From NCBI GenBank assembly GCA_963457665.1, contig OY735207.1, positions 34,515,816-34,579,815 on the forward strand: 64,000 nt of DNA, written 5' to 3'. Every line of letters begins with the position of its first letter. The first letter of the stretch is position 1. Positions 1 through 64,000 of the stretch are shown in pieces. Made by a program: the position numbers and the translations under genes. The stretch is from Thysanoteuthis rhombus (lineage: Eukaryota; Mollusca; Cephalopoda; Oegopsida; Thysanoteuthidae). The notes under the pieces were generated by a model, which made no database searches, was not told the DNA's origin, and saw nothing but the letters and a program-made list of their open reading frames with translations.

Positions 1-1538
1 GGTGGCTCATGGATATCTTTCAATAAGATTTTCTCCAACTGCATAAGTGGGTAATTCATTCTACAGTTTTTGCCAGTAACTGCAGAGCCACCAGAATATC
101 TTGTTTGTAAAGAATACCTTTATTTTTTGCTGGACATCATGGTGAATCTACATATTTAGTTTGATTAAGCAGTTCATTCAAAACTGTCTGATCTGTACCC
201 AATGTAATCTTTGTGATGGGTAAGTTTTACCAAACGCGTATAAGACAGAAAACTATTCAAATGGCAAAGCAGCAGAGAATACAAGCAACTAAATTCTCCA
301 TCTTAACACAATGCTCAGAGAAAAGAACCAAGTTGAAGTACAATGGAGAAAGAAATCCATATGAATTTGAAAGTCTACCTCACAATTTAACCCAAGCAGA
401 GGATATGCAATCCTGCTTGTTCAGGAGCTACCTTGGAGGTTTCCTCAATACTTGAAGTGGTTTCAGCTGTAGGAGGAGGAAAGATAGTATGACATTACAG
501 TCAACTTTGGAAGATCTTTATAAAACCAGCCTCCAAATACATGGAAATCCAAGTAGAAAAAAAAAAAAAAAAAAGGAAGAATCATGTAAAAAGTCTGAAG
601 TTTCAGCTAAAAAATCATGACATCAATCCCTTCAACACATGGTCACCAAAATGTTTTCATACTGGAATAAAAAAAATTTATTTTTGAATTAAAAATAAAG
701 AAATCTGGAGAGATATTCTCCATGTTCCTGCTACTGACAATGCCTTGTTAAAGACCTATGTCAGTAAATGTCTCAAAAGCCATAGCAAATGACACTAACA
801 AAAAGAGCAACACGAAGGTTGGCCCGAGAGAAAAAAAAAAAAGAAAAAAAAAAAGGAATTGCAAGCAAGAAATAGGATTGACAGATTTGAACAGCATATG
901 TTGCAAGGTGACAAATACAAGATTTCTGAATAGCAGAGGAAAGCTCATACAAGTCATTTCCTAATACCTTGAAACATGGGAAAGTAAAAGTTTACTGCAT
1001 CAACTACACAGTTAGGTCAGGGGGTATAACATTCAATAACTGAAGGGGGCACTCCTATGCTTCATATAGGCATCCATGTGTCTTGTTCTCCCTGCCTAGT
1101 TGGTAGATAGTGACATTGTGGTGATCACAGGAAATACAGAGGTTCCCTATTTTATAGGAAAAAATGTGAAATACAGCAGAGATGGTATTTGAAATACACC
1201 CATGATAAATATGCTGTAGCAGAACTGATGATGAAAAAAAAAAAAAAAAAAAAAGATTACATCATAATCCCCAAAAATGAAAATCCTACTGCGTTTAGTC
1301 AAACTATACATCATTTGACAAGTCTTACTTTGCTGACAGTGATTTTACATGTCAGACGATATTGACGGTCCACGCACTATTGATGACATCAACCTTGCTT
1401 TCAAGTAATTTCTCAAAATGTTGTCATTTGATAGGTCTTGCATCATTATCTTAGAATACAATGCATATCCGATTGTGACCTATATATCCGAGGATGAACA
1501 TTTTGAAGAGAATCAGGGAGGGCCATGAAGAAAGAGAC

Positions 1539-1571
<33 letters not shown>

Positions 1572-1582
1572 AAGCAAAGGGA
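1..1582. other. Non-coding stretch, no gene recognised
   Basis: No convincing exon or conserved domain is visible here. The short open frames are low-complexity or lysine-rich because of A tracts. Long A-runs lie at about 557-574, 1234-1254 and 1540-1558, the last running into the minisatellite that follows. Confidence 0.6.
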
Positions 1583-2064
1583 GGGAGGCGCGTGGGCGAG
1601 GACTGAAGTCTAAGGAAGGCGCGTGGGCGAGGACTGAAGTCTAAGGAAGGCGCCTGGGCGAGGACTGGAGTCGAGGGAGGCGCCTGGGCGAGGACTGGAG
1701 TCGAGGGAGGCGCGTGGGGGAGGACTGGAGTCGAGGGAGGCGCCTGGGCGAGGACTGGAGTCGAGGGAGGCGCCTGGGGGAGGACTGGAGTCGAGGGAGG
1801 CGCGTGGGGGAGGACTGGAGTCGAGGGAGGCGCGTGGGGGAGGACTGAAGTCGAGGGAGGCGCGTGGGGGAGGACTGAAGTCGAGGGAGGCGCGTGGGGG
1901 AGGACTGGAGTCGAGGGAGGCGCGTGGGGGAGGACTGGAGTCGAGGGAGGCGCGTGGGGGAGGACTGGAGTCGAGGGAGGCGCGTGGGGGAGGACTGAAG
2001 TCGAGGGAGGCGCGTGGGGGAGGACTGAAGTCGAGGGAGGCGCGTGGGGGAGGACTGAAATCAA
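1583..2064. repeat. 30-bp GC-rich minisatellite, 16 units
   Basis: A tandem array with a period of exactly 30 bp, apart from small length variants in the first units, covers 482 bp. The core of the unit reads GGGAGGCGCGTGGGGGAGGA followed by CTGGAGTCGA. Variants alternate GCCTGGGCG with GCGTGGGGG, and CTGGAG with CTGAAG. The edge units are the most degenerate, as is usual for minisatellites. Because 30 is a multiple of 3, the minus strand stays open through the array (1513-2172) and would give a 10-residue proline-rich repeat of the type VLPHAPPSTP. There is no evidence that this is translated. The block stands out as GC-rich in an AT-rich neighbourhood. Confidence 0.95.
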
Positions 2065-3260
2065 AGGAGCTTGTATATGTGTGTGTGTGTGCATGCGTAG
2101 AGGGTGGCTGAAAACAAAGATGTTAGGGGGCTGAAAATGAAAGGAAAGGTGAGGGAAGAAATCCATCTTCAATCTTTCTAAAAATTGAAATTAAAAAAAT
2201 TTTTTTTTAAATTTTAAGTTTTTCAGTATATTCTATTTTCAAAAAAAAAAAAAAAAAAAAAAAAAAAATGCAGTGACACAGATTTTTTTCTAAATCCAGA
2301 GATGTAGTTGCTGAAATAATTCTTGAAAAAAAATTCAACTAAATTTTTAAAAATTCATTATAGCATGGGAAATTCATCTTTCAACATCTATCAAAATGTT
2401 AATGAATTTGTTGCAACACCAGTAAAAACGATTCAAGCAGAAATATCTCCATACCGATATACTTTAATCACAGTGTTTATTTCTGATTTTTAATGGCACC
2501 ATTATCACTTTGCAAGTTATTAACAGACTTGTCGCTTTGTCAAAAATTCTATGGCAAGGCCTGTCATACAGAACACTTTTTTTGCAAGCCACTTATTTTT
2601 AGTATCCTCAACTTTATGGTATTGATCATAGTTTCCAACGTAGACCTTTTTTTTTAGGCATAAGTCCTATTCTAAAAAGAACCTTGTTTTTGTGGAGGAG
2701 ATTCATCTTCAGAAGATGCTGGATTGTGACCTTATAATGTAAACCTGAACAAGCCGAGAGGGAGAGATAAGGAAGGGGCAGTGCTAAGTAGAGAGAGGGG
2801 CTGGTTATTCTTGATAACAATTTTAAAAAAATAAATAAATTAAAAAATTGTCTGTCAAACGTTTTTTTTTTTTTTACAGTTGAAATTTTGGTATAAATAA
2901 TTTGATATTTAAGCTTTTGAAAGCAGCCTTTCACTGTATATATTCACTTTGGCTACCATCTAAATCCTTACAAAATTAATGGGGAGGTAGCATTCTCAAA
3001 TAAGCTTGACAAAGTTGCTCACATTAGGTTACTCATAAGAACCAGTATGCAAGCACTGGTCAGTGATCCAAGTAATATTGTCATAAGTTTTGCATCAAAA
3101 TTGCAGTTCTGTATATCTTCTGCCATAAATCATTGTCGATGTATTTAATATTAGTAAAGTATTATTGGAGATAAAAATTTTTTAAAAAAGAATAGGCAAC
3201 CTGTCCACCATTTCTTCATGTTAAAAGTACAAAACTACATGATCAGGAAAAGGTTTTTCT
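2065..3260. other. Non-coding stretch, no gene recognised
   Basis: AT-rich sequence with a 28-nt A-run at 2241-2268 and a T-run of 14 near 2862. No exon, domain or recognisable mobile element was seen. Confidence 0.55.
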
Positions 3261-3970
3261 AGCTGAAATAGCATTAGTGAGCATTTCCTCCCGTTGATGT
3301 ATTAAAAGATCTGACAACCCTGGTTCTTATGATGGAAGCAGTGGGGTATGGTTCTCCCATCAGAAGTTATTCTCCATGAATAGAGTTTTTGATTCACTAT
3401 TGCCACGTTTTTGTTCATACACAAACCCTAATAAGTTGCATTGAAAAGGTGGCAAATCTATTGTATTCAAATTATTGCAGCAATCTAAGACTGTGATATT
3501 ATGTAATAATAAGCACTCAGTACAAAATAGTTTCTCCAAGTCATTTACTTTTTCTTCAGAAACAATGAAATAAAATGTAATAGGAGGGAGAAAAAAAAAG
3601 ACCCATCTTGTTTCTGGAAAGGTTTATTCCAAGACAGATACATGGTTACAGTTATTCATTTGTAATGACTCAAATTAACTTTGGTATTACTTTCACTGTG
3701 TTCAAAAGGAGTTGAATAATATTCAACACATTTTCCATTACATGTTGAACAAAGCAACTCACAGGTTTTATTCAGAGATGTTTTCTCACCAATTTGTCAC
3801 TCGATAAGTTCATTAAATGAGAAAACTAGAAGAAAACAAAATTTAGAACCTATTGGCATAACTTTTTTGATCAGAAATAGTTTAATACTACATTGGTTTG
3901 TAAAAAGGCAAAAGCAGATGTAAACTTAGCTCACTTTCCGGTTAACCATGGTAAAATATTGCCCCTGCAT
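3261..3970 (+). repeat. Duplicated block, copy A (direct repeat with 46583-47288)
   Basis: About 570 bp (3261-3832) matches 46583-47154 almost base for base; I saw only two substitutions, and even a 9-nt A-run is kept. The last part of both copies (about 3833-3970 and 47155-47288) still aligns but with many substitutions and small gaps. The left border is abrupt. The two copies are in the same orientation, 43.3 kb apart. I recognise no coding sequence or known transposon ends inside. Confidence 0.93.
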
Positions 3971-5173
3971 TAGTGTAGTTGAAATCTTTTACCAATCACT
4001 CCTTTTACAGAGTCCATGGCATTGCTATTCTTATATTCTTTACATGGTTACAACACATTCTAGAATAAAACTAGATGCTCTCTAAGCCATTTTTTATTTG
4101 ATACTTGGCAAATTCTGTACTAATGCCTTCCTGCAGTAATTGCCATTGCATTTGGCCACTAGATAAATTATTTATAATTATGCTAAAAAGTTCTTTGGTG
4201 AATAATATTGAGTCACTACTAGTATTTCATGTGAACTAGCTTCAAAGCCATCCTCCTCTTCAATTGTTCTGGTGGTGAGTAATGAGCAAATTCTAATTTT
4301 TCTTGAGAGGCAAACCCATATTACTAAGTAAAACTTATGAAACACGTTTTTAAAAATGGACAAAACTTAATTTCAGTTGCTGATATGCCCTGAAACAATT
4401 TCAACCAATCTTCAATATTTTTCAAAATTTGGGGGGAGAGCATGCCTCTAGATGAGGGGGGAAAAAAAGGGGGACAAATTTCCCTCCAAGTGAAAGAAAA
4501 ATGGGGGGGGGGGCACAATTCTCACTCATTCTTAACATTGACACTTGACTGACAGGCAATTCGAAGCACAAAGATCTACATTTTTTTGCACTTTTTGTAC
4601 AATGAATAGATGACATTTAATATCTAATTCCTTTGGAAAAAACAACACAATTCATTACTCATTTAAAAACAAAGCTAAAACAAAAATAGGAAAACAATTT
4701 CAAAACATGTTAATACAAGAGCATACAATTAAAAATGAAACATATAGCTTGAAGCATTAACTTAGCTATGATAGCTAAATTATGGAAACTAGCATTTTTG
4801 AACATTCATTTAAACACTTCAGAAATAAATTGGTAATACTAATTCTTCATCCAGATAGAAAAGCATTGCTACAATAGATTACTTTTTGAGTATTGAACCA
4901 ACAATCCTGTTATTCATGTATTAAAAAGTTGGCTGAATGAAGTTAACAGACACTTTCACTTGAAATTTTACTTAACATTTAGTATCAGGAAGACAAAACA
5001 CTGGTTGACAGTAACACAATACAATTTGTCATTAAACAAAGTAACAAACTGTCAGTATATATAATATAAGCATTAGTGAAAATTCAACACTTCAATAAAA
5101 GAAAATGTGGGGGATTTTTTTATTCCTTTGAAAGCATTAGTATTCAACCATTGTTGATTTTGGACCCATTTTT
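3971..5173. other. Non-coding stretch, no gene recognised
   Basis: AT-rich unique-looking sequence with a poly-G run near 4503. Short minus-strand open frames around 4178-4616 have no domain character. Confidence 0.55.
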
Positions 5174-5363
5174 CTTCCATCTAAATTTTAGTTGCTTTTC
5201 ATTACAACTACTAAATAGAGAACAAGCTCTGGTGAGAATTGAACCTACATCCTTTCAAATTTGGGAAACCTGTCTACGTGCAGCAACTGCTCAACCATTG
5301 AGTTACCAGAACTCTAATAGTCTGAGTAGATGCATAGAAAATCAACTAAAATTAAGATGAAAG
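5174..5363 (-). repeat. tRNA-derived SINE-like element inside short inverted repeats
   Basis: Read on the minus strand, the centre looks like a degenerate tRNA. There is an A-box-like GGTAACTCAATGG (5295-5307) and a B-box-like GGTTCAATTCTCACC (5231-5245), spaced as in a tRNA gene. The outer 27-bp segments 5174-5200 and 5337-5363 are inverted copies matching at about 24 of 27 positions. The same tail motif (CAACTAAAATTGAGATGAAAG type) recurs at 51848-51872 downstream of another B-box-like site, which supports a dispersed repeat family. Confidence 0.6.
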
Positions 5364-8300
5364 AAATACAAGTCAAAAATTGATAATGGTTGACAAAGTT
5401 TCATCTAATGAAAATTAATCAAGATTATATCTCAATATTCATTCCAATCTTTAGAATATATTCTGAAGATGTGAATGAGCATCAATATACATTTCTTTGA
5501 TGTTCATTTACATTCTACGCATTCTGTTCCATGAACACTGGAGAAAAAAAAAGCCCACATTTTGTTTGTTAGTCAAACACGTTTCTCAGATACATTGATC
5601 CCACACAGAAAAGCAGAGCCATGAACAAACGAATACCAATTTAAAAAAAAATAAGATTTTATTTATCAAAAGCTCTCTTGAACATCTTTTTCAATTGGCA
5701 CAGTGAAAAGGTCCATTTTGACTGAGTAATGCAGTCTAACATTACATAAAAAGCAGATATCAGATATTTAGAAACAGGCAGGATTTCAACCCAGAGCCTC
5801 TAAGAGGAATTTTACCAGGGGATGCAGAGTTTCTTCAGGTGGTGGGAGGAGGACCAGGTGGTGGACCAATAGTGATTTGGGCCCCCAGGCAAAAAGGGTT
5901 TTGGGCCCCTTAATCCATCCTTCCATTCCATACAGATATGTACAATTTTAGATTTGTTTTGCTACCCGAGTCCCTGATACTTTTGGTCCTTGGCCTGACC
6001 ACTCAGTCCACCCCTAGAGGGGTTAGAGGTCCTTTCATTAGAGATCCAATTTTTATCCACCCTCATTTAATTCCAGGGCATGATGTACCCCCTGCACACC
6101 CCTCAGATAGGCCCTGCTTCAACCAATCACCTGTCTCGTTACCTTATATTATTCCATTGGTCTAGAATTGGTTAAAAAGAAAAAATTCCAATATCAGGTC
6201 TTTCATCAATACACACAGGCCAAAGGCATATCAAAAGAAAAAAAGTCAACCATTTCACGTCATGCAGAAAATGGGAGATACTATTTGCCTACCTGACCAT
6301 GCTTTAAAAATTATTTTGCTCATAAAAGCTGGCCTTCAACAATTTTGGGAAAGAAAACTTTGAAAGGCTTCTCTTAAGTATTTGATTATAAGTCTCACAC
6401 AACATCAAAACAATATAAGATTCTGAATTTTCCATGACATAATAACCAGTTAGTAACCCGTGTTTATAATGTAATGAATTTACATGTATAAATGAAAGGA
6501 CAAAAATTACTTACTAGGAAGAAAACAGTTTCAATAGTTAAGTTCTCATTAATTTTTCAACGATCAGCAGATTCATAGAGAATAAATGAAATAAAATAAG
6601 CAGTTTTTCATAGAGATATAATCTAGTACTTGGCATCCAGTAGCATTATAATGCAGGATTAATTCTACTCAGTATTCAAAGAGAAACCAATCAACTCAAC
6701 CCTAGAAGACAATTTGAGAGTCGGGAGGGGGAAACAAGATGCAACACGAGAGAAAAACCAGTGTAGAGGAGGGGGGGTAAGAAGTTAACTGGACCAAATC
6801 AAACCAGCAGACAAAAAAAAACACCAGTTTGAGTGTGGGAAAAGGAGAAAGAGTGTTGACCAATGATGTTACATATTGACTCAACTGAGGAAGTCATCCT
6901 ACATCCATGAAGGAATTCAGTTTAAACTCAGTATGGATAGGAAGGACAAGGAGAGAAGATTAAGACAATATTCAGGAAAAGTAGAGAAAAAAAACAAACT
7001 GTTTTCCTCTTCAAAAGTATTTATAAACACCCCCAATCAAAATAAGATTTAAAATATCAAATTATTTTGTTAAAAAATCATACAAGTCAAATAGAAATTA
7101 CTTCAAAGAGTATACCAAAGTGAAAACAATAAATGGCATTCTTATAAGGGAGTTTAATGAACTTGAACTGTTATCAGCAATTAAAACATGTATACATTTT
7201 TCTGGGACGCACACACACATATCCACACGAATTTGTTAAAAACCAGATAATCTACTACAGGTAGTAACATCCACTTGCTTAGATTCTTTTGATCTCCAAT
7301 GACACAAGATAATACAGTATTTTGTATTACATGAACATATTAAAATGATATTCTTATACTGGGCTGTTTCAACTTATAATTACTTCTGCTTATTAACTTC
7401 AAAAACTTTTTTCTGAAAGATTTTTCAAGCATTGAAAGCTAGTTTGAAATCAAAGATACTGACAAAATATGCATAACAGGATATTTCATCTATATTTACC
7501 AAGCTTAGTTTAGTATTGCATAAGACTAAATAAGAGTTGGGGGGCGCTGTTTCACCAACACCATAAACTTTCATTCGAGATAGTGGTTTCTACCTGGGTT
7601 TGGCTAAAGAACATATGTAGCAAATCTACAGCTATCTAATCCATTAATCAAGTACATCTAATCATGGAAACGGGTGGAAAAATGAGCCACAATTATGACT
7701 ATAAAAGAAGATTTGAAAAAAATCCAAGTCCAACAGGTGAAAAAAAAAAAAGAAAATTTAAGTAGATTCAAAATCATGGTTCTTGAAGGGGCCCCAATTT
7801 TTCAAGCTTTAGTATTCTATAATGAAAAAAAAATGAACTATTCTTTTAGATACAAAGTTTACAGCTTCAAACACTAAAATATTAAAAATTCCCCGAAATA
7901 TATTTCATTTCAGTCAATTATTTCCCCAATATCTGTTAAAGTAATTATGTAGATTTTTCAGTCGGTTTTGTGTTTTATAGAATTAGATATTGTACAGTGA
8001 TTTTTTCTTTCTTGTTAGGATCAGTTGTTTACCATGTAACAAAATCAGTTAAAATCAACATGGCTCATCAGCAGTGTGGATCAAACAACTCTCCACCTCT
8101 TACAGGCCCTAGGCAACCACATAGTTCGCTTATGCTTCAGGCAGGCTCTGACTACCACATGGGTAGATAGGATAGTTTAGCCATGGATGAACACCCCATC
8201 TTAGAGAAGTTTGCTGTGACAGGTAAAACTTAGAGCTTGAGCATGAGACTGGTGACTTCAAATAGAATATACTTGCAATTGAAATCACAAAACAGCCTTA

Positions 8301-10863
8301 TTCTGCATATCGGCCATTTCTTTGAGGACACCCTGTGTATGTATAGATATAGAAAGAATGAGTGTCTCAGATTACACAAGAAGAAAAAAAAAAAAAAACT
8401 GATTTCAGCTAAATCAATTTTTCTGACATTAAAAAATGCACATGAAATGACCATGCTGAATTCTATGTGCCACTAAATTTTGATCTCCAATAATCTTAGG
8501 ATACATTTTTGTTCTCAAATACAAAAAAACTTATTTTAGATATTTAAATATGCAAAATTATTTGGACAAGTACTCTTTTCATCACAATGGAAAATTGGAG
8601 GTATAATGAAGATTCCACATCCTAGACCTTTAAACAACATTTACTTGTCTTATAATGCAAAAAGTTGCATGTTATTTTTTTAAAAATTAGGGTGATCTAC
8701 CTAAAGTTGATAAAATTTATTTGGTTTTCAATGCAAATAAAAAAAAACAAAAACTGATTCAATATTACATTAACTAGTGTCGAAAGCTTTCAGATAAAAA
8801 GCAGAAACTGGTGATATATTGACTACTTTTTGGCAACATGTCTGGAAAAAAAGGATTTTTCTTTTTTTATTAAAAAAGATCTGAGCAGAGCTATTTATTC
8901 ATGTAAAACCTAGCCAGCAAGTTTTATAAATGGAAGAAAAAAAAAAAAAAAAAAAAAAGACTCTTACAAAAAGCTATATCGCCTATTTTAAAAATGTTAA
9001 CTGACACTAAACTTCATGGGTAGATTTCACACCTGTGACCTTCAGTTTCATTCTCTACCACTGAACAAATCAGGTTCTGAAAGAGGGTTAATATAACTAA
9101 CAAAGGATAAGAGGTTGGAATGAAGCAGAAGAGGAAGGGGGAAAAAGCATCCTTGAAACTGGTCCTCACATCATAAAATGCAAAAAAGCATGAAAATAAA
9201 TTGCTCATATGATAACTGCAATGGTTTCAAGAGTTATTAACTAATCCTGATTGGTTGATTGCTTGCTAGTTCAATGAAACACAATCAATAATAATGGAGT
9301 CATCCTATCTTGTTACTGCAGGTGAGGTAGAAAGAAAAAAAAAAAAAAAGTGAGAAAAAAAAAACAAAACGTTGAAATACAAAATTGCTGTAGGATTCGG
9401 GAAATCATAGTGATCAATAAGGGTTTCTTGCGGTCCCCCCCCTACTCCTCTATCGCAAAATTGTCAGCAGCAAGTTATCAGTAGGCAGAATTGAATCAAC
9501 AATTGAAGTTCCCTCAGGATGACAGCCGGCCATTTGTATATACTAAGTCAACGGGAGAAACTGCAAGGCACTGCTATAAAATTAATGGCATACAATACAC
9601 TAATGTTTGACCAAGTACAGAGCAGGGTGCTGAGAGGACACTGTAATGGAAATAAGAACTATGTTGTTGTTGTTGGTGGTGGTGGTAGTATGAGCAGTAA
9701 AGGACACAATAGGAGAGAGAGGTGGTAATAGCCAGGGCAAAATCAAATAACAGGAGGTGGTAGAAGTAGTAGCAATAAGACATTGTATTAGTAGTCTGTC
9801 ATTGTAGACCTGATCATCACAGGATCCTTCTCCAAAATGAAGGAATGGAATATCAAACCTAATTTTTGTTTTTCGTTCGTACCACTGAATATAAGATGGG
9901 AGAGGTTATAGGATGAATAGTTATGAGCAAGATAAGGAGCATTAGCAGTTGGAAAAAAAGAAAAGAAAAAAGTTACATGAAGTAAAAGATTCCAATACCT
10001 AAATTCCTGCTCATAGGTTCAAACTAGGAATTGTCCTCAGTCAATCTTTTCTATATGCAAGTGAGATTCTTCTATAAGCATTAATTTGGCATTGACTTCC
10101 ATTTCCTGAATACTTCTAACTGAAACTTAGTGGGGGGGGGCATGCCATCATTATGTCAGATTTACTTGAGAAATTATACATGTAATCTACAAAATCTAAA
10201 TTGAAAGATTTTGTACAAAGCAATAAGTTAAGATACAAGTTATCATTAATTCGAAGTAGGCTAACTCAAATATTTCATCGTTTTCATTATAATTTATCTT
10301 TTAAGGGAAAAACCTACATACACTAAGCTGTAGATAGAATGGAGGAAAGAGATTAAAATTTCTCGCCCATTCAATTCATGTTTAATTGCTATATCCTCTC
10401 CAGGAATCTTTTGAACTATTTTTATTTTAATTGTGCCAATTGAAAACACTAAAAAGCTTACACAAAACGAAAGATCAATTCCTGAAAAGAAGAACCATTG
10501 TTCTAGAAATCTTATCTCCGTTAAAATTAATTGATGACAGGATGCTACATATTGTTCTTGAAATGACATTTTTCTGTCTACAAACTGATACAGATTATCT
10601 TTTGACATATCCAAGCACGAGGATCAGCCATTTATGAATCATACAATAAGAGCCATTTCAAACATTTATAAAACAGTTCCTAAGCAACACTAGCCATCAG
10701 CAACAGCCTGGACGAGCACTGAGCATAGCAAGTTAGAACCAGGTCCTTCACACTTATGCTGACTTTAGAGGCCTTTATTTCAAGATATATAATATGAATA
10801 AGAGGAATGCACAATGTGTAGATGTCATAATGCTGAAGAGGAACACAGAACAAACAAGAAATG

Positions 10864-10897
<34 letters not shown>

Positions 10898-11981
10898 TGC
10901 CAGTAAGAAAATAGCATGATTCCCCTAATATTACAGAAGTTTTTATTTGCATGCATGATAATAGTCAGCAAAGTGACAGGTCATGGATTAGTTATTATAA
11001 AGGAGCAATTAATATAAATGCCTCACTGACTGCTAGAGCTGGGTCTTTTTTCATATATGTTACATAGAAATGTCACAGAAAATGGCCATCTTAGATTGCC
11101 ACTAATCAACCTGGGTGATATTTTTGCTCCAGAACTAGTAAATGGCATACTTTGTCACAAAGGACAAAACATAGCAGAATTGAGTTTTTTGCCCAGATAG
11201 ATGCCAGCAAAGTATTTTAACTATCATTCAAGTTTCAGGTTGCCTACTGTAGCAGCAATCATGGAAATGGGTTTTACGAACTAGAGTTATACTTGGTTCC
11301 ATAAGGCTGAGGTTAGGAAAGAAGTGAGTGGTAGCCGCTATAAACCCCTTTGAAACAGGCAAGTAGGAGAATACTGTCCCCCAGCATTTCCATCACCGTA
11401 GAGGGTTGTTTTCAAACCATTTTTCAGCAAGTGTAAAGAGTTCAACCCTTATCAGGTGCTCTACTACTAATGATTCATGTTATGTCTTTATCATATATGA
11501 TCAAAGTAAAAGCAATCATAACTACCAAAGCAAATCCTGAAATGGTTGTTATATATCTGTCATTATTATAACATGTAGATTAACAAGTTTAGCCTAGTCT
11601 TGCGAAAGGCCATTTGAGATGCAAAATTTTCACTCATCTAAAACTGAAGTTAAAATCACAAGTCTGATCAGGTGGTATCATGTGATAAGCTGCTAAGGTG
11701 AGAGAAGATTCCTAGTTCAGAAATAAGTGCCACACACATACACATCAAGAGAGGGAAGAAATGATAGCTACATTTTATTAAATTTAATGAGACCCTACAA
11801 AAAAAAAAAAAAAAATTTTTTTTTTAGATTTTTAAAAAAAATTTAAAAAAAAAAAAAAATCAATTTGCCAATTTACCCCTGCTATCATCTCAATTGCTTA
11901 ACAGCCAAAATTTAGATTTTTTTTTTTTATATATCAAGGATTGTTTCTAGTTATTTTTCACAGAAGTACAGTAATCCTGCT

Positions 11982-11984
<3 letters not shown>
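5364..11984. other. Non-coding repeat-rich stretch, no gene recognised
   Basis: No exon-like segment with splice sites and domain character was found. The region holds long A-runs (8937-8958, 10866-10891, about 11799-11815), a GGT-rich trinucleotide patch near 9663-9690, and short poly-C and poly-G runs (about 9436, 10132). A stretch near 8060-8350 looks like old dispersed repeat material, but I could not assign it. Confidence 0.5.

Positions 11985-12033
<49 letters not shown>
11985..12033. repeat. (AT)17 followed by (GT)n microsatellite
   Basis: An uninterrupted AT dinucleotide run is followed directly by a GT run of about 15 nt. This is a compound microsatellite. Confidence 0.97.
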
Positions 12034-13189
12034 AGTCATAAGATCTCTTAAAAGTTTACTGGGATGTATGTGCCACAAAAAATAAAGTGGGTTTTTCCCC
12101 AGCTTCTGCAACCGAAAACAATGTCATCATAGAATGAAACCCACGCAGAAATTAGTTTTCATTACATGACTAAACAGGAAAACTTGTAGGCTATATGATC
12201 AAATTTCTAATCCAGGGATAAGTGTAACTCACCATGATTTTGGTCCTTCAAAACATGGAAAATCTTTGATATAAAATATTTTTCTTTAACCAAGAAAGTG
12301 TAAATTTTTATTTAACATATTTTTGGCTTTTTTTTATACTCATAAAAATTTGGGCATTAAGTATCTTCGTAAGTTAGTCTTGGAAGGGTTAAATCTAGAG
12401 AGCAAATACTGTTTGGTAACCAAGGATTAGAGTGGGGTCAAGATATATACAAGTTCAATAACTGTAGTTTAAAAAGTAAGACTTATTAACCATTACTTGA
12501 CAAGGAGGAATGAAATAATTTGAGGATTACCTTTTTTTTTTAATTCTTCTCCCATGTGTTAAAATCTGTTGAGTAGCTATAAGAGCGTATATAAAGCAAA
12601 CCCCCAGAATGTTTAACACAGAATTGTCTGCATTACTCAGATTGAAGTGAGTGGATTGGTCCAACCAGTATATTTGCAACCATTTTTCTGAGAAGTGTCC
12701 ATTGTTCTGGTTATGGCTACGTTACAGAGGACTCTAGCAGAACTCATGATTCCAAGATTCTACAATATAATTGATCTACGATCCAAGTTCTTTGGCAGCT
12801 AAAACTTACATCTGAACAGCTAGGACATTCGAGTGCTTTTGTTTGTTAATTTTTACATAAAGCATAAATAAAATGACTAAATATAAATAATGATGAATAG
12901 TCAATACAATTAGGTAGTTATTGAAAATGACTAAAAATTGACCAAGACAGAGTCGAATGAATCTAGACTTGAGTTGCCCTTGAGAGAGAGGGAGGAGAAA
13001 AAAAGAAAAAAAAAAAAAAAAGTGAATATTGCTTTGACAAATCAATAGTCTATATTCAATTAGCCTGTAAGACAGAAATACATATCACAAGCTTGGCAGC
13101 TGCATGGTCAAACTCCACTCCTACTGAAGATGATTACAGCAACTTTTATATTGTATATAGAATAAATAAATTCATAGATATTTAAGACT
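12034..13189. other. Non-coding stretch, no gene recognised
   Basis: AT-rich sequence without a recognisable exon. A purine tract with a 16-nt A-run ends near 13021. Confidence 0.5.
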
Positions 13190-13250
13190 TGTCAGCTTGG
13201 CTCAGTAGGTAAGATAGCAGGTTACCAATGACTTGGTCATGAATACAGTA
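13190..13250 (+). repeat. Degenerate tRNA-like (SINE-type) head
   Basis: An A-box-like CTTGGCTCAGTAGG lies at 13196-13209. A weak B-box-like site (TTGGTCATGAATAC) follows about 35 bp later. The spacing fits a tRNA-derived SINE head, but the B box is poor and no tail was identified. Confidence 0.4.
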
Positions 13251-15413
13251 TTGTTTGTTAGGCGGTTAACATTTCTCTCCATAGTGCAAGTCTATGGAAA
13301 CCTCAGGCAGCGTAATAAAATTATTTGAAGTCAGGTTTTTCAGCAAACAATGAAACAAAAATATTTCAATAAACCTTGGTACTATGCAAATTCTACATAA
13401 CTATGCAACGATAGATATAGAAAATTTCAAGTTCAAATTGGCATGTTTTCGGTCGATATAAAAAAAAGAAAGATTATAATTTGAATATTCTTCAAAAGAT
13501 CCAGAGCCTTAATGATTGATAAATGAGATTCAAATAGAGATCAATATTGGATATATTTTGGCTTTTGCTAATCACTGTCAAATGACATTGCAAAGCATTC
13601 CTACCAAATTGTTACTAGGTTAATGACTGCTTGAGAGTGTTTCAAGTTGTAGGTAGACATCACAATGCCTATCAACGGCTTTGAAGATTAAGATTTTTGA
13701 GACGTGAGGGAATAGATCAAAGGTTTTGTGTATGATAACCATATTCTGTCAGTAATGATTGCCTTCATTTTCAATAAACACTTTGATTTTCAATGTATAA
13801 CATACACAGAACCAAAACTTAAAAAAGAGCAAAAGAAAAATTAAATAAAAACTAACAGCAATATTCAATCAACTCCCCCCCCCCTCATAACACCAGAAAT
13901 GTACACATTGTTAGTCAGAAATCTCTCTCCTGGTTTCATGAAGTTTAGTATGCAACACTTCCAACATTATAATAACACTTGGACTTAGTAATAATCTGAA
14001 TATTCCATGTGTTGACATATCAAGCCAACACAAGGTCCTCATGAGAAAAAAGAAGGAGGGGGGGGGTCACATCATTATCTGCACTCAAGTTTTATTATTC
14101 AAAATATCAATTCAAATCATAAAATATCAATTCCATTCAATGTGAAAGCAAACAAATGAATGCACAAAAGAGATGGATTTCAGAAGGGTAAACTGACATT
14201 TTATTTATTTTATTTTTTTTTAAATATCTTGTCATTATAATAGATAAATGCCAAATTAGTTATGCAAAGAATTCAATGCATAATTAATCGTACACCGAGA
14301 AAAAGTTGGCAGGATTATTTTCAAATTTCAATATGGAGATTCTTTAAAAATTTCACACACTCTCAGCCTTGATAGATATTTGATGGTACTAAAACCCATC
14401 AGAACTGGATGATCCAGTTTGCTTCAACCATGAATTAACCTTCAAGTTATTTATAGTCATTTTAGTTTCAACTAATCAGGAGTCAAAACTACACTTGGGA
14501 ATATTTTATGATAATATATTAAACCTATCAGTTTACTACTACATAATAAGACACAAGGGACAATCTAGTCACTGAATTGTGAAAAATTTTCCATTTCAAA
14601 GGCTTTAAAAATTGTTTGTGCAAAAAAAAAAAAAAAAAAAAAAAAAATTTTTAATTCACTATAAACTCGCTGTCCTATACCGACTAACTATGCAAGATTG
14701 CAGTCGAAAGAGATTGTTAAATCATTTTTGGGGGGAGGAGAGGGGTGAATTTGTATACATATATTCAGTGTTCATTTAAATCGGCCATATTTGTTCCTTT
14801 TGGGCCCAGGTAAAATGAGGTTTCGGAATGGGGCTAGCAACTCCACTACATGATACCTACTTACTACAGAAGCAACATCACCTCAACTAGAGTCTGGGCG
14901 AGAATATTCCTCTTCACATGGGACAGCTTGCAAAAGCAACAAAATAAAGGCAGAAACTAGGATAGGAACCTGGAAAAAAAGGCTTTGGTTTAGAGAAGTT
15001 GGGAAGCCAAGGCAAGGCTGGAAAAGATCAGTCAAGAGTGAGGCTAACGAAGATGGACTGTCAAGAACCCAGCTGAAGGAATTTTCCTCAAAACAGAATC
15101 CGCTGGCCTGGTGTGGTTGCAGCCCTATGCACCACAAAGTGTCAACAAAACATTCACTGTCCATTTAGGTTTTAGGTCAGTATTTTAAACTTGCATCAAG
15201 GAAAAAATACTTGGGTAGTTTAAATACTAACAGTATTTCTTGATTCGTCACAAATCAGCAGCAGGGATCAATTGAGGAAAAAGAAAAGAAAAAAAATTGG
15301 TGATAAAGAAATCATTCAGTTTTCAGTTCAGAATAGTGTTAGTGATGAAGACACAAATCCATAACTTTAAAAAAAATTATTTTTGCTAATACCCTTAACG
15401 GCATGTTTTCCAT
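13251..15413. other. Non-coding stretch, no gene recognised
   Basis: AT-rich sequence with poly-C (about 13875), poly-G (about 14056) and a 27-nt A-run (about 14620-14646). The minus-strand open frame at 14883-15164 has no recognisable domain and no convincing splice context. Confidence 0.5.
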
Positions 15414-15796
15414 TTGGAATTTATAAAATTGAGAACCATGGAATGTGCACATGAAAGAATAATGCTGAGCCTCACATGGAGAGACCACAAGACAGCACAG
15501 TACATTCGAGAAAAGACAAGACTTAGGAATATCATAGAATCCATTAAAAATCTAAAATCGCGGTGGGCTGGCCATGTTGCAAGAATGGCAGACAACCGAT
15601 GGACATCACGACTCACAACATGGATCCCCCAAGACCACACACGCAACCGAGGCCGACAAAGTGTTAGATGGAGAGACGAACTAGACAAGTTCAGGAAATA
15701 CTGGCTCCATGACGCCCATGATACGGAAGTGTGGCAAATCCTGGGGAAGGTCTATGTCCAACGACGGACGCTAAAAGACTGATGATGATGATGATG
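15414..15796 (+). mobile_element. 3' end of an RTE-like non-LTR retrotransposon (LINE), 5'-truncated
   Basis: An open frame of about 122 codons (15414-15782) matches the C-terminal region that follows the reverse transcriptase domain in RTE-like LINEs. Landmarks are RIMLSLTWRDHKTAQYIREK, then RWAGHVARMADNRW, then RGRQSVRWRDELDKFRKYW, ending with GKVYVQRRTLKD and a stop. A short TGATGA microsatellite follows the stop, a usual 3' tail for this kind of element. The upstream RT and endonuclease are absent, which is typical 5' truncation. This copy is intact in frame, so it is younger than the related copies at 49400-50915 and 61380-61660. Confidence 0.9.
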
Positions 15797-17751
15797 AATT
15801 ATTGCAAACAGGGGTGGGGGGTGCTAAAAAGTTTACGCAACCTGAAGAAAAATAAAAAGAGCCTGGCTACTGAACGTATTATGCAATAATGACTCGAGTA
15901 TCCAAATTTTTGCACACCTCCCAAAACTCACCAACCTGATTGACAAGTGATCATTTTGACAATATTCAGTCACTTATCCAAAATACAAGCTCAGCAAGAG
16001 GAACTATTTAGAGAGAAGCTAAATTGATGTGATTTCTAATTCAATAACCCACACTCATTATCCAGTATATCAACACTATCCTCCTCGGGATTACTTTCAA
16101 GAAATTCAAGCTTTAGCATAATCTGGCCAAAGGCAAGAAAAGCAGGCTACCTAGAGTGGATCTAACTTACTACACAGTAGTAATTGGTCTGCAAGGCGAG
16201 CTTGATAGCCATTATCCAAAAACAAGACATCTCTTGGAATTTCTATCAATGAACAAAATTAAATATTTTCTGCCTTTTCATATCACCTATGAACCCATGT
16301 TGTACAAGTTATACATATCGCCTCTAAAAATCATCTGTCCGAACTAGTAGCAGTTGGGGTGCATTCCATATATAGTAACTTGAGGTAAATATGATGAGTA
16401 TATATATACATCAAGGTATTAAGATGATTTAGTACTTAATTATGTTATACCACACATTGCTTTCCTCCAATTTGCTGATTCCCAACATCCTATCCACTTT
16501 TTGTGGTTCAACTTGTCAGACTACCATTGTTACTATTGAACTGAAGGAACTTTTTGATGTTGAGCATTATGTGGCTGAAGGATCCACCATCTATTCAGAT
16601 TGTGGACAGAGTTACTCGGAGGAGTTGAATGCAGAAGACTTTCATCACTTCACTTAGAACAAGACATGATTTTGACACACTCAAACCAAGAGTTGACACA
16701 CAAAAACTAGAAGGAATGTGGAGATTCATGAAATGGTGAAATGAATTGCACACAGATAATGAAAAAAAGAACCCCGATGATTTTCCAAACACTCGACTAA
16801 AATAATTTAGATAACGGAGGATCAATAAAGGAATTAAAAATACGAGATATGAACTACATACCAAACAAGCAACTTGGGAGGACAATTCCAATAAGATAAA
16901 AAGGAGCACTTTTCGAGAACGTTTATGGTATAGATATCAATTATCAAATACAGATTAATAACCTGGTTTTAATTTTAACCTAATGTAATATTTTGTCCTT
17001 TTCATGCAAATCCATTTAAAAAGAACAAATGCTCATAGAGACCAATATTTGTGGTCCCGATGTGTTCCACCCAAACTGAATTCATTGGGGGGGGGGGTGT
17101 ATATATGTATGTATATATATTACACACACGTGTGTGCGAGTACATGTGTGCATTTGTGTTCTGCGTACTTTGAAAAATTGTAGAATTCAATGTATTAATC
17201 CCAATCACATTTTTATTTTTTTTATTTATTCCAGTTAAACATTGAAATATGTATAACAGAGGACAAAGAAGGAAAATTAAACCATCCAAGACCCATTTTT
17301 CCATCAATATATCAATTTAACCCCAGCCACCAAAATGAATCAATATCTGAAATTCATGAGGGGGAGAAAAAAGAAAAATGGAAAAAAAAAAAAAAAAATG
17401 AAATTTTTTCAACTCAACATTGTTTAACTGCTGTTTAGAATAGATTTTCTCAATAGTCAAAAATTTTAAATGAAGAAAAGAAAATCTTACCTTTTTATCG
17501 TCTGGTATGAAAACATTCTAATTTACTTATATCAATTTTGATATGGTTAATTTAATTAACATTGCATAAAATTTGGATTTTAGACATTTCAATCTTGAAA
17601 AAGACCAATTTTCAGCCTTTCTGAAAAGAAGTATGCTATCGATGATTTTAAAGTTAGTGTCAGGTCAAAACAGAATGAATTTAGCACACGGATTTTCTTG
17701 AATATATTGCAGTAATAACATAAAACTGACGGTTTCATGAAATCCCTTTTA
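15797..17751. other. Non-coding stretch; possible far 3' region of the Ig receptor gene
   Basis: No exon was recognised. A GT/AT/AC-rich patch with a poly-G run lies at about 17088-17150. AATAAA-type hexamers on the minus strand occur near 17213-17231. These are the nearest ones I found downstream of the receptor stop codon (18945), so the message may end here, giving a 3' UTR of about 1.7 kb. That assignment is weak because such hexamers are common in AT-rich DNA. Confidence 0.35.
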
Positions 17752-17830
17752 CAATCAGTATAGTAATGGATAAACTTGCGATGCTGTCCATTACTACAGT
17801 AGTGAGTTCAATCCTCACTGGAAGTCCCTC
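17752..17830 (+). repeat. tRNA-derived SINE-like head
   Basis: An A-box-like TATAGTAATGG lies at 17759-17769. A good B-box-like GAGTTCAATCCTCAC lies at 17804-17818 at tRNA spacing, with the arms around it able to pair (AGTGAG with CTCACT). A clean acceptor stem is missing, so this is a SINE or decayed tRNA rather than a functional tRNA. Confidence 0.5.
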
Positions 17831-18944
17831 ACCACTATGAGCAATTTCAAGCTAAGCTAAACTTGGTATTAAGTATATTCCACTTCAATATATATTTTCT
17901 CCAGTTCAGCTTAGTTAGACAAGGCCACAGTAATGAGGTTCCCAGTGAAAATCAGACTCATTACAGAAGCAATGGTCTGATTGTGTAAGTAAAGATTTCC
18001 TTAAATACTATAAAATGCCCAAGAATTCCCTAAAATCTTTTGGGATTTCCGAAAATCACTATTTTCACAATCTTACTGCAGCATATCACCTTCCAATGTT
18101 GAACTACATTTACAGCCCTCCAAACCCAGATGTCCTTTATCAATTTTATACAAAAATTTTTTTTCAGTTATAGAGATAAAAGAAAAAAAAAAAAAGAAAA
18201 AAAGAAAAGTAAATAAATTAATTTACAATCTTCAATTTAAAAACTTTTCATCTAACAAAAAAAAAAAAAAGAGAAAAAAATCCATGGGAAAATTTGTAGA
18301 TTTTTTTAGAACTGATCCGAATTATATTGTAAACAACTATATTTAGACATCAGGTAAAAAATACAGCTAGATTGAATAACCAGATATTCTTAAAAAAATA
18401 AAAGATAAAAAATAAAAAATAAAATAAAATAAAATTAAAAAAATGATTCTTCTCAAAGAAAATGATGAAACTAAAATTAAAAAAGAAAAAAAAAATAGAA
18501 AAATAATAGCCCATCAAATGTAACATCTTTTGCAAATGTAAGCAGGCAGGTCCATGGAAATGTCAGTGGCCACTATTACAAGATTTTCAATTTGAAGAAT
18601 TTTTACCCCCACTCCTCCTCCTCCTATCCCTCTGACTGCCAAAGGCACTTGCACATTCATACATACGCTCACACCCATTTCACAGAAGTCATGTGTTTAA
18701 ATATAAAAATATATATTTCAGATAAGTCTTGCTGACACTCTGAAACTATGACAGCAGTTGCTCAGGTGGGGGGACAACAAAACCATTCATTTTCTTTTGG
18801 CAGTAAATTTGAGTTAGGATTAACAGTAAGGTAGGGCTGCCTGCCTGATTACCTGGAATTGGGGGATCAGATTAGAGTATATACATGTCTATTTCGGTAA
18901 GGGTGAATAGCTTTAGGCGAGGGGAGTAAAAATGACTCTTTACA
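17831..18944 (-). other. Presumed 3' UTR and flank of the Ig receptor gene
   Basis: This lies directly downstream of the receptor stop codon on the minus strand. It is AT-rich, with long A/AAAAT patches at 18180-18500, and I saw no further coding exon. No good polyadenylation hexamer was found within it. Confidence 0.4.
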
Positions 18945-19283
18945 TTAACTATGAGTTATAACGGCATAGTCAGTGTCTGGCCTTTGTCCATATTCTGAAC
19001 GACGCTTGGCAGACTTGTGTACAGCGAGTTCCAGTTCAGCGTAGTGGAGTGGGTTTGACCCTTCAACTCGGGGAGAGCGGTGAGGTTTAGGTGGTGGTGG
19101 TGGAGGAGGAGGGGGTAACTCATATGCTTCGTCCATGTTGTCCGTGGCATCCCCGTGGGATGGCAGGAACGCATTTTGTTTGTTTGATTTCAGCTTCCTG
19201 GCTGCTGTTCCAGTATCTTGAACAGAATTGGAGTTGGTATCCGGCCCATCAACCAGGGACGATGATGAGGACTTGTGGTTTTG
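18945..19283 (-). CDS. Terminal coding exon: cytoplasmic tail with ITIM, ITSM and polyproline
   Basis: The exon starts at phase 0 after a strong acceptor (pyrimidine-rich CTCCTTTTTGGCCTTTTCCAG) and encodes 112 residues plus the stop. In order there is a serine-rich segment (residues 302-312), a polar linker, EAYELP (Tyr355), nine prolines (358-366) followed by KPHRSPR as a likely SH3 ligand, then LHYAEL (Tyr382), a second tyrosine in SEYGQR (Tyr399), and TDYAVI (Tyr407) six residues from the end. LHYAEL fits the ITIM consensus (I/V/L/S)xYxx(I/V/L), and TDYAVI fits the ITSM consensus TxYxx(V/I). Family knowledge: phosphorylated ITIM and ITSM tyrosines recruit SH2 proteins such as SHP phosphatases or SAP adaptors. 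Whether they do so here is inference. The proline codons form a GGT/GGA-rich microsatellite on the plus strand, so length polymorphism is likely. Confidence 0.9.
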   Translation of the reverse strand, partial: QNHKSSSSSLVDGPDTNSNSVQDTGTAARKLKSNKQNAFLPSHGDATDNMDEAYELPPPPPPPPPKPHRSPRVEGSNPLHYAELELAVHKSAKRRSEYGQRPDTDYAVITHS

Positions 19284-22200
19284 CTGGAAAAGGCCAAAAA
19301 GGAGTTGGACTGTAGAACACTGGCACTAGCTGTCTTTGCAAACAAGTCATTCAAAGAGATAGAAAATATTAAAATTTAAGAGAAGAAAAAAAAAACAAAA
19401 AAAAAAAAAAAAACACGACAAATTTTTTTTAAAGTAGTGTTTTTTTACTTAACCAAGCAGCGATGGAAGCAAATTCCTTTTATTATTTAAACGGGGAAAT
19501 AGTGTTGCAACTTTCAGTGAAAAAAAGTTATTTGGGTATAGTGCACATTGATCGTGAGCTATTAAAAGATTTGCAGTTCATCTGAGAACAGCATACAGCA
19601 AAGTCACAGCGTACATCAAATAATGGTTGCATGCTTTGTACAGTGTCTGAAGTTGCAGACATTGCATAGTGAGAAGCACTAGCAGATGAACAAAAACATG
19701 CATATATGATAAATAGTATATACAGCTTTTTATAACATCTGGTAGAGTGACTGACCCTTAAAAAAAGGGAAGCAGTGTATGAAGACAGTTGTGTCACAAG
19801 GGAAGAAAAAATAGCATTTTAGAAGGGGGGGGGGACATTTTCCTCCTAACTCCTGGAAGAGAACATGCAGTCCCTTACTGGCTGGTAGGCAGGCAAAGAG
19901 GCAGGCAGGCAAAGGGCTGGAGAATTTGAACGACCATAAAGAAAAAAAAATTTTTTTTTTTTTTATTCCTATACAAGTGAGACATGCAATACCTTAAAAC
20001 CAAGAACATATGATTGTTGACGAGCAAGCACAAATATCAAGTTTGTTTTTCACTATGCTGGGTGGGGAGTATAAATATCTGAATACTCTCCAGAGGACAA
20101 TATTAATCAGACACACACACACATATCTATTGAAAGAGTTTTTTTTTTAATGTTTAAAGCTTACATAACTACATGCAAGTGAAAACATGCAGAAACATAA
20201 ATATACTGTTATTACAGAAACAGACATTTGTCAATAAGCCTTTTTAACCCGTACTCAAACTTCATACAATCATACTGGACCCAGCACTCAAGATCTAAAA
20301 TTATAGTCAGTTGTTTGCAACTGAAAAAGCAGTTTTCAAGTATATAAAAATAAAAAAAAATAAAAATTCTTTTATCTAATGAAAAGGTAGAAATGAACTT
20401 TTTCCATGTCATCTTTATTTATTTACATGTATAGGTGAAGAATAGAGAAATTAGTATACCCTACAGACTGAATAGCATTAATGGAAAGCAGGTATTAGTC
20501 ACGGCAGTGTGCTCAGGATAGAATGAAGACAAAAGGCAAATTTCAAAATGAACATTACATAATTTAGTCAAGGTCCTTTGGCACTGTACATTTCAATACA
20601 AGTAGTGATTATTTAATACTATGATGGATGAACTTCACACTAATTGCCTTGCCTTGTTCTCAAATTTTTTTCTCTTATTTCTCTCACCTCGGAAGAGGTG
20701 AGGATATAAGGGCACAGTAAAATTTACATCAAATCAAGCATAAAAGCCCCAACAATTAAGCCCAAATGACTATATTCAGTGCAACTTTCAGGAACTGCCA
20801 TCCTGGATCAGATAGTTTTGTAAATCGTCCAACTGGGATCATTGGTAAGTGCTGCTGATTTTCTAAGCAAGCCCTCCCCATGTGAAAGATTGGCAAAAGC
20901 CTTCCTGTACTCACTTCATTCTCTCTAGCATTAAGCCAAACTAATCCGAGCATGAATAATGGATCATGGAACACAAGATTTATAAATCTGGTACCTTGAG
21001 GAAGGAATATAAGTACTAAGATAAATAGCTTTCTGTATTATTAGATGACAAGTAATTTTAGATAACTATGACCAGCCTATAAGATTCGACTAAACTATTC
21101 AACTTAGTGGTGTCAACTTCTTCAGGTAAGTTTCTAAGCATTTTTGACCAGTCAGTCAAGTAGGGAGAAAAAAAAAATTTTTTTTTTAAAAAATCATTTT
21201 TATTAAAAAAATAAAAAAAATTATTCAACTTAGTTATCAGGAACAGACTAAGCAGGAATAAACACCAATAATTTCTTGCCATATGAATTTCAAAGATGAC
21301 AATGTAACTGAATTACACTATATAACCTTTCTTTGCTAAGTTCGTTCACTCAGAAACAAGAAAGGAAAAACAATTGCCTACAAGTCAAAAATTGCTTATA
21401 TTAGAATTTATAAACATTGTGACTGCTGCATGTTTTATTCAAAAGAGTAGAGTTTAAATTAAACACTGAGGGACACAGATGTATTCCTAGTCAACAGAAC
21501 TTGCGAAATAGCACATATAAAAAAATTTTTTAAATCCATACCCTTAGCCATGATATCATTCAGAAATAATTATCCCAAATATAAAATGCAATGTGCGCAC
21601 ACACACACACACACACTTTAAGCATAATACATCGAGATAACAAATTTTGGTCTCTATAAAGGATCCTTTTGAAACAGATTTTAGAGAAAAAGGACAAAAT
21701 ATTACATGCTTGATTGTGCTCTTGTGTAGTTGGTTCCACTAAACGGCTATCCCTTTCAAGTCAAGATCAATTTAACTAAAATCCACTGGACATTTTTTTT
21801 TATGTGTAACACTTTCCAATGAATCCAGATACTACACTGATCCAAGGCAGAAGTGTTGGGTAGTGACACTTTGATCCTAGGCAGAGCACACACATACTCT
21901 GATCTGAGGCAGGAGACGATCCATGTCAATAATCTCATCATTTTCGACAGGTACTTTTCTAGTCTTCATATAAAGTATACAAAAGGAAAAAAAAAAACCC
22001 AAAAAAAACTTAAACTTATAGTAAATTTCAAGTCACTTGTGGTAGAGACATTTAACAAGTAGTTTTAGCAAAGTTATTCTGTTCAAATTTTTTGAGACAA
22101 GGTGCTGTTGCTACGATACGATTCTTTCAAACTTATTTCCCTTGTCTGTTTTCATCATGACATTCAGCCACAGTACCCTCCAGCTCTTAAAGCCAAATCA

Positions 22201-24759
22201 GGGGACATCAGTACAAACCTTGCAATAAATACAACAAAAAAAAATAAAAAAAATAAAGATTTGGTCCACAATAATCATTGTAGAATACCCTTAATGAGTG
22301 CTTGGATATTGAGGGCCAAACCCAGAAAAAAAAAAAAAAAAAAAACATTCAGAAATTGTATGCCTATATTCCCTATAGAAACGAAAGCTAAAATTTCATG
22401 AACATCAAAGATCACAGACAAGGAAAATTTTGATGGCATTTGAAAAAATTTTTTTCTTTAATGCCAATAAATGTGATAATTAAATCTTTTGTCACTAAAG
22501 ACTAGTGTATGCAGCAAGTAATGATTCTATGTGCAAACAATCTTCATTTATGAAGAATATAGTTTATCAAGGCAATAAAATACAGCGAAAAGTTGATAAT
22601 TTCAATATATAAACTAAATTTTGATATACAATGAAATTGGCATGAGCCATTGAATTTCAGAAGTAGCACATACAGAAAACAAGGTGGTGAAATATCTTGC
22701 AATCATTGTTCTATCTTACAAAAACCACTAAATAGAGCTAGAGTAAAAGCAAAAAATGTTTTAACCATCATCTTAACGTGAATTAGTGGTACGATTATTG
22801 TTCATACAAGAATACAATAAACCTTTGATAAATAAGATGAACTTGACCAAGAAGAATGATGTACAAATCAAATTCATGTCTCTAATGTACGGTAGATTCA
22901 TTGTCCATAAATTTTAGTTATTTCTTCAGGAAGAAATTATAACAATATTACATGAACTTCCAACCCCAACATAGATATTTGAAAAGCTTCTAAGTTTCAA
23001 ACTTTCGAGATTTTGATCAATCTATTGCTAACTGTCAAAATTTCAAAGATCAAATTACTATTTTTTTCGCAATCAACAAATACATTTTTTTTCACAAGAA
23101 ATAGGTACTTGTACAGGATACATCATTATGGAACGCAAGGACAAATATGTGCTCTATTTTACATTAGTGGGTGTCTGATTCCAGAGAATAGACACTGTCA
23201 CAGTACACGGGTACCTATATAGAACTTTATTGATGGTTGAATGAGCACCATTATGATTGGTCACAATACAAGCTACCCTGAAGAATAATCAATCAAGGTC
23301 AGTTTTCCAAACCAATGTCAATTATACTTTAGCGGCCAGCAGCTGTATATTGATGCTTACTAGGTTAGTCTACAGTTAAAGTGTCAACTAACCTTGTGGC
23401 TTTATGCCAGAAAAGGCCAAGCTTAGTAATTAACTACAAAATAAAAGCCACATGTATTAGAGGACTGTTAAAACCATATCAAGATTCCCTGTTGAATTCA
23501 CTGTTCCAGAATTCAGTCTTTTAGGTGAACCAGATGAAAATTCTAGTCCAATATACAGATGTCTAAGTATTGAATATAAACAGGCCCTTTGAAAAACACT
23601 TCTCACACGTGCCTAGAAACGTGGGCATACTGAGAAACACGTGCTGACAAGCAAGCAAGCTAAGTTTCAACTTCCTTTAACCTTCCCTGCTAACACAGTA
23701 ACATTTCCCTGAGAAAGAGAGATATGCGCAGACAGACATGCAAAGATAGAAGTGTGATGAAAAACAAAGCATAGAGTAGTAGAATACATTGGTCAAAAAG
23801 CAATGATGGCAACTCCTTGCCCCTATGAATATGGTCCAGGTGGACATATCTAGCATACAAGAAAGCTAACGGGGGGTACAAGACGACAAGAACCTCAATT
23901 CTGACACCTATCAATAACTAGCTGGCAGATCAATAGAGAAATCTGCTTCCATTTCTCCACATCAAAGACACTCGATGCTAATCAATACATTTGCCTCTCA
24001 GAGAATGCAGGTATTTCCATTAAGAGAAGCACGAAAGAGAATACCTGCCCCAGGTGCAGGCACTCAATCATCTTTTGCCTCTAAATTAACATGGAAGGAA
24101 ACTAGTTCACGAGAGGGAGGGGAGAAGAGGATCGGCAACAAAAAGAAACAATTTCACTCTTCACTTCACTTTCAGTAAACACCCACTGTGTTTTTTATAG
24201 CAAGTGCAGTGTTCTTCCATGTAATGATTCATATAGTAATGATACACACCTGCAGGAAGCATTCATACTGGTAATGATACACATACAAACCTATCAGAAG
24301 CAATGGCAATTTTATCACTGGTAATAAACATTGAAATTACTGGCTATGACCAGTTACTGATACGATATGCAAATATATAATCAAACAAAGGCAGACAGGT
24401 TCATACACATTGGCTCCATATTCCTAACACTACATCCTTGACAATGACCAAGATGACCGAGTTTAACCTTGGTGGTAGGATTATTTAACCACCATAACCA
24501 GCTTTTAGCTTGTGAGGAGGAAGAAAAAAAAAAAAGAAAAAGAAAAAAATGAAAAATAATGATAATGAGAGGGGAAGACACCTGTGTCATTATATTAGGC
24601 TACTTTTTCAGTACAAAGATGAAGATTTCAAGAGGAAAACAGACAAACACAAATCATTAGTCTGCTTGTTTGTATGTGCAACTGTTACGGTGAGGAAGAT
24701 AAAGGTTGGGAGGAAGAGGATGCGAAGGTGGAAAGCTCATGGGATAAGAAATGTAAGAG

Positions 24760-24795
<36 letters not shown>

Positions 24796-24814
24796 TGAGA
24801 GGAAAAAATAAAAA

Positions 24815-24852
<38 letters not shown>

Positions 24853-27800
24853 TTCCTCTCACCTAGATATATGTATATTATATAAAGAGGGGGACTGGAT
24901 GGAGATGAAAGCCAGACCAGCTTGTTGGCTGGATATCAAAAGACAATGAGTGAAAGATTGAAAGGCAGATAAAAATGGAAAGATGTAAAAATTGCAATAC
25001 ATCAGAATTCTTTAGAGAGTAAAAAGAAGATGCAGTAGAAAATATTTGTCTAGCTAGTAGCAATTAAGTAGAGATACAATAGCAAAAATAGACATTCCTG
25101 AAGGGAAGTCAGATAAAAACAGCCACATAAGGACCAGTCAGTTAAAACAAGTGCACAGCCAAGCATTACATTCTGACATGTTATGGGGACAAAGAAGAAA
25201 AAAAAAAAAAGAAAAAGAGAATTCACCAACCCCCTTTCATTTCTTAAAAGGTAATGAGTTGGGAGGAATTAACTCAATTGGCTAATCAGAAGTTCTTAAC
25301 TGAAAATAAAGGCACTGTTCCCCTTGAGGGGGAAAAAGAATGAACTTTAATTTCTTCCAATGAAGACCTACCCATGTTCATAGTATAGTCATTTCATTTG
25401 TGTTCTCAATATTTATATCAAGGTACTTTTTGTAGCGCGATAGTTGGCTAACTTCACAAAGAGCACTCATATAGTAGCCCAACTTGATTCAAAACCCAAG
25501 TAGTCAATTTCCACAGGAGGAGGAAAAAAAAAAAAAAAAAAAAAATTATAAATTTTGACCTTTTGATGAGTTGCCCTCAAAGCATTTGTCTTCAAGTCCA
25601 GCAAACAATATATAAATATATATATATTAAACAAGTTCATTTTTTTTCTCAAATATTTGCCTTAAATCAAATGTTGAATTCTTTTGGGGCCTAATTTCAA
25701 GATACTCTAAGTATTGATGGCATATACCATTTTAGAAAAGTTTTGTCCTGCCAACTAAATGTCCTGCAGAGAGAAAAATTATCGATTTTCTTCATGTAAA
25801 TGATTATAAAAACAGACTTTTTTTTTCAAGTAAATTTTACAACTTTTGTTTTGACAGGCATATCTTTTATTCTCATCATTTGTTATCACATCTGTTTTGT
25901 CAGGTGTATAATTTGAGGTGGGGGGTGGGGGAGAAGGACGGAAGAAAGGATCAAACAAGATGTGTCGATATTGAAGACATGGAAAAGATTCAATTTTTGG
26001 TCAAAACCACAATGTTAATGACTCATCTCAAAGTTAGAGACGATTCAAGTAAATTTGTACTATGAGGAACAAACAAAATTTGAAGGAAAAAAAGAAAAAA
26101 AAAAAAAAAAACCTCTGGGAAACGTATTGATCAATAATCAATTACAACAAACCCAAATGTGCCAATCAAAAAAACTATGGAGTCTTGTTCAAAAGAGAAT
26201 TTGAAGATTTCTGGAGCAAAACAATTTACTACAAGATACTATGGTGAAAATGTGAAAATGCATCCTATCCAAAAAAGCATGTTAAAGGACCATTAACCCA
26301 ATCCTTTTCTGTAGTATACTGTCATCAAGTAACACTAAGATAGGATTCTCATCAGATGTATGCTTGTGCTTAATGTTTGATTATATTTCTGAAAACATTG
26401 TTTCACTTAGTCAAGGTAAGGTGAAGTGAAGTCAATGAATTGTCTACGTATTTTGATCTGGTGGGATGCATTTGCTCAATTATTCTAGTTAACTAGAAGA
26501 CATTTTTAACAAGTTATGTCATGCTATTGACTGGTTCACTGTTTTATGTCAAACTCAAAATCAATTCATTTTTCTTTACAGTGTAAAAATTTTTTTTCTG
26601 AAATATTTCGAGCTATCTAATAATTTAAAATGAACAGAGATGGATTACTCAATCCAAATCCCAGCCAAAAATAATTCACCCAATAAAACCACTGGTCAAG
26701 TCTCATTGGTATTCATATTGTATAGAGGATTTCTTCTATAAACAAATTCAATACTTGTAAAATCTATGGTATGCTCACACTATGTTGCTTGATGACAGGA
26801 CGAGCAAAAATTTTGAAAACAAGGATTAAAATAAGAAAAAAAAATTTTTTTTTAGAAAAACCACTTGACGCTTTATAATAACTGATAGATATGTAATAAA
26901 TGGTAGCTGAAAGCCAAGTCATGCAATGCAGACAGTTAATACACAAAAGGGGTTGTTTGTAGCAGAAAACTTACCAGCAAAAGGGAAGAAAATGCATGCA
27001 AAGAAAAAAAATGGCTGCAGAGAACACGACAACAACCACAGTAAGAAAGTAGATCTTCACACCTGCAGAAGACTTCAACTGTTTGGTTGAACACTGCTGT
27101 GAACATTCAAGGGGTCTAAACTCCCAAAATGAAGGGCGGGATAGTAATCATTGTTTACGAATGGATAAAAATTTAAAAGAAGAAACAAAAAAAAAGCAAA
27201 CTCTGCACTATCAGCCAGATAATATTGATATTCTGTGGGCAAAATAGGACTGCAAGTAATGGTAAATGTATGACAGACAAGAGATCAAGTGGGAGCATAA
27301 GAAACAAAATCAATAGGTATTTCTTCAAATAACATACGTATATGTACACCATACCCATTCACTTTATTATTAGCAACAAACATCTTCCTACAGATACATT
27401 AACAGCTATTTCTCTTGAGAGAGGTAAAGAAATTGATTAAATCAAAAGGCAAAGTAAACATCTTAGCTTTGTTGCAAAATCTGAAATACACTGTAGAGCT
27501 AAAAATGGCTGCTTTAAAGGAATAATCTAAATTCAAGTTAATGAAATAAGTTATTCTGCCTACTATTTCTTCACTCATTTTCAAAATAATATCTCCATCT
27601 TCGTTGTTTTTGCTTTGAGCAGCAAGAAATATGGAGTGACATCTCAAAATTGCCAGATGCACCATACACCCAAAACATTGGATCAAAATAAGGTAAAGAC
27701 ATCCGTACCTTGCATAGGTGAATCACCATAGCCCATGCATGTACTAGAATGTTTAAGTTTTGGTTGACCATTTCTAATATGACCAAAATAATGGTCCGCA

Positions 27801-29490
27801 TGCATATCAGAACAATTATTGAAAAAAAAATATACCAGTACAAGATTTGGGTATTGTTGGTGAATAATGACTATCGACCCCAAAACAAGAGACATCTTTA
27901 GACAGTGTCTAGTGGTGTATTCATGCAAATTTCCAAGGTTGTAGTCCAAAAATTGTGACCTGGAGATACACACGAAGAATTTGTAGCCCTCTTGTCAGGT
28001 TGGTCAGGCCATTTGTGCGGGTTATGGTGATTCAATATTATTAAATAAGCAGAATGAAAATATTTTTTTAAAAAAAGAAAAAAAAAAGGGGGTAGGAAAC
28101 GGGTACTGGCATTTCCTATACAATACTCTACATATTTTTCCAACACAAGAATTTCAAGCAGAGAATTGATGAAGTTGTTAGAAGCCATTTGTTTGCAATT
28201 CAAATAGTTTTTATTCCTCTTGGATTTGATCAAAGCAAAATGTGTCGAAAGGTCAAATAAATAATATTCAGTACGAGTTGGGTAAGTAATCCTCATTTAT
28301 TGATCTGCTTGCCTTAGAATATCAAACTAAAGCATCAAGAGGGTCTCCTTAGAATGAATCACTCATTTGCTTTCTTCAAGAATCATATTACTATTGGCAA
28401 ATGATTATTTTGCTCAAGCGAAGGAACCTAAGTAGGGTAACAGGAGAAGATGATCAAATACTTCTACCTGAGAAAGATTAGTGGATACTGATCCAAGAAT
28501 CATTTTTTTTTTTTAAATAAGAGCTTGAATTTCCTGCACATAAAAAGTGCCAAGAAATAAATAATTGGGAGAAAAAAAAAACCAAAAAAAAAAACCCAAA
28601 AAAAAAAAAAACCAGACAAACATCAGGTTTGTGATTTTCAAGAATATGCTGTAGCGTTCTCAATTGAGTTGTTTTGTAAAGAAAATATCAAGAGCCCCTT
28701 ACAAATTATTCAGCTCTTATATATAAGTGCAGAGAATGAATGATATTCAAGATACATAATCCATATACTTAATATTCACTGTAGAAAGATTTCAACCTAA
28801 ATGACTGTCCAACTAATATTATGAACATGAATTTCTTCAAAATTATGCCAGATGAGGTTTTGGGAAGTTAACCATTAATCATACAATGAATCTTAATGAC
28901 CACACTCAAGTATTTGACTCACACTCAAGTGAGATTTTGAAAAATGTTTTGATATCAAGTTGTTGAGAAGCTGTGCATCATCACTTCACTTTAAGGGTAA
29001 ATGCTTTCTAATGCCTACAGTTACTGAGTCCAAAGGCATTTTTTGAAGTTCTCACCAAGAGGTAATCTTATGTTACATTCCTTCATCATATAGGAATATA
29101 ATCAGATATGGTATGACCTGTTAGATACAGTGCATTAAAAGAATTATTTGAAAGCAAACAAGGACCAGCTGGATGACTGTTTTCAGAGCAAGACGTTTCT
29201 CTCGGAAAGAGACATGTTTAGGCTGAAGAGAAAACTATCTTTGCTATGTTACCATTCTTTTCCCTTCTATATTTTTTTTTTTCACTGAGCATATAAGTGC
29301 ACACAATGTTATTTTTGGTAGCAGCATATCTGAAAGCCTAATGAGTCAAAAGAGACAAAACAAGTAGTTGGGAAAATAAACAGAGTGAAGATTTTTGGCA
29401 GCAAGCTTCAGATCTTATTCTGTTGAGAGGACATGCAGGGATGGGCATTGGAGGCTGGAAGTCTTCAAATCAGGTGAAAAACCCACTTAC
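19284..29490 (-). other. Intron of 10.2 kb between the two last coding exons
   Basis: Flanked by donor GTAAGT (29490-29485) and acceptor AG (19285-19284). It contains a CA microsatellite (21599-21616), a 34-nt A-run with a TA microsatellite (24760-24849), and further A-runs at about 22326-22345, 25524-25545 and 26095-26111. Short open frames (for example 19528-19797, 27571-28296 on minus) show no recognisable domain. I saw no further exon that would keep the phase 0 to phase 0 join. Confidence 0.75.
24760..24849. repeat. A34 tract plus (TA)n microsatellite
   Basis: A run of 34 A is followed by a short purine-rich spacer and an uninterrupted TA dinucleotide run of about 31 nt. This is the longest homopolymer in the window. 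Confidence 0.95.
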
Positions 29491-29548
29491 TTTTTTTAAT
29501 GGATCAACCGTTGCATAAAGAACATTATCTTGTACCTGGTAATCCTTG
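29491..29548 (-). CDS. 58-nt exon carrying the first ITIM-like motif
   Basis: Bounded by acceptor TTTTTCTATTTGCAG and donor GTAAGTGGG. One base completes the alanine codon begun in the previous exon, then 19 codons read KDYQVQDNVLYATVDPLKK. VLYATV (Tyr293) fits the ITIM consensus (I/V/L/S)xYxx(I/V/L). DYQV (Tyr285) is a second tyrosine. The exon ends in phase 0, exactly matching the start of the terminal exon. Only one reading frame is open through the exon with the correct phases. Skipping this exon would shift the frame and destroy the downstream ITIM/ITSM tail. Confidence 0.87.
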
Positions 29549-30930
29549 CTGCAAATAGAAAAAGAGGTTTGAGAATTAAGTAAAGGAGTTTACCTATGAG
29601 AATAAATAAAGAAAATGCACAAAATTCATAAACTTGAAGCTATTTTGTAATTTTTATCAAAATAGAGTAAATCAAGTTCTTCAATTTGAAAATACAAGAA
29701 AAAGGATCAGAAGAATGGGGCGGGGGTCATACACAAAATTCATCTACATACCAACAAATTTTGACAGAAGAACCCATTGACCTCTATAACATACTGAAGT
29801 TTTTGGAGCTTAGCTATTTAAAGAATTATAGGGATTTCATACGTATGTTGTGTAAGTAAGAGTTGTTATAAAGTACATTTATTTTCATAACACCCCACAA
29901 AATAAATATTCCTATTGCAAAAAGGTTGTTTCAGAGAACAAAAAACAATAGACTAGGAGGGGAGAAAAAAAAAAGACAGAAGTATGATTACTGTAAGAAG
30001 AAATTTAATACATTCCTCAAAAACCAGAACAAATGGTGGCTTTTTTTTTTATTTTTTTTTTTTTTACTTAATTATTTTCAGCAAGCCCTTATATAAAGAA
30101 TGCATGTTCCAGTTTCATTAGACTTGCTGGACTGCTAACTCAGTTTGCATAATCACAAATTATATGAAACCCTTGATTCTACTCCCAATGAATTACACAG
30201 TACCTCTGCTCATGGGCATATCAGCAAAAGCAGAGAAACTTTTAGATCCAATAAGTGATTGGTGGTATACTCTCCAAAAAAGCCTCATCTCTAATTGGAC
30301 TGATTTTCCAGACACTGGTCAAAGACAGAATTTTGTGCCTAATATACAAGCTGAAATATTGTCAAGTTTTAAATTAGTATTAAACACTATAATACATAAC
30401 TCAAAGTTCAAAAAAGCACATCAACTACATGGCATAAAACATGGAGAATATAGGGTTTTGTTTTTTTTTAATTGCCATATCATAATCAGTACAAGGGTGT
30501 TAATGTATAAATTACTTTTCTGTGCTCATTTCTTGAGATAGGGAAACTACAACTATCTCACAGCTGAATTACTATATTAGAGAGTTTTCAGAAGTACTCA
30601 CACTAGAAAGACCTTCAACACTTATATTCAAGTCTTGTATAATAAACAATATTTGGAAAGTTAAATCTATTTTTTATTCTAATTCATGTTTTGAATCTGT
30701 ATATTTTATTCTTATGAATTCAAAAAAACTAGAAAATATACAGTGACATCTTATACAATTTAGATAAAAACTTCAAGACAGCTACGTTCCATAAACTGAT
30801 AGTTCATCTTTATACAAAAATCCAAAATGATAAAATATCTTCACTGCCTATCAAATATGTTCAGTGTACCAAAATAGATTTTGAAAATGAAATTTCAGAA
30901 AGAAAAATAAATAAAAAATTATAGACTTAC
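29549..30930 (-). other. Intron of 1.4 kb
   Basis: Flanked by GTAAGT donor and CAG acceptor. AT-rich, with an interrupted T-rich stretch at about 30041-30065. The plus-strand open frame 30164-30541 has no domain character and is taken as chance. Confidence 0.75.
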
Positions 30931-30967
30931 GCATTGGGTTCTGGACCTTGATCTTTGGAGGCTCCAT
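30931..30967 (-). CDS. 37-nt juxtamembrane exon
   Basis: Bounded by acceptor ACTCCACCCTTGCAG and donor GTAAGTCTA. The first two bases complete an aspartate codon with the preceding exon, 11 codons follow (GASKDQGPEPN), and two bases are left that become alanine with the next exon. It is a polar, proline-containing linker just inside the membrane with no known motif. Its reality rests on good splice sites and on phases matching on both sides (1 in, 2 out). It is short enough to be missed by most gene finders. Confidence 0.83.
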
Positions 30968-33059
30968 CTGCAAGGGTGGAGTTGTAAGATAAACATTACA
31001 CGCAATACTTTAAAATGAACAATACAAACCAATTACACATTGCAAATTATGAGAAATTCAGAATGCTATCTGAACACTGCAAGAAATATTTAGACATTTT
31101 AGATTTTCTGATTGGCGAAATACCAACTAATTATAACTGCATTACAATAAATTCATTCAAGATTGGTAAGAAGAGAACCTGACCCAAACCATACCTGTTA
31201 ATTGAATGAATTCTCAATTTTACAATAAGCTTGATGAAGTACCAAACTATTTAACTGGCTTCCAAAAATATAGAATAACCAGAAAACCAGCTGATTTTTA
31301 AAAACGATTAGTTTTAAATATGGTGGGCTGCAAAGTAGCTTGCTGGTAGGTAGAAAATTTCTGGTGAAGTTCAGCCTTCAACCACTAATACTTGTGCTCC
31401 TATTACTGTATGTCACTTCAGGATGTTGAATTGTCTTTAGATGAATTAATCAAGTGAATTAATATTGATTGAACAGAATCAGTGGATTGATTTGTACAAG
31501 TTAGAAATTTTCCATCTTCACTTGTTTTCATTTACTTTCCATTGTATATTTTATATTCAATATTTCAAGAGGCACAATACTGGTCAAACAGACCTTTCAT
31601 TAGAAATGTATCAAATTTGTCAAATACAATTTTGTTCCATACTTTTTATTTTAGAGACCAACAGCCAGAACTTCGGGTTTTTTTTAATTGTTTTGCCTAG
31701 CTGTCAATGTATGGGTCACATGTACAGACCACAATTGAGCTACATGGCTGAATATTTAATGATTTACTTAGGTCTCAGGGGGATGGAGAAAAAGTTTCTT
31801 TTAATCCCACCACCATAAGTTTTCAGTGGAAGTTCAATTCACAATCCAAGTTTGTTAAATTGGTCCCTTAGTTTGATTTTTTTTTTTCAGAATTCAGACT
31901 TTTTATCAATCATTAACCAATACAAGGTGAGAGCAGTAACTTACTTATTGATCATCCTATTTTCAAATGATCACCCTCAACATGCCATGCTGCCAAAAGA
32001 TTTCTATCGAGTGACCAAACAGACCTACTCATTTTATATTTCAAGTATAAATCTAGCCCTGGTTCAGCTATCTTAGTCATCTTCAGTCCCAAGTTGGCTA
32101 GATAAATGGTCCTGTTCCAGTACAATTACAGTTATGCTTCTTCAGAAGCTAAGTCTCAAAAAAGTAATCTTTATTTCATTGAATATGGAAATATTGAGAA
32201 GTGGCAATTTATAGGAATAACTGTCCTGGTCCCAACCTTCCATTTATAACAAAAAGGTGGCATTATAAACTTTTAGCATGCAATGATAGTTTCCTATCTT
32301 AAACCAGCTCTCTTGATTTGGCAAGAACGAAAAAGACAAGCCAGCATTTCACATCAAAAAAATTTGTTTTGGTCAAACTATGAAGAGTTAACATGTTGCA
32401 TTAGTATTCTCTCAATAGATTATACTGCAGTTACTTAACATTACCAAATCTTGGAAAAATAATACATACATTTTTCAGCAAGCATTTTTTTACCACAATC
32501 TTTCCTGAAATAAAACCATCTCTCCGAGTTCTGACTTATTATATACATGCTGTATGCATGCATATACAAAAATGTATCTGTTTCACCAATATAGTGAGGA
32601 TACAGCCTTTGAGAAAATTATCAGCTCTGTCAGGCCTATTTCATACATATTCCCACTAAATGTTGTGACTGAATTATAGCAGATATTGTACAAGCCCTGG
32701 CCACCACTTGAAGGGAGGGCCACTGAGCTGTTTCTGTTAGTCAGACAAGCCATCTCTGATGATGAAGAGGAAGAGAGGAAAAAAAAAAATTTTTCTCCAA
32801 GAATAAGACAGAAAAAAAGATCTTATTTGAATAGTGACAAGCATTCCCTCAACTTGGTGAGTGTACATGCCATCAAGCAAGATTCATTGTATGCTATCCT
32901 TTCGTTCAACACAGCTTCACGAGAAGCTACTCAGGTAATGTCAATAACCAAAGATTTCATTGCCAGGTGTCAATTGGCAAATTCAAATGAATACTCTCAT
33001 ATTTGAGAGCTTCCATGGATGAAAGCAGATTGTTCCTGTTCTGAGTGCAGAAATAGAAG

Positions 33060-33091
<32 letters not shown>

Positions 33092-33283
33092 CAGGGGAGA
33101 GAAAGAAACTTCGAGCACATCATAGAGTAATTAACAAATAAAGCAAGGAAGGCACAATTGTGATTTTCATGTAGTACTTCAATTTGGCAATCAAAAAGAT
33201 TAATAAGCTCAACATGTATTTCTGAGCTGATATGAAATTATCTAAAAGATTGATCTCATGTTTAGGATTCTTTTATTACCCAC
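30968..33283 (-). other. Intron of 2.3 kb
   Basis: The donor at the membrane exon is GTGGGT, the weakest donor of the gene. A 31-nt A-run lies at 33060-33090. No coding segment was recognised inside; plus-strand frames at 31465-31818 and 32686-33006 have no domain character. Confidence 0.7.
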
Positions 33284-33397
33284 CTGCTTTGAGTCGCTTG
33301 GGTCTGATTATCAAGAACCAAACAAGGAGTACAACCAACACTATTAAGGCAATGATTCCAAGGACTATGCCAACAATGCCACCAGCCTCAAGACCAG
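33284..33397 (-). CDS. Transmembrane exon
   Basis: Acceptor TTTATTTTTAAAG and donor GTGGGT bound an exon of 114 nt, phase 1 at both ends. It encodes 37 whole codons: GLEAGG, then about 24 hydrophobic residues (VGIVLGIIALIVLVVLLVWF region, residues about 238-262), then the basic stop-transfer RPKRLK. The basic residues on the C-terminal side give a type I topology, with the Ig domains outside. Small-residue spacing (G..G...G) near the outer end could help helix packing. Because the exon is a multiple of three with symmetrical phase, its removal keeps the frame and would give a soluble protein. Confidence 0.93.
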
Positions 33398-36300
33398 CTT
33401 TAAAAATAAATAAAAAAGAATTTATGAATAAAAACCAGACATCAATTGATAAATAAAAAGTCAATTAAAAGTCACTTATGATTGAGCTTAGACATTGAAT
33501 ATTAAAATTACAGGTTTTCAGTCTTCAAAAATATTTTTTGTGAAATAAATCAGACCAATGTAATGTAAAGACAGAAAATGTCTTGGTGAAACAAACAAAT
33601 ACTTATCCATAAAGAAAGATTCAAGAGCATCAATCCATAAATTGAGCAGATAACATTAATCATTTGATACCATAAGATAGATGCTTGAAAATATTTTAAT
33701 TTTATCGAAATCACTTTTTCCTATTAATTGTACTACAATTCGGCGTGAGATTAGAGGGAAAAAAAAAAAAAAAACAGAACAAAAAGCTATTGCATAATTT
33801 TTCAAATCTTTAAATCATGAGGTTCAATTTTGTACTTACATTTCACACATTTCCTCTTGATAAATGTACAAGCACACATTGTTCAGGATATTCACATTTG
33901 GAGGGGGGGAGGTTGAGATTGACAATGGTCAAATTTATCCAAAAATGTAGATGAAAAAGACAATTGGAAGGTGAAATGAAAAACTCAAGAGATAGGCGTT
34001 ATATCTCAAAATTTTTCATTATTATTCCATGGGCACTGTTCGATGCATTTCGAAAGGGGCTAGCCATCTTTTTCAGAAAAATACACCGTTTACATTTTGA
34101 TACTGAAGAGGAGAATGTGAAAATTTTTTCTGTATCCGGTAGAAGCGGCAGGGGGAGGTGTTTGTATCTGTGGTTGAGGATGACATTTGGTTTGGAATGA
34201 GATGGGTCTACGAGAGGCAGGGTCAGGGAATGTAGGTCGTCTGTGGATGCTTGTCTTATATAACAATATTTCTTTAATTTTATTTTGATTCTTCAACAAT
34301 ATATACATTAGCAATGACCAAAGTCCATCAAGAAACTGAATCTTTTATTCCTTGATGAGAGAGTCAAGGATTCTGGATGAAAAAAAGTTTTTTTTATCAC
34401 GGATGTAATCTCCCCACTTTTGAAGGCTTTGTCCCTAAAATAGATACATTTACCTGAAATCCAGTTTAGTTTGGTGGATGTAGTAAAGTACCCCAACTTA
34501 ACGATTAGATATTCCAAGATTTGTTTACAGAGCATGGATTTAGATTGCCCATCTTCAGAATAGCACATACTGTAGACCTGAGCTGGGGTGTAATTCTCTT
34601 CTCTTGTTATTGTCACAGATCCGTTTTCCTCTTACCATAATTGAAGATTTTGAGACAGAACTCACCATTAGATGGGGTTTTTATTCAAAAGGTTGGAACA
34701 GTTTTTCCTTATTTTTGTAATGAATTCAAGACTCTTTCAAAAAGGTATAAAAGTATGATCTAAAGTGGGCTTTAGCCATTGCTAATAATGATGATTGTGT
34801 TTTTGTTCTCTTTTCAAAAACTCATTACCTTCAAATTATGCATACAGGTTAGATCAAGCAGCTTCCAAAAACATGATCTCTATCAATCAGAATTTGACAG
34901 CAACATTATAGACACAAGTTCAATAGCAAGAATAGAAAATGCAAAAGTAAACTTTAGTTGCAATGCAGATCACATCTCATATCCAACCCAATTTGTGATT
35001 AATCAACACAAAATGGTTTCAAGTGATGAAATGGCAAACGCTGTTCCCATGCAATAAAATGTACATAATCTCAACATTTCAATACTGTAATACAAGTTCC
35101 AACCTCTAGAAGACAAATAATTTCATACGAAATGTTTATAAATGAATGATGATTATATGCAGGGTTTTCACACCAGTAGTACCTGGTGGCTTTGACTGGA
35201 AATAAATGACAGCAAATCTCAGATCACTGTATTCTAGCACTCTCCCTAGTATGCTTACTAATCTTAGTCAAGTCTGGATGGTTTGAATTCTTCCTTAGCC
35301 TATCAGTTCTGATCTTCAAGCTAAGTTTTTGGGAGAGATTCCAATAATGGAATACGGGTACAACTACTTCCATGGTCAATTTTTTCAGTCCTCTCGTAAG
35401 GTTAAGATATGATTATTAAATTTTCAGTGTGTGTGTGTGTGTATGTGTGTGAGAGAGGGGGGGGAGGAGTAATTACACAGCATTCTTGCCTATCTCAATA
35501 ATGCTCGCGCCTGAAAAAGTTTCAATTCTTCCTTTTTTTGCATGGGTCTTTGAGATCTCAAGTGCTGCTGTAATGGATAACATTGTCGCCTTCATTTCCC
35601 GCAGTTGGTTTTTGGGAAAGGATCCAAGATTTCATCCAGCTTTTTGCTCATTCCATCAAGCGGTGGGCTGGAACAGTGACATCCACTGACAGATTTCTAT
35701 GTGTTAATAGATACTTGCTTCTGATCATACATACCAGTTGGATTTGGTCTTCAGATGGGACACGTCTAAAATAGTTGTAGCTTGTTGACTAAGGATCAGT
35801 CTTTCAGACAGAATACCCCTTTACATACAAAGGGGTATGGTTAAGGGTATGCCCTGATGTCTGTACCAAAATTTGTGGAAACAAAGCAATTTTTGGAAGG
35901 CATAGTATAAAAATTCATCCTACCAAGAGTCAAGTACCATATCAGGTAGATATTCCCCCCACACTTGTTAAGCCATGGTGAAGTGACCAATATTTTTTAT
36001 TTGCATTATATTAGATCATGAATAGATGAATAAGCCAAGCTCAAAGCCAGACATTAATTTTGTGTTGAATATACACATGGAGGTAGTAGGTACTGAATGT
36101 AAAGTTGCAATCATTTCCTCTTTGGCTTGCATTTGTGGTAAGATTACTGAAATTATGATACATAATTAGATTTCAATTTTTCTGAAAATTGAGATTGCTT
36201 ACTGCTGACTAAACATTAAATTTATAGTTCTGATCCAACACAAATGGTATAGGGATCAACATTTTAATTTTCAGCTCTTGTTCCAGCTGCTTTTAAGACT

Positions 36301-39077
36301 AACCGATTATGGTGCTTAAAACAACAACATGTCCTAGCTGACTAAAAGATCCAAAGGTATATATCCCAGCAGTCATAAGAATCATACATCCCAAGTCTTA
36401 AAAATGGTTAAATCTACTTGAAGTTATTCTCGTATTGGTCTCTGTATCTAACCATACACCAGAGTTTCAACATTCAAATCTTGATATTCAAGTTATAAAC
36501 CATGGTGCTTCAAGCAAAAACAAATAAGATGTAGGAATCAGTATACATCATTACATATGGCTTTAATAGATTTATTTTAAACACAGATAGTATCGACTTT
36601 CAAACAACCATATAAGGTATTTTAAAAGGAGAAAGAAAAAAAAAAAAGAAAAAAAAAAAGAAAATCATCACGATGCACACAAAAATAAAGTTATACTTTT
36701 CTAAGTTGTCCTCTAAAAACCCAATTCTCCTTCAACCTAATGTCACATGTGGTCAAAGTAAATTCAGGTCAGTCCAGGTTTTGTTAGTTAACCCTTTGTG
36801 AAGCATGGCAGGTTGGATGAAAATCATCAGCTTAAGAGGTAACAAAATTAGTACAAACAATTGTAGCAGTATAATTCCCGTGATTGGTTTCAATGTACAG
36901 AATGTTTATATCAAACATATAGCTATTTGTAAGATATAAAAACTTAATTCTGTGATTTGTACAATAAAATGAATTCAGAACTATTAATCTATGCCAATTC
37001 TAGGCCTTTCATCAGCATAAATATATATATTTTCAAAATGTTTGATTTTAGCATTCAAAATAAGGAAAAGAAAAGCAACATCACCCTTTCAAATCACAAC
37101 ACATGCTGATTGTGCAACTGTAGAAGGTAACTAAGGTTGAGAAAAGAATGAAGCAGTTAGTGTTATTTATATAACTTATGAAAAGTTAGGTCTTTTTCTT
37201 TTGTCTCCACCAAAATTTTCCTTTTCTTCATAATGATAAAAAATAAGGGGAAAAAAAAAAAAAAAAAAAAAAAATACACTAAATAAGGCTGGGTCTTTTC
37301 TTGTTAGTTCCTCCAGCAAAAATGAAAAACAAACCTGGATATATGTGCGTACATATTTGTGGAGGGGAGGTGTGAAAAAGTAATCGTCAAAACCAATGGG
37401 AACTAATTAAAATGCCACAAAATACCATGCCCCATATTGCTTATTTTTTTCTCATTTCAAACTTTTGATAGAATTAGCCTCTTCAGGCAAAGCTACAAAA
37501 ATCTGAAAACTTAACTTATCTGGAACCCAATAAAAATACCAGATTGACCATTCAGGAAAACAGTTCAATTGTTTTGATTCTACAAAATCAAATTTCTGAA
37601 AATCTGACCCTGAATTAATACCAGGAATTGAGTTTCTAGTTGGCAAGACAAAGAAAATGCATCTCCCCCCCTCCAAGTTTCTGCACTTCAAAATTATGGT
37701 TGTTAACTTTTAGTGGGGACTAATGAAAAAGCCCCCCAATAGTTGGGTTTAATGAGAGATAAATTGGAATAGATTATAAAATGGTAGAAGATACTATAGC
37801 AGCAGAGGATAGAATCAGGTTTGAGTTGAGGATAATTGAAAATTTGGAGAGCAAGGCAGGAGAATCAAGGTGCACATGAGCTTGTAAAAAAGATAGCTAA
37901 AGCGAAGGGAAAAAAAGGGGGGGTGGAGAGCTGTTGATTCACCGTGACTGATATACGAGTTTCAAAGATGGACCTTCAATCACAGATTAATTATATTCAT
38001 CCATTTCAGTGAAATTTGTCTATTTCCAAACTTTAATAGGAAAAAAAAAAAAAAAAAAAATCAGGTATTTGCCAGGTATTTAAATTAGACAATGTTTGAA
38101 TGTTAAATAATAGCTTACTCATAAGTATTTATCCCAGAGCAAAAATTTAGAGGAAAAAAAATAATACATACAAAAACTAAATTATAATAAGAGTTAAGAG
38201 ATTCATATCAGACATTTGAATTTGGAGAAAAAATTTACGAAATTTGAATAAAAAGCAGAAGTTTAGATTAGCAATTTTAATCTAATAACAAAAAATTGGA
38301 TAATCAAATCATCTGCAGCTATACAAACATTTTGAACTCTGCCAATAGATTAATGAGAATATATTATACACACATATTGGCAGGACAGTACCTAAGTTAG
38401 TAGCATTAATTGTAGCGCACATTTTAAATTAAATCGGGAATATAGATCATTTTCTATTTTTAATATTTTTTGTACAGGCACAGCTTTGGTTCAACTAGAT
38501 CATATGGTTTCACAACACGAGGAGGTAGTGATCTTTCAATATTCTGACATTTTAAACATACAATTATTCCTCCCCGAGCTTAATTATTTGGTGAGAATGG
38601 GAGGGGGGGGGTGAAAAAAATGGTGGGAGGGCATCAGATGTGATAGAATTTTTAAACCAAGCCACATCAACTATTATAAACACTAAGAATAGAGATATAA
38701 AAAAAATCAGCTTACAGGAAATTCAAGAGCAAAAAAAAGGAGATAGACTGTTGAAATATATTTCAGCTTCAATTAATTATTCAACACACATCTATTTACA
38801 ATGTTTTTAAATGACACCCCCCCCACTTGAATGCACTTCACTTCGATAACCATTGGAAAATAAAGCTCAGAGTATTAAAAAAAAGTGTGTGCTATGAAAA
38901 TACTGAACAAAAACATATGAGGGATCCAATAAAATGCCATGCATCAAATCATTTTAAGTTTGACTCCATGAAAACACTTGACTATCATCTATCACATTCT
39001 TGTCTATTAGGTTGTATCATAATATAATCACACAAATATAGAATACAGACATTTTCCAGAGCAGAATTTAAACTTAC
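33398..39077 (-). other. Intron of 5.7 kb
   Basis: AT-rich with A-runs at about 33759-33774, 37251-37274 and 38041-38060, a GT microsatellite near 35430-35450 and poly-G/poly-C runs. Open frames at 34308-34616 (minus), 35486-35774 (plus) and 37452-37691 (minus) were inspected. None has good splice sites together with a clear domain. Confidence 0.7.
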
Positions 39078-39122
39078 CTTTAACAGGCTGTGGGATAAAG
39101 GTAACACCAACTGTGGACATTT
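39078..39122 (-). CDS. 45-nt stalk exon
   Basis: Acceptor CTTCTATTCCAG and donor GTAAGTTTAA bound 45 nt with phase 1 at both ends. Two bases complete a glutamate codon, 14 codons follow (MSTVGVTFIPQPVK), and one base is left for an alanine codon shared with the transmembrane exon. It forms the short membrane-proximal stalk between the second Ig domain and the membrane helix. It has no cysteine or N-glycosylation site. The symmetrical phase means it could be skipped without loss of frame. Confidence 0.85.
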
Positions 39123-41470
39123 CTGGAATAGAAGCATGCAGGTGAATCATGCAAAACTCGACTGCTGCACATTCTAAAATGAATTGTTACAATGAAATAA
39201 ACTATTTCAAATACTAATATGGAAAAAAAAAAACAAAAAAAAACCAAGACATGCAAATATATACTAATCTGATCAGTGAGACAGGTTGTTATTTGACCCT
39301 AAGATTGGCGAAGGGAGTGACATACATTTAACCCACAGTATCAGGGGTAGCAGCAATTGGAGAAAATTCAATCCCAAATACCATTTTCTGACATCCCATA
39401 GAACACATTTTTTTCAAATTACTGCTCACAGCATTTCATCATTAGTTTGAACTTTTTGACCTCTGTCCATAAGCATATGAACAAATGATATCACTACCAA
39501 AATCAACCCATTTATGCCTAAAGTTTGACTTTCCAACCAATTTTGGTACAATCAGAAATGTGGTGAAATGTTTGTGCCATATATTTTGTTTTTACATAAT
39601 TCAAAAAGAGAGGGGAAAAAAAAAAAAAAAACAGCTCGGGAGAGATGATGCTCGTGCAATTTTCTGATCTATGAATACCACCTATATAGATCTTTAAATT
39701 AAAAAAGTATTTGAGAATTTTCTTCGAAGTCACAGTGGGAAGGACAGTATGTCAATGATGAATAAATCAGACAATAGATTTAAATATAGATATATCTAAA
39801 TTCAAATTCAACTATACAAGATTAATTAAAAATCAAATTTCATTCAAAGTTTAAATTGTGAGAGGATAAGCAGATCAGTCATTCATTTACATTTATGAAA
39901 AAAAAAAAAAAAAAAAAATTTACTTATATCAGCATGGTATTTGTTAAAAAAACTGAAAGCATATTTTTCCTTTTCTTTCACAAGTATCTTTTCTAAAGCA
40001 GTTTTTTTTTTAAAGTGCACTAAATATAGACCAATATGGGTTAAATACATTGACACTGTATTAGAATGTAGTAGTGATATTCTTAGACTATTCACCAACA
40101 CTGCTATGATAGTTCATCAGCAAATATAAAACAGTCAGCAAGGCGATAATCTTATCCAATACCAGTCTGATAGGCATCCAAGTATAATACCACATCACCA
40201 ATACAATGGCTTAATGAAGTTTTGCACTAGTATATAAGCTGATCACAGCTGGACCAAACAACGTTATATGACACTTCTTTGCTGGTATCAATTAAAATAA
40301 TGCACCTTTCTATGAATATTCTTAGTCACCCTTCAAAATCTTGTTTAGTGCAACTTCATTTCTATAACCCTCTTCTAAAGTGTATGTATGTAATGGAATG
40401 GCCAGAGGAGAAACTAAAGAAAGAAAGAAAAACTTGGTGTAAATATTCAGATGATGTTCTCTGGATAACACTCAACAGTGTATAATGCATTGAATCATAT
40501 TTTATGAATTCGTAGTGTATATCTTTAAATAATACTTCTATGTAGATGATTCATGTTATTCTACCCACAGGAGACACCAAGTTTTTCTGTTAGCTGACAG
40601 AATGAAAGGCATGTCAGGTGAGTGTCTCCCCCAAACAAATCCTTTTATTATTAATATTCATAAATAATTCCTTACATATATTTCATATTCGTATCATACT
40701 TGTATATAATGGAATAATCCATATGAAATTATTTCAAGTCATCTGTTATGTAATCTGGGAACTGTTTTTCTAATTATTCCCATTTCCCCTTAAATCTTTA
40801 ACCCTCAAGATCATCGCAAAATAAGCCCCACTAAACTGGACTTAGAGCCATAGCAAAGCCACCAGTAAAATGGGTTGTTTGAGTTTTTTGTTATAAACAG
40901 CAATTTAAAGAAATCCCAGGAAAAACTGGCATAATCATGAATTTATGACAAACTGCTGAAAATGGTATCCGAACAAAATTTTCATCCTTTTTCCGAGTAG
41001 TAATTTGACACTTGCTTAAAATATCTATATGTATCCGTATACTAGCAACGTCTTTTCAATAAACAAAAGATATGAAGATTAGCCTTATCTAACACAAGGT
41101 CAGAAATAGAGGATTCAAAAAGGGTCAAAATTTTCTAGCAATGGCTTTTGAAACTAGCAGGTATATATGGCAAATGTATCACTGTCTGCTATACATACTG
41201 GCTTTTAAAAAGTCATCTATGAAGTCATCTCTCAAGTCAGGTTGGCAATCTGATAGCAATAAGTTAAATATTTAAGCAATCCTAAAAATACCCAAATGAT
41301 GATACAAGAAATGTTCATAGATTTTAAATGAGCAAGTTATATCGTTATTCATTTGACATATCAAAAGAGGGCCAGGTGCCTATGGAGCAAATACAATATG
41401 TAATGCTCTAGGAGTTTAGAAGAGACAAAAATGCTGAAGGAGTAACCTGAAATATTTACAGTATTTATGG

Positions 41471-42163
41471 GATTGATTTTCAAAATGGAAAAAAAATTGC
41501 TGAAGATGGTTTGAAAAGTTTAGATAAGTTAACTCAAGATATCCACCAACAAATAGGTTGTCCTGTTGAGTTGAATGACAACCCCGTTTTAGTTAGAACT
41601 TAATAGAAATAATGCTGTTACAGTTGAAGAATTGACTTGAAAAATTGAAGTCAAGCCATTCAACAGTTCACAGTCAACAACAATACAGGAAAAACATTCA
41701 TGATTTGGCAGAAGCCAACCATGAAGCAAGTGTAGATCTGCACTCTCCTGTAACCATCATTCTTTAACAGATTAGTGATGACAAATTGATATTTTATAAG
41801 TTACAACAATACAAACCGATAGACAATGGCTATCTGGAGGTGAAAAGGCTAAAGCACAATACATACAAGGAAAGTTTTGGCTAAGATTGCATAGGTGCAG
41901 TGTACTTGGAGTTACAACTAGTCAATGTTACAATTATAGCATACACCTATTAACAATAGTTAGATCATTTAAACACGGCTTTGAAGGAAAAGCCCAGTAA
42001 GATCAATCACACAGGTATGGTATTTCATCATGATAATGCAGTGCTCCATACATCAGAGAATACATCTGAAAACAATGGAGGTCTTGTCTTGGGGGAGAAA
42101 AAAAAAATTCCACCACATCCTTATTACCTAGATCTTTCTCAATTTAATTACCATTTATTCTGA
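41471..42163 (+). pseudogene. Mariner-family transposase relic
   Basis: Broken pieces of a mariner (IS630/Tc1 superfamily, DD34D type) transposase are readable in the plus direction. They include DFQNGKKIAED near 41475, an ISDDKLIFYK segment near 41773 corresponding to the region of the first catalytic aspartate, CIGAVYLELQLVNVTI near 41890, ALKEKPSKINHTGMVFHHDN containing the second catalytic aspartate (frame 41981-42163), and HPYYLDLSQFNYHLF, where the usual catalytic SPDLAPSDYHLF has become YLDLSQFNYHLF. Several stops and frameshifts separate the pieces and the total is shorter than a full transposase, so it is inactive. Terminal inverted repeats were not identified. Confidence 0.85.
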
Positions 42164-42419
42164 ATTTTACAGAACAATTCTGATGGACTACTTAAAATAT
42201 ATAAAAAGGTCAAAACTACCCTACCAACATTCTTTTCCTAGAAACCAAAACACTTACAAAATCAGTATAATGAACAAATTCTGATTAAATATACATTTTT
42301 GATTTTTTTTTTCTGACCTTAAATTCAGATATTACTTACAAGATGACTTGATACAAACTGAAGCTTTTCAATGCAAGACTAATTGAATTTAGTAGTAGGG
42401 AGGGGGGGGGGAGATAAAT

Positions 42420-42420
42420 T

Positions 42421-42478
<58 letters not shown>

Positions 42479-42484
42479 GTGTGC
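42420..42484. repeat. Compound A / (AT)n / (AC)n microsatellite
   Basis: A run of about 15 A passes directly into about 36 nt of AT dinucleotides, then a short ACACAC and GTGTGC tail. Confidence 0.95.
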
Positions 42485-43126
42485 GTGTGCTTTACAAAAC
42501 AAAAAGTGAACAAAGCATAATCTAATACAAAGACAGAAAAAAGAAAAACAATATTCATATCAAACTAATGGAAGGGGCATGAATGTATTACTCTGATGAT
42601 TGAAAGAAAAAAGATCTAAGATTTTCAGGAGTTGGGTACAGATCCCCCCCCCACACACACCAAAAAAAAAAAAAAAAAAGTCTAGAATAAAATTCTGTGA
42701 AGAAGCATTGTTATTCTATGATCTGTTTGGAATAGGGTTTTTATCCTAGTTTCAGCCAAAGTGTTCTTCACAGAGTCAGTGTCAAAGGACATTAAACATT
42801 TTCAATGCTCTGTCTGCTGAGCATCTGAAAACCTTGGAACTTTAGATATTAAGTAGTTGTATTCCCATATAGTAATACAAGTAATCTTTGCAAGTAATCC
42901 AGGATTTAAAAATCACAAAAGTCTTGAAAAGAAATTTTATTTACTATGTAAAACTAATAAAAACAATTGGCAATTATTGATTTTAATTCATAATCACAAA
43001 AACACTTATTTCAAATACAAGTCACTTTAAAACAAGCTATTATACTTAGCTCAATTCTTAATGCCAGATTTACATAAGATGAAATTCATTTTGCAGTAAA
43101 CATAATGGTCTCCTTACGAGTTTAGC

Positions 43127-43158
<32 letters not shown>

Positions 43159-43873
43159 AAATGTAGACCAGTGAGATTTGATCTAACAATCTCAACATTG
43201 ATTATGAACAGAAATCAAACATTGGATAGATGAGGAATACAATAAAAAAAATTAAATAAAAGATAACACTACAGCACTGGTTATGAATACAGACAAATTT
43301 AAAATCATTCAACCGGTGCTGCATTCAGGCAAAGAATGAACGGCCAAAATATTGTGTTGAGACAAAGATGCAAAAAAGTTTCTTCATTGATGATATTAAC
43401 CCCTTTCAAAAATTTCAAAGTTAGAGCAATACTGGCATACTTAATTTACTCATGAAGATTCATCTTAGATCATGTCTGCAGAAGTGACATTTATACCATT
43501 TTTCATCAAATAATCAGTAATACATTTATACAAGGTTAATATTGATTTCATACGAATCTCAGAGGCTAGGATGATCAGTTTCGTAGACAAGGATTCCAAT
43601 TTTCAATAGAGCATGATGTATTTTATAGATTAAGAATATTTCTTAGATGTCACGTCCCCAAGAGAAAACCCTCAATGGACTATGACTGCTCAGTGTCAAC
43701 TGAGTGATCCAAGTCAAGTCGAGACAAGGACTTTATACCTCCAAGTTTTTATGATAACCCCCTAAGCAGAATGTAAATCCACCGAAGAGATACCTCTAAC
43801 CTAATCTCAGACTCAATTAGCTGCTTAGTGCACAGGGAAATTTATCCTAATGAAGAGTATACCATATTTTTCA

Positions 43874-43950
43874 CTCGTACTGGAATCAAACCCAGGACAT
43901 TCTACTTGAGAAAGAAACAAGTTAACCATTACATTATCCAAGCGGACTAA
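43874..43950 (-). repeat. tRNA-derived SINE-like head
   Basis: On the minus strand an A-box-like TAATGTAATGGTT (43924-43936) and a strong B-box-like GGGTTTGATTCCAG (43880-43893) occur at tRNA spacing. Surrounding bases do not form a clean cloverleaf. The downstream sequence differs from that of the elements at 5174 and 62788, suggesting a separate SINE family. Confidence 0.55.
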
Positions 43951-45016
43951 GAATATTTCCATAGATTTAATTTTTGTTAGGCTGAAGATTATTCTATACA
44001 GTTTTAGCCCTGAAGGCAGTTATACCCATTTATATTCAAAGAAAATATTCCCATGGTTCAACTTCCATAAGCAATTGACGAATTTAATCATAAAAAACTG
44101 AAGGAAGCAATACATAAGTTCAAAATTCGAACTTAGAATTCATAATTTTCTATTACTATTTACTTCTAAGACGCTTTAGATGAAAAGCACCAGTACTTAT
44201 TGGTGATTTGGTAATCTTTGGATTTGGGTTCAAGCAATTTTAACCATTAACAAAACTGACTACAGATGCACAAGATGAACAAAATGGCATCACGAATAAA
44301 TGATATTGGTGGTTAGAATAAAGTTTAAACGCGCGCATGCATTTACATGCACACAAATGTGACACGAGTGCTTTTCTCTGAAAACTTCCTATTTTGACAG
44401 AATCAGAATGAGTAACCGAGCATTTTGATAATTGTAAATCGAATTTTTTTGAAAATCAGGTTGAATGTAAAATGACTTGCCATCAACTGCTTTTTATCTA
44501 CGTTTGATCATCTATCTTGTATATCCATATACTATTCGTCAACATTATATTTCACACATACCCAAATCCAAACATTGCCAATGATTTTTCCACAAACAAA
44601 TGGTGCGTATCAACTGGATAGAATTTCATAGACTGAAGTAAATTGTGGGATTTATAATTAGATTCTAAAAGACCATTTTTTCAAAAACTTGGCATTTTCT
44701 TCATCTTTTGTCAGAACTAAAATGTTGCTTATTCTTATATACTTTGATAAAAGACAGACATCAAGTTTTCATGATCAATACAAGTACAAAATCAAAGGCA
44801 AAGAAAAAAAAGTACAATCTATAGTTAAATCAAAAGGTTATACTTCAAAACTGTCCAAAAAGAATCAATCAAAAAGGTCCAGTCTTTGTATACTTCTAGT
44901 TAAGAGATTAACTTAGTTTTCTTCAATTCAAAGGGTTTTTTTTATTAAAGTTATGAAATCTGGTTAAAATATGCCATCCACTAAAATAAAATAATGACAT
45001 GTAAAAACAACTATAC

Positions 45017-45331
45017 CTTGAACAGTAAAGTTCCCCATTCGCTGAACCGTTCGTTCACCTTCTATTACACACCATAGAATAACGGTTGGTATATCAGTGT
45101 CACTTATGTTGTACTTAACCGAACTTAAAACTTGACGATGACATCCATCAGTGTGGGTTACTCGAGTATTTCCCGCAGTGAGCTGGGAGGAAAGGGTGAT
45201 AGTTCTCTGATACCATTTCACAGAATAAGGGCCTTCTTTACTGATGGATCCTATGCACTCAAAGTTCGAATTTTGATGGACCACAGGTTCACCAGTCGAG
45301 ACTTTCCTTATAAGATCGACTGTTGGCAATA
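45017..45331 (-). CDS. Immunoglobulin-like domain 2 exon
   Basis: Acceptor TTTTTTTTATTTTCAG and donor GTATAG bound 315 nt with phase 1 at both ends, the classical arrangement for an Ig domain exon. It encodes 104 codons. Visible Ig landmarks are the B-strand cysteine in NFECIGS (residue 137), the C-strand tryptophan in VKWYQR (151), and the F-strand cysteine in ILWCVIEG (199), which would form the core disulphide with Cys137. An extra cysteine lies in TDGCHRQ (175). N-glycosylation sequons are NIS and NFT. The G strand ends in NFTVQ at the exon border. This fits a C2/I-type Ig domain, but the exact set cannot be decided by eye. Confidence 0.92.
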
Positions 45332-46291
45332 CTGAAAATAAAAAAAACCCATAAAACCAATTATTCAAATATGTCAATCATAAAACCTGTAAGTGAAAAG
45401 AATTACACTTCCTGCACACTATTTTCTTTGCTTTTTACCACCATGTGAGCTTTCATTAATATGAAATATCAAGTGTCTATTTGTCTAGACCTGTGATGAC
45501 AGACCTGTGATGACAGACCTGAGACATGCCAGTTTTTCAGGTGACAGTTTGAAATTATATTTTATTAAACTTAAAGTTTTATAGATAGATACATTAGAAA
45601 AAAGGCTGCTTAGCCTATCAATAGACATTAACAGAACTAAAATATAGTAAACCCTTGCTATAATGAATTATAGCTTCAACACGTGCATCTATCAAAATTG
45701 ACTTACTGTACTAAGCTTGATAAATGCTGCGAACATGTGGACCATAAAAAACATAACATAAACCTAACATTAATTTCTCATTTTCAATTTTAAATGTTAT
45801 TATGGTTGAACTTCAATCATTTTCTCCATGAATTTTAATATACAATAATTCACCAAATGTCCATCTACATGTGATCCTAAAACTCAAACAGCTAGAGCTA
45901 TTATCAAATTTTCTGTGGTTATTAATCAGATCCTGGAGTAGGCCCTTAGTGAGTTTTGGGAAGTTCCTCTCCTCAGAAGTTTTGGGTAGAGGGCTCATTT
46001 TGCAATGGAAGTTTCTGCAAAATTAGTATAAACTCAGTGACTCGAGTTCAAACTCCAAGTGAAACTCGTAGTCCATCTAAATGTTTCTTAAATCATTTTT
46101 GACAGCGATTTACTTTGACCGTAGATTTGAATTCATGCTAAGAGTCTCTGAACTGCATGGAATCCCACCCCCAACAGTGAAAAGAAACCATTTCTCCACT
46201 TCTAGGGTCCCGAAAATGGATTAAAGTTCAGATCCAAAAAACAATTTCATTACTCGTTATGGAGAACGTGTGAAGAATTCGAAGTTCTTAC

Positions 46292-46454
46292 TCTGAACAG
46301 TTAGATCCATGTATACATAATTGTCAAAACACAGGAATAACTTAAACCCAGCGAAAGTGTTTACACCAGTTAATTGCGAACAACAACAATTACATGCACA
46401 ATAGATGAGATACATGTGAAAGTTATCTTTCCTTAATCTCCAGGTGAACAACAT
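46292..46454 (-). pseudogene. Possible relic of an Ig-domain exon (E-F-G strands)
   Basis: On the minus strand the frame ends with LTGVNTFAGFKLFLCFDN followed by YVYMDLTVQ and a donor-like A|GTAAGA. This resembles the end of an Ig domain: AGxKxFxC for the usual D-x-G/A-x-Y-x-C motif, and DLTVQ for the G strand. It matches the way the true domain 2 exon ends (NFTVQ, then one base, then the donor). The upstream half of a domain (B-strand cysteine with proper spacing) is not recognisable. The only acceptor-like AG nearby gives the wrong phase for joining domain 1. It may be a decayed duplicate exon, or the resemblance may be chance. Confidence 0.35.
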
Positions 46455-46582
46455 CTTGGGCAGTATATCATGTTGGGTGTGATCAATTAAAAAATTAGAA
46501 AAAAGGTGATCAATGTATAAGTTACTTTGAGTTTAGTTAGGTGATCACTAAAAAGTCGGGGGGGGGGGGGTCTTTTTTCTCC

Positions 46583-47288
46583 AGCTGAAATAGCATTAGT
46601 GAGCATTTCCCCCCGTTGATGTATTAAAAGATCTGACAACCCTGGTTCTTATGATGGAAGCAGTGGGGTATGGTTCTCCCATCAGAAGTTATTCTCCATG
46701 AATAGAGTTTTTGATTCACTATTGCCACGTTTTTGTTCATACACAAACCCTAATAAGTTGCATTGAAAAGGTGGCAAATCTATTGTATTCAAATTATTGC
46801 AGCAATCTAAGACTGTGATATTATGTAATAATAAGCACTCAGTACAAAATAGTTTCTCCAAGTCATTTACTTTTTCTTCAGAAACAATGAAATAAAATGT
46901 AATAGGAGGGAGAAAAAAAAAGACCCATCTTGTTTCTGGAAAGGTTTATTCCAAGACAGATACATGGTTACAGTTATTCATTTGTAATGACTCAAATTAA
47001 CTTTGGTATTACTTTCACTGTGTTCAAAAGGAGTTGAATAATATTCAACACATTTTCCATTACATGTTGAACAAAGCAACTCACAGGTTTTATTCAGAGA
47101 TGTTTTCTCACCAATTTGTCACTAGATAAGTTCATTAAATGAGAAAACTAGAAAACAATTTAGAACCTATTGGCATAAGTTTTTTGATCAGAAATTCTTT
47201 TATACTACATTGTTTATAAAAAGGCAAAAGCCGAGGTTATCTTGGCTCATTTTTCGGTTAGCCAAGGTAAAATGTTCCCTCCCGCATA
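46583..47288 (+). repeat. Duplicated block, copy B (direct repeat with 3261-3970)
   Basis: Near-identical to copy A over about 570 bp, then clearly more diverged over the last 130 bp or so. It lies in the intron between the two Ig exons and is preceded by a poly-G run and a T-rich stretch. I see no terminal inverted repeats or target-site duplication. Confidence 0.93.
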
Positions 47289-48401
47289 TCATTGTGAACA
47301 TTGCTGGACACTAACTTGGGGACCAGTTTAGCACTAACTTACATTGTAAATTGAACTACTTTAATTTCCTCCAAAAATCTTCATATAAAATTTCCCTACT
47401 CATTGAGGAGTATAGGTAAACAACTGTCTCTACTATGAACAGTTATTAGTGAGAGTAGTCCAAATACGCACATTTATATACTATTGCACAAAACCACAAC
47501 CTCTTCTATGTTATTACTGTATTGTTTGAGCATAACATTTGCGGTAGTGCAATAAGAGAGCAAGAAAAGGCTGTGAAATTCAAACTTTATAAGAGATTAA
47601 AATATCAATTTTATTTGAAATATCAAATATTTTACTGAGAGAGAAGGGGGAGAGATTATGAATTCATAATCATGTCATGATAAAACATTCATTCTGACCA
47701 TACTTTTCTTGGAAAAGAGTTTTATATTCTGACAACACTATTTTTCATAAGTTTTGTTTTTTTTTCCCCCCACATTTAAACAATTTCCCCAAAAATATTT
47801 TGGGATATAACAGGTTTTTATTTTTTGTCAGATGAAACTGGATTTCAAGTACTTCAGTTACTTCCCTTCACTTCATCGTTAAATTGTTAGGGGATGAGCG
47901 TTTCTGAAAGGATAAAAACTGATGGGAACTTCTATTCCCCCTCCCCGTCCCGTGTAATGCGAGTGTGTAGGGGGAGGGGTTACTTTTAAGTATCAAAATC
48001 GAAAAGGAACTTCCCCTTTCCTGATTAGTTTTCTATATAGAAAGATTCTTCTATCTTTAGTCAACTACCCAACACCCACTTCCTACCTAATTAAACTATT
48101 AATGAAGATTTACTGCATCATCAACAGCAACCTTTCATCGTTAGTCATTGGATATAGATAATCACCAGGATTTGCCAGATCTCTATCATGGGTGTCGCAG
48201 AACCAACCTAGAGTGTTTCTTTGCTTGATTTAGACCCCATACATGTCAGATTAATGCAAAATATCTACCAACAACAGTTCCTTCCTCAGTTCACAGACTC
48301 GGACCCCTTTCAGCTTGAAAATGGCAGCAGATTATGTAGAGGTAATCAATCGAAATAAAGGGGTGATCAATGAATAAGTAACTTCTCGCCTTTTGTTAGA
48401 C

Positions 48402-48435
<34 letters not shown>

Positions 48436-48660
48436 AAATTTTCCAAAAGCAGCAGTAGAGACAAACTAAGTGACTAATTTAGCATTAACCTACATTAAAA
48501 TTCAAAGTTCACCATCACAGGTCAAGATGGTCATTTTTCTCTTCAAGCCAATTGCCGATTTCTACCCACCCCATCATTCCAAGACAAAATCAAATCATAC
48601 ATTATCAGTTCTTAAAGACAAATGTTTTCGATACATGAAATCATTTGTCTTAATTCTTAC

Positions 48661-48993
48661 CTTGCAAGGTTTGATTGTTGGAATCCATACTTGTAAAATC
48701 TCCGTTCACCTTACACACGTACCATGTGAAGTCCGCACACTTTAGCCTCGGAAAGATAAAAGTCAGAGAACCTTTTTTTAATGTTGTTCCAACGGAAACA
48801 TTCAGAGAGATTTGTTTATTTGGAGCCAAGACAAACGTACGTTTGTCCATCATGTAATTTGTGGTAATCATTTCCCCCCCCTGGGACAAGGAAATTATTG
48901 GTGCTTGCTGATCTGCCTTAAAATCACATGTTACTTTAAATTCTGTGTTTAGAGCGCCATATAAAGACGACATCCTCATTGCTACATTGAGAC
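48661..48993 (-). CDS. Immunoglobulin-like domain 1 exon (most 5' exon found)
   Basis: Acceptor CTTTTTCCTTTATTTCCAG and donor GTAAGAAT bound 333 nt with phase 1 at both ends. The 110 whole codons show an Ig-like pattern: the B-strand cysteine in FKVTCDFK (residue 23), a D/E-strand region with NVSVGTTLKKGSLTF, and CADFTWYVCKVNGD with cysteines 86 and 94. Cys94 is the likely F-strand partner of Cys23. The usual C-strand tryptophan is missing; PIISLSQGG occupies that place. Two N-glycosylation sequons (NVS, NQT) are present. Phase 1 at the 5' side requires an upstream exon, most simply one encoding the signal peptide, which I did not find in the window. Confidence 0.88.
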
Positions 48994-49399
48994 CTGGAAA
49001 TAAAGGAAAAAGTTTTAAAAACAACAGTAAAATCTATGAAGGCATGAGCAAATTGAAAGATCAAAAAGACAGAATATAAGAAAAGAATGATTGTTTGCCA
49101 GTGAAAAAAGTTGATCACGTTCAATATATTGTACAAAGAAAGAATGAGCATTTCACAGTCAGGTGGAAATCCTGTTGAATCCCTTACAATAAGCTGTTGA
49201 GATTTTTGTACTACGTGCTTTTTCTGACAAATGAAAAAAAAAAAAAAAAGTAAATTTGTAACCACTTCTAAGATTCTAATGAAAATTGATATGACAAGTG
49301 AGTTTTTGGACAAACATTCAAAGACGAAATCTGTTTTTCAAAATTCCAATTGGGTGAGTGGCAATGAAACCCCTCCTATTCCAATATTTTGGTAAAATA
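48994..49399 (-). other. Upstream intron, part without features
   Basis: Sequence directly 5' (minus sense) of the first recognised Ig exon. It has the polypyrimidine tract of the acceptor and a 16-nt A-run on the plus strand, and no coding exon was recognised. The minus-strand open frame 48936-49313 is in another frame from the Ig exon and hydrophobic by composition only. Confidence 0.6.
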
Positions 49400-50915
49400 C
49401 CCCAGTATTTTAACATCAGTCATATGACATGGACCTTCTCCAGGATTCACAACATCTCACTGTCATGGGTATCATAGAGCCAATACTCCTAAACTCGTTT
49501 AGTTTGTCTCTCCATCTTGTATTTTGACGGTCAATTGGACTTCGTCCTTGGGGTTTTTTGCCTAGCTTGTCACACCATCTTTCTGTCAATCACGATTTCA
49601 CATATGATCTTTAAGAATCCATGGTACGAGTCATGATGTCTATTGGTCATCTGCCATTCTTGCAAAAAGACCAGCCCATTGCTATTTGAGTTTTCTAATA
49701 GATTCTATGATGTCTCACACTCCTGTTTTCCCCCTGATATACTGTGCTGTTTTATGATCTCTCTATGTGAGGTTGAGCATAATTCTTTCATGTGCACATT
49801 GCATGCTTCTCAATCGGCAGATCAGTCTTTTGGTTATGTTCCATGCTCCAGTTCCATAGGCGACCATCAGGAGGATGCATCGGTTGTATACCCTTGAGCT
49901 TGCTCTACTGAAAGCTTGCCATTGAGCGATTCTTCACTTGATTTCTCCTTTTGAGGATTTCACAGAGATTTGTTGTTCTAGGTAGATGTAGTGGTCTACT
50001 TTCTTTAGTTCTGCCTCTTTGATTGTTTTGTTCTTATCTATTTTGGATTTGATTATTGTGCATGTTTTGCTGAAGTTTGTGTGATGGCAGTCTTTCTTGC
50101 TTTCTTCATTTAGTTCATCTATCATCAGTTGAAGGTTATGTCGGTTCTCTGCAAAAAGGGCAATGTTGTCTGCAAACCTGAGGTTGCTCAGATATTTGCC
50201 GTTTATTTTGATTCCTTTGTTTTACCTAGTCTAGGTTTCAGAATATCATCTCCAGGCAGGCCGGCTGTGAAGAGTTTGGGTGAACTGGTATCACCTTGTC
50301 TGACCCTTTTTCGAGCTGAAAGTGCTCTAATTCTTTTTGTAGCTGGATAAACAAACTAGTGTGACTGTGTATATGTTGCAATACTCTGATGTATACATGG
50401 TCTACACTTTGTAGACTGATGGCCTTTGTGACCATGGGAATTTTCACTGACTCGGAGGCTTTCCTGAAGTCTGTAAATGAATCAGCAAATGGCATTTCAT
50501 ATTCTGCAGCTTTTCTTTCTGCTGAATCATTGAATGGAGATGCTTCATGGTCAAGCAAATTCTTATAAAGCCAACTTGTTCCAGATTTGGTTGGTTTCCT
50601 TTAGTGCCTCTGTGATTCAGATTTTTGTAAAAAGTTTGTAGATGCAGTTAAGTAAGGTTATAGGTCTGTAGTCATTGAAGTTTTTCAGGTTTCTTTTTTT
50701 TATATAAAAGCACAATGATTGCCATGCCCCAGTCTTCCAGGACTTTACTTGGTTTTAGGTCTAAGCTGAATAGAATAGCTAGTTTCCTAGTGATGATCTT
50801 ACCCACTTCTTTGATTAGATTAAATGTGATGTTATCTGGTCCATGGGCTTTCAACTGATCCTCACTAAGATAGGACCCTGAGGTTTGCACTATTGGATAG
50901 AGAATACTCAGCAAT
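49400..50915 (-). mobile_element. RTE-like LINE: reverse transcriptase and C-terminal region, frameshifted
   Basis: In minus orientation the pieces run in the normal LINE order. KAHGPDNITFNLIKE and EDWGMAIIVLLYKK lie near 50700-50850. A DFRKASESV...HVYIRVLQHI segment is at 50330-50480. RFADNIALFAE at about 50150-50185 is the catalytic region, where the second aspartate of the usual FADD motif is asparagine. Then KVDHYIYLEQQISVKSSKGE lies near 49950-50000, and degraded ARMADD..DH and LEKVHV near 49430-49650 match the C-terminal region of the copy at 15414-15796. Several stops and frameshifts make it inactive. The endonuclease part is missing. It probably sits in an upstream intron of the receptor gene. 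Confidence 0.9.
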
Positions 50916-51735
50916 ACGATAAAGCCTTAATGCAGTTTGCCCAAGAATGTCCCTTATTAAGGGGGACATTTTTTTAATGGTGGACCGGGGAGGGGGGGTA
51001 GCCAATCACATTCCTGAAAATTATTCTCATGAACTGCCCCCAGGTACCCTCTATCATATGCAACTGTTAGTTTTGTATTTTTTGCTCTTTACAGAGCGAA
51101 TAAGTAGGCTGTTAACATTACCTATTTTTATAAGTTTTCCAAGCTCCCTACCTTCCAAAAAAGAAAAAAAAATATTTGAGTGTGGAAGGTTCAAGTCATC
51201 TGATGACACGAGTTTACATTTTTAAATAAGAACAGCATACATAAATCTGATACATCTTATGATTTTATTTACGTTTTGTCCCCTCCACCTTTGAATTTTT
51301 TAAAAATATACTGTACATATAGAAATAAGTTTGACATTACTAACCTAGTATTGTCCTGATCGAGATACAAAAAAGAAACAAGATTGCAATTACAGTGGTA
51401 TCTAAGTTTTCAATGAAACTAAGCAGTTTATAGACTTTACAAGGTATAATATAATACACTGAATGGCCACAATGCCTATTCAGGAGATTTTATTCCATTT
51501 ACATTTTTAGTTTCTTATAGTCAAAGTAATCAGCATTCTTCTTATATTTAAAAAAGCAGCTCTCTGAGATATGCCTATTTGTCATTTTTATTCACTGTAA
51601 TTTTGATCTGTTTTAACAAAAGTTATAGTGAAATCTCAGGTGACAATTGAACATGAAAAAGCACCAGGATATATACCATAGGTATCCAGCCTGCCCAGCC
51701 CTAGCAAGACCTCAATGAACTGCAGATAAATAACC
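50916..51735. other. Non-coding stretch, no gene recognised
   Basis: AT-rich sequence; the frame at 50947-51225 has no domain character. The endonuclease of the neighbouring LINE is not recognisable here. Confidence 0.5.
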
Positions 51736-51872
51736 CAATGTCACAGTTTCTGTACATAGATAAGCTTCTCAAGGTAACATGGATGCAAGTTGGATTCTTG
51801 CCTGTTTACCCACTGCCATAGACTGATGATCAGAGTGGTTGTGATGGAGAGCAACTAAAATTGAGATGAAAG
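51736..51872 (+). repeat. SINE-like element, relative of the 5174-5363 element
   Basis: A B-box-like AGTTGGATTCTTGC near 51789 is followed about 50 bp later by GCAACTAAAATTGAGATGAA (51851-51870). That motif also ends the element at 5174-5363 in the corresponding position. The A box is not convincing. Confidence 0.4.
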
Positions 51873-54761
51873 AGGACACTGGCTGAAAATTAATAATTCA
51901 AGAGCTCGTTTCTAAAAATAAATCAGTTTCCCATCCAATATAAAAAAGAAAAAGAATGAATGAAAATAGAATTAAAAAGAATAAAAACAAATAAATACAT
52001 CTAAAATAGGACTTGTGATATTGCTTTTACAAAAACACTTTTCATGAAGCAAGTAATAAAATTTAATAGATCTCTATACAAATTGAATTTCATTAATGCA
52101 GTATTTTTATTTGATATGACAGATTTGGTGACAGAGCATTTGAGAAAAAAAAAAAAAAAAAAAAAAAAAAAGAGTAGGAATTCATATTAATCAGGAGACA
52201 CAGGTCTCCGGCTCCCAGACTGAAAGGGGCCCCCAGGGTGGATCTAAAGGGCCTTGGGGAAGCAATAACCTGGGAGGGGGGGGTGATTTTTACATTAGCC
52301 AATAGTCTGCGTTTTCAAATTTTTTGGTGTATATTTCATTTAAGTCTATTTTTTGTACTCGACTCCATTTTAGGACCAAAATTCTAGGCTTATACACCAT
52401 GTCTTAGTCCTTTTTGTTTATATATTATATCTATAATCATTATAAACGTGGAAGTCAGGGTGCATGATTTCCAAACGCGTTGTAATGAATCTTCGATTTT
52501 TACAACCCTCATTCCAAGTCTTTTCACCTCCAACTTCTTCCAGGCTGACCCATGCAGAAATAAAGAGAAAAACTTGGGGGTGCAGGTGAGGCTAGTCCAG
52601 TGGGTAGACTTTATATTTTCTATCCATGACAGCTCACCTCACCAGAAGGTTACATTTCAACAAAAATTAATTACACACGTTGCAAGTGTCCAAAGTTGAC
52701 AATAAGACATCTTTTTAGCAACATATAAAATGTAAAAGGCCCAATTCATATCTTTTCAAAGTTGGGGTAATCATATTCAGTGTTTAGTGTGTTTTTAGAA
52801 TCTTTTTAGCAGTCTAACTAATGCAAAAAATATTCTTTTGAGTTAGCAACACTGACCAGATTGGCGTCTAGTATCAATATGTTGTGCTACAGAAGGCCAA
52901 ATTTAGTATCGATGGGTCCAGAACATGGTCTTCCCATTTTTGTATTTAGCTATTATTTATATTCTGCTGCACTAAAAATTTGTTGAAGACTCAACTCTTC
53001 ATATAAATTTTGAATTTTCTATAGAAAGACTTTTCTCCCACGAAAAAAAAAAAAAAAAAAAAAAAGATATCAAAGCCAGCTCAAAATTTCATTGACATTT
53101 CTGAGGAGCCATCTCAAGGCAATCATAACTCAGGATCCGATTGGCAAGGAAAAAGTGCAAAAATGGCACAATCTAGATCTTCCTAGACTTGCAGATATAA
53201 AGGTCTCGAAGTTCTACTGAACTGAAAATTCAAACTTATCACAAGGAAGATTTTGATGAGATAAGAATTGACTGAATTTTTTTTTCAGTTGTTGGTCAGG
53301 GAAAAATCAGCTTGTGATAGTGGAACTGGTACAGTAAAAAGACAGGCAGTTCACACAAGCTTGCGGAGAACAATAACTGATCAAATTATCACTACAAACC
53401 TCTAAGAATTTTGCCATAATGAGGGGCATGGAATTGACCATATCTAAGTGTGTCACGAGAGGATTTACAAGCTAAGATGGAAGCATAGAAATTAAAGTGC
53501 AATTGGGCCAATATGTGGTGGTAATGCTAGCATTTAGGGAGTAAGTACAGGGTAAATTTTGATAATGCATTATATGATTGGCCTATATTTGATCTGAACA
53601 GAATTTCTGGAAAAAAAAAAAAAAAAAAAAAAAATCATCACCTTGCTGGTTTAAAACTAAAAGTTATCATTTTGAAGTTTGAGAAATTCTCAAATTCAAA
53701 ACACATACATTATTAGATCAAGAAAATGTAGATCCGAAATATTTGGTGCTGTGAATGGGTAATCAAATCCGTGACGATGCAGTCTTTGTCAAGCGGTGCC
53801 AGAGGAAAGTGTTCGGGAGGGGGCCCCGAGGCTTACCAGAGTTTTGGAACATTGAGAGAAAAGAGGGGGGGGGGGTCTTGATAGACAAAAAGCAAAACTG
53901 AACAAGCTTGTCAAGGCAACAAAAGACATCATGATCAAATCATTTACCAGTTTGGGTGGGTGAAAGAACAGGTTCTAAAAGGCAGTTTTACCAAGTGGGA
54001 TGTGCTGTTGTTACCCACAGAAAACAATTGCATTGGCATACCAAAAAAAAGGAAACACCAGATAAAGGATCATTTCCTTCATGCTGAGTATCTGGGTTGT
54101 AGAAAGACCAGGATAATAGCATAGGAAGTACCTTGATCTGTCTGATGAACACATTGGGGTCTCAGCAGCTACTGACACCATATGCAGGGAATAGATTCAA
54201 TCTGATGATCACTACCTTCTCAACTATTTGGACATGGATAGCCAAAAGAAACTATCTTTTATCATTGAAGGTAGGAAGCCAGTATGCCAGATAAGCAGTG
54301 AGAGTGGTCACCAGGAAAATCAGGTCCATTATTGGGAGACATTTGCATGCGCCCTCCCCTGCTCAAAACACGATCTAATAAGGGGACACCAAAGGAGAGA
54401 TCAGATAATGGTAAAGGGTGGAGGAAGGCCCAAATAGAGGTGCCTCAGTCACTTCAAGCTGGGATACATACACACACAACAATATTTGAAAATAGGCTAA
54501 ATTTTCAAGAAATTATGTGGTGCAAAGAAGTAAATATGCATGGATCCACTCAAAAATTCTTGAATCTTAATCTATAGCCCATTCATCCATGATATTTCAT
54601 AGAGATTCACAGAGAACTTTTAGATGCATTGTGGCTGCTGGCACTTACCTAGCCAGGCATAATTGTCTTCCCTACATCTACATGGATCTGCTACAAAATT
54701 TCCTCACTTCAGAGCTTCAATTTTCTAAGTTCCTTAAATTGTCCTCTCGGAATTGCCTCAA

Positions 54762-54796
<35 letters not shown>

Positions 54797-55922
54797 AAAG
54801 AAAAAATTATCATAAACTTCCATGCTATATATTAGTATATTGACCTCAAACTAACACTTGTATTTAAAAAAAAAAAAAAAAAAAAAAAGAAAAGTTACTA
54901 AAATGACAAGGATAGCACACTAACATTTGTCGGTCACATCCACTACAGAAGTCAAGTAGAACATTAAAAAGGATTCAGTCATACAAATAATTGGAAAAAA
55001 ATGAAGGGGGGGGGACAATGGTTAGAATCTAATTAGTCTAATTTGAGGCTCACTTGAAAACCAACAAGTGCTACAAATTGTTAATTTCTGCAGAAGTAAT
55101 AAAAGTCACCATTAAAAGTACAATAGTCCAGATTGGAAGCACCAGAGATTAAAGACTATACAAAATTAAATTAAGTCAAAGACCAGCATAATTAACCAAC
55201 TAATCCTTGCAAAAGTATAAATACAAATGCTGTTGACAGAAAGCATTATCCTATACTGCCTAAATAGCTCAACTGGAGTTTGCATCCATTATTACAACAA
55301 GGAACCCATTTGTAGTTTTAATTAACTACAAGAACAAAAAATTAACTGGCAATCTAAGATTCTTCAAAAGAGATCAATTTCAAAAGCAAACATTCCTCAG
55401 AGAAAGTCAAAATTTCGGAAACTAACAGGTAATTAAAATCCCAGTATAATTAATTTCCATTTGCCATGAACATGTCTCATCAAAATTTCATCTAAGCCAG
55501 AAAGGATCAGATTTTCCAGACAAATATTCAATACATAGAATTGGCTAACAAGATGAAAATCTTCCATCCAGCACTTGATATTCCATTCAGATATGCTTTG
55601 CATATTCCAGGGGAAAAAAAGATAAAATAAGCTGTAAATGTAAATCTTCACTTAAATTTTTCTTCTTGAAGAAATAAATACTTGCAGATTACAAAAATTC
55701 CAAGTAAATCCTATGTTCCACAAACTGAGTATCAAATAAAATTCAAATTAGTCAACAATGTAAGAGATTTTCTTAATTGATGAATATTAAATTCATAACT
55801 ACCAACACTAATCAGCTTACTTCAGTATAAAAAATAGTGCAGGTAATCCTTCATCTAAAAACTGCACACACTACCCTTCTAAATGAATAAGTTAGCACAA
55901 GCATTGGGAAAACAAAAAGACT
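51873..55922. other. Repeat-rich non-coding stretch, no gene recognised
   Basis: Contains A-runs of 23-27 nt at about 52145-52171, 53043-53065, 53611-53634, 54775-54799 and 54866-54888, and poly-G runs near 52278, 53866 and 55006. The stretch 53750-54650 is relatively GC-rich and reads like old transposon sequence, but no family could be assigned. A donor-like GTAAGT on the minus strand at 54648-54643 has no plausible signal-peptide exon before it. Confidence 0.45.
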
Positions 55923-56306
55923 TATTTCTATTGATATTCAGACCATCCTCATCTTGGTTGTTTTTCATACAACGTTTCGGCCGTTGCACTCTACAGCCTT
56001 CGTCAGGTATCATCTCGTAGATTTTGGGGAAGTAACGAACCACATGAACACATAGCACAGTGGTTACAGCATCAGACAAATTACTGTAAAGTAATCTGAT
56101 GGTTCTAGGTTAGATCCTAGTGTGAGACAATATAACAATACTAATGCTAAGAGGGGAGTACGGTCAATATACCCCCGTCGGATAAATAAAGGGTTCGGTT
56201 CGTTACTTCCCCAAAATCTACCAGATGATACCTGACGAAGGCCGTAGAGTGCAACTGCCAAAACATATGAAACAAGATGAGGATGGTCCGAATATCAATA
56301 GAAATA
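55923..56306. repeat. Fold-back element: 110-120 bp inverted arms around a tRNA-like core
   Basis: Arm 55923-56041 is the inverted copy of 56198-56306, with moderate divergence and an indel of about 10 bp. The central spacer holds a tRNA-like head on the plus strand: A-box TAGCACAGTGG (56053-56063), a possible anticodon-arm stem ATCAGA/TCTGAT, and a T-arm CTAGG..CCTAG around GGTTAGATCC (56108-56117). The arms contain the sequence CCTGACGAAGGC...GAAACG. On the minus strand of the left arm this can be drawn as CTGACGAA, a 6-bp stem (55998-55993 with 55984-55979), then GAAAC. This resembles the catalytic core of a hammerhead ribozyme. Transposition class is unknown. Confidence 0.75.
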
Positions 56307-59300
56307 ATAATAATACCTCATCTCAAAAATTCCAAGATATACTAAAAAGACAGTTAGGCAGTTTAAACATAATGTTGTTTAGTTCCAAGATGAAATCCTA
56401 TCATTCCATATTTATCTCAACTTTGTTTCAAATCATAGTTTTAGCTGAAAATCATGTTTGAATCTTGTTAATCTCTCCCCCTCCCCAACTCAAGAGCAAA
56501 AAATGATGGTACTTTTTGAAAAACTATGGCAAATGAGTGAAAAATTTCCAGCCAAGCTGTAAGAATTTTTGCCTGGTTATCAAAGCTCTGATGTTATCCT
56601 ATGTCCTCAACCGATTCAGGACACTTTGGTGCCTTTAGTCAGTTTAATAAGAGCAATACTTGTTTGCTTCTCCAAAAAGAGCTCATAGTAGAGAGCTCAT
56701 TACATAACTTACATTTGGATTGGTCTTAGATATTGATCGTTATGGTTCATTTTGATTGTTTCACAATCTCTTGTATTCAGTATTGTTGTGGGGCATCATT
56801 TAGTGAGAAATCTCCTGAGTAAACTTTTTGGGCATTTGAAATGCATTTTCAGCTTCAAAATAAAGTCATATGCCAAAAATTTTGCTTATTTTTCTTCAAT
56901 TTAAGAACTAACAAAAATATACAAATTTTTCAAAATGCATGTTAAGGAAAACAGGAAGGAAAAAAAAAAAAAAAAAAAAAAAAAAATATGAGGGAAAAAA
57001 AATACCAAACAGAAGTGCGACTTATTGTCGCATCAAAAATCAAAATTGCCAGTTCCAAGCATATAAAATGTATGTGCCTACCATTACTTTTCAGCTAAGC
57101 TATAGTGCATATAGACTGAAGTCAGACAGCAATGCAAATAGATGAACCTGGCAAAAATCAACCAAACTAACATCCTTTGACCCACACTCTCTCTCATAGT
57201 TCACCCCTTTGTTCCTATGTGACTTGCAATTACAAAATGAAAGCACAGATAAATGTTTATTCAAACCTTTTTAAGAGACGGAATTTATTTGTTTATTATA
57301 AAATGTACTTTTTATAGAATTAATTGGAATATTTTAGATAGATAATTAGGAAGTACAATTGAACCTCTTTAATCCAGCAACTATGGGAGGTGGCCAATGC
57401 TCCACCACAAACAATGCTGGAAGAAATTTTTCTTTGGGGGAAATATAGAAATTTTCAATTTGCTTATGCATTCTGATCGGTTTATAAAGCACTATATTAC
57501 AATTAAAACAGTTTGAATCTGAATTGGTGCACTCTCGTGGCAGATACTCGAAATAAAATTCAAAACATGCCGAGTAAAGGGAGTTACCTGAATTCAGAGC
57601 AACAGATTAGAGAGGTACAACCAGTAGGGATTCTTAAAACTAGTTTGTCCTTGGTAGGGCCAAGTTACCAGTATTTGATTATTTTAAAAATTCAAAAATG
57701 AATAAAAGCTTAATGGCCTCCATAACAGACAGGAGAAATCAATTTCCTTTTTACACAATATAAAGAATTATACAAAATATGCTTTGCCAACTTGTTTATT
57801 CAAAATCTACAGCCATTCATTTCTGTATTTCAATGATTTTTTGGAGTGCCTACACTTTTAGAAACTGGCGCATGAACAATGGTTATCATTTTGATTTGTT
57901 CATATCTATTGCTGTACCAAGCAATTGATCATCTGATTGATCCTATTACAGGCAGTTGCAAGATCAAAAACAGGCCAAACAGCTTGCAGGGCCAATGATT
58001 ATCTCGTACAACTGTAACGAGTGCCAAAAGAAACCACTATAATTACCATCATCATAGAAGAAATACAAGAAAGCAACAACTACATTTTGCAGGGGCTTTT
58101 TTTTTTTTTCTCTCCATTAGGTACAACCATGAAGAAACAATTGTGGAGGCATTTGATTTTCTAGTAAAAAGTTGCTAGAAGCATGCCAAAGTCAGTAAAG
58201 TCTATTGAGCACAAAAGAGGAAAAAAGTTATTTTCTAAGAAGTGGGCGGGGGAATTGAGAAATTTTCTGAGAGCAAGGAATTTCCACAAAATGTACACAA
58301 ATGTAAATCTTTTGAATCTTTAAAATTTTCTTCAAATTGTTAATATAAAAATCTCAGCTTCTAAAATGGTATTTTCAGCACGATTTGGTGCAATTAATGT
58401 TGTGTCCTCAGGCAATTTAACAATTTCCCCCCACCCCGAGTAAAAACTTTGCAAAATTGACCCATTGTAAATAACAGTAATAATTCCCCGAATCTCAAAT
58501 AGAACAGTACAAATTACCATATTAGAACACTCAATGTATTATATGAAACGTATATAATTTACAGATATAAACTCCAGATTGGGTTACACATTTTTCACAT
58601 ATATATCACTTATGAAAAGTCTGCTTTACCATGATACTCCACTCCAAGTTACATTTTTTTAAGATCTGAAGTAGAACTCCAGCATTGGTTGAAGCATCAG
58701 ACCCAACGCAGCTCATAAGTGAGGATAAAAGGAATGATACAAGATACCTGCAGTAAGTTTAGCAATAAGAGCAGTCTTATTTCTGCATATATAATCAGCA
58801 ATAACCTTCTGGAACTAAGTAACACCTAGGATCACAACATAACTCCTGTAATAATGGTTGGTTGGATAGGATTTTGTTCAACATACGAGACACATTGGAC
58901 GCTGATGGTGGATATTAGATTTCTGGTGAGAATCTCCAAGTTGGTCATTCTTCATACAAAGTTTGTGATGGTGTTTTTTCTTTCCCACTGCAGAAGCATT
59001 CTGCATCTAACATAGCCCTCTGGGACCACAATGTAACAGCAACTACTCAAATTCACAGAATCTCAAATATCTTTACGGGGATCCTTCAGGTTTATATATG
59101 GGGGAGTGAGGTCTAAAGAATTTTGAAACTTAAGATTATCCTTTGTCACCGAAGAGTTGTGACCACCAGCCCATGTCATACAGTCAACGGATCAAACAAA
59201 TCTTTTGCATTTATCCCTACATGAGAGGGGAGAGTCCAGTTCTATCAATCAATGAAAAGGCTTTCTCTTATGAACGGAAAATTTCAACTCAAAGTAAAAA

Positions 59301-61379
59301 TTGTATTACTATTTGCAAAGCGCCGACACCAAGTGTTGACCTAAGGTCAAGAAACAAGACAACAATAGCTCTGATTTAGTTAAATACCTAGCTTTCCCAA
59401 CCCAATAATGATTCCAACTATTTACTTCCAGAGGCTGATTCCCAAGCCATCAATGAACAGATAATATCAATTCACTTCAACTAATTCTCAGCCTGACATA
59501 CCTTTCTCATCTTTGTCTGGGAATGCTTCGGAGAGAAAAATTATATACATATAATCTTTTTTTCTCTATCAATTTCCTTTATATTGTTGAAGGTAGTTAT
59601 TACCTATGGATTATTGATAGGGAAATTTATTACACACTAGAATCAATCCATATCAAATTACCCAAATTCTGGTTTCAAGATTGCCCCAGGTCTTCTCAGA
59701 TTTGGGGGGGGGGTAATAATGATATCAAAAAGGTGCTCCTATACCAAACTCGTCGAAATCCAAAATATTTGGCCTATATCTCTAATAGTTCTGAAATTCA
59801 AAATTTTGGAAATTTTACTCCATTTCATGCATTTTGCCAAACAAGCCTTTCCATCTAACATGTTTTTGCATTCTCTAAGAGTTCAAAAATTAGATTATTA
59901 TCTGAAAGGAACTTTAAAGATTCTCTGCATGGTTCTGGTCAAGTACAGCTGCCAAAGCCTCAGTTTGTTTCCCCCTGACATCAAAGTGTTTGAAAGCTTA
60001 AATCAAATAGATCACTGAAGCAAATCATAACAGCCTTTCATCGAAATATTTGCTTATTTCTCAAAATTGTTGCAAGAAATCATGTTCAATAGATTAGTCT
60101 CTAGAATTAATGAAATATGTCTCACTGGAATGCTGCTGACACTGGGTCTCTTCAGTCTGAGCAACCATAAATTCATTCACAGATGATTATTCAGTGCATA
60201 CTGACAGAATGAGCAATGTAATGTCATTATGTGCCCCAATTCTGGTTGATTACTGCTCCTTGGAGTTCTTTTCAGATATACACCAGCTTGATGTTGAAAA
60301 GAACTCCTGGTACATATCTGCAAAGATTCTAATACTACTGGATGCTGATGCAGTTGCATAGACAAAGTAATACACTCTTGTTGGCTTATCTTTAGCGGTG
60401 TAGAAATGAATCTTTGTAAAGAGATAAAAAATGTACCAAATTGAAAAATACAAAATATGAACAAATATATTGTGTGTACAAGTAAAATTTTCCATAAAAA
60501 GGAATTGAGCACATTTGAAAATGAATGTAATTAGTTACTAATAAAGCAATGGAAAAAAAGATTTTTTTCATAAAAAAGGGATTGTGAGAGGTTAATTCGT
60601 ATTCTTTTTTCAAACACCAGTGAAATTGACATATGTAATTGCTTGAGAGAAACTGAGATTGATTGCAATCAGTAACATACTAGAGTGATGACCGATACTG
60701 CATATGCAGTTACAACATTCAACAACTAAATTTTATTTTATTTCGAAAAATTTTTTTTTTTAAAAGCAATATTTTTGTTATGCTGTCCTAACCATTTGAA
60801 TCATTGTTTTGTTGATAAAGCAGTAAGCATGTGTTCATCAGTATGCATGGCTAGCACACATTCCTCAATGGGAGATAGGGTTGGAGGCAACAAGTGGTTA
60901 AAAATTTTGTTTTTTTCCAGTTTTAAAAAGCATTTAGGAAACCCACGGTTCATTGTAGTGTGACAATAGATACAGGTTTAAAATGTTGCATTGTAAATTG
61001 TTCCTGTCCAATACTGAAACATGTAGCATCTGCACATTGTTTATATATAGAACATGAGAGTCACACAAAACTTGATAAATACTATATTATTATGTATAAA
61101 TTGATAAAACAATACATATTTCAGAGTACTAAACTCATTGTGGCAAAAAGTTTGGCAAAATTTAGTGTATTTTTAACATGTTTCAACCATCCAACTAGTG
61201 TTGCAACTGTCCCCAGGGTTGACATCCATTACAACATGACTTCCATTCAAATAAATTTTCTGAACAATATGTCATATGTAATCTTTTGATGGTATGGGTG
61301 ATTAACATTATATTTTTTTTCCTGATATGGCGAGGAATGACATTGCTCTATCAAATCTTAGGATATGTACATACTTTCA
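56307..61379. other. Non-coding stretch, no gene recognised
   Basis: AT-rich, with a 27-nt A-run at about 56960-56986 and a poly-G run near 59704. Open frames at 59523-60018 (plus) and 60177-60613 (minus) were read in all frames. They show no domain, signal peptide with donor, or known transposon motif. Confidence 0.45.
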
Positions 61380-61660
61380 AGCTCTGACTGAGAGGGTCCA
61401 GTGAACCTAGCATTAGTTAGAGGTCATGAAGGTTCTCAGCAAAAGACAATGTCATCAGGTTCCTGAAGATCATCTTGGAGGCAGGCTGTAAAGAGTATGA
61501 GTGACCTGATATCACCTTGGAAATTTCAAGAGTCAAAAGGCCTTTGGGAAGTCGATAAATACTACAGAAAGTGCCATATTATATTCTGCTGCTTCCTCTT
61601 AGTTGATTTATCGAATGGAAAGGGTAAAGGGTCAAGTAGCTTCTAAAGCCAGCAATTTAG
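61380..61660 (-). mobile_element. Old degenerate fragment of the same RTE-like LINE
   Basis: The plus-strand text parallels the minus-oriented LINE at about 50140-50560, segment by segment. Shared stretches include GGTTCTC(A/T)GCAAAA..CAATGT, the GGCAGGC..GCTGT(A/G)AAGAGT region, GATATCACCTTG-like sequence and ..CATATTATATTCTGCTGCTT (compare CATTTCATATTCTGCAGCTT). It is more diverged and carries deletions. It covers only the middle of the reverse transcriptase and has no open frame. Confidence 0.75.
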
Positions 61661-62787
61661 TTTTTGAAGTCATTACAGTTGACAAATTTTCACACCAGGA
61701 TTTTATCAACTCAAAATGTCAGGAGTATCACCAGTGATGAAAAGGGTTTCAATTTAATACAGGTGTATTATCAAAGGAACATTGATCGCGCTGTTTTAGC
61801 TTCTTCCTCCCAAAAGAATGAAGTTTGTCCTCAACAAAGTTTATACAACAAAAAATATACTCATATTTTCACCATTTTTTTTTTTCACACACACGCACAC
61901 ACAAACATATGTGATCAGAGAAAAATGTTGTTGCCAAGCTTTCTTGTGGAGTTTATTTTGGTATATGTAGTAATCATGAATCCACTGACTTAATATTATG
62001 GATTTCCCCACAATTATGGTACAGGAGAACCTGTGATTCCCCCCCCCCCAAGAGGAATTTATGCTAGTGACATGGAGAGCTCTTGCTGATCTGATATAAG
62101 TAAAACTTTAAACCTTTGAAATTGTTCATGAATTAGAGAGAAAAGTTTACCACAAATATATTTTATCTATCAAGAAATAAATCAAACGACTTTTCATGTA
62201 AAGATTCTACAAATGTTTACTGCATAATAATCAAGACAAAATCTACCTTAATTGCAGTATATTCTGCTTCAAACAAGACCCAATTACTGGGCTCATACAA
62301 CCAGTTTTTCAAAGTAATGTTATTTTCATTTAATTTCCATTAGATAGAGCAGGGATGGTGAGAATTGCTAGAGGAGCCACGCAAGATGAACTTCAGAATT
62401 GAGAGCTACAAGACAAACAAAAATCACAAGTGTTTATTGTCACTAACATTTTATATGAATGTCGACAAATACATGTATTGTCCATTTAAAATGTTTTGCC
62501 AACATCAGCAGCTATAGCAGCATCAGGTCTTGATTTAAAATCATTCTTAGATCAATTGTTTGGGTAGACACTATTGCTGTTAAGGGCTCAAAAACTAATA
62601 ATGAATTGTACAGATATCAAAATCGAATTTACAAAAATTGCACTAGTAAATCTCACAAAATAAATAATAATAAATAATAGTAAATAATGACAGAGCCCAT
62701 TTTGCTCCAGACTTCCTCAATCCTACTCTTTATGCTGGGTACTAAGCAGATAGGCATCGAGTACCATTTTCTAAATCTTTGGTATGA
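61661..62787. other. Non-coding stretch, no gene recognised
   Basis: Contains a T-run followed by a CA-rich microsatellite (about 61877-61905) and a poly-C run near 62040. No exon was recognised; the lower part is probably the tail of the SINE-like element that follows in minus orientation. Confidence 0.45.
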
Positions 62788-62852
62788 CTGTTCATGGATT
62801 GAACCCACAACCTACAGAACCAGGGGTTGAGTACTCTACTATGGTGATTAGT
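62788..62852 (-). repeat. tRNA-derived SINE-like head
   Basis: On the minus strand an A-box-like CACCATAGTAGAGTAC (62831-62846) and a strong B-box-like GGGTTCAATCC (62796-62806) lie at tRNA spacing. No clean acceptor stem is present, so a SINE or tRNA pseudogene is likelier than a working tRNA. Confidence 0.5.
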
Positions 62853-64000
62853 TCCAATCCACCAGAAACTAAAATAAAAAAAAAAAAATAAAAAAAAAAA
62901 CCTACATATTTGCCTGCTTGCACTTTCAATTGTCTATCAGAATCATTGAAGATTCTAACATTTGCTAAAAGAACTTGTGACTCATAAAATTCTGATAACA
63001 CGAATCTATTCCAGTTAGAGTGAAAAAAATTTCAGTTTCAGTAGGTGTATGTCCTTGCTGAAAGTCATTTCCTTCGCAACCCTCTCAGCTGATATTCCCA
63101 CTGACAAAAAAAAAAAAAGTTTTAATCTATGCAAATTAGTATCGGTTGCCAATTTTTTTACTGTACCAGTCTTATAAAATCAGCTAGTAATGGTGTAAGA
63201 GAAATATCAAAATAAATTGCTCACTTTGCAGTTTTAGTATACCTAAAATATTGTTTGATAAATGAGTATGTGGGGAGAAAAGTTGGTTATGAGACACCAG
63301 ACTTTTCTGTAGTGATTGAGAGTTGAGTAGTAATGATACGAGTATTGATCTACGATTAAAAATATGAATCTGTGACACTGAAAACAGACGGTTTCACTTA
63401 CGGCTCAATCAGTAATAAATTGTTTGGATTGTACTGTGACCTAAGCTTAGCCTCACAATGTACAAGACCTAAAATCTTCAAACATAATACATGGAAGGGG
63501 GGGGGGGATTAACCTGTAACAAGTTTCATTAGGCTGAAATCTATGCAAGATTAAAAGGACAATAAGCAACTTGAAAGCTTCATACGAGAAAAACAGTTAT
63601 TCAAGCAAAATATGCACAATTCCTCAGTAATTCATCATTGATTAAGGAAGTGATCATTTTATTGAAAAGATCAAAAGCATTTAGAAGTGCTAAAACAAGG
63701 CTTACTAATCACAGATAATTTTGAGGAGGAATGTAGGAAAAATCTTCATAAACTAAATTTCATATAATTCATTACAGCAATAGCTAATGCTTTTGAAACT
63801 AATTGCAATCTTGTATTGATGGGATATTATAATAATGGGCAACAGTCTTTTCCACAAGCTCTGATGAATACATACCTACAATCTTTTCTACCACAAAAAT
63901 ATTTATTGGGTTTATCTGGGCACATTACTTTCACATTAAATTTTAACCATACAATTCAGGTTTAGTGATAGGAACAAACAAGTTAATGTAGTTCCTAAAA
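62853..64000. other. Non-coding stretch to the window end
   Basis: AT-rich with an A-rich patch at 62873-62900 and poly-G near 63498. A weak 40-nt exon-like segment on the minus strand at 63876-63915 has a GTATGT donor and a phase compatible with Ig domain 1, but a poor acceptor and no signal-peptide character. It is not annotated as coding. Confidence 0.4.

Follow-up and report, generated by a model that had tools for sequence, protein, structure and literature searches.

A putative inhibitory-type Ig-like receptor gene with three ITIM/ITSM motifs in the squid Thysanoteuthis rhombus

Introduction

Do a few small exons scattered over a squid locus form one gene, and would the product of that gene be an inhibitory receptor of the kind known from vertebrate immune cells? 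The question is raised by a stretch of 64,000 nucleotides from the genome of Thysanoteuthis rhombus, referred to here as the window, in which short coding stretches on the minus strand end in a tail with three tyrosine motifs. It is addressed here through the splice sites of the window, the tail motifs, the fold of the ectodomain, the relatives of the gene within a 2.73 Gb assembly of 514 contigs, and a search of the same genome for a phosphatase that could read such a tail.

Results

Exon chain and gene model

Direct reading of the splice sites in the window gave seven minus-strand exons with AG/GT borders. The frame is kept at all six junctions (intron phases 1, 1, 1, 1, 2 and 0 in order from E1 to E7), and the spliced open frame comprises 412 residues with a stop at its end, which bears out the proposal in the initial annotation that seven small exons spread over 30 kb join in phase. 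The domain order is Ig-like domain 1, Ig-like domain 2, stalk, one transmembrane (TM) helix and a tail of about 150 residues, encoded as follows:

E1, 48661..48993, minus strand: Ig-like domain 1; its third conserved Cys is C86 of alignment A1, and paralogous exons lie on contigs C18 and C22
E2, 45017..45331, minus strand: Ig-like domain 2; its third conserved Cys is C64 of alignment A2, and its paralogues are 41-42% identical
E3, 39078..39122, minus strand: stalk of 15 residues, with symmetrical phase 1-1
E4, 33284..33397, minus strand: transmembrane helix, then RPKR
E5, 30931..30967, minus strand: short juxtamembrane exon
E6, 29491..29548, minus strand: membrane-proximal ITIM VLYATV
E7, 18945..19283, minus strand: last exon, with the proline run YELPPPPPPPPPKP, the ITIM LHYAEL, the ITSM TDYAVI and the stop

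Four N-glycosylation sequons are present, all of them on the ectodomain side, and RPKR stands just past the TM helix. Skipping of the phase 1-1 stalk exon would keep the frame.

The frequency of such exon patterns by chance was estimated from both strands of the window and of 17 other genome stretches (468,000 strand-bases, of which 438,000 were readable), with patterns that required splice scores and an open frame and nothing more. The stalk pattern occurred once in the 468,000 strand-bases, as E3 itself. The E4 pattern occurred six times (0.20 expected), one occurrence being E4 and another lying inside an Ig1 exon on C18, and the E6 pattern four times, with the motif present in E6 alone. For E5 there were ten occurrences in the control set, with 0.08 expected within its intron. 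E5 is the weakest of the seven exons, although some exon of this phase has to stand between E4 and E6. At the level of sequence the exon chain is genuine.

The mechanical exon list also includes further in-frame candidates. One of these, at 27870-27709, is phase 0-0, lies between E6 and E7 and encodes a hydrophobic run; this candidate exon, if used, would upset the topology of the receptor. Another hydrophobic candidate, at 27096-26975, joins neither E6 nor E7 in phase and was rejected. Rfam gave no matches at gathering scores, and a comparison of the last exon with a phage collection gave no match. A molluscan origin is borne out by 52 matches in the genome to PF14830, a beta-sandwich domain of molluscan haemocyanin, as against none in 14 control genomes; the three controls known by name are all microbes, and the contrast does not distinguish one animal group from another.

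Start of the gene

The product had been described as a type I membrane protein. The TM helix that this requires is clear, but the seven exons hold no signal peptide, and a candidate was found only about 35 kb upstream of E1. No signal exon with a donor score of at least 2.5 was found in 48994-64000, and 17 weak signal-exon rows within the window (donor score at least 0.5) were rejected. The upstream candidate lies outside the window on the minus strand (C10:34,599,845-34,599,779), encodes MEFLSLTLTVGCFLMGLPYLSE, has the donor AAG/GTAAGT and fits E1 in phase. When all retrieved sequence was scanned for ATG exons that have a donor of this kind and encode a hydrophobic run, at a threshold chosen after these candidates were first seen, just two were returned, namely the C10 exon and one on C18 that lies 3.8 kb upstream of the Ig pairs in that paralogue. 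Both end in Glu and a split Gly codon. Because the threshold was post hoc, and because a nearer exon could hide in unreadable sequence, the C10 exon is treated as a candidate.

Tail motifs

The tail holds six tyrosines, and three of these fit ITIM or ITSM motifs. VLYATV and LHYAEL match the ITIM consensus [SILV]xYxx[ILV], while TDYAVI matches the ITSM consensus TxYxx[VI], both as printed in PMC8631942; the initial annotation, which had listed these three motifs, is upheld in the spliced frame. Their tyrosines lie at 315, 404 and 429 of a 435-residue model, and the gap between Y404 and Y429 is 25. Shuffling of the 151-residue tail produced at least three ITIM/ITSM motifs in 57 of 100,000 trials, and the three motifs exceed chance. 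Two strict ITIMs are less striking than the count of three motifs, as they arose in 928 of 100,000 shuffles.

Ala follows Tyr in 3/3 motifs. Among patterns that were picked after the motifs had been seen, three copies of YAx[LIV] occurred in 4 of 100,000 shuffles and three copies of [ILVT]xY[ATV]x[ILV] in none of 100,000. An ITAM consists of two YxxL/I 6-12 residues apart, and tyrosines at 315, 404 and 429 do not have this spacing. According to PMC8631942, many receptors have a conserved Ala at pY+1 of their ITIMs, and placing this Ala in PD-1 suffices to bring in SHP1.

Fold of the ectodomain

The call of two Ig domains in the initial annotation fares differently for each domain. In Pfam, none of the Ig families matched the full protein at E up to 10, in a scan whose HMMER filters drop most weak matches. 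However, two of the three Ig2 members, both of them C18 paralogues, matched PF13895 (best E 0.013), and 22 of the 23 PDB matches of an Ig2 profile were Ig-fold (21 antibodies, which crowd the PDB, and one Beaten path), the remaining one being an unrelated protein. The top PDB match of this profile had an E of 0.0038, and the best single stretch of that chain an i-Evalue of 7.9. For Ig1, none of the six PDB matches of the profile was Ig-fold (five CD40 ligands and one ribosomal protein), and the four Ig1 members of alignment A1 matched no Ig family and no V-set in Pfam.

One Ig pair of C18 aligned in a PDB search with an scFv spanning Ig1 and Ig2 (E 0.029), and AlphaFold run from single sequences gave strand-rich models (pLDDT 45 and 43) of a quality too low for fold searching. 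Each domain is encoded by a single exon whose borders are phase 1-1, in keeping with Ig-family gene structure. Both domains are likely to be divergent Ig domains, Ig2 more confidently than Ig1. A third Cys is kept in each: C86 of Ig1, in the E-F region, in all four rows of A1, and C64 of Ig2, before strand E, in all three rows of A2. Judged by their positions, these third cysteines could bridge Ig1 and Ig2.

Paralogues and selection

When the whole protein was searched against its own genome at E up to 1, 11 matches were obtained, of which five belong to this gene, four to C18 and two to C22. The four Ig exons on C18 are 35-40% identical to the query protein (E 3.0e-20 to 7.3e-14). The two on C22 carry in-frame stops (E 2.7e-5 and 0.10), and from its sequence that locus looks like a broken copy. 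One C18 pair used as query at E up to 10 gave ten matches, comprising the same three loci (the window gene, C18 and C22) and one match on C11 with seven stops (E 0.49), and a single C18 Ig2 gave three matches in the genome. Within the window, nothing besides the gene itself matched below E 0.15. A search of the genome with the tail gave 13 matches, three of them this gene and ten with E above 1, and detected no relative.

The C18 exons are arranged Ig1-Ig2-Ig1-Ig2 inside 5.3 kb and are preceded by a single good signal exon. As the stretch between the two Ig pairs yielded just one signal candidate, and that a weak one, C18 may represent one gene with four domains. Neither a TM exon nor a tail of this paralogue was found in about 43 readable kb past its last Ig exon (one scan reached 10,925,000 only); the TM and tail candidates considered there were dismissed as microsatellite or unsupported.

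Over six ectodomain exon pairs, dN/dS by a simple counting method was 0.47-0.71 (dS 0.72-1.15), with bootstrap upper bounds of 0.77 to 1.21 and a fraction at or above 1 that ranged from 0 to 0.093. By this measure the ectodomain exons are constrained yet fast-evolving, like many recognition domains.

A candidate phosphatase

On the plus strand of contig C20, at 56,985,779-56,999,537 (within 14 kb), matches to the SH2 and PTP families stand in the order SH2-SH2-SH2-PTP-PTP. The profile spans in that order are SH2 1-53, SH2 41-77, SH2 1-61, PTP 40-82 and PTP 131-177. The locus is a candidate for a tandem-SH2 phosphatase, as would be expected for a Corkscrew/SHP gene.

Discussion

Comparison with known receptors

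The architecture had been likened to that of the vertebrate inhibitory receptors of the Siglec, PD-1 and SLAM families. The plan is indeed alike, but no sequence kinship was detected in Pfam or the PDB. None of the 13 PDB matches listed at E 10 was PD-1, SLAM or Siglec at the sensitivity of phmmer, and all three were absent from the 13 and 11 matches listed in two further PDB searches and from Pfam. Matches to androgen receptor and Cox6b were dropped as low complexity of the proline run, and a cadherin-1 match (E 0.0028) was dropped because its span is the TM helix and a few preceding residues.

PD-1 has one Ig V domain and an ITSM with the letters TEYATI, compared with TDYAVI here. The likeness to PD-1 lies in the tail, where an ITIM is followed by an ITSM with tyrosines 25 apart in both proteins (Y223 and Y248 in PD-1, according to PMC7078208). 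The squid gene differs in its two Ig-like domains, its extra ITIM and the Ala at ITIM pY+1, where PD-1 has Gly as given in PMC8631942. Mammalian Siglecs are described in PMC5877582 as having V-set and C2-set Ig domains and ITIMs, whereas no V-set or I-set match was found here in Pfam, the domain being divergent. The extra Cys in each of two adjacent domains could nevertheless bond as in CD33, for which an inter-domain disulfide bond is reported (PMC7426717).

Among invertebrates, the oyster protein CgSiglec-1 is also molluscan with two Ig domains, and inhibits apoptosis and phagocytosis according to PMC5877582. The fester co-receptors (FcoR) of Botryllus are Ig receptors of type I whose tails carry an ITIM or a hemITAM (PMC12065747). 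In contrast to the squid family, they combine V-Ig and sushi domains with two C2-Ig domains and occupy 53 loci; in the squid, three loci were found and no sushi domain appeared in the Pfam scan or among the seven exons. In Hydractinia, ITIM/ITAM motifs are reported on candidate allorecognition genes (PMC12065747), and Alr is a 41-gene family in the allorecognition complex (PMC11999971). These too are invertebrate Ig-like receptors, but the squid window holds no gene cluster. Oyster CgIgIT2, a transmembrane Ig receptor with five Ig domains and an ITAM tail as described in PMC11999971, is likewise a molluscan receptor with a tyrosine-motif tail, whereas in the squid gene 21 residues run from the end of LHYAEL to the Tyr of TDYAVI, which is outside ITAM spacing.

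Since ITIM-type invertebrate Ig receptors are already in print, the kind is known and the squid gene is an additional member. What is new here is this gene, whose ectodomain family goes unrecognised by Pfam. A whole-word literature search that covers few subscription papers found none that names both ITIM and cephalopod.

Preferred reading and alternatives

The interpretation that we hold, with confidence just past the even point, is that of an inhibitory, SHP-recruiting single-pass surface receptor from a small molluscan family of Ig-like proteins. It is favoured because all three motifs have Ala at pY+1, because the Y404-Y429 spacing equals that of Y223-Y248 in PD-1, and because the genome has ordered SH2-SH2-PTP pieces on one contig. 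It is also favoured because RPKR lies past the helix with all four sequons on the ectodomain side, and because candidate signal exons precede both unbroken loci of the family. The in-phase exon chain, the excess of motifs over shuffled tails and the fast yet constrained ectodomain exons speak for it as well. Against it count the failure of the genome search to detect a tail relative, the less striking figure for two strict ITIMs, the fit of the motifs to YxxPhi, the candidate exon 27870-27709 and the lack of an Ig-fold match for the Ig1 profile. The self/non-self or checkpoint role put forward in the initial annotation stands as a hypothesis. In such a receptor the seven exons would be spliced into one transcript, and on whatever cell type carries the protein the two-domain ectodomain would engage a ligand. 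Upon engagement a kinase, by analogy one of the Src family, would phosphorylate the tyrosines of the tail. Both SH2 domains of an SHP/Corkscrew-type phosphatase would then dock on LHYAEL and TDYAVI, whose tyrosines stand 25 residues apart, with VLYATV near the membrane as a third dock, and the docked phosphatase would damp nearby kinase signalling by local dephosphorylation.

A possible, if rather unlikely, alternative is that the protein is a receptor for cell adhesion or wiring, comparable with insect Beat/DIP, whose tail tyrosines tune adhesion or the cytoskeleton through SH2 and SH3 proteins and do not serve as an immune brake. Weak PDB matches included DIP-eta (E 0.053) and Beaten path Vb (E 0.22), but neither reaches significance, and the matches also included antibodies and Fc receptor III-A (E 0.61). 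The proline run in E7, which contains PPPKP, could be a ligand for SH3 or profilin; however, a set of three motifs that all have Ala at pY+1 is large for a plain adhesion tail. The two functions can also coexist, as adhesion and SHP recruitment are not mutually exclusive and PECAM-1 combines them. It is decidedly improbable that the tyrosine motifs are mainly endocytic signals for AP-2, which would make the protein a recycling or scavenger receptor. YxxPhi is the rule for such signals, and YATV, YAEL and YAVI fit it, with V, L or I at Y+3 in all three. However, YxxPhi needs neither V/L/T at Y-2 nor A at Y+1, both of which are common to the three motifs, and the shuffled tails never yielded three copies of [ILVT]xY[ATV]x[ILV] (0/100,000).

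The remaining alternative concerns the gene model itself, namely that the seven exons do not form a single transcript, whether because the tail exons belong elsewhere, E5 is false or an extra exon is used. About 0.08 E5-like patterns are expected in an intron of this kind, the final intron spans 10 kb, and other in-frame candidates exist, such as 27870-27709. Nevertheless, the phases match at 6/6 junctions, patterns like E3, E4 and E6 are rare, and the TM helix, tail motifs and stop come in the order of a receptor, so that we regard this alternative as very improbable.

The SHP-recruiting reading can be extended to a more speculative suggestion, which we consider unlikely. The family might be a paired-receptor system that arose independently of vertebrates, in which a tail like that of PD-1 (ITIM-25-ITSM, with a further ITIM close to the membrane) is set on a fast-evolving, disulfide-braced ectodomain of two domains. 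The four-domain relative on C18 would have this ectodomain in common with it, but might lack the inhibitory tail.

If the tail does recruit a mollusc SHP, then checkpoint-style inhibition through ITIM and ITSM motifs would operate in this squid on an ectodomain that has no sequence match to vertebrate receptors. This would favour the view that an old decision circuit of kinase and phosphatase is served by changing receptors, and it would open the question of how the cells of molluscs hold back attack on self to experiment.

Repeated sequence in the window

The gene under study carries one copy of a repeat in the intron between its exons E1 and E2, and further repeated or element-like features of the window are listed with it.
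3254-3970, repeat, first copy
46574-47287, repeat, second copy, within the E1-E2 intron
1581-2069, minisatellite with units of about 30 bases
15395-15782 and 49934-50926, frames resembling fragments of reverse-transcriptase elements, judged by eye

The two repeat copies are 96% identical across 720 columns and have an 87-residue frame in common. Several frames are open through the minisatellite. A Pfam scan of two of the element-like frames returned no reverse-transcriptase family.

Loci elsewhere in the assembly

On contig C25 of the T. rhombus assembly, nine haemocyanin domain copies of equal score recur with a period of about 2.18 kb (56,607,734-56,625,492), which reflects either recent tandem amplification or an effect of assembly. 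Dozens of PF00047 Ig exons are densely packed on the plus strand of contig C45 (about 23.81-24.26 Mb), many of them spaced 1-2 kb apart; this run could be a single giant multi-Ig gene, which we would take to be hemicentin-like, or else an expanded array.

The receptor family itself is represented on contig C22.
19,095,345-19,097,760, two exons resembling the first Ig-like domain (Ig1), with stops in frame
This appears to be a third, decayed locus of the family.
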